Positions 1 to 64,000 of a stretch of DNA of 64,000 nt are shown one piece after another (within the stretch, counting starts at the first letter, position 1; each line of letters begins with the position of its first letter). The stretch comes from Planoprotostelium fungivorum (Eukaryota; Evosea; Variosea; Cavosteliida; Cavosteliaceae). Below the pieces are notes generated by a model. The model worked only from the letters and a program-made list of their open reading frames with translations, made no database searches and had not been told where the DNA came from. The stretch covers positions 22,901 to 86,900 of the forward strand of contig MDYQ01000118.1 of assembly GCA_003024175.1 (NCBI GenBank), read 5' to 3'. Both the position numbers and the translations under genes were made by a program.

Positions 1-3000
1 AAGCAGCGGCACTGTGATGACCATCTCGCAGGCTGGTGAGTCGCTGATGGCCGTGTGGAAGAGAGTGATGGTGTGATTGACAGTGTCCCCTCCTTGTACG
101 CCCATGTATGGGAAGGTGGATGAGATACTGGTGATCTGTGGCTCTGTGATGGTCCACGAAAGGTCTAGTAGATCGACAGCCGAGGCAGAGCCGATGACTC
201 TGGTCGTCAGACTTGCGATGACTCCTCTGACGTTGGTAACCGTGTCGTTGATGAAGAACACTGTAGTGATCTGTATCTGTCTCCCTTCAACGCTGCCTCC
301 TATCGTTGTGTTGTCTGACGACATCACAGTGCCCAGGCTGTACTTGATCACATCTGCCAGTCCGTCGTTGTTTGTATCGACCAGTGATGATGCGTTCGAG
401 CCAGTGGGCAGAAGAGAAGAGTTGACGTTGCTGCCCATAGTGATGAATGAAGAGACCACAGAGACAGGCACAGAGGAGAGGAATGCATAGGTGACGTTGA
501 GATCAGTAGAGCCGATGGGTAGAGCGATGAGAGTGTCGACAGTGATGAGCTCTCCCACACTGATCAAAGAAGATGATGCACCGTGGACATCACCAGAGAA
601 CGAGTTCGATGCAGTCGTGATCTATTGAATTGATTAGATTCGAATAAAACGTAAATGAACTCACGTTAGGTGTTATGATGTCCGAAGAAGGAGTCAGAGT
701 GGGATAAGTCCTGGCGTAGTGAACTGGTGAACTGGTGTAAATGACTGATCCAGTGTTGTCGATGACTCTGTTCATAGGGGAGTACTCGAACAGTGTGGCA
801 TTGTACGTGATTGTGATGGACGATGTGTTGGTCAATTCAGTGGCTGTGATGTACAATCCAGAGTCAGAAGGTACAGCTGAGGCTGAGCTGCCGACGATGA
901 CCAGAGATCCAGGAACTAAGATCCACTGAGGTGCTAAGGGGAAGTTGATGTGCAGACCATAAGCAGTGGCAGTAGATTCCGCTGCGTGAGACAGAACCAC
1001 AGCGAAGGCTACATTGGTATCTCCTTCACCAAAGGTGGGCGTGCTGTTCTGTACGACCACGAGCGATGGTTCCACGATAGTCCATGAAATAGTCGGCATG
1101 GTGATGGCTGATGCGGGTCCAGTGAAGGTGGTCGTGAGGTTGATCAGCACATCTTGTATGTTGGTGATGGTATCGTTCACGTAGAAGGTAGTGGTGATCT
1201 CAATCTGTCTTCCTAACAATGTTTGATTTCCTCCAATGGATGTGTTGTCAGAGGACAAGACAGTCCCCAGCTCGAAATGGATGACATCAGCTAAGCCATC
1301 ATTGTTCGTGTCCGCCAGTGACGATGCGTTTGAGCCAGTGATAAGCAGAGACGAGTTTGTGTTCGTTCCCATAGTGATAGTCGATGAGAGGATGGCCACA
1401 GGCACAGAGGGATCGAAGGCATAGGTAATGTTGAGGGCATCAGTTGATCCGATGGGCAGAGTGACAGTGGTAGTCAAGGTGATGAGCTCTCCCACGCTGA
1501 TGACTGATGATGATGGACCGTGTACATTGCCATAGAAAGTAGTCCCTCCTGTTGTTATCTGAAGATCGCGTCAGTGAAAGCCATGATGATTTCAGTCTTA
1601 CATTGGGTGTCGTGATGGTGGATGATGGAGTGAGCACTGGATAGTTTCTGGAATAGCTGTTCGGCGAACTTGTGTACGAGATGACTCCAACGTTATCGAT
1701 GACTCTGTTCATGGGAGAGTACTCGTACAGTGTGGCATTGTAACTGACTCTGATCAATGTCGATGTGTTCACAACAGCTGCTGTGATAAACAGCCCAGCA
1801 GCAGATGGTACGACTTCGGCTAAGCCACCAGTAATGACCACAGATCCAGGTACTAAGATCCACTGAGGTGACAGAGGATAGTCAATGTGTATGCCATATG
1901 CACTTGCTGTCGAACTGTTTGTGTGCGACAGCGTCACTGTAAAAGCTACTTCTGTATCCCCTTGACCAAAGGCAGGCGTGCTGTTCTGTGTGATGGCTAG
2001 TGTTGGCTCAGTGATAGTCCAGGAGAGGGTAGGCACAGTGATGGCCGACGCAGGCCCAGTGATGGTGGTTGTCAAGTTGGTAGCGACTTGTCTGATATTG
2101 GTGGCCGTATCATTGACGAAAAAGAGAGTTGTGATCTGAATCTGTCGTCCCAGTAGAGAAGTGTTACCATCAATGGATGTGTTGTCTGACGATAAGATAG
2201 TCCCCAAATTGTAATGAATCACATCAGCCGTTCCATCATTGTTCGTGTCCACCAGTGATGTTGCATTCGAGCCAGTAGCCAGATGAGAAGAGTTCGTGTT
2301 TGTGCCCATCGTGATCAAAGAGGAGACTATTGTGATCGGCACAGAAGGAAGGAAGGCATAGGTAAGATTGAGAGCATCGGTCGATCCAATGGGTAGATTG
2401 ATGAGAGTGTTCAATGTGATGAGCTCTCCAACGCTGATGAGCGAAGAAGAGGCACCTTGAACATCGCCGGAGAAGGTATTCACTGCCGTGGTGATCTGAT
2501 GATGGTGTTAGAATATATTAGAATATGAACGATTCTAATTCTCACATTTGGAGTTGTGATCATGGAAGATGGGCTCAGGACTGGGTACATTCGAGAATAA
2601 GCATTTGGTGAACTCGTATAGGAAATTGATCCAGAGTTGCTGATGACACTGTTCATGGGAGAGTATTCAAATAGTGTGGCATTGTAATTGACTGTAATGG
2701 ATGTCAAATTGCTCAGTGATGTGACCGTGATGATCAGTCCGGAAGCGGAAGGCACAACTGAGGCAGAGGTACCTACGATGACCACAGAGCCAGCGACGAG
2801 TGTCCACTGAGGAGCCAGAGGGAAGTGAATACGAATACCGTAGGCGCTCGCCGTTGATATGCCCTTGTGCGATAGGACTACAGTGAAGGCTACGTTGGTA
2901 TCTCCTTGACCAAAGGTAGGGGTACTGTTCTGTGCCACCACCAGAGATGGCTCAGTAATGGTCCATGATATGATGGGTAGAGTGATTGCAGTCGCAGGTC

Positions 3001-6000
3001 CAGCGATGCTTGTCGTCAGACTTGTACTGACTCCCCCCACGTTTGTAGCCGTATCGTTGATGAAGAACACTGTAGTGATCTGTATCTGTCTCCCTTCAAC
3101 GCTGCCTCCTATCGTTGTGTTGTCTGACGACATCACAGTGCCCAGGCTGTACTTGATCACATCTGCCAGTCCGTCGTTGTTTGTATCGACCAGTGATGAT
3201 GCGTTCGAGCCAGTGGGTAGAAGAGAACAGTTGGCATTGCTACCCAGAGTGAAGAAGGACGAGACCACAGAGACAGGTACAGAAGGAAGGAAGGCATAGG
3301 TCAAGTTGAATGCGCTAGTAGATCCAATGGGTAGGATAACAGTGGTCGTGAGAGTGACGAGTTCTCCCACATTGATCGATGTGGAAGATGCGCCATGGAC
3401 ATCACCAGAGAAAGAGGTTGATGCTGTTGTAATCTGATGATACATCAATAAGAGATAACGATTCAAATATTGTCTCACTTTTGGTGTGGTGACGTTAGAT
3501 GACAGGTCGATGATGGGATATGTCTTCGCATAGATGTCTGGCGAGCTTGTATAGCTGACCGTGCCCATGTTGCTGACTACTGTGTTCATCTCTGCGTACT
3601 CGTACAGCGTGGCGTTGTATCTCAGCGTCATCGTTGATGCTGTGGGAAGCTCATATGCCGTCAGATAGAGGCCAGTGATAGAAGGCACAACAATTGCCGA
3701 GCCGCCGGTGACCACAGCTGAGCCTGGCACGAGAGTCCAGACAGGAGAGAGGGCATAGTTGTAGTGTATGCCAAAGGCAGAGGACGTCGATGCAGCTGAG
3801 TGAGACAAGATCACAGTGAAGGCAATGTTAGCGTCACCCTGACCGAAGGCAGGTGTGTTGCTCTGTGTGGCCACAAGAGATGGTTGAACGATCGTCCAGC
3901 TCTGAGTTAAGTTGCCGATCAATCCAGTCTTACTAGTGGCCGAGACGTTGTAGCTGACTGAGCGTCCCACAGTGTTGGCCGTCACATCAGGCAGGTAGAC
4001 CAGGGTAGTGACAGTCACTCTTCTTGTGTATGTATCGCCCGCAGATGTCATCAGCTTGCCCAGTGTGATGTTCACCGTGTCATTGTACGTGTTGTTTGCT
4101 GCGCTTGAGAACATGCCAGACATGCCTTCGGTCAGAAGAGATGAGTTGATGTTGCTGCCGAAGCTGACTGTCGAGCTCATGATCTCAAACACTGCACTGC
4201 TAGCCGCGTTCTGGAAGGACAAAGAGATGTTGACTGCTGTGGCTTGACCGATGGGCATCGTGAGGTAGTGAGAGATTGTGAGCACTTCTCCGATCGACAG
4301 CACTGATGGATTGAGACCATGCGCCGTTGAGTTGTAGCCTGCAGAGAGCTGACCATCGATAGACGACACAGACAGAGTAATCGTGTTTGTGTATGATGTA
4401 GCCCAGGTATGTGGTGAGCTCAGATAGACGATATCGGCCGTGGTAGAAGACACACTCTTGTCTGCTATGTATGTGTACATCGTCGTCGTGTACTGCACTG
4501 TCACGTTGACGCCTTGCTGCAGCAGCGGTCCACTGATCAGCACAGATGTGTCGCCGCTGCTGTTGCCTTGTACCACTGTGAACCCACTGTTGCTCACTTG
4601 CATCGTGCCAGGTACTAGAACAAAGTCGGGAAGTAACGGCACTGTGATGACCATTCCATAAGCTGGTGCATTGCTGATAGCCGTGTGGAAGAAAGTGATA
4701 GTGTGATTGACTGTGTCTCCTCCTTGTACGCCCATGTATGGTGTAGTGGATGAGATGCTGGTGATTGATGGCTCTGTGATGGTCCATGAGAGAGAGGGCA
4801 GGCTAATGTTGGATGCAGTGCCAGAGAAGGTGGTCGTCAGACTTGTGATGACTCCCCTGACATTTGTCTTCGTATTGTTGACGTAGAAGAGACAAGTGAT
4901 CTGTAGCTGTCTGCCCACAAGCCCAGAATTGCCTCCAATCGCGATGGTATCAGAGGATAAGACAGTACCCAAATTGAAGTTGATGGTATCTGCTAGCCCA
5001 TCGTTGTTGCTGTCCACCAGTGAAGATGCGTTCGAATTAGTAGTCAGCCTTGACGAGTTAACGTTGCTTCCCAATGTGATGAATGATGAGGCAACAGTGA
5101 CAGGTACAGACGGAGAGAAAGCGTAGCTAACGTTAAGAGATGTCGATCCGATGGGAAGGACAACAGTGGTGGTGAGGGTGATCAGTTCACCGACGCTGAT
5201 CAGCGAGGGAGATGGTCCATGTACATCACCAACGAATGTGTTGGATGCTGTAGTGATCTGTACGAAAATGAGATATAAAGTTACGGATGATATGGCTCTC
5301 ACGTTTGGCGTGGTGATCAAAGTGGTGGAGCTGAGTGAGGGATATGCTCTTCCATAGCTGTTAGGTGAGCTGCTGTATGTGACTGATCCAGTGTTGCTGA
5401 TCACTCTGTTCATAGCAGTGTACTCGTACAGCGTGGCATTGTACGTAACTGTGATGGTAGACGAGTTGCTCAAAACACTCGCTGTGATGAACAGTCCAGT
5501 TGATGATGGTGTCACAGATGCTGAAGTGCCAGCGATGACCACAGAGTCAGGGACTAAGATCCACTGAGGTGCCAAAGGGAAGTTGATGTGTATACCACAT
5601 GCGGACGAAGTAGAAGCCGCAGCATGAGATAAGACTACAGTGAAGGCAACGTTTGTGTTTCCTTGACCAAAATTGGGTGTGCTGTTCTGCACGACGACGA
5701 GAGTTGGCTCGGTGATAGTCCATGAGAGTACAGGCAGAGTCACAGCTGTTGCAGGTCCAGTGACGACAGTCGTTAAACTGAGACTGACCCCCTTGATGTT
5801 TGTGGCTGTATCATTGACGTAGAACGCTGTAGTGATCTGTATCTGTCTACCCACAAGGCTGCCTCCTATGGATGTGACGTCGGATGACAAGACAGTTCCC
5901 AAGTTGTAGTTGATGACGTCCGAGGCTCCGTCATTGTTGGTGTCAACCAGTGATGATGCACTTGAGCCAGATGCGAGCAGAGAAGAATTGACGTTGCTTC

Positions 6001-9000
6001 CCATAGTTACAGTGGATGATACCACAGTCACAGGCACAGATGGCAGGAATCCATAACTGACGTTAATGGTGGTAGTTCCGATGGGAAGGATAATCGTGGT
6101 CGTGAGAGTAACGAGTTCTCCTATGTTGATGGCAGTGGAAGATACACCGTGGACATCGCTAGAGAAGTTGTTATATGCCATAGTGATCTGTGATACATGT
6201 GAATATTCCCCATTCAAAATCAAATCAAACTCACATTGGGCGTAGTCACAGACGAAGTACAGCCGAGAACAGGATAGTTTCTTCCATAGCTGTTAGGCGT
6301 ACTTGTGTACTGTATCGTGCCACTGTTGCTGATCACTCTGTTCATGGGAGAGTACTCGTACAGTGTGGCATTGTATGTGAGTGTAATTGATGAAGAGTTT
6401 GACAGTCCTGTACCCGTGATCAACAGTGCAGAAGCTGAGGGTATGACAGAGGCTGAGCTGCCAGTGATGTTCACAGATCCTGTTACTAAGATCCACTGAG
6501 GTGACAGAGGGAAGTTGATACGGATGCCGTAAGCAGTGGCAGTTGATGTGCTCTTATGTGCCAGTATCACTGAAAAAACTACGTTCGTTGTGCCTTGAGC
6601 AGTGGTGGGGGTATTACTCTGTGTGACTACGAGAGATGGCTCCGTGATCGTCCACGAAAGTGCAGGCAAGCTGATGGCCAATGCGGGCCCAGTAAATGTG
6701 GTTGTCAATCTTGCAGCAGAACCTCCAGTGTTGGTCTGGGTGTCGTTGATGTAGAAGAGAACGGTAATCTGAATCCGTCTACCGGAGAGACCAGAGCTTC
6801 CTCCTATCGTTGTGACATCTGATGACATCAATGTTCCAAAGTTGAAGTTGATGACGTCAGCCAGTCCGTCGCTGTTCAAATCGACCAGTGATGATGCGTT
6901 CGATCCGGTGACCAAGAGCGTTGAATTGGTGTTAGTTCCCATCGTGACTGTGGATGAGACCAAAGCGACGGGTACAGAAGGGAGGAAGGCGTAGGTCAAG
7001 TTGAGTCCAGTGGTTGAACCAATGGGTAGAGTGATGAGAGTGCTCAATGTTATCAATTCTCCCACACTGATGATCGAAGAGGATGTACCGTGTACATCAC
7101 CAGAGAAGGTGGTCACTGCTGTTGTGATCTGTTGTTATCATCAATATCTAAAACATTTGCATTCCTTTCTCTCACATTTGGTGTCGTGATGGTGGAAGTG
7201 GGAGCCAAAGCTGGATAAGTGCGAGAATAGCTGTTCGGTGCACTGGAATATAAGACTGTTCCACTATTGCTGAAGACCTTATTCATCGAAGAGTACTCAT
7301 ATAACGTAGCATTGTACGTGACCGTAATGGAAGCCAAATTGCCCAAACTACTGGCCGTGATGAACAGACTCGATGGAGAAGGTGCGATTACGGCTGCGCC
7401 ACCAGTGATGACCACAGATCCAGGTACCAAAGTCCACTGAGGTGCCAGAGGAAAGTTGATACGTATACCATAAGCTGTGGCTGTCGACGTGCCTCTGTGT
7501 GATAAATTCACAGTGAAGGCGACGTTGGTGTCTCCTTGACCGAACGTAGGTGTGCTGCTCTGCACTACTGTGAGGACTGGCTCCGTAATGGTCCAAGAGA
7601 TGACGGGCATAGTAATTGCAGTCGCATGTCCAGTGATACTTGTCGTCAGACTTGTACTGATACCCTTCACATTCGTTCCCGTATCGTTGATGAAGAAGAG
7701 CGTCGTGATCTGAATCTGTCTGCCCACAAGGCTGCCTCCTATCGTTGTGACATCGGATGATAAGACAGTACCCAGGTTGTAATTGATGATATCAGCTGCT
7801 CCATCGTTGTTCGTGTCGACCAGTGATGATGCATTTGATCCAGAAGAGAGCAGAGATGAGTTGACATTGCTACCGATGGAAATGGCTGATGATACAACAG
7901 TGACGGGGACAGATGGGAGGAAAGAATAGGCTACATTGAGAGCACCGGTCGATCCGATAGGAAGGACAATGGTAGTGGTGAGAGTGATGAGCTCTCCTAC
8001 ATTGATGGATGTGGAAGATGCACCATGGACATCACCAGAGAAAGTATTCGATGCTGTTGTGATCTGATGCAATTAGATACAGAGATAATATGATGTGTCT
8101 CACGTTGGGTGTGATGATGTTGGAGGATGGAGTCAATGTAGGATAGGTTCTGAAATAGCTGGTAGGTGAACTCGTGTATGTGATCGTTCCACCGTTGCTG
8201 ATGACTTTGTTCATTGTGGAATATTCGTACAGTATGGCATTGTACGTGATTGTGATCGAGGACGTGTTGGTCAGCTCAGAGACAGTGATGTACAGTCCAG
8301 AGACAGTTGGTATCACAGAGGCTGAGTTGCCAGAGATGACTGCTGATCCAGGAACTAACGTCCACTGAGGTGAGAGAGGAAAGCTGATCTGCAGGCCATA
8401 AGCAGAAGCCGTAGAGGTGGCAGCGTGCGACAAGATCATTGTGAAGGCAACGATACTATCTCCTTGTCCTGTGATGGGTGTGTTGCTCTGTGTTACTGCG
8501 AGAGATGGCTCTACGATAGTCCAGCTCTGTGACAGTGTACCGATGGTGCCGGTAGAACTCTTGGCAATGGCACTGTATGTGATGATGTTCTTCTTGACAT
8601 TATATGCCACGTCGGGGAGGTAGACTGATGTTGTGACTGTGATTCTCCTTGTGGATGCATCTCCTATGGAAGCCATGAGCTTGCCGAGAGGGAAGGTGAT
8701 GGTGTCATAGATGCCATTGTTGGCCGCACTGAACAATGTAGCCGAGTCACCCTCGATGAGAAGTGATGAGTTGATGTTGCTGCCGAAGCTGACTGTCGAG
8801 CTCATGATCTGGAACACTGCACTGCCTGCTACATTCTGGAAGGACAAAGAGATGTTGACTGCTGTGGCTTGACCGATGGGCATCGTGAGGTAGTGAGAGA
8901 TTGTGAGCACTTCTCCGATCGACAGCATTGATGGATTGACACCGTGTACAGTCGAATTGTAGCTGGCAGACAGCTGACCGTCCAGTGATGTAGCAGATAA

Positions 9001-12000
9001 CATCATGGTGTTGACGTAATTCCTTGCCAAAGCGGTGGGTGCACTGAGGTAGAAGATGTTGGCTGTGGTAGAAGACACACTCTTGTCTGCTATGTATGTG
9101 TACATCGTCGTCGTGTACTGCACTGTCACGTTGACGCCTTGCTGCAGCAGCGGTCCACTGATCAGCACAGATGTGTCGCCGCTGCTGTTGCCTTGTACCA
9201 CTGTGAACCCACTGTTGCTCACTTGCATCGTGCCAGGTACCAGAGTGAAGCTGGGAAGCAGTGGGATAGTGATATTGAGTTCATAAGCTGGCGAATTGCT
9301 GATGGCCGAGTGATAGAGAGTGATAGTGTGATTGACAGTGTCTCCTCCTTGCACACCGGTGGAAGGTGTTGTGGCCACTACCATTCCGATGTCTGGCTCC
9401 ACGATGGGCCACACTGACGTGACCATATTCAGTGCAATGCTATCACTGTAGATGGTAGTCGTCAAGCTGAATGTCTTTCCTCTGACGTTGGTCGGTATGT
9501 TGGGCAACACCGAAATGATCTGAAGGGCGATGCGCCTATCAGTGGTGTTCCACAGTGAAAAACTTCCAGCAGAGATGACAGTCATGTTGGAAGTCAATAC
9601 GGTCCCCAGGAACAATCTCGAGAGATCAGAGAATCCATCTGCATTGGTGTCGACGAGATCTCCCATCGTCCCGGACGTCGCGTTGGTCGAATTGACGTAT
9701 GGACCGAGCTCGATGGTCTGATTCAACAGCTGAGAGAGTTCAGATGGTGGAGATAGAGTGAGACGGTGTCACCTGCACGGTGGCTGATCCAGTGAAGGAC
9801 GTGACGATAACGAAATTGTTCATGGTACCGATGGGATTGATGATGACCGTGTAACTCATCAAATTCTCACCCACGGTAAGAGAAGTGGGAGCAGATCCTT
9901 TGATGGTGCCCGTGTAGTTGGCTGAAGCGACTGGTATGAGGGTCTGTAGGGTAGAAGCTCCCGTTGTGGTGTATGGGCGTGAGGGCAGGCCGGGAACACT
10001 GGTGTAGTACAGGTTCGCCGTTGTCGTCACGGAGGAGCTCAGCGTGATGTATTGATACAGCTGAGCCGTAAGATTGATCTGCGGCACAATGAGCTTTCTG
10101 TGGGTTCAAATGGGAGGAACTCACTTGTACGATGGTGTTGAGAGGTAATTGGGAGAGGTTGATAAGAGGTACAGAATCTCCGTTGCTATTTCCCGTGACG
10201 ATCGTGGCTCCGCTGTAATTGGTCGAAACTGAACCAGTGACCAGAGAGTAACCAGACAGTGTCGTATTGATGAAAAGGTTAAAAGCGTCCGCGTTCGATG
10301 TTGCGGTGTGTCCCACATAGAAGATGAACTGGATGATGTCCGTTCCTTGTCCAGAACTGGGTGTGTTGCTAGAAGTGATGTAGAGGGTAGGCTCTATGAT
10401 AGTCCACGTGTTGATAGCGTATCTGGGTGTGCCTCCCACTGACTGGTACATCGTCGAATTCAGCCATGGTACTGTTCCTCTCCTAACGAAATTATCAAAC
10501 ATCATCAATCTCGAATATATAGACAGATATCTCACTTGTTCAATGCTTGAGGTGTAACTCTACCCGAAAATGTCAGAGAGAAAGTGCCACCACCGTTATT
10601 GATCCCTGTGTTGTACGAGTACACGTCTCCCATAGAGAACACAGCAACATCATTGTACCCATATGCGTTCAGCTGTGACAGACTGGCTGCTGACCCCACT
10701 GCCATACTCGAGTTCAAGCTGCTGGCCATGCTTGTCATGTTTGTGCTGACGATCTGCATGATGGCAGTGGTAGAGCTGAAGAAAGAAAAGCTGAGAGCGA
10801 GAGAAGGCACTCGACTGCTGGGCACAGTGACAGTCACCGTGACGTTGATGACATCACCAATACGTACAAGACTACCTCCGAGAGGTGTAGCCGTAGTGAT
10901 CGTGAAGGTGGGGGTGTTGATGGTCACAGTGGTACCTATCTGCGCTTTATAATTTCTCCACACCTGACACCTTGATCAATTTAATTGTTCGAATCGTAAG
11001 TCTTACCGAAACACCATTGATGGATGTACTGTTCCAGCTAAGATATCCAGTCAAGATGTAAGTAGCTCCGGATGTCAAAAAGGACGACAGATTGGCCGCA
11101 AAGTTGATCGTGAAGCCACTCGGTCCGACAGATGAGATCGCTGCCACTCCTCTGTCTCCTTGTGTGTTGCCCTGTGTCACTGTTCCCACCACATTCGTCA
11201 GTGTGACACTGGATGATGCGCCCACAAAGATGCTGTTGAAAGGCGAGCTGAATGAGATGTCGAAAGGTGCAGAGGAAGATGCAGAGGCCAGAGGGTAGGC
11301 AAATCTGAACGACACGGCATCGCCTGACGACAAGACTGCAGATGCGTTCGTCGTCACAGATGTCGTCAACAATGGCTCTCTCACTGTCATTGTGCTGAAG
11401 CTCACTATTGCTTTTCAGCTGTCGACTCTGCATCATCAGCTCACCTGCAACAGCAGAGGCAGTGGACAGACAAGCGACAGAGAAGGTGGGCAGGATGGTA
11501 GTGCCCGCGTTAGTCGTCGTCAGATTGGACACAACCGTCTGAAGTGTGAAGGTCACAGTGGAGGTGGTTGAGCTAGACACAACATTATTCAGATTCCAAG
11601 ATGCACTCGTGCTTGTCGTTGTGTTGGCTGAAAGACCTAGAACTTCGATGGGAGTGACCGAGTTGATCGCAGACACCTATATCCACAACATCAGACGTTT
11701 AATCTTATCTTTCAACTCACCGTGGAAGACAGTATAGAAATAGTGGCAGGGATAGTGAATGTGGCAATGAGATTACTGCACGTGCCAGGAGGTATCGTCA
11801 CCGTGGACGTAGCATTGACGATGGTTCCTATGGTGACGCTGGGAAGAGTTACCGTACCGGTGAGACTGCTGGCTAAGCTGCTGACGCCACTGGGTGGAGC
11901 ACTGATGAAGTTGATACTGCTCGTAGTCGACTGTGGGTTGTTCGTTAGGTGAGATAATGATGAGCATCATACCTTGACTTTACCATTGGTGGGTGCTGAT

Positions 12001-15000
12001 GTATACACGATAGAGGAAGTGATCTGGAATGTACTGTGTAGTGCGACCGAAGATGTGGGAGAGAAGTACACGGCGATAGAGATCGTGCCTTGTGTTGCAT
12101 TGATACCCGTGTGATTCAAGTAGAAATAGGGCCAATTCACTGTGACAACACCACCAACAACATTGACTGAATTTCCAGAATAAGAGAAACCGTTGGGAAT
12201 CCTATGAGGAGAGCGTCAGTCGAATGTTCGTCGATCAATAGAAGTTCTCACGTGATGTTAACAAACAAATTATAAGAGGCAGTGTTGGTACCCGTACGAG
12301 GCACTAAGGAAAGAGTGGTAGAAATGGAATCTCCTGCTTTCACACCACTGGCTGTAGCATTGGTCACCATAGAGGCAGTCAAGAGTGGTTCGTAGACGGT
12401 GGTAGTGAAACTACTAGTGCTAGTCGTGATGAGAAGAGGCCACTTCTGTGCGCTCGTGATGACGAGACTCGTGCCTTGTGTAGTTGATGTGGCGATCAGA
12501 CCCGTCATCTGTCAACGTCGGATGTAGAACATAGAGATAAAACTCACGTTGAATGTTATGGTATGAGTTGCACCAGTTAAGCCATCTGATAGAGCAGAGA
12601 CGGTCGATGCATAGACGAAGATGGCTGCTTCTGGTATGCCGTCGTTATTTGAATCTACAAAGCTGATCGTGGGTGTGCCTGCTGTGATAGCTGATCCTGT
12701 CGATGCCACTGCACATGACTGATAGATCACGCCTGTAGGCAACGTCATCGTCACGTTGTATGACGCCATCTGTCCTCCCGGTATCACTGCTGCACTCTGA
12801 TATGTTGCTACCTCGCCAGCTTGTACGTTTGGATTGGCTGTCGATGCCAGTGACGACTCAGACATGCTCGTTGTGATACTAGGTGATCCCACTGTAAACG
12901 AGGCTGCCACACTGCCACTTGTTGTATAGCTTCTGGCCTGACTGTTGCTTATCGGCTGACTGTAGTACACTGCAGTTACGGCAGGCTGTGTGAACACTTG
13001 TCCCAGCAGCACTGTAGATGCCACCTTCACTGTGTACTGCAAGATGCAGCTAGTAGGCGTCTTTGGCAAAGAGGCAAAGCTGATATTGACAGATGTATAT
13101 GAGACTGTGGAACCAAAGGTGCCACAAGTGGATGTTGTGACCACACTGGATGACGAGTCCAACTGCACAGGTACAGGATCACTGATAGTGACGTTGTAGA
13201 TGGTAGTGGGGGTAGATGCCCAGTTGAGCGTCAGTGTAATCGTCACGCTCGTTCCTTCAGCCGTCAGCAGATATCTAGAATGATGCGCTTACCTCCCACG
13301 CCAGTGTTGACGCTGACTGCCTTTGCTATGCTCATCACTGGCTCAATGATCGTAAAGCTCGCTGCTGATTGCATACTACCATACGGGTAGCTCATCATGG
13401 CCATCATGTTACCGACCACCGTCTTCTGGTTTACCGCACTGTCTTCTGTTAGCTTTCTGTTTTGTCTTTCTTTCTCTCCCACCTCGAGTTGACAAGCAGA
13501 GTGACTGTCATGTTTATGTTCGTTAGACGATTGGTCGTCAGCTGAGAGCCCCAGCTGAAGGTAGCTGTGTCCTTCGAAGCAGAGATGGCGGCAGACGATC
13601 CAACGGGCTGAGACGACGAAGAATAAGCTGAGCTGGAAGAAGAGACGACAGCAGAAGTGATCTGACATAGAGCTGGGCCCGCCTTCGTCGTGATATTTAC
13701 GACCACCATAGAGTTAATGGAATATGGGACGCTGATGGCAAATGTGACGGTGATCGTTTCTCCAATGGTTGCACTGTCTGTGAATGGATTAGTGAGATGA
13801 ATGTACGGGAAGAGACGAAACGTACTGGGTAAGGCTGATTGCTGAGTGAGAGCTGTGAGGGTGATGGGTGCCGTGACGACGTTGAAGGTGTAAGGGTTGG
13901 GTGGGACATACGATGCACCTTTGGCAGTCGAACTGTAATTGATGATGGAGGAAGTGAAAGTCGATGTGTATCCAGAAGGCGAAGAAGAGTTGATCTTCGC
14001 TTGTGTGACGAGAATCTGTACGTTCGATCCTAACGAGGCATTAGAATTCACCTCTACGATGGTGATCTCACCTTGGATGTCAGCGGTGATGTTGGTTGAG
14101 AAACCTCCAGTGTAAGGAAGAGTCGCACCGGTGTAGCTACTGGAACAGGGAGTCGTGAGAGAGCTGATGTAACCACTCTGTACTAAACTCAAAGTGACGT
14201 CATAAGCTGTAGCCGTGAAGGTATTCATCAGAACAAACACCATGGTCACCGTGTCTCCTCCTTGTACGTTCTATATTCACTTCAGAGAAGATCTAAGATG
14301 AAAAGACTCACCGATATACCCGAATAGACCATGGGTGACCACGAAGTAGATAACTGACCTGTATAACCAGGGCAAGTGGCACCGCCAGTGAATGTCATAC
14401 CCGAGAGAGCAGGTTCACTGTTGGGCGTGTGGAGAGGGCTGTCCGTCCAAACGGCAAACTGAGCGAGGAAAGAGACAGAGGGCTCATGATAGTACACGTT
14501 CTTACTCGCCGTGTATTGAGCCGAACTCTCGAATGCATTGACGACCGCCTGTGTTGGATCAGCGATGATCAGCGGACGAACCTCTTCACTCACCAATGAA
14601 TAGATGACATCCTCCTTTCTCTGCGTTCCACTGACGACGAGTGAGACTCTGAGGACGAGAACACTGGTGGGGAACAGAGGATCGTTGTAAGCTGGAATTG
14701 TAAATTTGATGGAATTACTCTTGGTGTCTGCGGCGGCCTGAACGCTGAGTGATGCAGCACTGGCGGTCGTATCGTAGAAGGAAGTGACAGATCCCGTAGT
14801 ATTAGCAGATGAAACCGTGTTGGCGTGATAAAGAGCCGGGCTACCACTGGCAGTTTTCCAATTCCAAACGAATCGATCCACGCCTTCGATGATGGGAGGA
14901 AAAAAGACCTATCGACGTTCATCATATTTTCTACACAATGTCTCACCTGTATAGTAATTCCACCGAAAGTGCTGATGGGCAAGACGTACTGAATCTCATA

Positions 15001-16870
15001 AGTCACCATATCTCCAGCCACTACGTCGTTATTCGCATTGGGTGGCTGACTGTTGATGGCGTAGACGATGACGGATAACGGACCAGAAGAAACGACGATG
15101 GAAGCTGCAGAGGTGTCCGTCACTGCGGTACCCCCCGTGACGCCCACGTTGGCCGAGAAGACAACCGACGATCCAATTTTATCTCCTTGTCTCACCTGAC
15201 ACAGTCGTTCGTTTCATTGTCTCTCCACACGTGTAAATCCTCACCGGCACAGAAGTGGCCACGTAAAAAGCGGACGTTCTACTACCGTATCGAATGGAGG
15301 CAGTCCAGGGTCCGTAGGCCACTCCATTGCTCGTCGCGTTGATGGATCGAAGTAGAGAGCTGACGTTGAAGGTGATGACGGACTGACCGGACGTGGTGGT
15401 GATGGAGGTGAAAGCGGTTAGGTCGTACGTCTGGCTCGATAGTGTCATGGATGGAGATATACCACCGGTGACGTTGTGACCGTCGTCCAGAGTATCCACG
15501 ATGACGAGAGAGTTGAAGGTGAAGTAATCCGAGATCTACGATGAAGGTCAGAAGAGGAAGAGATGATAGAAATATGTCAGAGAGAATGAGAGATGAATGT
15601 GAGTTGAAGCTCACTTGAAAGTTTAAGGTGAAGTTGTTGACTTGATAGGGCCGAGTGTTCGATTTTAATACCGATTTCTGTATGGCCAGTGATTTGATGT
15701 TGTGGACGAGGGTCGCAGTATAAGCCGGATAATTGGCTGCCGCGAAAGAGTGGACGATGCTGTATGTGATGGCCGCTCCACTGGCAGGTAAAACACTACC
15801 TCCGGTGTAGGTCCTCGGTGCGTACCTTTCATCGTGTCATAGATGTGCATGATAACATGATGAGTCTCACCATGTGTAACTAAAGAACAGAGAAGGTGCA
15901 CCGGTTCCAACGACATTCCCCCAGCTCCACGAGGTCGAAGTTAAGTTGACCGGATTAGAAGATGTTTGCGTTTTTACGACGGGAATAGAGCCAGTTAAGA
16001 GGGGTACCGTTAAGACAGAGGAATTGAAAGACGTGGGCATCAATGTGATGGATCCACTGGCAGTGATCGGAAACGATGGTCCAGACACAGTCTCACTCTC
16101 GGGCAAAGACGAACTCAATGCGTCGATCTGAGAAGTTGAGAAGATGTTGAGAAAATGATCTCCTGAGATGCGATGATGATACGCACCGAATATAACGGAG
16201 AGACGACTCCAATAGAGGAAGTCCATGACAGACTGATCGTGTCTTTGAATAGAATTCTCGATTGAATGGTGTATGTGGTGGAAGGATTGGCTCCTGAGGA
16301 CATGGTGGCAAACAGAGATATAGAGAAGGGAGATTGATTAGTTCCTATCGTGTCCGTAGGGACAGAAAACGAAACATAGGTGTATCCCACCGTTCCACAT
16401 ACTCTGATGGCAGGTCAGAACGACGATGGAATTCGGATCATGTTTGTGATGGAGACTCACTGGATCGAGGAATTGAAGTTACTGTTCACACATCCTCCTG
16501 CAGGAATGATCGCAGAATTAAATGTGATGGCTGTTACATTTTGGAAATAAACAGAATTCAACAGGATTCCGTTGCCTCCTGCACTCGGTATGATGAGTTC
16601 TACAAATGGGGTGTAACCTTTGAAGAAGATGAGTTTCGCCTGTCACATGTTTTGTCTCCTCACATAAAAGGACGCTTCCATCGCTCGAGTCACACCCAAC
16701 GTTAGTTGTGAACTGCCCGTTCTTGCTAGCGAATATGGAGCTTGGTCCACTTAATGTGGTCGTTCCTAGGGATCTTCATGAGCTCTTAGCAGTGTCCTGA
16801 TAGTCTCACCATAGATATCAGCTCCTGCAAAAGCTATGAAGATGCTCGAGAGGAGCAAGAGCACACGCAT
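1..16870 (-). CDS. Giant DUF11-repeat surface protein, left paralogue (3' end outside window)
   Basis: Hand-built model with 31 exons, the last cut by the window edge; about 5,150 codons are visible. The start at 16870 opens a signal peptide (MRVLLLLSSIFIAFAGA, then DIYG). Exons in gene order: 16810-16870, 16664-16765, 16461-16617, 16187-16403, 15871-16127, 15615-15825, 15245-15535, 14947-15195, 14594-14908, 14312-14548, 14072-14270, 13483-14029, 13293-13438, 12548-13254, 12252-12508, 11973-12201, 11721-11930, 11445-11676, 11007-11404, 10536-10939, 10125-10482, 9773-10078, 8104-9729, 7176-8063, 6235-7128, 5303-6187, 3479-5257, 2546-3433, 1602-2495, 665-1558, <1-621. Codon phases agree across every junction and no internal stop is seen. 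The first 23 exons match the right paralogue at 32210 exon by exon. The protein is rich in Ser, Thr and N-x-S/T sites, as expected for a glycosylated ectodomain. By analogy with the paralogue, a membrane domain should lie beyond coordinate 1 (inference). The DUF11 assignment rests on the pattern of G-D-x-V/N-x-F-T strands, 'LVPGS' and 'ITVTYNATLYEYS'. Confidence 0.88.
665..8063 (-). repeat. Tandem repeat-encoding exons 24-30 of the left giant gene
   Basis: Seven complete exons (7176-8063, 6235-7128, 5303-6187, 3479-5257, 2546-3433, 1602-2495, 665-1558) each encode one unit of about 295 residues; 3479-5257 encodes a double-length composite. An eighth exon, from 621 leftwards, is cut by the window. 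Each unit begins I-T-[TM]-A...[FY]-x-GDVHG directly after the intron and ends [IT]-T-P-[NK] directly before the next donor. Inside each unit are two beta-sandwich-like DUF11 halves. The first contains VGEL[IM]T, LPIGS, a DTNNDG[LSA]AD loop and GRQIQIT. The second contains GQGDTNVAF, LVPGSV and YNATLYEYSPMN. Exon borders are phase 0 on both sides, so units are interchangeable. Confidence 0.9.
8104..9729 (-). other. Exon 23 (composite repeat) of the left giant gene
   Basis: A 1,626-nt exon, identical in length to exon 23 of the right paralogue (39323-40948). It encodes a different repeat type: GVQGGDTVNHTITL, then VPGTMQVSNSGFTVVQGN, then QYTTTMYTYIADKSVSST, followed by NPS[MV]LSIGEVLTISHYL and PIGQATAVNISLSFQN. 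It finishes with a standard GQGD/LVPGS/YNA half-unit. The same composite text recurs in left exon 27 and in right exons 28 and 35, often nearly identical at the DNA level. This indicates internal copying of a two-unit block. Confidence 0.85.
9773..16765 (-). other. Exons 2-22: non-array N-terminal ectodomain of the left giant gene
   Basis: Twenty-one exons of 102 to 707 nt encode about 2,000 residues with no close internal repeats. They read as a series of diverged immunoglobulin-like beta-sandwich segments with DUF11 flavour, for example NVQGGDTVTM at exon 11 and QAGEVATY with DSNNDGIPE in exon 14. Reading frames match the right paralogue throughout. Exons 19 and 20 are nearly identical between copies, whereas exons 2-7 and 15-17 are clearly more diverged. 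I recognise no enzyme, lectin or EGF module here. Confidence 0.75.
16810..16870 (-). other. Exon 1: start codon and signal peptide of the left giant gene
   Basis: ATG at 16868-16870 is followed by a short Arg-containing n-region, a Leu/Ile/Phe/Ala hydrophobic core and a small-residue cleavage site (AGA before DIY). The exon ends in phase 1 at a GTGAGA donor. The right paralogue has the same layout (MHLLGLLLSCVLVATVQA, then DIYG, at 32210-32273), which supports this start in both genes. Confidence 0.85.
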
Positions 16871-17168
16871 CGAGGCTGATGCTGTGAGGAACAAAATGTT
16901 GGCGATCTCCGGCAAGATGCCCTTATAAACGTACATTAAGGGGCTTATTCAAGAATAGGCCGTTCCATTCACGGAACTGGCTTGTGATCGGCACTTCATA
17001 TGAATCATCTAGCACTCCTGCCATGCGGAGGTCACAAATAGTAAGAGTACATTACGTGACGAGCTCCCTATAACTCGCAATAATCGCGAAACACGCATAT
17101 GATTCAGAGGAGAAGGGAACCATTTTCAGAAAAGGTGTGTATTCTCAAATTAGAACTCAGGACAGCTT
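16871..17168. other. Intergenic stretch upstream of the left giant gene
   Basis: About 300 bp lie between the stop codon of the small secreted gene and the start of the left giant gene, both on the minus strand. It holds a TATA-like element (16921-16930) and a short imperfect palindrome near 16960-16980. I see no further gene in it. Confidence 0.6.
16921..16930 (-). promoter_or_regulatory. TATA-like element of the left giant gene
   Basis: The minus strand reads GTTTATAAGG about 52-60 nt upstream of the ATG at 16870. The small secreted gene has a similar element at a similar distance from its ATG. The right paralogue shows no equally clear TATA at that distance. This is a motif match only. 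Confidence 0.35.
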
Positions 17169-17778
17169 TTAAAAGGCTCCAGAGCCGATGCCCTTGTAAC
17201 CGTTGATAGCATCGATGCGGTTCTCCTTGCCACCGATAAAGTTGCCTATCACGTTCAAATCTCTCAACAGAGAAAAGTCGTCGGTGGCGGCTGCGTATCC
17301 ACCTGTCAGACCGGTCAGCGCTCAAAACTAAACACCAGCTCACCAAAGGGGCTGCTAGCAGCCTTTCTGTGAGGAGTCACGAGCTGGTAGACGGCATCAA
17401 TGAGAGAGAAATCGGTGACATCGTCTCCGTAGCCTCCAAAGAGCTCATCGAAGTTCCTCTTCCGTCCGAAACCTTGAGCGTGGTGTCAGGTCATCTTCTT
17501 TTCTCAAACTCACCGGAGAAGTCTCCGCCAAAGCCGTTGATAGCATCGATTCGATTCTTTTTTCCTCCGATGAAGTTGCCGATGATGTTGATGTCGGAGA
17601 GGAGACCGCGATCGTCAGCGTCATTCTCTCCTCCCTTGAGAACACTGGCGATGGTGAGAAGGCGTGACACTTGATCCGACTGGTAGCTGGCCGCTCCTCC
17701 GGGTCCGGCAGCTTTAAAGCTTTGAGCGGAGACGAGGCAGAGAGCGGCTAGGCCGACGGTGACGAGTAAGAGTTTCAT
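17169..17778 (-). CDS. Small secreted protein with duplicated 'IGNFIGGK-NRIDAING' motif
   Basis: Three exons (17514-17778, 17344-17472, 17169-17302) join in phase to give 175 residues ending in TAA. Residues 1-18 form a clear signal peptide (MKLLLVTVGLAALCLVSA before QSF) and there is no later membrane segment, so the product should be secreted or vacuolar. The first exon contains LLSDINIIGNFIGGKKNR followed by IDAINGFGGDFSG. The third contains LLRDLNVIGNFIGGKENR followed by IDAINGYKGIGSG, so a module of about 30 residues is duplicated. The middle exon encodes a linker with FDELFGGYGDD. I do not recognise the family and propose no function. The introns are 41-42 nt. The gene lies between SZT2 and the left giant gene on the same strand, 231 bp downstream of the SZT2 stop. 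Confidence 0.82.
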
Positions 17779-17827
17779 AGTAGAGTCTGTAGGTACAGGT
17801 GTTGGTTGTTGTGCGTGTGGTGGAATG

Positions 17828-17834
17828 AATATAG
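17828..17834 (-). promoter_or_regulatory. TATA-like element of the small secreted gene
   Basis: The minus strand reads CTATATT about 50 nt upstream of the ATG at 17778, within the 231-bp gap to SZT2. The spacing is like that of the TATA-like element before the left giant gene. Motif match only. Confidence 0.3.
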
Positions 17835-18009
17835 GTTGGGGGACATCATCTCAGACTCCATCTGGAGGAAGATGTGTCTGTATTGAGATTTCGATGCGAA
17901 ACCACCTTCTTCCACACGTGTCAGACTGAAAACCGAATTCTCTATCCTTTTCGTGGACGCATGGAACGCTGCTTGATATCCAGCGATTAAAATGGCGAGA
18001 GTTCGAGTT

Positions 18010-21000
18010 TTATTTTTCAGTGATGAGGGTCCTCCACAGGAAATAGAGGACCTGATTGATGACCGAAGTCACATGCTTCGCCTCGTGAGCATCCATGGCG
18101 GCATCCGATGCGACCCTCCTGCAGGCATAGAAGAACATCCTTCCGTTACCCTCTTCGATCAGCCCGTGAATGAGCATGTCCGGCTCCCAAGGATTGAACA
18201 GTATCAGATGCATCTCCTTGTCCTTTGAGATCTGCACGGCAAACTTGGGAAACGATGCGATCAGATGCTGCATCAACTGTCCCCAGTAAAGAGGCAGCGC
18301 CATCAGTTGCGTCAGAGAGGTATCGATCTCTTCGATTCGCTTGCGAACGACGAGATTGCACAGAGAAGAGAACTGCTCTCCGGTGATGTGAGTGTCCTCC
18401 GGTGATGAGCCGGATCGTAGGAGTGACCTCCACAGGTGGTCGCGGTAATAATCTTGCGACGCTCTCTTCAAGACAGTCGAAACATGGTCCCTCGCTTTCG
18501 TCATGAGGTGGCTCATCTTGTTGACACGATTTCGTTTGCCGCCGTAAGCTGAGAGATGTCAGAGAGAATGAAGTATGGGAGACGCACTGCGGATGTTCTT
18601 GTTGACGCGGAGGAGGTAGTATTGGACTCTCATCTCTTTTTGTTTCTCCTCTCTGAAAATGATGTGAGATGTTGGTGATGACAGACAATGATGAAAGATG
18701 AGATCGTGATCGATGATGCAGATGACGATGGAAAATCTTGTTGGAGACGTCACTCACTTCTGTTGATAATCCATGAAAGCCACCATGGCGTATTGCACAT
18801 TAGGATCGACCACTTCTTCTCCAAAATTAGGAGCAACCTGACAGACAGCTGCGTCTAATCCAACGGCCGAGAGAGACACCAATCCGTACCTGTCCTCCAT
18901 TCAGATCCCTCTTGATTCCTCTACAAACCTCTTGGCATTCTCTGATAAATAATGGAAGATCTCCTCTGACTGCACGGAATTCTCGGTGGAAAACTCATTC
19001 TCTGCGTAAGAGATGTCGTTCTCTCCCTCTACACTCGTCTCGGCGCATCTACAATTCCTCTCAGTCTCCACTCCGTGAACAGTCTCTGAGATGACTCACT
19101 TTCTACAAGCTTGTAGAATGGACACGAAATGAGAAGCCGTGGATAACACTTCGTTCGAAGGTGAATCCGTGGACAATTCTTCCATGAAGAACAAGAGGGT
19201 CCTCAGGTGATAGTCGTACAGACTCGTTCCAAAAGACACACTCGTCATCAGCCGCTTGTAATCCTCTCTGAAATTCTCTCGATTGCGGATCTACATCAGC
19301 GTCACGATATGTGATGTACGATGTCATACCTGAATCGGATCCAGTCTGACCGTATTGATTCGAGGCTTCTGTGTGATGACACTCATACTCTCACAACAGA
19401 CAGTCATCCTCTCTTCTGACGTCAATCTCAACATGACGATACCACCTGAAAGGTGGTCAGATGTTATATGTACAAAATGATTCTCTCACCTCTCAGAGGG
19501 CGAATGAAGGTCCTTTGGATGATGTGATGATGAGCAGATTGTGTGATGAACAGCCACGACGTGTTGTTCTGCTGTCCCATCTTCAATCGCTGAAAGCCCA
19601 GAGCTTCCAGTTGCTCCGTGAATTCGTGGAGATACTTCTCCAGCCCCTTTTGATAATATCTGCCAAGATGAGATTCTCCATGACAGGACGGAGCATCTCA
19701 CTTGGTGTAGGCAGAGTTGTCCACAATGTCGACGGCATCCAACATGAAATTGCAGCGGAACGTATCCAGATTCCTACAGGACTTCAAGACCATGGGCAGG
19801 TGATCGCTCAAGCCATTGAGAATATTGTGAGGAAACTGCGTCACGAGCGAAGAGACGTTCGATGTGGGTAGAAACTTTGTGCACATATTGAGGATCTACA
19901 TCGGAGTCATGCTGATGACGGACGAATTCGTCTCACCTCTTGTACGGATCGACTGTGGTCTTCCACGAAGGAAGTGTGATTGGCTACCGCACGGAATTGA
20001 CTGCCGTGCAGTTTGACGGGATCCGTTATTTTGGCCATTTGACTCTGATGGAGGGGCTCTATCGGCCATTCACCCTTGAGAACTGTGTTGAAATCCCTGC
20101 GGCTCTTCCTTCCTGTGCCTTGTGGCTTGACTTCTTGCGTTGCACCGGCACGATTGGGGGATGGATTGTTGACTAACAGTTCGATATTTTCGACCGTAAA
20201 TCTCGCCACGTCAGTCTGTTGACTGCTGATGCCAGCACGTGGCATGGAGAGATGACCTATCGAATCAGTCGATTCACCAATAATAAGATGTGATGTATCA
20301 CCTTGGTTCATTGGAGGTGCGGCTGAATTCGTAGCGTGCAATTTTCCAACGGTAAGGAGGGGAGTGTGATTGAAGAGGCCCAATTTTTGGAAGAGAATGG
20401 AAGTCAACAGGTTCGATCTCATGGACGTCCACGATTTCAATCGATTGATGCAGGACTGATGATGTCATCCATCACGATGTCGATGTCTCTTCTCACCTTA
20501 AGGTGATCGGTGCCAGCCGAATTCCAATTGTACGTGAAGATCTCGATGGAGCCCGATTGGACGATAATGAAGATGGCATTCTTTCTGTTCAACGATTTAC
20601 CATCGGATGATGCCACGTGTGGGTAGAGAAGGTGCTCGTCTGGGTAAGGAATGAATTCTCCAGTGATGTCCGAAGCATCGTGATCGATGTTACCACCGAT
20701 GATGGAGAAGAGATAACGATCCTTGTTGACCAATAGTGTCTGCAGATCGAGCTCAGGCTCTTGTGAATTGTAGATCTTGTAATCGGAGTAGATGTCCTCA
20801 GAGAAACAGGCGATGGGCTGCATCTTCGCGTTGATGTCCAATAGAATGGCTTGTACCTAGTCGTAGAGTTGGTCGTGGCGAATTGTAGAATGTCATCTTC
20901 ACCTCACAGACGAAATTGTGGATGGCCCAAGTGGGAAGAGAAGACGCCAATTGAAGGTGGAAGACAGAAGCAGCATTCATCTCTTCCGCTCTCTGTAATA

Positions 21001-24000
21001 CCTGCGACCAACCTCAGTCGTCCACTTTTCCATCTCGTATCACCTGCTTTCCGGGAGACAACAACTCTTGGTACAGATTGATAACGTGACATCTTCTCTT
21101 CAATAGATACTCTTCCATGATGTACTCGCAGACCGTGTGAGCGATCGACGTCTTCAGTTGAGAGCAGAGTGCCTCCGCAGAAGAAGTGCCCTCCCTCGTC
21201 CACACTTCGATGAGAATGAGATTCATCTCCTTCTCCCAACTGTCAGAGTGGGTCGGCACGTCTTGAGCGGACATCTCCAGCCACGAAGTCTCGTTCACGG
21301 AAGATTCAGTCAGGCTGTTGTCTGTCAGTTGAGAAATGGAAGAATTCGATCACTTGTCGGACGGGTTAGCGTAGGTGAGGCGTACGATGGAGATGCCCTG
21401 GGAAGCATTCTGTTGGATGACAGAGGAAGCCTTTCGATTCAATACATTATATACAAATGCTCCTTCCGTCTCCGAATTCTCGTTGAAATCCAACGCACCG
21501 TATCTACAACGCGATCAGCGGAGAACGTAACGTGAGATCTCATTCGAAAACACACCGGGTAGAGATGATCTCGTGAGAGGTATCACCAGAGAAGGTGGTG
21601 TGGAGTGTAGATAGATACTGTCCGATGCTCTGTCTGAGAAACCTAAAGAATTTCGACATGTCCACGTGATGCGGCAGCTTGCTCATGGTGGACAGACAAG
21701 GCAACAAGGTCGATCCTCGGATGAATTGAACGTCTTCCGGTGTCAATTTGAGCAATGGATTTCTCTCTAATAGATTGGATATGTAAGCGAGAGTATGTTG
21801 TGCTAATTTGCTCTCCAGCAGTCTTCCCAATTGTTCCGTGAATTCTACACCTTTAATTTTTCGTGTTAGAATGAAATACATCAATGATATTATTATGATT
21901 TAGCTCACCCGGTGGATCAACACCGTACAATCGCAATAGAAGAGTTACACTCTCTCCGTTAGCCTGTGAGCTACCACTGCTCGTGTCCGATAACTTCATG
22001 TAAACGATCTTCCCTCCCGTATCTTTAAACACGAACAGGTCCGGTCGATTGATGACAAAGAGTGGATGTAAGGCGGTGGCGATCAGTGCTCTCACCGCTT
22101 GCTGCGGCGTCAGCCTCGTGTGAATCGGCAAGTTGATCTCCCCCACGCAGTCGCAGGCCAAAGAGCCCGGCTCGAATAATCCCCTTCGATTGGCAAAGGG
22201 TGAAGGGTTGACCAGTTGGTTCTTTGTCAATTTCTCGTCGCTGGGCGCACCTTCCTCGGGCACCAACAAGAGAGAAGAGCAGATCTTCGTCTCGTGGAGT
22301 TGGTACAAGAGGATGAGACGGTTGACTCGCTCGCAGACTTTGAGGAGAGCCGTTCGGATAGAAGAGAAGAGAGTGGTGCGCTGGACGGATGCGATGCTCT
22401 GTGAATGGAAGCTAACTCTTGTTGTATCACCCGCTCCTGATTCATTTAAAAAAAGGTTGAGATGACGTTTGATTCGTGCTTATCAAATGATAATATTGCT
22501 TGTGATGACGAATATGTATCGTCTCACCTTCGTTCGGATTGTATGATAAAATCAACCAGTAAGGAATGTTCTCCGGCTCTGATGTCTCTCGATCCTCCGA
22601 CAGATAATACAGATCGTCGATCTTATTCAGCTTCAGTGACAGTCCTTGTACGGAAGGGTCGCAGTTGATCAGTTCGTTCGAGAACAATTTCCTTCCATCC
22701 CTTGCATCCAAGAAGGGAAGGGGAACGGTGAAGCTGGACAGAGAGTCACTGAACGTGAGATTGCGCATGTGCTGTAGAACTAGATCGAGGGTCTTGCGTG
22801 TGACCGGACGTTCAAATCGTAGGGCGTTCAATATTTGCTCCGAGATGAGCTGTCGCACGTAGGTACCGGTCTGTCGGATGACCCTCCTGACGTTAGACAG
22901 TGGTAACGCCTCCACTGACATCTGTTCATCATCAGTTCTGCCTCGAAGTTTCATTGATAAAATATTTCATGAGAGAGGATGGATGAATGAGACAGGTGTG
23001 ATAAAAAGGAATGATCACCTGTTTCTCATCGTTGATGACTTTGACATCCGTATTCGAGTGACTGATCGGCTTGAACGGTGGCAGCATGACGACGATGAGA
23101 TGAAGGCAGAATTTAGCACCGTCTCCCTTGGCCAGAGTCTCCGAGACGAAAGAGTTATTCTTCGGTGTGGGTATCGTGTCGACGTTGAATTCTCTCTTCT
23201 CCTTCTTTCGATTACTTCCCTTGTACGACACGTGGCATTCCATTCGAAAGAAGATGGGAATAGGGTAGATGCCAACGTCGCTCGCTTGGTCGAGGTCCGG
23301 TGTCTTCTGTGTCTTTTCGGACAGTTCTCCCTCGTAGTCGTTGTACTCGTGTGGGTTCTCTTCTTCGTTGTCCGTCGCCTCATCGAGGCTGTCACTTTCG
23401 TTCTCTGATTCAGAACCAGCTCCAGTCTTGTGGGTAGATTGTGTCGATTTACTGCTGGAGAGATAGTAATAATCGGTGCCTTCGATGCGTTGATAATTTC
23501 CTGCTAACATCTGGACGAATTTCCTCTGATTCTCTTCTTCCTCCTCGGCGCTCTGCTTGCAGTTGTTGATGACTTGGATGTACTGCGTGATGTCGACCTA
23601 TCGAGCGTCACGGCCTTGAACACATCACGTCGTGTCACCTCGAAGAGGTACTCTTGGCAGGACTGTATCCCTCTCTTGAAATCGACGAGCGATACGTTCT
23701 GCTTCTCCCTCAAGGTAGTGTATAACACCTGTCTTCCGTCATCTTCTCTCTATCTCTCTTTCTTCACCTTGACGAAATTTCGGTTGTGAGCGTCACCAAT
23801 GGCGTGACAGAATTGAACCATCGACATGGATGGTCTCTGCTTCATCGAATGACCTTGTGATCCATTGGATCCTGTCTCAGCTTAACAAATTTCATCTGAG
23901 AAGAAAACTTACGGTGAGGGTATTGATCGATGACCTGACGATCGTCGAGAGGTGCCGTGATGGATTGGATGACAGCATCAGGAAATTTACTTCGAAGCGT

Positions 24001-27000
24001 CACGTTGAGATATTGTGCGGATGATCTCACCTCCTAGTGGGCTCCCTCAGGCTCTCCCTAGAACATTCGTAATATCTGACTTTGAAGTTTCCTTCGAGGA
24101 TAACATTCACTGGTTTCTGCAGGAAACTGAGGAGGAGGACCGAACTGTGTAAAACTTTCTCATAGCAATAACATCTGTATCTCGTCAATCATCCCTCCTC
24201 CACGCCACTCTCACTCTTGCAATCTCAATTGGATGAGATCGGCATCGTTATGGGGCAGTGGTATCTGTCGGTTGTGTAGAACGTGGATCGTGTGCTGTAA
24301 CAGATCGTACAATCGACTGTTGGTCTTGTTCATGCCCAAGCTACTGTTCCTCACATCGTTCGTCTGAAATAATTCGTACTCCCTCTCGACAACGGCACGA
24401 TTGCACGTCACGATGCTTCCCAGACTGAACGGTGGTTTCTGTTGATCAATCAGATCGCTCAATCTCACATTCTTCTCACTTGAATACGGAACGGTGTCTC
24501 TGGTTGTTCTTGACCGTCCATGGGTATAGATTTCGCCTTACCTTCCTCGCTCGGTTTTGACTTTGTGATGAGCGTATCGAATGTAGACAGGGAAGCGATG
24601 ACGTGCATATCTGTCTCGTAGATCCAGTGTCTCATCGTTTCAAAGAGTCCCTGTCGTAGGAGGTGAATGGAGAGAAATGGATGTGATTCTCACGTCTTCG
24701 ACTCCCATGGCGTAAGCGGGATCGTCGCAGAGGAGAGTACCGTACTGAGGTTCCATCCATATCTCTGTGATGATGTAATTGTCCGAAGCTCGATAGATGA
24801 CGTATTGAATCATGCAGGGAAGTAACTTTGGATGTTCTGTGTCGATTCCGATGGGAGATGTGTTGAGGTAGATGCACTGTTTCGTTCAGATGCGATAGTT
24901 ATGTGGTTCAACTTCACCTTGATGAAATTGAAAGAACAGGGGTAGCTCTGCAACAAGAAATTCTGTCTCAGTCTCGCCTTGATGATCAACTGCATGACGA
25001 GATCTTGCGTGTCCACGTTGGGTATCCTCCAGATCCACCTGTCACTGAGGTCATTCCACGTCATCACTCCATTCCTCACCTCTTATTCGGCATGTAAGAC
25101 AGCAGCAAATGAAACGAAGGAGATGCCGGAATAGAAGGAACGGGTGTGAATCTCAATCCCATCATGCTGTCTGAAGGATGAGGCTTGTTCTTTGTCGTTC
25201 CGTTGGTGTTGGTGTTGTCATATCGAATGATGAGAGGACGCAGGGGCTTGCTCAGCAAATGGAAGCGTCGACCGACTTTATCTTCTTCATCGTCGGGGGG
25301 CTGTGATGACGTGAGATGACGTCATCGTGATGATTCTCACTTGATCGGATGTCATGTTGATGATGTCCTTCAGCTCTACAATCACTGCAGCGCGAGCTGA
25401 AGGTAGGACGTTGTAGAAGGACAGGTGTAAGATCAACATGTTGATCGTCTCGTAGGTCATCTGAGCGATGACGAAACAGTGTTGGCCCAACGGTCCAGCG
25501 GAGGAACAGGGTAATATCTTCATGTACAATCTACGAGATATGAATCTATAGACATCACATAAAATCAAAGTTTTCATCGTCAGCTTGCTGAGAGATGAAC
25601 GAGATGATAGAAACATCACCTCTCTTCGTAGGTGGAAGTAGCCCACTGGTATAAAGTCGAGTCTAATTCTCTCGATGCGTCGGTGAAAGTCTGTTGTAAA
25701 TCGATGTTGACATCCCTCTCCCACTGTTTCCGATGATCGATGACCGGATGGATGATCATCTCCAACTTGTCCGTTTCGAACCATTTGTACCAAGAGGATA
25801 AACCGATGGATGTTAACAGCTTCCAGAATCTATTCATTTTCAATCGATTTATCCATTCAGACATAACAACCCATCGTAGAAAGTATGATAAATGATAAAG
25901 AATAGAATGAAGGATGACTCACCTCGAGTTATATTCCACGGATTCTTTGGCTGATATCTGATCCGCTGCATTCTCTGGAACTTCTAGCGATGGAAGCACC
26001 TGTTATCTGTGTCATTCCTAGAATGAAATTCATTGACTCTGTGTGAGGGTATACCTGACTCGTGAGGTGCCACACCATCCGATCAGCTTCGATCATGCTG
26101 GCTATAAATGTCTGCAGCCTATCATAGAGTCAGTTCGTCTCTCCCTCATCGATCTGATGCTCGTGATGAATGAATCACCTCGCTGGTGAGTTGATGGGAT
26201 GACTATTTCCGGGGTTCTGAACTAATTTCGTGTATTGTAGTAGAAATTCGTAAAATGCGACGATCTGTCACCATATCAGCCCAACGATGAGACAAACTTG
26301 AGATCCATAGATAGATCAAAATGATCTCACCTCGAAATCGATGGTGATGCAGTGATGCCCCTCTCGATGCGTGATGGTATAAAACAACGTCACGTTGGGT
26401 TGCCACAATAGAAACAATCCTACCGTCCTCGTCTGCGTGGCATTATCCATACTCGTGTGATCCAGCTGAAACCCTACCATCTATCAACCTCTCTCCCCTC
26501 TTTCGGAACAAACCTTCGCTCATTCTGATCCGAACGATGGGCAACAGATCGATAGCCATCGTGTATCGCTTCACGGACGATTTGATGACTGGTACGGGAG
26601 GTGGAGGTAGATTAGACCAAGGGAATGGATGATCCACAGCGATGGCCACGTTGACCATGGTGGCATCGCGGATCATCATCTCTCTGGCGAAGCCTAATCT
26701 TCCGCTCTTCTCTTCTCTCTGGACTCGGCTCTCTTCTTCTGGAAGGAGGCTGAATTTCTCACCGTCCCACAATCTGCTTTCGCTTGGAGAGATAGTGGAG
26801 CTGTGATGGATGGGATTGACATCTGTTTCTCATTACTTTTCAAGTTATCTTTACGAATTGTATGAGAACATTAAGATCTTTGTGAAACATTCGAATCCTA
26901 TCTCATCTTCTTTTCATCTGTTCTAATGATGAACCATATGACTCACCTTTACAGAGGATCCACTTCTGATGAGGTGAACAAGATAGAGTCACGGTCGATG

Positions 27001-28485
27001 ATTTGTTGAGACTCTCGCACTCGTATGAAATGTTAGGTCGATCGTTATTACGCTTAACCGATTTCATCGAAATGAAACACCCAGAGGTACCCAACGACAG
27101 ATGGCGTAGCGTCTCTGTTAAATATCGTTACGATCGGTATAGATATCCACTCACCGATGTCAGCGATGTAACCGAATGTGCAATGAATGGGAACGACATT
27201 ACTGGTACTGACCAACAATGTGGAGCAAGATATGTCCTCTCGATTCAACAGCATGAGTATGGAATCGTAACCGTTGCATTCTGATGGAAGGAAGGTGACA
27301 CCATCCGTGAAGACTGTGAAGGTCAGTGAGTCAAGAGGAAGAGACCCACAGATGATGTTGGGGCAGGCATCTTGAGGGAGTAATTTGAGAGCGAAGGCGG
27401 CGGTCTGCATCATGTTCTGAAGGGTGGAGGAGAACGTCAATGTCTCTTTCGAACTGATGAATTTATCAATCTTTATTCTTCTCGTCGTGTAAATGGGTTT
27501 CTACTTGTCATTCTCATACGATCATGAGTTGTTGATTTCGTAATAGAATCTCACCATCGTAAATAAATCTGTGTGACCTCGTTCTCTAATTCATCCAATT
27601 TCTGCTTCAGAGAGGACAGAGCGTCTTGTAATGAATCTTCCGATAAATAAAGTCCTTGAACGACCACCTTTGAAACACATGAGATGAGAACATTTTCGCA
27701 TTCGAGAGATGATCAGTTCACCTTGAATGTCTCTAAAAATGATCCTTGTGCGATGACCGTGACATACAGATCTGGGTTGAACTGGAGAGATATGTCAGAG
27801 ATGAAGAAGAGGTGCAACTCACCATCATGGTGCCACCTGCCAGGGTGATGGGATGGACGAGAGAACGAAAAGTGTTTTCCAAGTTGATGAAGAGGGATTC
27901 GAAGAGGACCATGCCGCTGTTCTGATCGATGACGGCCATGGACGGACTGATATCTAGATACAAAACGAGTCGATATCGTGTGTAGAGGACGGTGATTTGG
28001 GTGTCAGTCGTCAAGACTAAACTCGTGCTCTCCTGAGTCTCATTCGAATCGTCTCCATCTTCATATCCATCCTGTGATTCGTGAATCTCTTGACCATCAC
28101 CTCCTTCGTTTCTCACCTCATCTGAGATGTAGGACAGTAGTTCTCCCCTTTCCTCAAAGAGGTCTTCGTCACAGAAGTATTCATCTTCTTTCGATACCGC
28201 ACACAGGACATGAAGAGAATTACCTCCCAAATGACCATCGACCCTCTTTGTGCGTTGACGAGCTCGCCCTACCTTCGAGAGGTGAAGCACATTGTTGTAT
28301 GAGGCACGGGAAAATCCTTCGTCTACTGGATCGCTCTTCTGTTCTGACAAGAAGGCATTGTTCAGGAACCACTCGCACCGATCTGTCCTCTTGAAGAGAG
28401 AATGATCATCGGCCAAAAGTGTCAGCTCTTTACAAGTCTTCATATTGTCTTTCCCATGGTCATTGTCGACTTGATCTATCGTCAT
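18010..28485 (-). CDS. SZT2: SZT2 homologue (KICSTOR complex subunit)
   Basis: In animals SZT2 is the large scaffold of KICSTOR, which holds GATOR1 at the lysosome and lets amino-acid shortage switch off mTORC1. The N-terminal exon (27823-28485, 221 codons) has the family's opening: a CEWFLN segment, then YRLVLYLDISPSMAVID, corresponding to the 'DLSPS' von Willebrand A-like signature. The next conserved block (about 27155-27440) has LKLLPQD, VFTDGVTFLP and CTFGYIAD, again in family order. Further on are an acidic Ser/Glu-rich linker (about 23270-23430) and a PIFFRMECHV strand before it. The C-terminal exon ends HVTSVINQVLYFLWR...ITEK, with the stop at 18010-18012. Many introns of about 40-60 nt interrupt it. 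I estimate about 2,900 residues against about 3,430 in human. I did not fix every splice site, so internal borders are provisional. Start 28485 is chosen because the family-like text begins shortly after it; a second Met lies 14 codons in. Confidence 0.85.
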
Positions 28486-28611
28486 GCCCCTCTAAGAGCT
28501 TCCCAAGTATGAGGTGCTGATGTGATGCTTGTAGAATCGATCGCCCGAAAAAGTTTGGAAAATTCTCTCAACATCAGATCACATCCTCAACCACATTCAC
28601 ACACAAGAGAC
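28486..28611. promoter_or_regulatory. Compact bidirectional promoter region between SZT2 and SF3B6
   Basis: Only 126 bp separate the divergent start codons of SZT2 (28485, minus) and SF3B6 (28612, plus), so both promoters and 5' untranslated regions must share it. No TATA-like box is evident, unlike the giant and secreted genes. The region stays open in the SF3B6 frame back to an upstream Met at 28522, but the protein family starts at the later Met. Confidence 0.55.
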
Positions 28612-28965
28612 ATGGCCCTTCGCAGTAAGACCTCTCGTCTACCCCCAGAAGTAAACCGCATATTATACGTGAAGAATCTTCCCTTCAAGATCACATCGGA
28701 GGAGCTGTATGATATCTTTGGAAAGTTTGGAGGTATCCGGCAGATACGGCTTGGAACGGCCGCCGATACAAAAGGAACGGCCTTCGTTGTCTTTGACGAT
28801 ATCTACGACGCCAAGATGGCGGTTGACCATCTCTCCGGATTCAACGTCCTGAATCGGTATCTCATCGTACTCTATTATCAACAGAACAAGGTCACGAAGA
28901 AGGCAGATCCGAATGCGAAGAGACAAGACATCAACAATCTGAAGGAGAAATACAGTGTCGAATAA
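28612..28965 (+). CDS. SF3B6: Splicing factor 3B subunit 6 (p14), branch-point contacting RRM protein
   Basis: SF3B6 is the small U2 snRNP/SF3b subunit that sits at the branch-point adenosine and binds SF3B1. The 117-residue product starts [19 protein letters not shown] and is close to the human protein in length and sequence. A single RRM is present, with RNP2 ILYVKNL at residues 17-23 and RNP1 GTAFVVFDD at about residues 59-67. It continues with [12 protein letters not shown] and the basic C-terminal helix ending LKEKYSVE. The tyrosine of RNP2, equivalent to human Tyr22 that contacts the branch adenosine, is kept (Tyr19). There is no intron, unusual here. I chose the Met at 28612 rather than the in-frame Met at 28522 because family similarity begins at the LPPEVNR segment. 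It is divergent from SZT2 across 126 bp. Confidence 0.95.
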
Positions 28966-29294
28966 TGATGGTCGAGGGAGTGCATTTCTTTCTGTCTATT
29001 CTTTTAAAGATGCAGAGACCCAACCACGAGTGCTTTGTGTCTTTATCGTTGGATCTCAGTTGATGTAGCCTCTCTTCACATCATACGGCGTCAAGGTCTA
29101 TATCTTGATAGATGCTGAGACGGCCGTGATGTTATATTTCGACACCGATGACGACGGTGATGGCGGACGAGACCATGATGGCTGACGATGATCGCACGAG
29201 GTTTTGCCCGTCTCCTCTCCTCTTCAAACATCAGTTTATCTCAGGACAAGATCATCGTGAGAATTGATTTATATACAAATTGAATCATGACTTG
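28966..29294. other. Intergenic stretch between convergent SF3B6 and the TRAF7-like gene
   Basis: About 330 bp between two 3' ends. I see no gene, tRNA-like cloverleaf, repeat array or clear AATAAA signal on the SF3B6 side. Confidence 0.6.
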
Positions 29295-31586
29295 TCAGAT
29301 GGTATTGTTGGTGGTCTGTTGGTCCAAAGGAAATCTCTTCCATATCTTCGTCGTCTTATCTCCTGACCCTTCACCGCATCAGATGATGAGGCACATCGAC
29401 ATCGTTCATCACCACTAAAGAGAGTCTTTTTGGAGAGAGAGAGTGCGTGAACATATCCCTTGTGTCCGTTCAATGTCTTGACGCATTGGAACGTATCCAA
29501 GTCCCACACCTACAGGTGCGTCATGAAATGATGTCAACGATCATCACTCACTTTGATCGTATGATCGAAAGAGCCACTGAAGAGATAATTATCGGATATC
29601 AGCAATTGCCACACCTTCGCCTCTTCAATCCGATATTCGTGTCTTATATTCACATCACCTCCCAATTGTGCTCTACAAATTCGGTGATATATTCACCGCT
29701 GATACCATATACCTACCCATCTCAATTTCACGAGAGGAAACAATGACGACCGAATGGTCCCACCTTGATCTTACAATCGTCGTGAGAACCTAAACAAATG
29801 AACCCACATCCAACTGCGATGGACACGATCCTCTGACCAAGCGTGATGGTCTATGTGAATGTCAATTCTCTTGGATGTATCAATATCTCACCGACACACA
29901 CTGTGACGTCACCATATTCCACCCCTTAACCGTGTGGTCATCACTGGAGGTATAAATCATATCCGCTCCTCCATCTACAATGTGCCAGATGCAATCGTTG
30001 TGCCCCGTCAATACTTTCTTGCATTCTAACGTCTCGATGTCCCACACCTGTCATCATTAAGCCTTACGCTCCATTTGTTCACTCACTTTAATCGCACGAT
30101 CTGCACCAGCACTCAGCAGGTATTCGTCTTTGACGCACAGAGTGTACACTTTTCCATTTCCTGCGGGACAAGTCCATACGCAGCTGAAATCATCTGTATT
30201 CCAACACTGTCCGTCATGAACAGATTATTCAGAATCACAAACACATCATTATGAACGTTTATGATCATAAATACGGACGTTCATTCATTTTTCTCACCTT
30301 GATCGTTGCATCTGAAGATCCACTGAACAATTTCTTCTTGTCTCTCGACAGAGCGAGTGCCCAGACGGTGTAAAAATGACCACGCATGATACCCACACTC
30401 CTCTCGCTGACACCGTCTGGTTCGACGTCGTTCAGATCCCACACCTGCAACGTATCCATGGAAATCCATCGCACTCGATACCCACCCTGATGGTTGTGTC
30501 GTGAGATCCTGTGAAGAGATAATTCTTCTCGGTCCAGGGTAGGACGCAGGTGACTCCTCTGCTGTGACCTCCTAAAGTTCCGGCACATTGGAAGGATTCG
30601 ATGTCCCACTGTTCATCGTCAGAACCAGCCGTGAATGGAAGGTGTGGTGGTGGAGAAGAGCGGAAGGGAATATCGTGGAGTGACTCACTTCTGTCTCTCT
30701 GGCTGGTAATTTCGTCGTCTTTCTATCGGTATTTGGAGATGTTGCCTCTTCTTTTCCTCGCTCTTCGATCTGGATCAGATCAGGTGAGTCATTCGGTAGA
30801 TGTGCATTTCTACCAGAGAGCATTCGGGTGTGTGAGGATGAGAGATCAGATCAGGTGTGAGGGACCTCGCTCTATGTGTTTCCGTCTTCAATTTTAGGAT
30901 TTCTTCTTGGAGTTTCTGGTACGATTCAGAGGAAGATGAAGAGACGACATCACCTTGATGGTCTTTTTCATGTCGGAGGAGTCTTTCTTCATCTTCTCGA
31001 TGAGCGGCTATTTCGGGTCAGAGATCTGCTGCAAGTTCACATCACCTTCATCATTTCATACGGACACAATTTCAGATGCTCATCTAATTCGGAACGATAA
31101 CCTGTCTGTGTCAGACAACAAAGAAGTCGAGCGACGTACCTTCCATCTTGCAACCCAGATCATGATTTGGGCATTTTGCAGGTGCGAACGAGCAATGCGC
31201 CTCATGTGATTTTCTCTCGTCTAACCTGGGATGAGTGTTGCAGCCTTCTTTTCTGTGACATGAAACTCAGTTGCAATAGATGAGAAACTGTCCACCTAAA
31301 TCTGCAGAAAACTGGAAGTTCTTTCACAATCTCGTTCAAGATGAGATTAGAATGTGTGGCGACAAGTGATATCTGAAGATGTGAACATCTATCGCAACGA
31401 TTATGAGTGTATCACTTGGTGACGACACAGAGGACACGTAGAATTCTGTATCCGATAGATGCACTTGGAACAGAAAGAATGGGAGCATTCTGGTGTGATG
31501 ACTGGTTGCTCAAAGATCTCTCTGCAGATGGGGCAGTAGAGGTTGTCTGAGGGTGGATTGACAAATTCGAACTCATGATCCTCCAT
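29295..31586 (-). CDS. TRAF7-like RING / TRAF-zinc-finger / coiled-coil / WD40 E3 ubiquitin ligase
   Basis: Exon 1 (31416-31586) encodes a C3HC4 RING: YCPICREIF, then CSHSFCSKC, then CPLCRHQ. Around 31140-31240 a TRAF-type zinc finger follows: EGCNTHP, RKSHEAHCSFAPAKCP, HDLGCKMEG, EHLKLCPYE, with the Cys/His order of human TRAF7. Next come lysine/glutamate-rich helices (IEKMKKD, KLQEEILKLK) consistent with a coiled coil. Seven WD40 repeats then fill 29295 to about 30610, for example LFTGSHDTTI, LFSGSSDATIK, VWDIETLECKKVLTGH, LFSGSFDHTIK and VWDLDTFQCVKTLNGH. The last repeat ends FSGSGDKTTKIWKRF, and the stop is at 29295-29297. The architecture predicts a ubiquitin ligase whose propeller recruits substrates; human TRAF7 acts in MEKK3 signalling. 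One junction near 31267 is unclear (see findings). Orthology to TRAF7 is likely but not proven by domain order alone. Confidence 0.83.
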
Positions 31587-32209
31587 CGTGATGTGCAGGT
31601 GCGTGTAAAGAGGAATTAATTAAAACATTTCCTCAAAATGACAAGACAGAGAGCTACAACATAGGCCCGATATACATGGGAAATGAACCACAAAGACATA
31701 AGACCACCTATCAGAACATTCCTAAACCCATCAGAATGTTCTGTGGGGATGACAGTTGTTCAGCGCGTATTAATAGCTTTATCGCTGGATAGATGACGAT
31801 TCGGGTCGTGACGAGGCCAGCACACATACATTCACTGGAAGCATAGATCACTTGACCAGAGGCATTGAATGATAACCCGCCTGCGTTGGAGGACAAAAAG
31901 TGGCTATTTGAACTGATATTGCGCCCATTTCCGATAGATCTGTCCCGCCACTACCAGGACCACATACCCTCCTGCCGATACGTGGGTCAAATTGCGTGTC
32001 TCACGAGATCGAAAGCATCAAGTGACTGGAACACTCATTCCACCAGTAAACACCATTGGCTACTATTGGCTGATAGAAATGACCCATTGCGCTTGCGGAG
32101 ATAACGAACTTCTCCCTGGAGATATTTACACTACCCCAAAGATCTTACACATCTCCTGTTCCGCACCCTGTGGACTCATTTATTGTACTACACCACAGCA
32201 TCAACCGCG
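31587..32209. other. Intergenic region between the divergent TRAF7-like and right giant genes
   Basis: About 620 bp that must hold both promoters. A 61-codon open frame on the minus strand (31711-31896) lacks recognisable domains and is not called. The last bases before the right start codon resemble those before the left start codon (CACAGCATCA, then A or G, then CC). No clear TATA element at the spacing seen for the left gene. Confidence 0.5.
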
Positions 32210-35200
32210 ATGCACCTTCTCGGTCTTCTCCTCTCGTGCGTCCTTGTGGCTACTGTACAGGCAGACATATATGGTGAGGAATAGAAGATCACATCGTGTA
32301 ATTAGGTGATCATCACACTGACAATCGATAGGAGCCACGACTCTGTCTGGACCTAGCTTCATCTTCGCAAGCAAGAGCGGACAGTTCACCTCCACGGTGG
32401 GGTGTAGTTCGAGTAACGGGAGCGTTGTATTATGTGAGAAAACGACAATATCGCCACAAAAACGAAGTGCTCATCTTTTGCAAAGGTTACAACCCATTTG
32501 TTGAGCTCATCATACCAAGTGCAGGAGGCAATGGACTCCTCTTAAATTCTGTGTATTTTCAAACTATAACCACCATCACATTTAATTCTGCGATCATCCC
32601 AGTGGGCGGATGCTTAAGCAGTAACGTCAATGCTTCGATCCAGTGAGTCAAAACTTCAGATCACAAACTTCTTGGGACATCGAATCGATCACATATGATG
32701 ACTGGTTTCAGGGTTTGTGGAAACGTAGGAGACACATACGTGTCCTTCTACGTTCCCGTGGATACGATGGGAACCAATGAGCCTTTCTTATCAATCACCC
32801 TCTTCACCACTATGTCAGCCACCACTAGTCCCTCCATCACATACACCATCCAGTCGAGAATCTTATTCAGAGACACGACCAGCCTGTCTTGGACCTCCTC
32901 TTTCGGGGTCGTCTCCCCACTGTATTCTGTGCGTATGATGATACACCGATGACTCCTCTCTGAATTTCCAACAGATCAGCTCATTGAACATCCCTCTATC
33001 CGAGCGTGAGACCGTATCTGGTCCATCATTTCCCATCACTGTCAGTGGTTCCATCACTCTGATGCCCGGCACGTTCAACACTTCCATATTGACAGTACCC
33101 CTCTTGATCGATTCCATCCCCGTCGTCACTTCGCAAACATCTAACCGGGCCAACGTAACATCGACTTCATGGGATTGGGGGAGTATCAACGGCACGGGTT
33201 CACCTTCTCTCTTCTTCAGTTACACATGGTGAGTCCACATCATCAAGACGATCATCACGTGACATGATCGTGAAGGTATGCACCGTTGATGTACAACAAC
33301 ATGAGCGTCTTACCTGCTAATGGGGCAGCCGTCGATGTGAATGTCCTTCACTCCTTCTAAGCAGACGATCTACCGGCTTATAATGCCACCCTCCTGGTTC
33401 ACATCCGATCTCTGGCGATACAAAAGTACGTCTCGAAATCGAACACTCGACCTTATCAAGTCAACAACTTCACTCTCAACTTCCAAGTGAGTCACATCCT
33501 CAAATCTACCCTTCTCTTCTGACTTTCATCGTAGATTTCAGATTACTTCACCTTCAACTCCCTCGTCATCGTGGACACTCTGAACGACGGTCACAATGTC
33601 ACAGATGGTATCACACCCGTAATGGTCTTGTTTGGAAGAAGCTACGATATGAATGATTTCACTTCCATCATCCCCACTGCATATGGTTCATCCGTTATCG
33701 TCTTCAACGTCAGCTCTCTACTGCGATCCATCAACGCGACAAGCAATGGAGTAGCTTACGGACCCTGGACTGCCTCCATTCGATACAGTGTCAGAACATC
33801 CGCTTATTACGTGGCCAATCTGTCACCGGTGAGAAACGTAGAAGACACAGATGATGACCTCGTCAGGTGAAACAGGGCGACAGGATATGGTCATCGGTTC
33901 TCTTCACGGCAAATTTGGGCCAAACTGGGGGAAGTGTGGTAACGGACACCTCTTCCACTTCCATCGTTGTTTCTTCTGGTCCGTTATCTGCCATCGTCTA
34001 CGCCATCAACGATCTACCACCCAACCCAAATTACGACGTAGTGGCTGGAGACATGGTGACCTATGAGATTCAGTACGTCTTGCCCATCAGCACTTTCGGT
34101 GGAATCACCATACAGGTGAGACATTGTGTCGATCGAATGATGAACGTCGACAGGCCTTCTTTCCTCCCGTCATAGAGGGCGTGGATCAATTCGTTTGGAA
34201 TTGGACAGATGCCAATGGCAGCCCTGATATCTACTACGCTAACACCGTTTCATCTGCTAATGCTACGGGATCCGTTGCTTCCTTCTGGGAGACCACTGGC
34301 GCTCCACGGCTCAAAGTGCAGGCGGTCGCAGATATCAAAAGCAACTCCATCAAGTTCACCTTTCCGGCGTACAACGATCCTCTGTTCCCCACCAGTGTTC
34401 TCGTCCTCAGAGTCTCACTCGTCGTCAGTGGAACGCAGAGGAAGGAGGATATCATCTATTCATTGGTGAGTGAAGAAACTTCACCCACAAGATCCTGATG
34501 CGATTCAGACATTGGTGAATGCATTCGAAGGCGCGGCGAAATATACTGCAAACTGTCACGTGGTATATCGTGAGCCTTCCGTCTCTTTCCTGGCTCAGTT
34601 TGCCGTTTGGACGGACAGCCCTCTTCACACGCCCAACAGTGAACCTGCTCTCACGGGTATGACTTTCTCTGGCAACGCTACTTGCCCTGGTTATACAGGT
34701 CATTTATCTACATCATGGGCGCCTGTACTCTATTCGGGTATATCGGTGAGTTGAATCGCCTTGAACTTTTTATTCAAGTTGTGTACAGAACGTTCAAGGA
34801 GGAGATACGGTGACTATGGTCGTCCTTGTCATGAACACGTTCACAGCCACCGGTTACGGTGTGACAACAAAACTTGCACAGAGTGGATACATCAGCACTC
34901 TCACGACTCCCTGTTCTTCTGATTACAACGCTGCCTTTCTTCCTTACACGGGGGGTTTCTCATCCAACATCGTGGCTAATATACAAGGTGAACTACTTCG
35001 CTCAGCCACCATCTCACGCCTCAACAGGAGCGAATGTTCAGATCCTCGTCACACAAGCAAAGATCAACTCTTCCTCACCCTCGAATTACACTTCCACCTT
35101 CACTTCATCCATCGCCAAGTATGGTTCCACTCGAAGTGATACGTCCTTCAATCTGCCCAATCCTTACAACTTCACTGTCATAACGGCACCCATCACCCTC

Positions 35201-38200
35201 TCAGCTCTCACTCAGCAATCAGCCGTACCCAGTACGTTTCGTCTCTTCACGTACATTCATCTCACTGATCTGTTCATAGATAGCCCGACCATTGGAGAGA
35301 CTATCACGTTGTCGTTCAGCATTACCGTTCCGTGTTCGATCAACTCGATGGTTGCCGTTACCATATCTTCGACCGGTCCGGCTTTATGTCAAATCACTTC
35401 TGCTGTCGTCTCTTCTTCCAGCGCAGTATACTCTTCTTCATCTCAGCCCGTTGGTTCGTCTGCCGCCATTTCTGCATCGAAAGACACAGCTACCTTCAGC
35501 TGGGGCTCTCAGCTGACGACTAGTCGTCTGACGAACATCAACATGACAGTCGCTCTTCTTGTCAACTCCAGGTGAGAGAAGAAGGACATAACAAAAAGCT
35601 GACAGAAGATAGTGCGGTAAACCAGAAAACGGTGGTCGGTAACATGATGGCCATGGTGAGCTATCCGTATGGCAGTATGCAGTCGTCAGCAAGCTTTACG
35701 ATCATCGAGCCAGTGATGAGCATAGCAAAGGCAGTCAGCGTCAACACTGGCGTGGGAGGTAAGCGCATCATTCCAAACATCTGCTGACGGCGGAAGGAAC
35801 GAGCGTGACGATCACACTGACGCTCAACTGGGCATCTACCCCCACTACCATCCACAACGTCACTATCAGTGATCCTGTACCCGTCCAGTTCGACTCGTCA
35901 TCCAGTGTAGTCACAACATCCACTTGTGGCACCTTCGGCTCTACAGTCTCATCTACGTCTGTCAACATCAGCTTTGCCTCTCTGCCGGAGACGCCTACTA
36001 GCTGCAGCTTGCAGTACGCAGTGAAGGTGGCATCTACAGTGCTGCTGGGACAAGTGTTCACGCAACCTGCTGTGGCTGCAGTGTACTACAGTCAGCCGAT
36101 GAGCAACAGTCAGGGCAGAAGCTACACAGCGAGTGGCAGCGTGGCTGGGTCGTTTACAGTGGGATCACCGAGCATCACAACGAGCATGTCTGACTCGTCA
36201 CTGGCATCGACAGCCAATCCAAACGTACAAGCTGGCGAGATAGCGACATATCAGAGTGCAGCAGTGATACCGGGAGGACAGATGACGTCATACAACGTGA
36301 CGATGACGTTGCCGACAGGCGTGATCTATCAGTCATGTGCAGTGGCATCGACAGGAACAGCTATAACAGCAGGCACACCCACGATCAGCTTTGTAGATGC
36401 AAACAACGACGGCATACCAGAAGCAGCCATCTTCGTCTATGCATCGACTGTCTCTGCTCTATCAGATGGCCTTATAGATGCAACACACACCATAACATTC
36501 AACGTGAGAAGCTCATGTGACCTATGATCGATGATCTCTGATATATCTAGATAACTGGTATCATCTCCACAACTACTGCTCACGGAAATGTCTTGTCCAT
36601 TACTGGTGCGCAGAAGTGGCCCCTTCTCACCGCGACTAGCACTAGCAGTGACAGCATTACTGTATTAGAGCCACTGCTGACTTTGAGCGTAACAACGAAT
36701 GCCACAGCCAGTGGAGTGAAGGCAGCTGACATCATCTCTGCCACTCTTCTCTTAGCTCCTCGTACGGGTACCAACACTGCATCTTATAATGTGGTTATCA
36801 GCGTCACGTGAGCATCTTAAATCGTAGAGATGGCTCAATTTGAATAGGACTCCAAGCGGTTTTTCTTATCTAGGGAATCTGATCAATATCGTTGGAGCTG
36901 TGGTCACCGTCAATTGGCCTTCCTTCTCTGTAGATTACAATGGCATCAACTCAACACAAGGCACAGCCTCCATCATCATCTACTTCTCCCCCACCTTACT
37001 GCTTCCATTGCATAGTACATTCCAGATCAGTTCTTCCATCACATATTCATCAGCACTCACCAATGGTAAAGTCAAGGTCAGTCATCTGTTTGCTCTTGTC
37101 ATCTTCTGAACGATGTAGATGGCCACGGCCAGCGTCAACTTGATTAGTGCTCCACCCAGTGGCGTCAGCAGCTTAGCCAGCAGTCTCACCGGTACGGTCA
37201 CTCTTCCCAGCGTCACCATAGGAACCATCGTCACCGCTTCTTCCACGGTAACGATTCCCCCGGGCATATGTACTAATCTTATCGCTACATTCACTATCCC
37301 AGCCACACTGTCCATACTATCAAACTCGGTGAGTTCCATTCAAACCAGTCATCTATTGACGTATGATAGGTATCGGGTGTAAACATCGTTCTTCCTTTGG
37401 GTGTTTTGGGTATAACACCTAACACCCTCACCAGCACGAGTGCCTCTTGGAATCTGAATACTCTCCTGCCCAGCCTCATCTCTTCTACTGTCACGTTCAC
37501 ACTTCAGACTGTTGTGTCTAATCTGACTACAACTAACGCGGGCACTACCATCCTGCCCACCTTCTCTGTCGCTTGTCTGTCCACTGCCTCTGCTGTTGCA
37601 GGTGAGCTGATGATGCAGAGTCGACAGCTGAAAAGCAACAGTGAGCTTTAGCACAATGACAGTGAGAGAGCCATTGTTGACGACATCTGTGACGACAAAC
37701 GCATCTGCAGTCTTGTCGTCAGGCGATGCCGTGTCGTTCAGATTTGCCTACCCTCTGGCCTCTGCATCTTCTTCTGCACCTTTCGACATCTCATTCAGCT
37801 CGCCTTACAACAACATCTTTGTGGGCACATCGTCCAGTGTCACGCTGGCGAACGTGGTGGGAACAGTGACACAGGGCAACACACAAGGAGACGGAGGAGT
37901 GGCAGCAATCTCATCTGTAGGACCGAGTGGCTTCACGATCAACTTTGTGGCTAATCTGTCACCTTTCTTGACTTCGGGTGCCTCGTACATCTTGACTGGA
38001 TATCTTAGCTGGAACAGTACATCCATCAATGGTGTTTCGGTGAGTATGAAACATTTCGGCCCGTCTGAATTGACCGTGCTGATAGATTTGGAGAAATTAT
38101 AAAGCACAGATCGCTGCTACATTGACCATCAACACACCCACCTTCACGATCACTACGGCTACACCCCTCGGAGGTAGTCTTGTACGTATCGGTGATGTCA

Positions 38201-39278
38201 TCAACGTCACGGTGACTGTCACTGTGCCCAGCAGTCGAGTGCCTTCTCTCGCTCTCAGCTTTTCTTTCTTCAGCTCTACCACTGCCATCATGCAGATCGT
38301 CAGCACAAACATGACAAGCATGGCCAGCAGCTTGAACTCGAGTATGGCAGTGGGGTCAGCAGCCAGTCTGTCACAGCTGAACGCATATGGCTACAATGAT
38401 GTGGCTGTGTTCTCTATGGGAGACGTGTACTCGTACAACACCGGGATCAACAACGGTGGTAGCACTTTCTCACTTTCATTTTCGGGTAGAGTAACACCTC
38501 AAGCATTGAACAAGTGAGATATCTGTCTATATATAATCAAGATCGATGATGTCTGATAATTTCCACAGGAGAGGAACAGTATCATGGCTCAATTCGACCA
38601 TGTACCAGTCAGTAGGAGGCACACCCAGATACGCCATCAACACGTGGACTATTATAGAGCCTACCCTCTATGTCACTGTCACAAGTGCTCCCATCTCTGC
38701 ACAAGGAACGGACATGCTTCGATTGACTTTCTATGTCGGCCACACTTTGGTGTCGAATGCAGACGCTTTCAATATTATCCTAAATTCGACTCTATCCGGC
38801 TATTCCCTGGTGGCTGGCTCGATCTCGACCAATTACAGTGAAGCAACCATTATCGCTGGAAACAACAACGGAGATGTTCTACCTTTCATCGGCTTATCCC
38901 AATTACCTCTCAACACCATAATTCAAGTGAGCTCTTATGGTTGTCATCTCGATCGATCTGACTCGCGGATAGATCAATCTGACGGCTCAGTTGTACGAAT
39001 ACATCACGTTAAACTCGACTGTGGTCACCACGGCCAATCTGTACTACACTAGTCTTCCCAACATCTTCTCTCGCTCTTACACCACCACGGGAACATTCAA
39101 TTTAGTGACCATCGTCCCTTCCATTTCGGCTTCATACATTGCCACAATCAAAGGTGCAGCTCCCACAGCTCTGTCGATTGGTGAGAGCCTCAGCAGCTCG
39201 ACGGTCATCATCAACCCCATCGGTACCATGAGCAATTTTAACATCATCACGTCTTTCACTGGAACTGCTACGATCGAG
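32210..39278 (+). other. Exons 1-22: signal peptide and non-array N-terminal ectodomain, right paralogue
   Basis: Exons: 32210-32273, 32332-32433, 32486-32642, 32712-32928, 32975-33228, 33276-33486, 33535-33828, 33867-34115, 34154-34465, 34509-34745, 34789-34987, 35028-35571, 35613-35758, 35797-36503, 36551-36807, 36848-37076, 37119-37328, 37370-37601, 37642-38039, 38110-38513, 38569-38926, 38973-39278. All donors and phases match the left paralogue. A 43-nt intron at 34466-34508 mimics a frameshift but is supported by the equivalent 45-nt intron in the left copy. The region is a run of diverged beta-sandwich-like segments with many N-x-S/T sites. Confidence 0.82.
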
Positions 39279-42200
39279 GTGAGTCTATTACTCTGATTCT
39301 CTATCGTCTGATATCTTGGCAGCTGTATAATCAGATTCTCGTCTTCGGTCCCTACGTCAACTCGACCAATGCCACTTCGGGCATCATGGGAGGTCTCATT
39401 GACACCAACGCAGATGGACGCTTCGACCAATCAAGGTTCATCCTGGGAACAGTCATGACGTCCAACATGACTGTCATCTCCAGCGGAGGCTTTACACTGT
39501 GGAACACCACCGACAGGCGCATCGCCCTTCAGATCAATTCAGTAGTGCCGAATATACCAGTCAACAGCAGAGGAAAGAGCTGCAGCTTGACCAGCGTGAT
39601 TTATAGTGGTGGGAGTACTATGGGATCCATTACATCAGTGTGGCCCATCGTGAAGCCAGACATCGGAATGGTAGTGACGACAACACCTTCCACCAATGTG
39701 CAAGGAGGAGACACTGTCAATCACATCATCACTCTCTATCACTCAGCCATCAGCAACTCGCCAGCTTATCAGCTCAGCATCACCGTTCCGCTACTACCCA
39801 GCTTCATTCTAGTGCCTGGCACGATGCAAGTGAGCAACAGTGGCTTCACAGTGGTACAAGGCAACAGCAGCGGCGACACATCTGTGCTGATCAGTGGACC
39901 ACTGCTGCAGCAAGGTGTCAACGTGACAGTGCAGTACACGACGACAATGTACACATACATAGCAGACAAGAGTGTGTCTTCTACCACGGCCAACATCTTC
40001 TACCTCAGTGCACCCACCGCTTTGGCAAGGAATTACGTCAACACCATGATGTTAACTGCTACATCATTGGACGGTCAGCTCGCTGCAGGCTACAACTCAA
40101 CGGCGCATGGTCTCAATCCATCAGTGCTATCGATCGGAGAAGTCCTTACCATCTCTCACTACCTCACGATGCCCATTGGACAAGCCACAGGAGTCAACGT
40201 CTCTTTGTCCTTACAGAATGTGGCAGGCAGTGCAGTGTTCGGCATCATGAGCTCGACAGTCAGCTTTGACAGCAACATCAACTCATCTCTGTTGGTGGAA
40301 GGTAACTTGGGAGTCCTGTCCAGTGCGGCCAACAATGGAATCTATGACACAATCACCTTCTCTCTTGGCAAGTTGATGGCATCACCTGGCAGCTCTTTGA
40401 CAAGGAGAATCACAGTCACAACATCAGTCTACCTCCCCGACGTGGCATCGAATGTCAAGAGTAACATCATCACATACAGTGCCATTGCCAAGAGTTCTAC
40501 TGGAACTATCGGAACACTGTCACAGAGCTGGACTATCGTGGAGCCATCTCTTGTGGTCACGCAGAGCAACACACCCATCACAGGACAAGGAGATGCCAAC
40601 GTCGCTTTCACAATGATCTTGTCGCACGCTGCCACCTCTACAGCCTCTGCTTATGGCCTGCAGATCAGCTTTCCTCTGGCACCTCAGTGGACGTTAGTTC
40701 CTGGTTCAGCAATCATCTCTGGCAACTCAGCCTCTGTGACCTCGTCTGCCTCAGGATTGTCCATCTCAGCCACTGAAATGACCAACACGTCCTCGATCAC
40801 GGTCAAGTACAATGCCACACTGTACGAGTATTCAAGTATGAACAAAGTCATCAGCAATGGTGGAACGATCACCTATACTAGTTCATCATCTCCTTATTTT
40901 AGAACGTATCCGATGCTCAATCCTTCTTCCAACATCATCACACCCAACGTGAGGATTCATATAACATGTATAATGCTGATTACTCGACAGATCACAATGG
41001 CATCGAACGCTTTCTCTGGTGATGTTCACGGTGCATCTTCTACATCCATCAACGTCGGAGAGCTCATCACACTTACCACTACCATTGTCCTTCCCATCGG
41101 TACCACCACCGCTCTCAACCTAGCTTATACCTTCCTTGCCACCGTACCTGTCAAAATCGTATCATCGAGCATCATCTTGGGAACCAACGTCAATGCTTCT
41201 CTCGTGGCTACCGGCTCAAATGCATCATCACTGGTGGACACGAATAACGACAAACTCGCGGATGTCATCAACTACAATCTGGGTACTGTCATGTCATCCG
41301 ATGTCACCCCAATTGGAGGTATCTCCACGCTTGCAGGAAGACAGATTCAGATCATCACTCTCTTCTACATCAACGATACGGTAACGAATGTGAAGGGTGT
41401 CAGTACAAGTCTGACTACCAGCATCACTGGACCTGCAACAGCCGTCGTCCTTCCTGTCCTCTCGTGGATCATCACAGAGCCTAATCTCTCTGTCACTCAG
41501 AGTAACACACCTACATCGGGTCAAGGAGATACGAACGTCACCTTCACAGTGGTTCTATCCCACCAGGCTACATCGACAGCAATCGCCTATGGCATTCGTA
41601 TCAATTTCCCTCTGGTACCTCATTGGACACTCGTTGCTGGATCTGTGGTCATCACCGGTGGCTCAGTCACGATTTCACCTTCAGCTTCTGGATTATACCT
41701 CACAGCAATCAGCCTGAACAGTACAACTTTGATTACAATCAGCTACAAAGCTACACTATACGAGTACAGTCTCATGAACCGAGTGATCAGCAACACCGGA
41801 ACCATTCTGTACACAAGTTCGCCAAACAACTATTCTCGCACCTATTCAGCTTTGAGTCCCACATCTACCATCACGACACCCAAAGTGAGACAATCCAAAA
41901 GTTTTGAATTCTGAATAGAGAAATAGATTACGACAGCGGTGACTACCTTCTCTGGCGATGTGCACGGTGCCTCTTCCTCGTCTATCAATGTCGGAGAGCT
42001 GATGACACTGAGCACTCTCATCACTCTGCCCATTGGCTCTACCGACACGCTCAGCGTCAGCTATGCCTTCCTCGCTACTGTACCCGTCTCTGTGGTCTCT
42101 TCATTCATCACGATGGGCAGCAACGTCAACTCTTCACTATTGACTACTGGCTCGAACGCATCATCCCTGGTCGACACAAACAACGACGGGCTAGCGGATG

Positions 42201-45200
42201 TGATCAACTACAACTTGGGCACAGTCTTATCATCGGATGTCACAACAATGGGAAGAACTACAGGCCTCTCAGGCAGGCAGATTCAGTTCACTATGATCTT
42301 CTACGTCAACGACAGTACCATCAACACGGGGGGATCTATTGCAAAACTCACTACTACCTTCTCTGGCACTGCAGCAGCTATCACTGTACCTGTTCTGTCG
42401 TGGACAATCACAGAGCCAACACTGGTATTCACACAGAATAGCACACATGCACTTGGCCAGGGCGACACAAACGTTGCGTTCTCAGTGGTTCTATCACACA
42501 AGGGTACATCGACCGCCACAGCTTACGGCATCCGTATCAACTTTCCTCTCGCACCTCAGTGGACTTTGGTACCTGAATCTGTGGTCATCATTGGCAGCTT
42601 AGCTACAGTCGTGCCTTCACCTACTGGACTTCTCCTTACGGCGACTAGCATGAGCACGTCATCATCGATCACAGTGACCTACAATGCCACGCTATATGAG
42701 TACTCTCCTATGAACAAGGTCATCAGCAATAGTGGTACCGTCCTTTATACCAGTTCACCGAACAGTTATTCCAGAGCTTATCCAATTCTCAGCCCTTCGT
42801 ATACTATTACTACACCGAACGTGAGACTTTTCGAAGATCAATTGAATACTCAAGTATCAATAGATTACGACGGCATTGACCACCTTCTCTGGCGATGTAC
42901 ATGGCGCCTCTTCTTCACTCATCAGCGTCGGAGAGCTGATGACATTGAACACTCTCATCACTCTACCCATTGGATCGACCACAGCGCTCAGTCTGACCTA
43001 CACATTCCTTGCCTCTGTGCCCGTGACCGTGGTCTCCTCTGTCGTCACTATGGGAGCTAACACGAACGCGACTCTGCTATTCACTGGATCGAACGCATCA
43101 TCACTGGTAGACACGAACAACGATGGATCAGCTGATGTCATCAACTTCAACTTTGGCTCGCTCATGTCGTCTGACGTCACAATCATCGGAGGTAATTCTG
43201 GTCTCTCCTGTAGACAGATTCAGATCACCACTCTCTTCTTCATTACAGACACCACGAACAACACGGGAGGAACCGTGGCAAGACTCAGTACCTCAGTCTC
43301 TGGCCCAGCATCGGTAATCACTATCCCTCAATTGTCGTGGACAATCACGGAGCCATCTCTCGTAGTCACACAGAGTAATACCCCCACCACCGCTCAAGGC
43401 ACAACGAATGTAGCCTTCTCAGTGGCTCTGTCTCACAAAGGTACATCAACTGCCACTGCTTACGGCATCCGTATCAACTTCCCTCTGGCACCTCAGTGGA
43501 TCTTAGTACCAGGATCTGTAGTCATCACTGGTGGCTCAGCCTCTGTCATACCCTCAGCCTCTGCACTGTTGATTACGGGCACAGGACTGTCAAACTCTTC
43601 ATCGATCATAGTCATGTACAATGCCACACTGTATGAGTACTCTCCTATGAACAGAGTGATCAGCAACAGTGGCACGATACAGTACACAAGTACGCCTAAC
43701 AGCTATGGAAGGAACTATCCTGTTCTCAGCTGTGCTTCGTCTGTAGCGACGCCTAATGTAAGCAGATGATTGAAAATTGAATGAGGAATATTCACATGTA
43801 TCATAGATCACTATGGCATATAACAACTTCTCTGGTGATGTCCACGGTGCCTCTTCTGCATCTATCAACATAGGAGAGATCGTCACTCTCACGACCACGA
43901 TTGTCCTTCCCATCGGATCTTCCGTTATCAATGTCAGCTATGGATTCCTGCCATCTGTGCCTGTGACTGTGATATCATCCACTGTGACTATGGGAAGCAA
44001 CGTCAACTCTTGTCTGCTCGCATCTGGCTCAAGTGCATCATCACTAGTGGACACGAACAATGATGGGCTGGCTGACGTCATCAACTACAACTTGGGAACT
44101 GTCTTGTCATCCGATGCCACAACGATAGGAGGCAGCCTTGTGGGCAGACAGATCCAGATCACTACTGTCTTCTGCATCAAAGACATGTCTACCAATATCA
44201 AAGGTATCAGTCTCAATTTAGCGACTGGCATCACTGGACCTGCAACCGCTGTGACTCTGCCTGTGCTCTCTTGGACTATCACTGAACCAACTCTCGTCGT
44301 AGCGCAGAGCAGCATACCTGTCTTTGGTCAAGGAGACACAAACGTTGCCTTCACTGTAGTCTTATCTCACACTGCTGCTTCTTCTTCACCCGCATATGGG
44401 ATACACATCAACTTCCCTTTGGCACCTCAGTGGGTCTTAGTCCCTGGCTCTGTGGTCATTGCTGGCACTTCAGCATCTGTGACACCATCATCAACTGGAC
44501 TCTTCATCACAGCGGGTGTTTTGAGCAACTCGTCTACCATGACAGTCACGTACAATGCAACACTGTACGAGTACACTGCTATGAACAGAGTGATCAGCAA
44601 CACTGGATCAGTCACATACAGCAGCTCACCCAACAGCTATGGAAGAGCATACCCCTCACTCAGCTCCTCCACATCGATCACCACGCCAAACGTGAGAACA
44701 TCATCTTCAGTTTGTATCTCATTTTCGTGCAGATCACCACAGCGTCTAACACATTCTCTGGTGATGTACATGGACCATCTTCCTCGCTGATCAGCGTTGG
44801 TGAACTGATCACTCTCACCACCACTGTTGTCTTGCCCATTGGATCGACATCTCTTAACGTCAGCTACGCTTTCTCTCCGTCTGTACCTGTCACTGTGGCC
44901 TCATCATTCATCACATTGGGAAGCAACGTCAACTTGTCAAGGCTGACTACTCATTCGAACGCATCATTACTGGTCGACACAAACAACGATGGGCTAGCAG
45001 ATACCATCAACTTCAACTTGGGAACTGTCTCATCCTCCGATACCATTGCGATTGGAGGCAATTCTGGGCTTGTGGGCAGACAGCTACAGATCACTTGTCT
45101 CTTCTACGTCAACAATACGAAGACAAATGTCAGAGGAGTCATCACAAGTCTGACGACCACCTTCTCTGGCACTGCATCCAACATTAGCCTGCCCTCTCTC

Positions 45201-48200
45201 TCATGGACCATCACAGAGCCATCAATCACCAGCATCTCATCCACTACACCACACATGGGCGTACAAGGAGGAGACACAGTCAATCACACTATCACTGTCT
45301 TCCACACGGCTATCAGCAATGCACCAGCTTGTGGAATGGTCATCACAGTGCCGCTGCTTCCCGACTTCATTCTAGTGCCTGGCACGATGCAAGTGAGCAA
45401 CAGTGAGTTCACAGTGGTACAAGGCAACAGCAGCGGCGACACATCTGTGTTGATCACAGGACCGCTGCAGCAAGGTGTCAACGTGACAGTGCAGTACACG
45501 ACGACAATGTACACATACATAGCAGACAAGAGTGTGTCCTCTACCACGGCCAACATCGTCTATCTGAGCTCACCTCACACCTGGGCTACAACATACACAA
45601 ACACGACTACTCTGTCTGTGTCGTCTATCGATGGTCAACTCTCTGCAGGCTACAACTCAACGGCGCATGGTCTCAATCCATCAGTGCTGTCAATCGGAGA
45701 AGTCCTTGCCATCTCTCACTACCTCACTATGCCCATCGGTCAAGCCACAGGAGTCAGCATCTCCTTGTCCTTCCAGAATGAGGCAGGCAGTGCAGTGTTT
45801 CAGATCATCAGCTCGACAGTCAGCTTTGGCAGCAACATCAACTCATCTCTTCTGACTGAGGGCATGTCTGGCACGTTATCAAGTGCAGCAAGCAACACGT
45901 ACAACGACACAGTGAACATCACACTGGGCAAGCTGATGACATCTGCGGGCGATACATACACAAGAAGAGTGACTGTCACTACCCTGGTCTACCTGCCTGA
46001 TGTGACGGCCAACACTGTGGGACGCTCGATCAGCTACAACGTCTCGGTCACTAGTACGACTGGATTGATCGGCAACGCAACTCAGAGCTGGACAATCGTT
46101 CAACCATCTCTCGTGGCCACACAGAGCAACACACCTACCTATGGCCAAGGTGACGCTAACATTGCCTTCACTGTGGTCTTGTCTCACTCGGCTGCATCGA
46201 CCTCCTCTGCCTTTGGCATACACTACAACTATGCCCTCTCTCCTGGCTGGACTCTCGTGCCAGGCTCAACTGTGGTCGACGGCGGCTCTGCAGTAGTTGT
46301 ACCTTCTACTACTGGCCTCTATCTGACGGCATACGAGCTTCCTACAGCATCAACGATGACGCTGAGATACAACGCCACGCTGTACGAGTACGCAGAGATG
46401 AACACAGTGGTCAGCAACATAGGCACGATCAGCTATACAAGCTCGCCAGACGTCTATGCGAAGACATATCCCATCATCAACTTGTCATCTAACGTCACCA
46501 CACCAAAAGTGAGACAATATTTGGATCATTAACACTCATTGATGTATCATCAGATCACAACAGCATCAACCTCTTTCTCCGGAGATGTCCACGGTTCATC
46601 TTCCACACCGATCAATGTGGGAGAACTCGTCACTCTCACCACCACTGTTATCCTTCCCATTGGATCTACTAGCGCATTCAACTTGAGCTATGCCTTCCTT
46701 CCTTCTGTACCTGTCTCTGTGGTCTCGTCCTTCATCACTCTGGGTAGTAATGCTAACTCTTCTCTTCTGCCCACTGGATCAAACGCATCATCACTGGTAG
46801 ACACAAACAACGACGGGCTGGCAGATGTGATCAAGTACAGCCTGAGCACTGTGATGTCATCAGACAACACAACGATTGGAGGCAGCCTTGTGGGCAGACA
46901 GATACAGATCACTACAGTGTTCTTTGTCAACGATACAGCTACAAACGTGAGGGGAGTCAGTACAAGTCTGACAACAAGCATCACTGGACCAGCAACTGCA
47001 ATCACTCTGCCCGTCATATCATGGACCATCACTGAGCCATCTCTTGTGGTGGCACAGAATAGCACGCCTACCTTTGGTCAAGGAAATACCAACGTCGCCT
47101 TCACCGTAGTCCTATCACACAAGGGCATATCGACGGCTAGCGCCTACGGTATTCGTATCAACTTCCCTCTGGCACCTCAGTGGACACTCGTCGCTGGATC
47201 TGTGGTCATCGTAGGTACCTCTGCCTCAGTTGTGCCTTCCGCTTCCGGGCTGATCATCACGGCTACATCTCTGAGCAATTCGACATCCATCACAGTCACG
47301 TACAATGCCACACTCTTCGAATTCTCTCCCATGAACAGTGTCGTCAGCAACTCTGGATCAGTTTCCTATATGAGTTCACCGAATGCTTATTCTCGAATGT
47401 ACCCAGTCCTGAGCCCATCTTCCATGATCACCACACCGAATGTGAGAAGCAGAATCATTCTTATAATATATTCTAACACCATCATCAGATCACCACGGCA
47501 GTGAATACCTTCTCTGGTGATGTTCACGGTGCCTCTTCTTCACTCATCAGCGTCGGAGAGCTCATCACATTGAACACTCTGATCACTCTACCCATTGGAT
47601 CGACCGATGCTCTCAACCTCACCTATGCCTTCCTTCCTTCTGTGCCGATCACAATAGTCTCCTCTTTGATCACAATGGGCACAAACACGAACTCTTCTCA
47701 TCTGGTTACTGGCTCGAATGCAACATCACTGGTGGACACGAACAATGATGGAACGGCTGATGTGATTCATTACTATTTGGGGACTATCTTATCGTCAGAC
47801 AACACATCCATTGGAGGTAACACTTCTCTACTGGGACGACAGATTGAGATCACGACTCTCTTTTTCATCAATGATACGGTCACCAACATCAGGCAAGTCA
47901 CTACCAATTTGACAACCACCATCACTGGACCTGCATCGGCCATCACTATACCAGCTCTCTTCTGGACTATCACTGAGCCAACACTAGCAGTCACGCAGAA
48001 CAGCACACCTGCCTTTGGTCAAGGAGACACAGAAGTAGCCTTTGCAGTGACGCTGTCGCACACAAACAGATCGACAGCAAGTGCATATGGCATACACATC
48101 GACTATCCTCTGTCACCTCAGTGGATCTTAGTGCCTGGATCTGTGGTCATTACTGGTGGCTCAGCCGAAGTTGTACCGTCTGCTGCTGGGCTATTTATCA

Positions 48201-51200
48201 CAGTAGCTGCTCTGAACACATCGACATTGGTCAGAGTCACGTACAATGCCACACTTGACGAGTTCTCTCCTATGAACAGAGTGATCAACAACACTGGTAC
48301 AGTTCTGTACACGAGCTCACCCAACAATTACTCTCGTGTATATCCCTTGTTGACTCAGTACTCTGAAATCATTACACCTAATGTGAGAGAAAGAATATCA
48401 AAATCCATTTATACTGATTCATCAAACAGATCACAACGGCAGTGAATACCTTCTCTGGTGATGTTCATGGTGTTTCATCCTCTTTCATCAACGTCGGAGA
48501 GCTCATCACATTGAACACTCTCATCACCCTGCCCATTGGATCAACCAGTGCTCTCAATGTCACATATACATTCCTTGCCTCTATCCCTGTTAACGTGGTC
48601 TCCTCTACAGTCATGATGGGAAGCAACGTCAACTCTTCACTGCTGGCTCAAGATTCCCCTGCTTCAGCTTTCATCGATACCAACGGAGATGGGGCTGTCG
48701 ACATCATCCACTTTGATTTGGGAACAATCTTGTCCTCTGACAATTCCTCCATTGGAGGTAACTCGAGCTTGGTAGGAAGACAGATACAGATTACCACCCT
48801 CTTCCACATCAACGATACGGTCACGAACAAGGCAGGAAACATCACCAACTTGACCACAACAATCTCTGGGCCTGCATCGGTCGTCACTATACCAGCTCTC
48901 TTCTGGACTATCACTGAGCCAACACTAGCAGTCACGCAGAACAGCACACCTGCCTTCGGTCAAGGAGACACAGAAGTAGCTTTTACAGTGACGCTGTGGC
49001 ACACAAACAGATCGACAGCAAGTGCATATGGCATACACATCGACTATCCTCTGTCACCTCAGTGGATCTTAGTGCCTGGATCTGTGGACATCACCGGTAA
49101 CGCCATAGTGGTACCATCTGCTGCTGGACTCTCCATCACAGCCGCTGCTCTGAACACATCTTCCTCAATCACAGTCAATTACAATGCCACACTTTACGAG
49201 TACTCTCCCATGAACAGAGTCATTGATAATGTTGGAGTCATCTCGTACACAAGTTCGCCAAACAGCTACTCCAGAAGCTATCCAGTGCTCGCTCCTTCGT
49301 CCACCATCACGACACCCAATGTAAGACTGAATTTATCATTGTTTTTACTAATGCGATCTTCAGATTACATCAGCAGAGACGACTTTCTATGGCGATGTAC
49401 ACGGTGCATCATCATCAGTCATCAGCGTGGGAGAGCTCATCACCTTGACTACCACTGTCACTCTGCCCATCGGATCAACTGATGTGCTCAACATCACCTA
49501 TGCCTTCTTGCCCTTGGTACCTGTGACTGTTGTCTCTTCTACCATCACGATGGGAACAAACACAAACTCGTCTCTGCTGGTCACTGGCTCGAACGCATCG
49601 TCACTGATGGACACAAACAATGCAGGCACAACTGACGTCATCCATTTTGAGCTGGGGACTGTCTTGTCCTCTGACAACACATCCATTGGAGATAACTTGA
49701 GTCTAGCTGGAAGACAGATCGAGATCACCACTACCTTCTACGTCAACGATACAGTCACAAACATGGCAGGAGTCATCACTAACTTGACCACAACTATCTC
49801 TGGGCCTGCATTAGCCATCACTATGCCAGCTCTCATCTGGACTATCACTGAGCCAACACTAGCAGTCACACAGGACAGTACACCTGCCTTTGGTCAAGGA
49901 GACACAGAAGTAGCTTTTACAGTGACACTGTCGCACACAAACAGATCGACAGCAAGTGCATATGGCATACACATCGACTATCCTCTGTCACCTCAGTGGA
50001 TCTTAGTGCCTGGATCTGTGAGCATCACTGGCAGCGCAACAGTAGTACCATCTGCTGTTGGGCTGTTTATCACAGCAGCTGTTCTGAACACATCGGAATC
50101 AATCACAGTCAGCTACAATGCTACACTTTACGAGTACTCTCCCATGAACAGGGTCATTGATAACGTTGGAGTCATCTCATTCACAAGCTCGCCGAACAGC
50201 TACTCCAGAAACTATCCAGTGCTCACTCCATTGTCCACTATTGCAACGCCCAATGTGAGATTCGAATATCTGTTACCTTACTCATACATCTTTCAGATCA
50301 CAACAGCAGTGACGACTTTCTATGGCGATGTACACGGTCCATCATCGTCTGTCATCAGCGTGGGAGAGCTCATCACCTTGACTACCACTGTTCTCTTGCC
50401 CATCGGATCAACTGATGCGCTCAACATCACCTATGCCTTCAATCCTTCTGTGCCTGTGGCCATCCTTTCATCGAATATCACCATGGGAACGAACACTAAT
50501 TCATCTCTCCTGGTCACTGGCTCGAACGCATCGTCACTAATGGACTCAAATGATGATGGAGCTCCTGATGTCATCCATTTTGAGCTGGGCATCGTCTTGT
50601 CCTCAGACAACACATCCATTGTAGACAACTCAAGTCTAGCTGGAAGACAGATACAGATCACCACTATCTTCTTCATCAATGATACGGTCACAAACATGGC
50701 AGGAGTCATCACTAACTTGACCACAACTATCTCTGGGCCTGCATCAGCTGTAACAATACCTGCCCTCTCCTGGACTATCACTGAGCCGACACTAGCAGTC
50801 ACGCAGAACAGCACACCTGCCTTCGGTCAAGGAGACACAGAAGTAGCCTTTGCAGTGACGCTGTCGCACACAAACAGATCGACAGCAAGTGCATATGGCA
50901 TACACATCGACTATCCTCTTTCACCTCAGTGGATCTTAGTGCCTGGATCTGTGGACATCACCGGCAACGCCACAGTGGTACTGTCTGCTTCTGGACTCTT
51001 CATTACAGCAGATAAGCTCAGCACATCGACGACCATCACGGTCACGTACAATGCCACACTGCACAAGTTCTCTCCCATGAACAGGATTATCAGCAACGTT
51101 GGATCAGTCTTATACACCAGTTCGCCAAACAGCTATTCCAGAAACTATCCAGCACTGACTCCATCATCTGACATCATTACATCCAACGTGAGAGCAGATG

Positions 51201-54200
51201 ATTTCCTCCTTCTTATACTGACATGACTACCAGATCACGACAGCACAGACCACCTTCTATGGTGACGTACACGGTCCATCATCGTCTGTCATCAGCGTGG
51301 GAGAGCTCATCACCTTGACTACCACTGTCACTCTGCCCATTGGATCAACTGATGCGCTCAACATCACCTATGCCTTCTTGCCCTTGGTACCTGTGATTGT
51401 TGTCTCTTCTACCATCACGATGGGAACAAACACAAACTCGTCTCTGCTGGTCACTGGCTCGAACGCATCGTCACTGATGGACACAAACAATGACGGCTCA
51501 GCTGATGTCATCCATTTTGAGCTGGGGACTGTCTTGTCCTCTGACAACACATCCATTGGAGGAAATCAAACCTTGTTGGGAAGACAGATCGAGATCACCA
51601 CTACCTTCTACGTCAACGATACCATCACCAACATACAAGATGTGCTGATCAACCTCACGACCACCTTCACTGGACCCGCATCAGCCATCACCATGCCGAC
51701 TATTTCATGGACTATCGTGGAACCATCGCTCGTGGTCGTACAGAACAGCACGCCCACCTTTGGTGAAGGAGATACCAATGTAGCCTTCGCTGTGGTTCTG
51801 TCTCACGCAGCGGAATCTACTGCCACTGCTTATGGTCTGCACATCAACTTCCCTCTATCACCTCAGTGGATCTTAGTCCCTGGATCTCTGGTCATCGTCG
51901 GCAGCTCAGCCTCAGTTGTACCTTCTGACTCTGGGTTGTACATCACAGCCACTGAATTGACCAACACATCATCCATCACAATCACGTACAATGCCACACT
52001 GTACGAGTACTCTCCCATGAACAGAGTCATCGACAACACTGGATCAGTCATCTACACGAGTTCACCAGATCATTACGCCAGGACTTATCCTACTCTGACT
52101 CCTTCTTCAGACATCCTAACACCTAACGTGAGTTTGTTTACGCTTTATTCGAATCTGATCAATTCATCAGATCACGACTGCATCGAACTCGTTCTCTGGT
52201 GATGTACACGGTGCATCATCTTCTTTGGTCAGTGTGGGAGAGCTCATCACTGTCGACACTCTCATCGCTCTGCCCATCGGCTCTACTGATCTCAACATCA
52301 CTTATGTCTTCCTCTCCTCTGTGCCTGTCTCTGTGGTCTCTTCATTCATCACGATGGGTAGCAACGTCAACTCTTCTCTTCTGCCCACTGGATCAAACGC
52401 ATCATCACTGGTAGACACAAACAACGACGGGCTGGCAGATGTGATCAAGTACAGCCTGGGCACTGTGATGTCGTCAGACAACACAACGATAGGAGGCAGC
52501 CTTGTGGGCAGACAGCTACAGATCACTACAGTGTTCTTCGTCAACGACACGGCTACCAACGTCAGAGGAGTTATCGCAAGTCTGACAACCAGAGTCGTCG
52601 GTTCTGCCTCGGCTGTCGATCTACTAGACCTTTCGTGGACCATTACAGAGCCACAGATCACCAGTATCTCATCCACTTTCCCATACATGGGTGTACAAGG
52701 AGGAGACATTGTCAATCACACCATCACTCTCTTCCACACTGCCATCAGCGACTCACCAGCCTGCGAGATGGTCATCACAGTGCCGCTGCTTCCTTACTTT
52801 GTCCTGGTCCCTGGGTCAGTCCAGCTGAGTGAGGCTGGCTTCAGTGTGGTAGAAGGCAACAACATGGGCAGCTCTTCCGTGACCATCACTGGACCATTAT
52901 TGCCTCTCGGAAGCAATCTCACTTTCAACTACACGACGAAGATGTACACCTTTGTACCCGACAGAAGCACTTGCCCCACCACGGCTACAATCGTTTACCT
53001 TGGAGGACACAACAGTCTATCGAGAGAGTACATCAACACGACGACTCTCTTCGTCTCCACGCTGGACGGGCAATTCTCGGCAGGATATCGATCAACTGGC
53101 CATGGTCTCAATCCATCAGTGCTGTCGATTGGAGAAGTCCTTACCATCTCTCACTACCTCACGATGCCCATCGGTCAAGCCACAGGAGTCAACATCTCCT
53201 TGTCCTTCCAGAATGAGGCAGGCAGTGCAGTGTTTGAGATCATCAGCTCGACAGTCAGCTTTGGCAGCAACATCAACTCGTCTCTTCTGTTCGAAAATGA
53301 TCCAGCAGTCTTGTCCAGTGCAGCGAGCAACACGTACAACGACACAGTGAACATCACACTGGGCAAGCTGATGACATCTGCGGGCGATACATACACAAGA
53401 AGAGTGACTATCACTACCCTGGTCTACCTGCCCGATATACCTGAGAATGCTGTGGGAAGCTCGATCAGTTACAATTCCTCGGTCAGTAGCTCTACTGGTG
53501 ACATTGGAAACTCCACTGAGACATGGACAATTGTTCGACCATCTCTTGTGGCCACACAGAGCAACACACCTACCTATGGCCAAGGTGACGCTAACATTGC
53601 CTTCACTGTGGTCTTGTCTCACTCAGCTGCATCGACGTCCTCTGCCTTTGGCATACACTACAACTATGCCCTCTCTCCTGGCTGGACTCTCGTGCCAGGC
53701 TCAGCTGTGGTCAACGGCGGCTCTGCTTCAGTTGTACCTTCTACTTCTGGTCTCTATCTGACGGCATATGAGCTTCCTACAGCATCAACGATGACGCTGA
53801 GATACAACGCCACGCTGTACGAGTACGCAGAGATGAACACAGTGGTCAGCAACATGGGCACGATCAGCTATACAAGCTCGCCAGACATCTATGCGAAGAC
53901 ATATCCCATCATCGACCTCTCTTCTGATGTTATTACACCCAACGTGAGTTTCCCATTCTATCTCGTTCGATCTTATTTATATTCGCTCAGATCACAACGG
54001 CATTCAACACTTTCACTGGCGATGTTCACGGTGCATCTTCCACACTCATTGGTGTGGGAGAACTCGTCACTCTCACGACCACTGTTCTCTTGCCCATTGG
54101 ATCAACTGATGCTCTCAACGTTACCTATGCTTTCCTTCCCTCTGTCTCTGTCTCTGTGGTATCATCTGTCATTACCATGGGCAGCAACGTGAACTCAACA

Positions 54201-57200
54201 CTGCTGGCTACTGGCTCAAACGCAACATCACTGGTAGACACGAACAACGATGGATCAGCTGATGTGGTCCACTTTGAGCTGGGCACTATCATGTCGTCCG
54301 ACAACACATCCATTGGAGGAAATTCAAGTCTATTGGGAAGACAGATCGAGATCACAACCGTATTCTACATCAACGATACGGTCACAAACACGAAGGACAT
54401 GGAAACGAACATCACAACCACCTTCTCTGGACGTGCTTCCATCATCACCGTCCCCACACTCTCCTGGACTATCACTGAGCCTTCTCTCACCTTCACTGTG
54501 GAATCCAACACATCTAACGGTCAAGGAGGAGATGTCATTCAGTTCACCTCTGTCATCTCTCACTTGCCTCAATCTACCGCCGATGCCATGGAAACAAGAC
54601 TGGAAGTGCCTCTCCTTCCCGGCTTCGTTGCTGTGCCAGGCTCGATCATCTGTGACTCTCCCCTCTACACCGTACTATCTGGAGAAGTAGTGGGAGACCA
54701 GTCGATCAGCATTCTCATACCAAGATTGGTCCTGTCTACCAACACTACCATCACATTCGATGCCAAGTTGTACGACTTTGTCCCATACAACAGCACCATC
54801 TACAATCCGATGACGCTGCACTACCAGACCGCCCCCACATCTCCTGCTAGGAATTTCCAGGAAGATATCACGATTGGTATCACCACTCCATTGGTCTCTT
54901 ACACCACCACCTTCACAACAGATATCCCCAGCAGCAGCAACAACTTGACCATAGGACAAGTCATCACTCTCCTTCACGTCATCGATCTGCCCTTTGGCTC
55001 TACTTCCTCTCTCTTTCTCTCTACTCTCTTGTCAGGCACAGGTGCCTTGCAAGTCATCAACGCCAGTGTCAGCATCGGCTCACACAGCAACTCGACTGGA
55101 CTGAGAGACAAGAGCTTGCTGGACGTGATCGACATCGATGGCGATGGGCTGGCAGACGAGATACAAGGAGCGTTTGACCGAGTGATGTCAGCGCCTGGCT
55201 ACATCATCGGCAATGGAACGAAGCAAGATGGAAAGATGATCGTTGAGCTCAATCTGTACGCACCTGATGTGGAGAGGAACTACATAGGACAGACTGTCAG
55301 CCTCACAACGACCTTGACCGAAGATGACGGTATTGTTTCGACGTACGACCACACTTGGACACTTCAAGAGCCCGATCTAATCTTCTCCTCCACCATCGAC
55401 AGAGAGAACGGACAAGGTGGTGATGTCTTCAACGTCAGCTTCCAGATCGAGCCTTCCCTGTTGGCCACATCAACACCATTCCACGTATCCATCATCGGTG
55501 ATTCCCTACCAAACTGGAACGTCACATCGATTGATGCCGGGTCTTACGTGGAAAAGAACACGAGCGTCAACACGCTCGACTTATCGTTCGACCACCTGCC
55601 AGATAGTACGGCTCAGCTCACGTACACGACACAACTGTGGGACTTTATACCGATGAACACCACTATCTACCACCCCTTGGCCCTTGCTTATTTCAGTGCA
55701 CCGAATCTACAGTATGCCAGAAGGTACACTGTACCGGATTCCATCTTGAGCGTCAACACACCTTCTCCCGTGGCCAGCTCACAGATCATCTCCAACATCC
55801 ACACGAACACGTCCTCTCTGTTATCTGTCGGTGAACGCGTGACGTTGATCGTCTATCTGCAGCTGCCATATGGAAGTACATCAGAGTTGAAGGTCAACAT
55901 CTCTCTCAGCACCTTTGGCGCTCACTTTGGCGTGGACACTACTCGCTTGTACATGGGCAACCACTTGTACTCTCACAGTCTTGCCACTGGCAGCAACGCT
56001 TCTGTCACGCCCACGACTGGACCCACTACCACCATCGTCTATGACTTTGACGGCATACAGTCGTCACCGAGAGACAACATGAGCAACAGCACAACATCTG
56101 CAGTGGGAGAGAACGAGGCCAGAGTGGAGATAGCACTGTATGTGGATGACAGCAGCAGTTCCATCGCTATGTCACACGTGGATGTAGACGTCGCCTTCTC
56201 TTTTGCCCACGGAATATTCTTCGAAGAGAGCTACGGATTCGATATTGTAGAGCCCACTCTGATCGTGGACTGCACAGTGAGTCACATGTCTTTGTCTATG
56301 AATTGAATCTGATATCATCTCAGTCTTCTCGTTCTTTTGGCCAAGGAGGAGATGTCATTTACTACCGTGCCAATATCTCCCATGCTGCACTCAGCACTGC
56401 CGCTGCATTTGACCTCGATCTAGTCTACCAGGTGGAAAGTTATCTCAACGTCAGCCTCACCTCTCTCTACACTACTTCCGGTAAGATCACGCTGGATTCA
56501 CACGGTGCTGTAGTGGTAGCCATACCAACCATTCCACTCAACGAGTCGATCATCATCGAATTCTCTGCCATCATAAGAGGCGACGTCGAATTTTCGAAGC
56601 AGTACACTTCATTTGGTGAGTCATCGAATCACTCTCTCTTGCTGATCGAGACAGCTCAACTGTCATACACTAGCTCTCCTGCAATAGAATCGGTTGAGAC
56701 GAGGGTGTACACAGTGGAGGGACCGGAGATATCGCTTGAGATCGTCGACGTGATATCCAGCTTCTCTTATGAATCATTGAATGTGCTGAGAACTTCGGAT
56801 GTACTCGTCACACCCAACCAGCTCGTTGATTTCATCGTCCAACTACAAGTGAGTTACTGTCACCTCTCTTCTACTTCGTGTTCTTTCCTCATTCTATCAT
56901 GACTAACGACTGCACAGTTACCTTATGGCATCACGAACAACTTGACTGTCACCTTATCACTTCCTGCCAACCAGATGACATTCCAGTCTGTTCACTCTTC
57001 TTTCCATGGTGACCTGTCATTCGGTCAGTTGCCACAGAATGGTACGCTGCCCATGGTCACAGCAGACGCTCACAACATGTCTACTGCCATCATCTCCTTC
57101 GGCAAGGTACGGCTTGTCTCATACATGCCTTCATTGATCGTGTGTAGGTGACAAGCGTTGGTGTGAACAACACGATGGACGTGAGAGTGACCTTCTTGCT

Positions 57201-60200
57201 CTCTGACAACGACTACAACGTCTACGATGCATCTCTGCCTCTCTCTTCCATAGTCGACTGGAACGTCAAGAACACAAGCTACAACTATGTCATGACCGTA
57301 GTCACACCCCTCTTGGACTTCTCTTTCACCTCATCACAGTCTGTTGTGACTGAGGGCGACGTCATAGAGATGCAGCTGGTCGTGTCTCATCGTCTGGCCA
57401 ACACAGTGGCTGCTTACAACATCACGCTGTGGGACAACGTAACAGATCCTTACTTGCATCTAGTCCGTGGCTCGACCTCTGCCAGCTGGGGCAGCTTTGT
57501 AGAGGCCACAGACGGATCAGTGGGCTTCAACTTACCGGTCTTACTGCCCGAACAATCGGCGACATTCATTTACAAGATAAGAGTGTCGAATGACATTGGT
57601 TTCCGCTATCCACACAGCGACATGTACATGCGGTGGCAGACTTCTCCCACTCCTTCTTCAAGGTGAATCACATGATCATTCAATTCTCCTCTCACTACTG
57701 ATCAGGATGCTTCGTTATTCGAAAGGAATAACATTCACTCCGTCTCATCCGAAGATGACATCGATTATTTTGCAAGATGTTATGATGCCATCGTTATCTT
57801 TTGATATCTCTCCTTTGGGCATCACTTATCCCAACTCAAGAGAACCTCTGATGAATCTCACATCGACAAACACATCCCATGTCATGACAGGTCTGAGAGT
57901 GGGAGAGACACTGTCCACTATGCTGCTCATCTCTTTCCCTTACGGTCTGCATCGAGTCAACATCTCAGACAACTCACTCGTCTCTTCTGTCTCACGCGGT
58001 AACATGACTGTGGACACAACAGCCAGACTGACAGTGACAAGTGAGAAGCTGATGAGATGTGTGTGATCTGATGATGTACAGATGTGACAGTTGTCCGTGT
58101 GGGAAGACATCTGAGCGGAAGTGGACTGAGCGAAGGACAAGATCTCACCTCTCTTGTCTCTTCTGATGGTAGCCTCAATCTTCTGCTGGATACCATCAAC
58201 AGCACTGCCTACGGTTCCACCACCATGGATGACTGTCTTCAACTATACGTGGCTTGCACTCTGCAAGACCTGCCTCAGAACATCCCCGGCAAGCTACTGT
58301 ACCACTCGTCAGAGCTGTCATGGAGTCACGGAAGCACACCTCAAGTCTTCCCTTTCACTCTCTCTGTCCATCAAGCCTCACTCGTCTCTGCCTCTAGCTT
58401 TCCCAGCAACATTGCTATACAAGCGGGTCAGACGGTGAACGGTAGTGTCTCTCTGTCACACGAGAGCTCTACTGCAGAGGCTCACAACATCTCTACGACC
58501 ATTCGCTTCGAACGAATGACACTACACCTAGATAATCTCAGAATCACCGTCATCTCGGGTAGCTCAGACAACGTCACATCTGACGCCTTCTCGATCGACA
58601 ACGTCACATCAGTCATCACATCTGGTCAACTCGTCATCACTGCCCCTCTCTTCCCCATCGGCGCTGAGATACACATCGACATGATGTTAGTCACGGATGC
58701 TACCGTTGTACCTGGACAGAAGATCGACGTGACAGTGGACAACTCATGGCAGTCCATTCCATCATCCTTTGGTGTGCCTCGCACATCCACATCATCCTAC
58801 AAGTTCCTCACAGTCACTGTGCCATCACCTGTGGCCACTTCCACAGGCTCGCTGAACAGTCTGACAGTGGGAACATCAGCGGACGTCAACGTTACGATAG
58901 TAGCAGTGAGAGGAACGTACACAAACACAAAATTCCATGTGTACTTCCCCTTGGACAGTCAGGGCAATCCATTAGTCAAGGTATGAATGTTTATAAGTTG
59001 ACGATCGTCAACTGAATCGTTTCAGTGTGAATCAGCTCGGGTGATTGGTTCATCATCCGATGTCAACTTCTCTGATAACTTCGATTCCTTACATCCTCTA
59101 GCGGTGAACCATCAATTTAATCTTGTTTGTTGTACGAAACTGAGACAAATAGATGATGGACGTCAGCAACAGACAGATCGGCATCTCATTCAACATCAGT
59201 GGCCTACGAGTCTCACCCTCTCAGACTCGTCCAAATTCCACCGAACGGATCACCTTCACTTTGCGATATCGACTGTTGGATCTACCTTCAGTCGTTCCTC
59301 TGCTGGTGGCATCTTTCGCTTACGATCTGTCTCTTCCGTTCAGTGTCGTCAGAGGCACGAAGAATATCACGGTGAGTCTATCTCATCGTATGGAATGGAT
59401 GTGAGGTGACATCATCAGATCATTCAGTCATCCCTGAGCATTCGATCGGTCTTCAGTGTGCTCAACACCACGTACAACAATCGATTGACGATGAACATCA
59501 CCGTATCTCATTCTCTCGCATCCACAGCAACCGCCGAAAGTCTGAAGCTGATGTTATCTCTTGGCCGTGTGAGTCAATGATGATTCTAAATGAATTTCGT
59601 CTGAAGAAAATAGTTGTCCGTGATCTCGGGTTCAGAAGTAAACGGAGGAGGGAATAGTACAGAGCTGAACTCGACTCTCATCTCCTTCTCTCTCAACAGT
59701 CTGCCCGTCGGTCAAAACTGGACACTCAGCCTGCAGCTGTTGGCAGGAATTTCTTTTGGAGACTATCGAGTTATTCAATCATTGAGCTTCGCAACATCAT
59801 CCAGCAACTACTCTCGTGTCATCCGTGATTCGAACACAGTGAGACGATTCCAATTTCAGCCTTTTTTGACGCATCCAGGCTTATGTGCCGGACTCAACTG
59901 TGCATTTGGTTCCTCCTTCTTCTGTCGCCTCTACCAGTGCAGAGACATTAGCTATTGCACCGGGGGATATAGTCATCTTCCAGGCTACATTTGTCATCCC
60001 TGCTCACGTCAACCGCTTTAACCTGTCTGGATCCATCATCAGCATCGGTGGTGGAGTGATATTGAAAGGTGAGGACAGAAATGAGATCTTAACTGATGGA
60101 GATAGAATTGTCGTCCATCACTCTGCCTGACGGCACGATGATATTGTCTAACTCACCCGATCTACCAATGGTCACCATGGAAGATTCGAATCTACAAAAC

Positions 60201-63200
60201 TCCAGCTCAGTGAAGCGTCAGTGGAACATGAAATTCGATCATCTGGCAGATCTATCTCAAAGTTCAAATTTGGTCGTCAAGTTTTCGGTACAGCCACTCT
60301 CTTGGGCGACTCCTTCGGTGAGATCGTTCATTCACATCCTTTTTACTCACATCACATAGAGTTTCCTCAACCAGAGTTTGACATTATCTTGGTTTAATAT
60401 CAGTACGAATGTATCTCGTCTCTCCAGATTAGATCTTCCACCCTGTTGGATCACGACGCCTTCCATGTCTCTGAGCATAAGCTTCCGCACACCTCATCCA
60501 AAGGTAATTTGGATCTTCCGTATGCTCGATTGAACAAATGGTAAAGAGAAACAGGTTAATCCGGGTGATCTTATCACTCTCGATCTGAACGTGAACCATA
60601 AGAGTTCTAGTTTAGTCAATGCTTTCGGTGTACAGGTGAGTCATGAGAATTTCCTTCCACATCTGACTAAATGAAATAGATTCTCACCCTCTTGCCCTCA
60701 GAGTTCACTCCCACAGTCGACATTGGAAATCGCTCAAACGCCTTGACTTACAACGCTTCGTCGCTATCACTCGGTAGAATGATCAACCTGACTTATTCTT
60801 CCATTTTGATCAACAACATGGCCAAGGAGGGACAGGTATAGAATCATGCGCGGTACCGTCCATGACGTCTCTCAGGTTATTCAAATCAGCAGTACTTTCA
60901 GTTGGGCGTCTGGCATCACACCAGAAGCGGTGAAGAATTCGACTGGAAATGTCTATTCCATCACGGTCAACTGCAAGCCCAGACCGGAGAATCTAACTTT
61001 ATTCGTTAACGAAGGAAGCAATCAGACGGTCAATCTGCACGAACACATCACTGACCGAGATGGATATCAGGTGATCTTGATGAATAGCATCGATATCATG
61101 CTGATGCTTTCTCAGGATATCGATTGGAAGACTCTGTCTCTCACCTCGAGCACTCTATCAGGCAGTGTGAATCTGACCAATGGATCTGTTTACTACCAAC
61201 CGAAACAATACTTCTGGGGTAACGATAGTGTCAGCTACAAGATCTGCGATAGCACAGGCGCATGCAAGGAGGCAAACATCACATACGTCGTCGCTTACAG
61301 ACCTCACGCACCCTTTGCATCGAATCAGACCCTCATCACTCCTCAGAACGGTGAGAAGAGATGTGAAAGAGAGAGAAGCTGAAGGAGGCAGGTGTCTCTG
61401 TGAATATCAGCTCGAGACTGTTCTGTCCTGACTCGCCTCTGTCCTTCGTACGAGTCGACTCAGTCACCTCGGGATCGTTCGCAATGAATACATCACGATC
61501 TTATCCAGCATCGAGTCCAGTGAGTCTCAGATGACATTGTCTACCATCTGATGCATTACATAGTATCTGCTTGACGCTATGTACACACCGCCCCCGTTCA
61601 AGTCTGGGTCGTTCATCGTCATCTTGACAGCATGTAACGAGCAGTCGATGTGCTCGCCGCTGCAGTTCAACTTTACTGTCGTGGCACCTACACCACCCAA
61701 ATGGTTGAATGCGACGAAATACGACAACTCTACCAATCAAGAGGTCTATCAGATCATATACGTCAACAACACCCAGAATGTTGGAACATCATCAGACGAG
61801 GCTTACGACCTCTACGTCGCTCTTAACATCATCGATATTGATCGAGATAGTGCCAAGATTAGCGTGAGTCGACCGAATAATATCCCTCTCATGTTATTGA
61901 TCAACATCTACATAGACATGCTAAAATTGACACTACATAGAAAAAACCAAGCCACGGCACTGCCAGTATCGATGATGTGTACGCGAACGATGCCAACGAA
62001 ACCGTCATTGTCATTCGTTACGTCCCTACTTCCAATCAAGCTACGAACGACACCTTGAGCTATTCTGCCTGTGACATGTGGTCTCAGTGTGCAGAGTCTA
62101 CCGTCCATGTCTCCTTCCCTGCAGCTGCCCAGCCTGGTTACTGCTATGGCGGTATCATTCTCACTCTCTTCGGTTTGTTTCTCGGTTTCACTGGCTTCAC
62201 CTTCTACTCAGCATCACGAGCTTGGCATCTCATCGATTTCATGCAGCTGATGGTGAGTGCAGATGTCATATCGTGGCAGCGTAGGGTAACATGTTCGCAG
62301 GTACTGTCATCGCAGGTCAATGTCAACTATCCCACCTTCTACATGAACTTCATTGGCTGCTTCTCTTGGCTCAACCTCTCTGCTTCTGTACCCTGGCAGG
62401 TGATACATGACACGCATTCACTTGTTCGGACCACTCACAGTTGAGACAGATCTCTACAGCACTGAAACAGTTCATCTTCACCTTTGAGTCAGAGGAGAGA
62501 CGTGCAGGTCACAGAACCTTACAGTCTGTCGATCAGTTCATCAGTCAGGCCGTGGCCGACGTGCCGGGAGAGAGATACCTCACAGGCACACTCTTCTGGA
62601 CTGTCGTCATCTGCCTCATCCCTGCCTTCCTCTCTCTCTTCTTCTATCTCATGCAGAAGCTCTCAGTCACATACGGACCTGCGTGTGAGAAGCTGAAGAG
62701 GATCTGTCAGACCATCACGTGGAGGATCTGTCTCTTCGCTTATCTAGGCGTGGTCTTTGCTTGCCTGCATCAGCTCGTCGTGCAAGCTAAAGTGGGAACA
62801 GGTGGATCAGCCTCTATGTCCATTGCCACCATGTTTGCATCCGTGATACTTCTCATCGTGACGCCCGGACTCCCCATCATCTACATCTTGGCCGTTCGCT
62901 CCAGATGGAACAAGATTCATCAACCCATCCACTCAGCTCAGCCGACAGCGAGTGAGAAGATATACATCGAACGAAGCAGAAGCTGAAGAGATACAGAAGA
63001 TGGAGACTGGAAGTTAGTTTTCCGACCGGATTCGATTGGTGTAGAAGTAACAGCAGAACAACGAGCTCAGGAGGTCAGCCAACCAGCACCCATTCCCAAC
63101 GAAGACGACAGGTGAGGATGACTTTGTATAACGAATTTCATCTGATGTTCGAAAAGATACACCTATGACACGAGAGTGTTGGGATGTACTGCCGGCTTGT

Positions 63201-63805
63201 ACAAACCCTGGGAAGCAAAGGACACCCTCATCCACAGATACTTCTACCTCATCGTCTTTGCAAAGAAGTTCCTTTTCGCTCTGGTCATAGCCCTCTTCTC
63301 CCCCGGCTCGTCACACGCTTCCACCTACGTGCAGATCATCGCCCTACTCATCATCCTCGTGGCTTACATCGCCATCATCCTGTGGCAGAGACCTTACGCA
63401 GACCGATTCTCTATGGTCATCGACTTGCTCTTCTCGGCGGTCATCTCATTGATCCTCATCTTCTCCGCTCTCATGGTGGACGAGAGCACGCTCAGTAGTA
63501 GAGACCGCACCCGTCTGTGTGTGGCCATGATCTGGATTCATTATGGTACCATGGTCTTCTTCTACATCATCTGCCTTCCGACTTTCCTCAAATCGATGGT
63601 GGAGCATCTCAAGCAGAAGGAGAAGAGAGAGGCAGAACAAGAATCACAGATTGCGCTGGACAACTCTGAAATGAACGAAGCGGATGACGAGGGGCTGAGC
63701 GCCAGTTCCAGAGACCCAAGGAGTAGTATCTACACGCCAAACATGATGTTGGAGGTCATCACACCACCCGCATCACCAACAACGCAGAGAGCTTTAGCTA
63801 GTTAG
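32210..63805 (+). CDS. Giant DUF11-repeat surface protein with TRP-like membrane domain, right paralogue
   Basis: Hand-built model of 59 exons and 9,643 codons; codon phases close at all 58 junctions and the stop is TAG at 63803-63805. Order: signal peptide (32210-32273); unique N-terminal ectodomain (exons 2-22, to 39278); composite exon 23 (39323-40948); tandem repeat exons 24-35 (40991-53943); diverged DUF11-like units (exons 36-50, 53991-60835); cadherin-like segment (60876-61863); membrane domain and short Ser/Glu-rich tail (61941-63805). The membrane part resembles the fungal TRP-like/FLC family, so the product is predicted to sit in the plasma membrane with almost 9,000 residues outside. 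One codon is anomalous: an in-frame TAA at 33358-33360 (codon 293) where the left paralogue has GCG. If real and not read through, the product would stop at 292 residues. All later exons remain open, which argues against an old pseudogene. Function unknown; adhesion, sensing or recognition are inferences. Confidence 0.87.
33358..33360 (+). other. In-frame TAA codon inside exon 6 of the right giant gene
   Basis: Exon 6 reads ...VNVLHSF, TAA, ADDLPAYNATLL...; the left paralogue at 15615-15825 reads ...YSIVHSF, GCG (Ala), AANYPAYTATLV.... The flanking codons align without gaps. A 28-nt intron that would remove the TAA breaks the frame, so it does not rescue the gene. Confidence 0.8.
39323..40948 (+). 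other. Exon 23 (composite repeat), right paralogue
   Basis: 1,626 nt, the same length as left exon 23 (8104-9729). It encodes DTNADGRFD in its first part, then the VQGGDTVNH / GFTVVQGNSSGDTSVL / YTYIADKSVSST type unit, then NPSVLSIGEVLTISHYL and PIGQATGVNVSLS. It ends with a GQGDANVAF half-unit. Large parts recur almost word for word in exons 28 and 35. Confidence 0.85.
40991..53943 (+). repeat. Tandem repeat-encoding exons 24-35 of the right giant gene
   Basis: Twelve exons, one unit each: 40991-41884, 41927-42820, 42864-43757, 43807-44691, 44733-46508 (composite double), 46554-47441, 47489-48382, 48430-49320, 49364-50254, 50297-51187, 51234-52127, 52171-53943 (composite double). Single units are 885-894 nt and the introns between them are 41-49 nt. 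Every unit starts with I-T after the acceptor, contains GDVHG near residue 12-15, and nearly all carry a DTNNDG-type loop and GRQ[IL]QIT or GRQIEIT. The second half is a GQGDT / LVPGS / YNATL DUF11-like domain. All borders are phase 0. By order and text, exons 31-33 are extra copies of an exon-30-like unit and one of exons 24/25 is also extra relative to the left gene. Confidence 0.9.
53991..60835 (+). other. Exons 36-50: diverged DUF11-like ectodomain units, right paralogue
   Basis: Exon 36 (53991-56276, 2,286 nt) begins with a standard unit (FTGDVHG, DTNNDGSAD) and then runs into diverged ones with NGQGGDV starts and a DIDGDGLADE loop. Exons 37-50 (56324-56848, 56918-57106, 57148-57662, 57706-58040, 58082-58980, 59026-59103, 59153-59371, 59419-59568, 59614-59838, 59879-60068, 60106-60317, 60360-60503, 60555-60635, 60680-60835) encode shorter, more diverged beta-rich segments. 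These have mixed intron phases, so they lack the clean exon-unit match of the array. This looks like an older part of the protein. Confidence 0.75.
60876..61863 (+). other. Exons 51-54: membrane-proximal cadherin-like segment, right paralogue
   Basis: Exons 60876-61070, 61116-61350, 61392-61519 and 61564-61863. The text LTLFVNEGSNQTVNLHEHI, then DRDG, SLTSSTLSGSVNL, YFWGNDSVSYKICDSTG and ANITYVVAYRPHAP has the pattern of cadherin-like/'tandem-95' repeats. These show a hydrophobic strand, G-x-V, a P-x-x-x-F-x-G-x-D-S-x-x-Y core and a C-x-x-x-G-x-C turn. A second, weaker copy follows (FIVILTACNEQSMCSPLQF). Such repeats are found in extracellular proteins of bacteria and protists. Confidence 0.65.
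61941..63805 (+). other. Exons 55-59: TRP-like (FLC/PKD2-type) multi-pass membrane domain and tail
   Basis: Exons 61941-62252, 62301-62399, 62441-62951, 62991-63111, 63157-63805. After a last extracellular stretch ending in PGYCYGG, eight or nine hydrophobic helices follow. Examples are IILTLFGLFLGFTGFTFYS, LFWTVVICLIPAFLSLFFYL, ICLFAYLGVVFACLHQLVV, FASVILLIVTPGLPIIYIL, YLIVFAKKFLFALVIALFS, VQIIALLIILVAYIAIIL, MVIDLLFSAVISLILIFSAL and HYGTMVFFYIICL. The run LYKPWEAKD, then FAKKFLFAL, then IILWQRPYADRFS mirrors the 'Y-K-P ... lRK ... lRPY-x-d-r' pattern of fungal TRP-like/flavin-carrier proteins. The tail (about 70 residues) is charged and Ser-rich. Channel activity is inferred from the family, not shown. 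Confidence 0.68.
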
Positions 63806-63807
63806 AG

Positions 63808-63813
63808 AATAAA
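63808..63813 (+). terminator. AATAAA polyadenylation-like signal of the right giant gene
   Basis: AATAAA begins 3 nt after the TAG stop of the right giant gene, implying a very short 3' untranslated region. Motif match only. Confidence 0.4.
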
Positions 63814-63850
63814 CGAAATGGCTAGTTCATAATGCTTAACATTACGTTAG

Positions 63851-63890
63851 TATTGTGCGGCCCATGCGAATATTGACCTTTCGCACAATA
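63851..63890. other. 9-bp inverted repeat between convergent 3' ends
   Basis: TATTGTGCG (63851-63859) and CGCACAATA (63882-63890) are perfect inverted copies separated by 22 nt, in the 121-bp gap between two convergent genes. It could form a hairpin in either transcript's 3' end. Confidence 0.5.
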
Positions 63891-63926
63891 GAAGAGAGAA
63901 CAAAACCTTATGCAACAGAGAGTTTA

Positions 63927-64000
63927 TTAATAACCAATGCGATACTTTCCATACTGAGGCTTCTCCCTCTCTGGCACATGCATGACCATCACCTCGTCCA
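63927..64000 (-). CDS. 3' end of an unidentified gene (C-terminal 24 residues)
   Basis: The minus strand has an open frame entering from the right edge that ends EREKPQYGKYRIGY and TAA at 63927-63929. An AATAAA-like signal (63923-63928) overlaps the stop, as in the neighbouring right giant gene, whose AATAAA nearly abuts its own stop. Too little is visible to name the protein. It is convergent with the right giant gene. Confidence 0.5.
   Translation of the reverse strand, partial: DEVMVMHVPEREKPQYGKYRIGY

Follow-up and report, generated by a model that had tools for sequence, protein, structure and literature searches.

A divergent pair of giant genes in Planoprotostelium fungivorum that apparently encode huge surface tethers built onto a possible channel

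What would a eukaryote build from two giant genes that point away from each other, each joining a long run of repeated domains to a multi-pass membrane domain? The question is raised by a 64,000-nucleotide stretch of Planoprotostelium fungivorum DNA, here called the window. As modelled, the product of each gene resembles a very large surface tether with a possible channel as its base. In the most likely reading, to which we give a probability of about one-half, the products are giant surface proteins made of a calcium-stiffened tether on a TRP-like base.

Two divergent giant genes were modelled by splice-aware dynamic programming, with the start codons at 16870 (minus strand) and 32210 (plus strand) supplied as input. 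The plus gene (32210..63805, plus strand) has 51 to 57 GT-AG exons and encodes about 9,200 to 9,500 amino acids depending on settings: 9,335 in one run, 9,221 to 9,488 across four settings, and 9,485 in a model that permitted stops only close to the contig end. In five runs with the gene end unrestricted, 63805 was the top-scoring stop. The first-pass annotation, which saw only the letters and their open reading frames, gave 9,643 codons for this gene, more than any of these models. Small exons of the N-terminus and membrane region differ from setting to setting, and the 9,485-residue model misses the small second exon (from 32332), which is conserved in all four copies of the gene, and reads across a probable 42-nt intron within exon 49364-51187. 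The minus gene lies in the window from 1 to 16870 (minus strand; head and most of the array). In full it encodes 8,171 amino acids in 49 exons and ends near C55:12206, to the left of the window, its stop having been searched for within about C55:11500-12500. Its C-terminus is the same TRP-like domain as in the plus gene, so the earlier description of only one gene as visibly fused to such a domain does not hold. The two genes are inverted repeats, with five aligned pieces at 70 to 94% DNA identity, and models from both starts have 43 introns common in position and phase (53 modelled in plus, 48 in minus), as expected of the divergent pair with a shared exon layout that was first described.

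Along the plus gene the order is signal peptide, head, two-domain array, post-array region, Big_9, TRP-like membrane domain, and short cytoplasmic tail. The first exon (32210..32273, plus strand) encodes a signal-peptide-like N-terminus, MHLLGLLLSCVLVATVQA, with a hydrophobic segment at residues 3 to 21 by hydropathy, and can be aligned in all four copies. The head (32332..38110, plus strand) comprises about 1,600 amino acids of diverged Ig-like domains; when spliced, the plus head matched no Pfam family at E ≤ 1, and no recognized adhesive domain was found in it. One head exon taken alone (35799-36503) matched DUF7933 (PF25564), another predicted isopeptide family, weakly (E 5.4e-4, 20.3 bits, cut-off 26.5), and the homologous exon in three copies scored 24.9, 25.4, and 26.9 bits, one of the three above the cut-off. 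The post-array region (56259..60835, plus strand), identified by domain matches, consists of degenerate A/B-like domains with small introns between them and likewise matched no Pfam family at E ≤ 1 when spliced. The next exon (60876..61350, plus strand) adjoins the membrane part and carries a Big_9 or cadherin-like (tandem-95-like) domain: Pfam gave Big_9 at 6.1e-11 and Cadherin_5 at 2.1e-7, and NCBIfam gave NF012211 at 4.5e-9, under its cut-off. Big_9 is mostly known from prokaryotes.

This order predicts a surface protein in which an Ig-like head is carried by an extracellular stalk, followed by Big_9, above a multi-pass TRP-like base with a short cytoplasmic tail. The stalk, in which dozens of Ig-like domains alternate between types A and B, would form an elongated tether, very roughly 0.2 micrometre long or longer, since it has about 60 domains and the spacing is about 4 nm per Ig-like domain. 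Calcium held in the type A domains, together with N-glycans, may stiffen this tether, which would keep the head at some distance from the cell surface, where it could serve in adhesion, in prey capture, or in contact between cells. Less surely, a pull on the tether might open or modulate the base and so admit calcium. Pkd2 and the FLC proteins are members of PF06011, the family of the base. One review (PMC12028594) places Pkd2 of fission yeast with the yeast FLC proteins and reports that it conducts calcium on membrane stretch. The stalk thus appears joined to a family with force gating reported in fission yeast.

On profile evidence, the base is assigned to the TRP-like family PF06011. The exons for the membrane domain and cytoplasmic tail (61941..63805, plus strand) matched the Pfam TRP profile at 1.3e-9 and 37.8 bits (cut-off 28.5), and all four genes score above that cut-off (37.8 to 46.3 bits, with one match at 44.6), which upholds, as modelled, the claim that a prokaryote-type repeat stalk and a TRP-like base share one gene. 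Genome-wide, PF06011 was found in seven places, five above the cut-off, and four of those five are these genes; a genomic exon on contig C443 reached 25.3 bits, under the cut-off, and its modelled protein gave no match at E ≤ 0.1. Simple hydropathy marks eight hydrophobic segments in the membrane part. The same threshold flags many stalk strands, so we take the count from the membrane region and from a copy without an array, in which a signal peptide and eight segments are all that is flagged. Structure prediction within 61941-63805 (last membrane exon, seven sequences) returned four helices but at low confidence (pLDDT 57.7), and the model was kept out of the fold search. A search of viral contigs with the membrane exon gave 11 pattern matches and no relatives.

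One possibility, which we do not favor but regard as a serious one, is that the base only holds the stalk, or has a flavin- or lipid-related role of the kind proposed for FLC proteins of fungi, and conducts no ions in response to force. No pore-loop segment is evident by eye among the eight segments of the modelled membrane sequence, no solved relative of the base was found by sequence (a PDB search with the membrane piece gave three weak matches, all CD3 epsilon at E 1.4), and yeast Flc1 is said, in the abstract of PMC9600462, to regulate calcium homeostasis and flavin transport. Against a pure anchor stand the reported stretch activation of Pkd2 and a membrane-region dN/dS of 0.21 to 0.25 (plus versus the three other copies), which is similar to that of the stalk and suggests more constraint than an anchor might need.

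The tether reading depends on what the stalk is made of. In the array (38149..56255, plus strand, delimited by domain searches and exon lengths), type A and type B domains alternate, and a typical A+B unit is 298 amino acids in a single 894-nt exon. Counted over the entire protein, including head and post-array region, the plus copy has 23 A and 25 B domains. For a representative unit (51234..52127, plus strand), AlphaFold2 predicted two Ig-like beta-sandwiches with a mean pLDDT of 89.3 and a pTM of 0.81. A strict DxNxDGxxD-type calcium-loop motif occurs in 13 of the 23 type A domains (in this unit, 51249..51725, plus strand) and in none of the 25 type B domains of the plus copy, with a mean of 0.005 in shuffled sequences.

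Type B (51729..52100, plus strand) is, judged from profiles and predicted fold, a remote relative of DUF11/CLIPPER without the isopeptide lysine. Compared profile to profile with 528 prokaryotic DUF11 domains, it gave Prob 95.6 and E 1.3e-8, and Prob 88.1 when its rows came from the array alone; the score of 43.9 far exceeds the 15.7 of the reversed profile and the maximum of 12.7 reached by 25 column shuffles. Its predicted fold matches a solved CLIPPER, including the CnaA-like Ig sandwich. A lysine was found at the expected isopeptide site in 1 of 25 type B domains, by a position proxy (an 18-residue span from five before the domain match, plus copy). Direct searches gave less: a DUF11 HMM run on the four proteins reached E 6.7e-4 at best, Pfam DUF11 (PF01345) had no match genome-wide at E ≤ 0.001, 26 array units searched against Pfam at E ≤ 5 gave weak matches with DUF11 absent, and NCBIfam TIGR04226 reached E 0.08 on the unit, well under its cut-off. 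Type A is not called DUF11, with Prob 2.5 against the DUF11 profile and 0.7 against type B; what it has in common with DUF11 is only an Ig-like sandwich. The original label of DUF11 repeats therefore survives for type B, through profile-profile comparison and fold though not by the Pfam model, and is not supported for type A.

It is doubtful, in our estimate, that the stalk domains are instead an independent, integrin-leg-like eukaryotic Ig lineage rather than bacterial descendants. Foldseek with the array unit placed integrin alpha legs at the top (E 2.4e-11), yet at about 12 A rmsd across two domains, which indicates similar sandwiches and not the same arrangement. Type A lacks DUF11 profile similarity, and prokaryotic genomes yielded 48 pattern matches, none of them confirmed as a relative. 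Viral contigs gave 25 pattern matches and no relatives of the array unit, plasmids gave no match to a typed DUF11 consensus, and the unit profile, run against PDB sequences, matched none of 177,635 at E ≤ 10. The type B score and its controls argue against a separate eukaryotic lineage, as does Big_9, a mostly prokaryotic domain, in the same protein. A more specific version of the tether reading, which we hold only tentatively and think unlikely, is that a bacterial-adhesin-type stalk with dozens of CLIPPER-like domains became the ectodomain of a TRP-like channel, with calcium loops and glycans in place of isopeptide locks and direct gating by pull. If true, it would be a force sensor whose origin is separate from that of polycystins and of tip links, as well as a genuine eukaryotic CLIPPER-superfamily array where published eukaryotic isopeptide-domain matches were deemed false positives.

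A second divergent pair of such genes lies on contig C462, and the four copies allow the question of what selection has preserved. Among the three long copies, dN/dS is 0.12 to 0.30 per segment, in alignments whose array portions may match up non-corresponding units; plus versus minus gives 0.18 to 0.23 per segment and 0.63 in a 62-codon tail. With the tail excepted, these values argue that the gene pair is not a product of chance. The post-array region gives 0.23 to 0.28. Such constraint points to remote DUF11/CLIPPER relatives kept as large, intron-bearing arrays in a eukaryote. The copies might also form a recognition pair, a self/non-self or partner system in which array length and head diverge while the two arms convert each other. 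We judge this quite improbable. The divergent pair does occur twice, domain counts vary by copy (A+B of 23+25 in plus; 19+21, 19+21, and 0 in the others), and some segments are closer within one locus than across loci: array dS is 0.28 for plus and minus against 0.63 for minus and the C462 copy 462m, although non-corresponding units may be paired here and a single genome is involved, and membrane-end dS is 0.20 for 462m and 462p (715 codons) against 0.62 for minus and 462m (466 codons). The 462m-462p comparison beyond the membrane end was left out for poor alignment (24 to 41% identity in two segments). Head dN/dS is low (0.12 to 0.23) and does not indicate diversifying selection.

One C462 copy lacks the array: as modelled, part of the head is joined in frame to the membrane part, with an open route from signal peptide through membrane exons. 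Together with the position of Big_9 next to the PF06011 domain, this paralogue strengthens the proposed fusion of stalk and base. That the array and TRP-like exons are separate transcripts fused by gene modelling is very improbable, since this copy reads in frame and the long copies have 43 to 44 intron positions and phases in common, even though the longest intron (237 nt in the 9,485-residue model) sits between array and membrane exons and the array-less copy, whose membrane-side breakpoint falls inside a modelled plus exon, stays in frame only when the longer remnant is spliced out, with a 1-in-3 chance of an accidental phase match; the breakpoint led us to raise this explanation slightly. 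It also led us to drop an intron-to-intron deletion as the origin of the array-less copy. An array-less copy next to full-length copies would allow a direct test of the stalk's role in one organism. From a further gene on contig C387, a single 118-amino-acid piece could be modelled.

In the literature searched, no description was found of a DUF11-type stalk fused to a TRP-like base, and each known system resembles a part of the proposed tether. The base is like fungal TRP-like/FLC/Pkd2 proteins in PF06011, which it matches over the cut-off, and in several hydrophobic segments. At the N-terminus of the fungal proteins sits a small lipid-binding-like domain, whereas here the ectodomain is giant and Ig-like, and no such domain was matched in the 815-residue C-terminal piece of the short copy or in the plus head and post-array pieces. 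Polycystin-1, whose base belongs to the wider TRP field, offers a parallel that extends to layout, with a multi-pass base carrying a very long Ig-like ectodomain, but not to domains: PKD_channel, PLAT, REJ, and GPS had no match in six ORFs, C-terminal pieces, single exons, 26 units, and head and post-array pieces, the array being scanned in pieces with about 190 amino acids around 38570-39240 outside all of them.

Among the closest systems are the fibrillar adhesins of bacteria and archaea, whose stalks are built of DUF11/CLIPPER (PF01345, PDB 9IFR; PMC12617251). Those end in an OmpA-like or sorting-motif anchor. The genes described here are eukaryotic, have dozens of introns as modelled, end in a TRP-like multi-pass base, give no Pfam DUF11 match, and show a lysine near the start of 1 of 25 type B domains. 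According to PMC12617251, the isopeptide lysine on the first strand is not universal in DUF11, and eukaryotic isopeptide-domain matches were judged likely false positives, perhaps contamination; arrays such as these went unrecognized in that survey, whose isopeptide-based tool would probably miss them. Colossin A of Dictyostelium, as described in PMC3188802, is also a giant eukaryotic protein of bacterial adhesin-type repeats, but these are Cna_B, which had no match in our scanned pieces (a weak Cna-B-like pilin match, PF16569, E 0.076, arose in raw ORFs), and the TRP-like base is a feature of the genes described here. Dictyostelium Sib proteins and integrins may be analogous in the surface adhesion role that we propose, and integrin alpha leg domains resemble the array unit in fold. 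SibA is described in PMC9197732 as a talin-binding, single-pass protein that carries a VWA domain; here the base is multi-pass, and VWA had no match in the scanned pieces. FG-GAP, the repeat of the seven-bladed propeller that forms the integrin alpha head, appeared weakly (FG-GAP_3 E 0.095 and FG-GAP E 0.7 in six ORFs; FG-GAP E 0.17 in one of the 26 units).

Elsewhere in the window, Rfam at gathering scores and a tRNA search returned no matches, and six raw ORFs gave weak Pfam matches, including PaaX (E 2.5e-4) in one, which was below its cut-off and was taken as chance. The spacer between the giant genes (16871..32209) holds unrelated genes, including one for an RRM protein and one WD40-like piece, and shares a 3-kb stretch with the C462 spacer at 100% identity.

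Both giant genes of the divergent pair, as modelled, run from a signal peptide through a head and an array of Ig-like domains to a TRP-like membrane base. The DNA was taken as eukaryotic because the window holds many short GT-AG introns and eukaryotic neighbour genes. A single genome was studied (36.86 Mb in 471 contigs), in which the window covers 22901-86900 of contig C55. The gene models are our own, built by splice-aware dynamic programming trained on the window's long open frames, with uncertainty in the smallest exons. With the start of the plus-strand gene set at 32210 and its end unrestricted, the best end was 63805 in the first run (9,335 aa) and in all four later runs with varied settings (9,221 to 9,488 aa), whose splice scores lean on the first model because 36 of its introns were added to their training. 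A further model, with the stop sought only near the contig end, gave 9,485 aa in 54 exons; its introns are short (median 45 nt, longest 237 nt), and 38 of 53 are in phase 0. The settings disagreed on small exons close to the N-terminus and within the membrane region, and comparison of copies indicated that the 9,485-aa model skips a conserved second exon. Between two array units, at 50228-50311, the model also reads through a probable 42-nt stop-free intron; if it is retained, the frame is still open.

The minus-strand gene starts at 16870, crosses the left edge of the window and was modelled on to position 12206 of the same contig (C55) using the contig's left end, its stop being sought only in the region indicated by a PF06011 match. 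The model (8,171 aa, 49 exons) predicts that this gene is complete as well and ends in the same multi-pass domain, and both genes of the pair are therefore fused to a TRP-like base. The first-pass annotation had seen such a fusion in one gene; the fusion stands for the plus gene as modelled, but not its restriction to one. Intron position and phase are common to the two genes at 43 sites, of 53 introns modelled in plus and 48 in minus. At C55:12150-12793, outside the window, the last part of the minus cytoplasmic tail lies in a different frame from that of plus, and the tails end differently.

A genome search with PF06011 found seven places, five above cut-off; four of those five mark where the genes of two divergent pairs end, one pair being that of the window and the other lying on contig C462. 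The C462 minus gene was modelled at 8,460 aa in 54 exons, with one N base within the stretch. Its plus partner (C462:98888-104487, outside the window), whose model has 15 exons and 1,431 aa, lacks the array: it encodes a signal peptide and an initial portion of the head, with 615 codons aligning to plus, and then passes straight to Big_9 and the membrane part. The sequences flanking the junction are about 95% identical to two distant sites of the plus gene and do not overlap, which tends to speak against an artefact of repeats collapsed in assembly. The head-side breakpoint lies within an intron of plus and the membrane-side breakpoint inside a modelled exon; the frame is preserved if a 150-nt stretch including the exon remnant is spliced out, and a longer remnant (58 nt), if kept, shifts it. 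Because the frame depends on which remnant is removed, an open in-frame path across the join is modelled but short of proof, and an accidental phase fit has a chance of 1 in 3. This join is still the strongest sign in the genome that one gene holds both head and membrane part.

The two loci share a collinear stretch of 30 kb at 95.0% identity and may be two haplotypes kept apart in the assembly or the products of a segmental duplication. Within this stretch, 3 kb of the spacer (20500-23500 against C462:87206-90206) are 100% identical, as could result from exchange not long ago, from haplotypes left unmerged or from a young duplication. The assembly is not simply doubled, since neither of two 3-kb control pieces from elsewhere had a near-identical second copy: the first had short or partial matches at 67-84%, and the second a tandem neighbour (82% over 2.1 kb) and weaker matches. 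A left-flank piece about 6 kb from the C55 gene is found again on C462 (98%), about 40 kb away from the gene there, and about 1.6 kb of the C462 right flank recurs in inverted orientation on the far side of the other gene (98%). In places the copies of one locus seem to have been homogenised: at its membrane end C462 minus has a dS of 0.20 against C462 plus (715 codons) but 0.62 against C55 minus (466 codons), and array dS is 0.28 between the two C55 genes and 0.63 between the two minus genes. Two short array-unit relics lie on opposite strands at C170:18536-18850, outside the window, one with in-frame stops. The spacer also carries a gene with an RNA recognition motif (28513-28962), which we take to resemble splicing factor SF3B6.

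Nei-Gojobori dN/dS ratios show constrained coding sequence from end to end. Between the minus genes they were 0.12 for the head, 0.27 for the array, 0.23 after the array, 0.14 beside the membrane and 0.30 for the membrane region with its tail; between plus and minus of C55 they were, in the same order, 0.23, 0.22, 0.23, 0.18 and 0.21 (membrane), with 0.63 over 62 codons of tail. Plus against C462 minus gave 0.20-0.30. In the array, alignments may have matched units that do not correspond. The two C462 genes gave 0.15 at the membrane end, which alone aligned well and to which the comparison was confined.

Profile matches place the base in PF06011, to which Pkd2 and the FLC proteins also belong. 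The TRP-like membrane domain named in the first-pass annotation was borne out in both pairs, above cut-off, at 1.3e-9 for the plus membrane piece and 1.1e-11 (profile 149-420 of 426) for the last 815 aa encoded by the short C462 gene, which also matched Big_9 (4.2e-13) and Cadherin_5 (2.6e-6). Hydropathy marks eight hydrophobic segments in the membrane region, at a threshold that flags many stalk strands of plus too; in the short C462 copy nothing is flagged beyond the signal peptide and those eight. Structure prediction for the last exon by itself gave four helices at low confidence, and a sequence search found no solved relative of the membrane piece.

The array alternates Ig-like domains of types A and B. 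The earlier assignment of its repeats to DUF11 held, remotely, for type B. The Pfam DUF11 model gave no match in the genome or in 26 array units; against 528 DUF11 domains aligned from the open reading frames of 79 prokaryotic loci (the top-ranking ones among the matches listed), profile-profile comparison gave type B a Prob of 95.6 (E 1.3e-8, 82 columns) and left kinship of type A unsupported (Prob 2.5). Type B scored 43.9 against maxima of 12.7 for column-shuffled controls (n = 25) and 15.7 for the reversed profile; array rows alone gave Prob 88.1, and head and tail rows 96.2. Searched directly against the four proteins, the DUF11 profile reached only E 6.7e-4. We therefore regard type B as a remote DUF11 relative and do not extend the call to type A. 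The isopeptide lysine seems lost from type B: by a position proxy, 1 of 25 domains has a lysine close to its start. One head exon matched DUF7933, another predicted isopeptide family, in three gene copies (24.9-26.9 bits around a cut-off of 26.5); the spliced head gave no match. A survey judges eukaryotic isopeptide-domain hits likely false positives or contamination (PMC12617251); the giant genes have introns, eukaryotic neighbours and signs of selection, but seem to lack the lysine.

Type A domains probably bind calcium: in plus, 13 of 23 contain the strict motif D-x-(D/N)-x-D-G-x-x-D, as do 11 of 19 in each other long gene, and no B domain has it (0/25 in plus, 0/21 and 0/21 in the others). 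Shuffling the plus A domains 200 times gave a mean of 0.005. The plus protein carries 252 N-glycosylation sequons. Beyond the gene models, domain content, base family, constraint and array-less paralogue that were observed, we infer an extended extracellular tether, calcium-stiffened and glycosylated, that would hold the head far from the membrane; more tentatively, the TRP-like base might respond to load on this tether. In fission yeast, Pkd2 reportedly lets calcium through when its membrane is stretched in vesicles, and the same review treats it and the yeast FLC proteins as a single mechanosensitive family (PMC12028594).

The stalk would work like that of fibrillar adhesins, although it is not a Pfam DUF11 member, and the loose parallel to polycystin-1 drawn earlier is kept for layout only. 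To our knowledge, the nearest eukaryotic precedent for a giant protein of bacterial-adhesin-type repeats is Colossin A of Dictyostelium. Its repeats are of a different domain (PMC3188802). In the literature collection searched, no paper mentions both DUF11 and transient receptor potential, an absence that is not proof. Two further multi-pass proteins lie outside the window, one at C460:23939-26962 with leucine-rich repeats and a PF06011 match above cut-off (TRP 30.6 bits), the other at C443:29804-32930 with TRP-like and EGF-like matches, both sub-threshold; to judge by these two, this genome may tend to combine a TRP-like base with varied ectodomains. Eleven more Big_9 matches, on C107, C459, C99, C7 and C21 (outside the window), fall in open frames of 331 to 1,850 aa that perhaps belong to other giant surface proteins.
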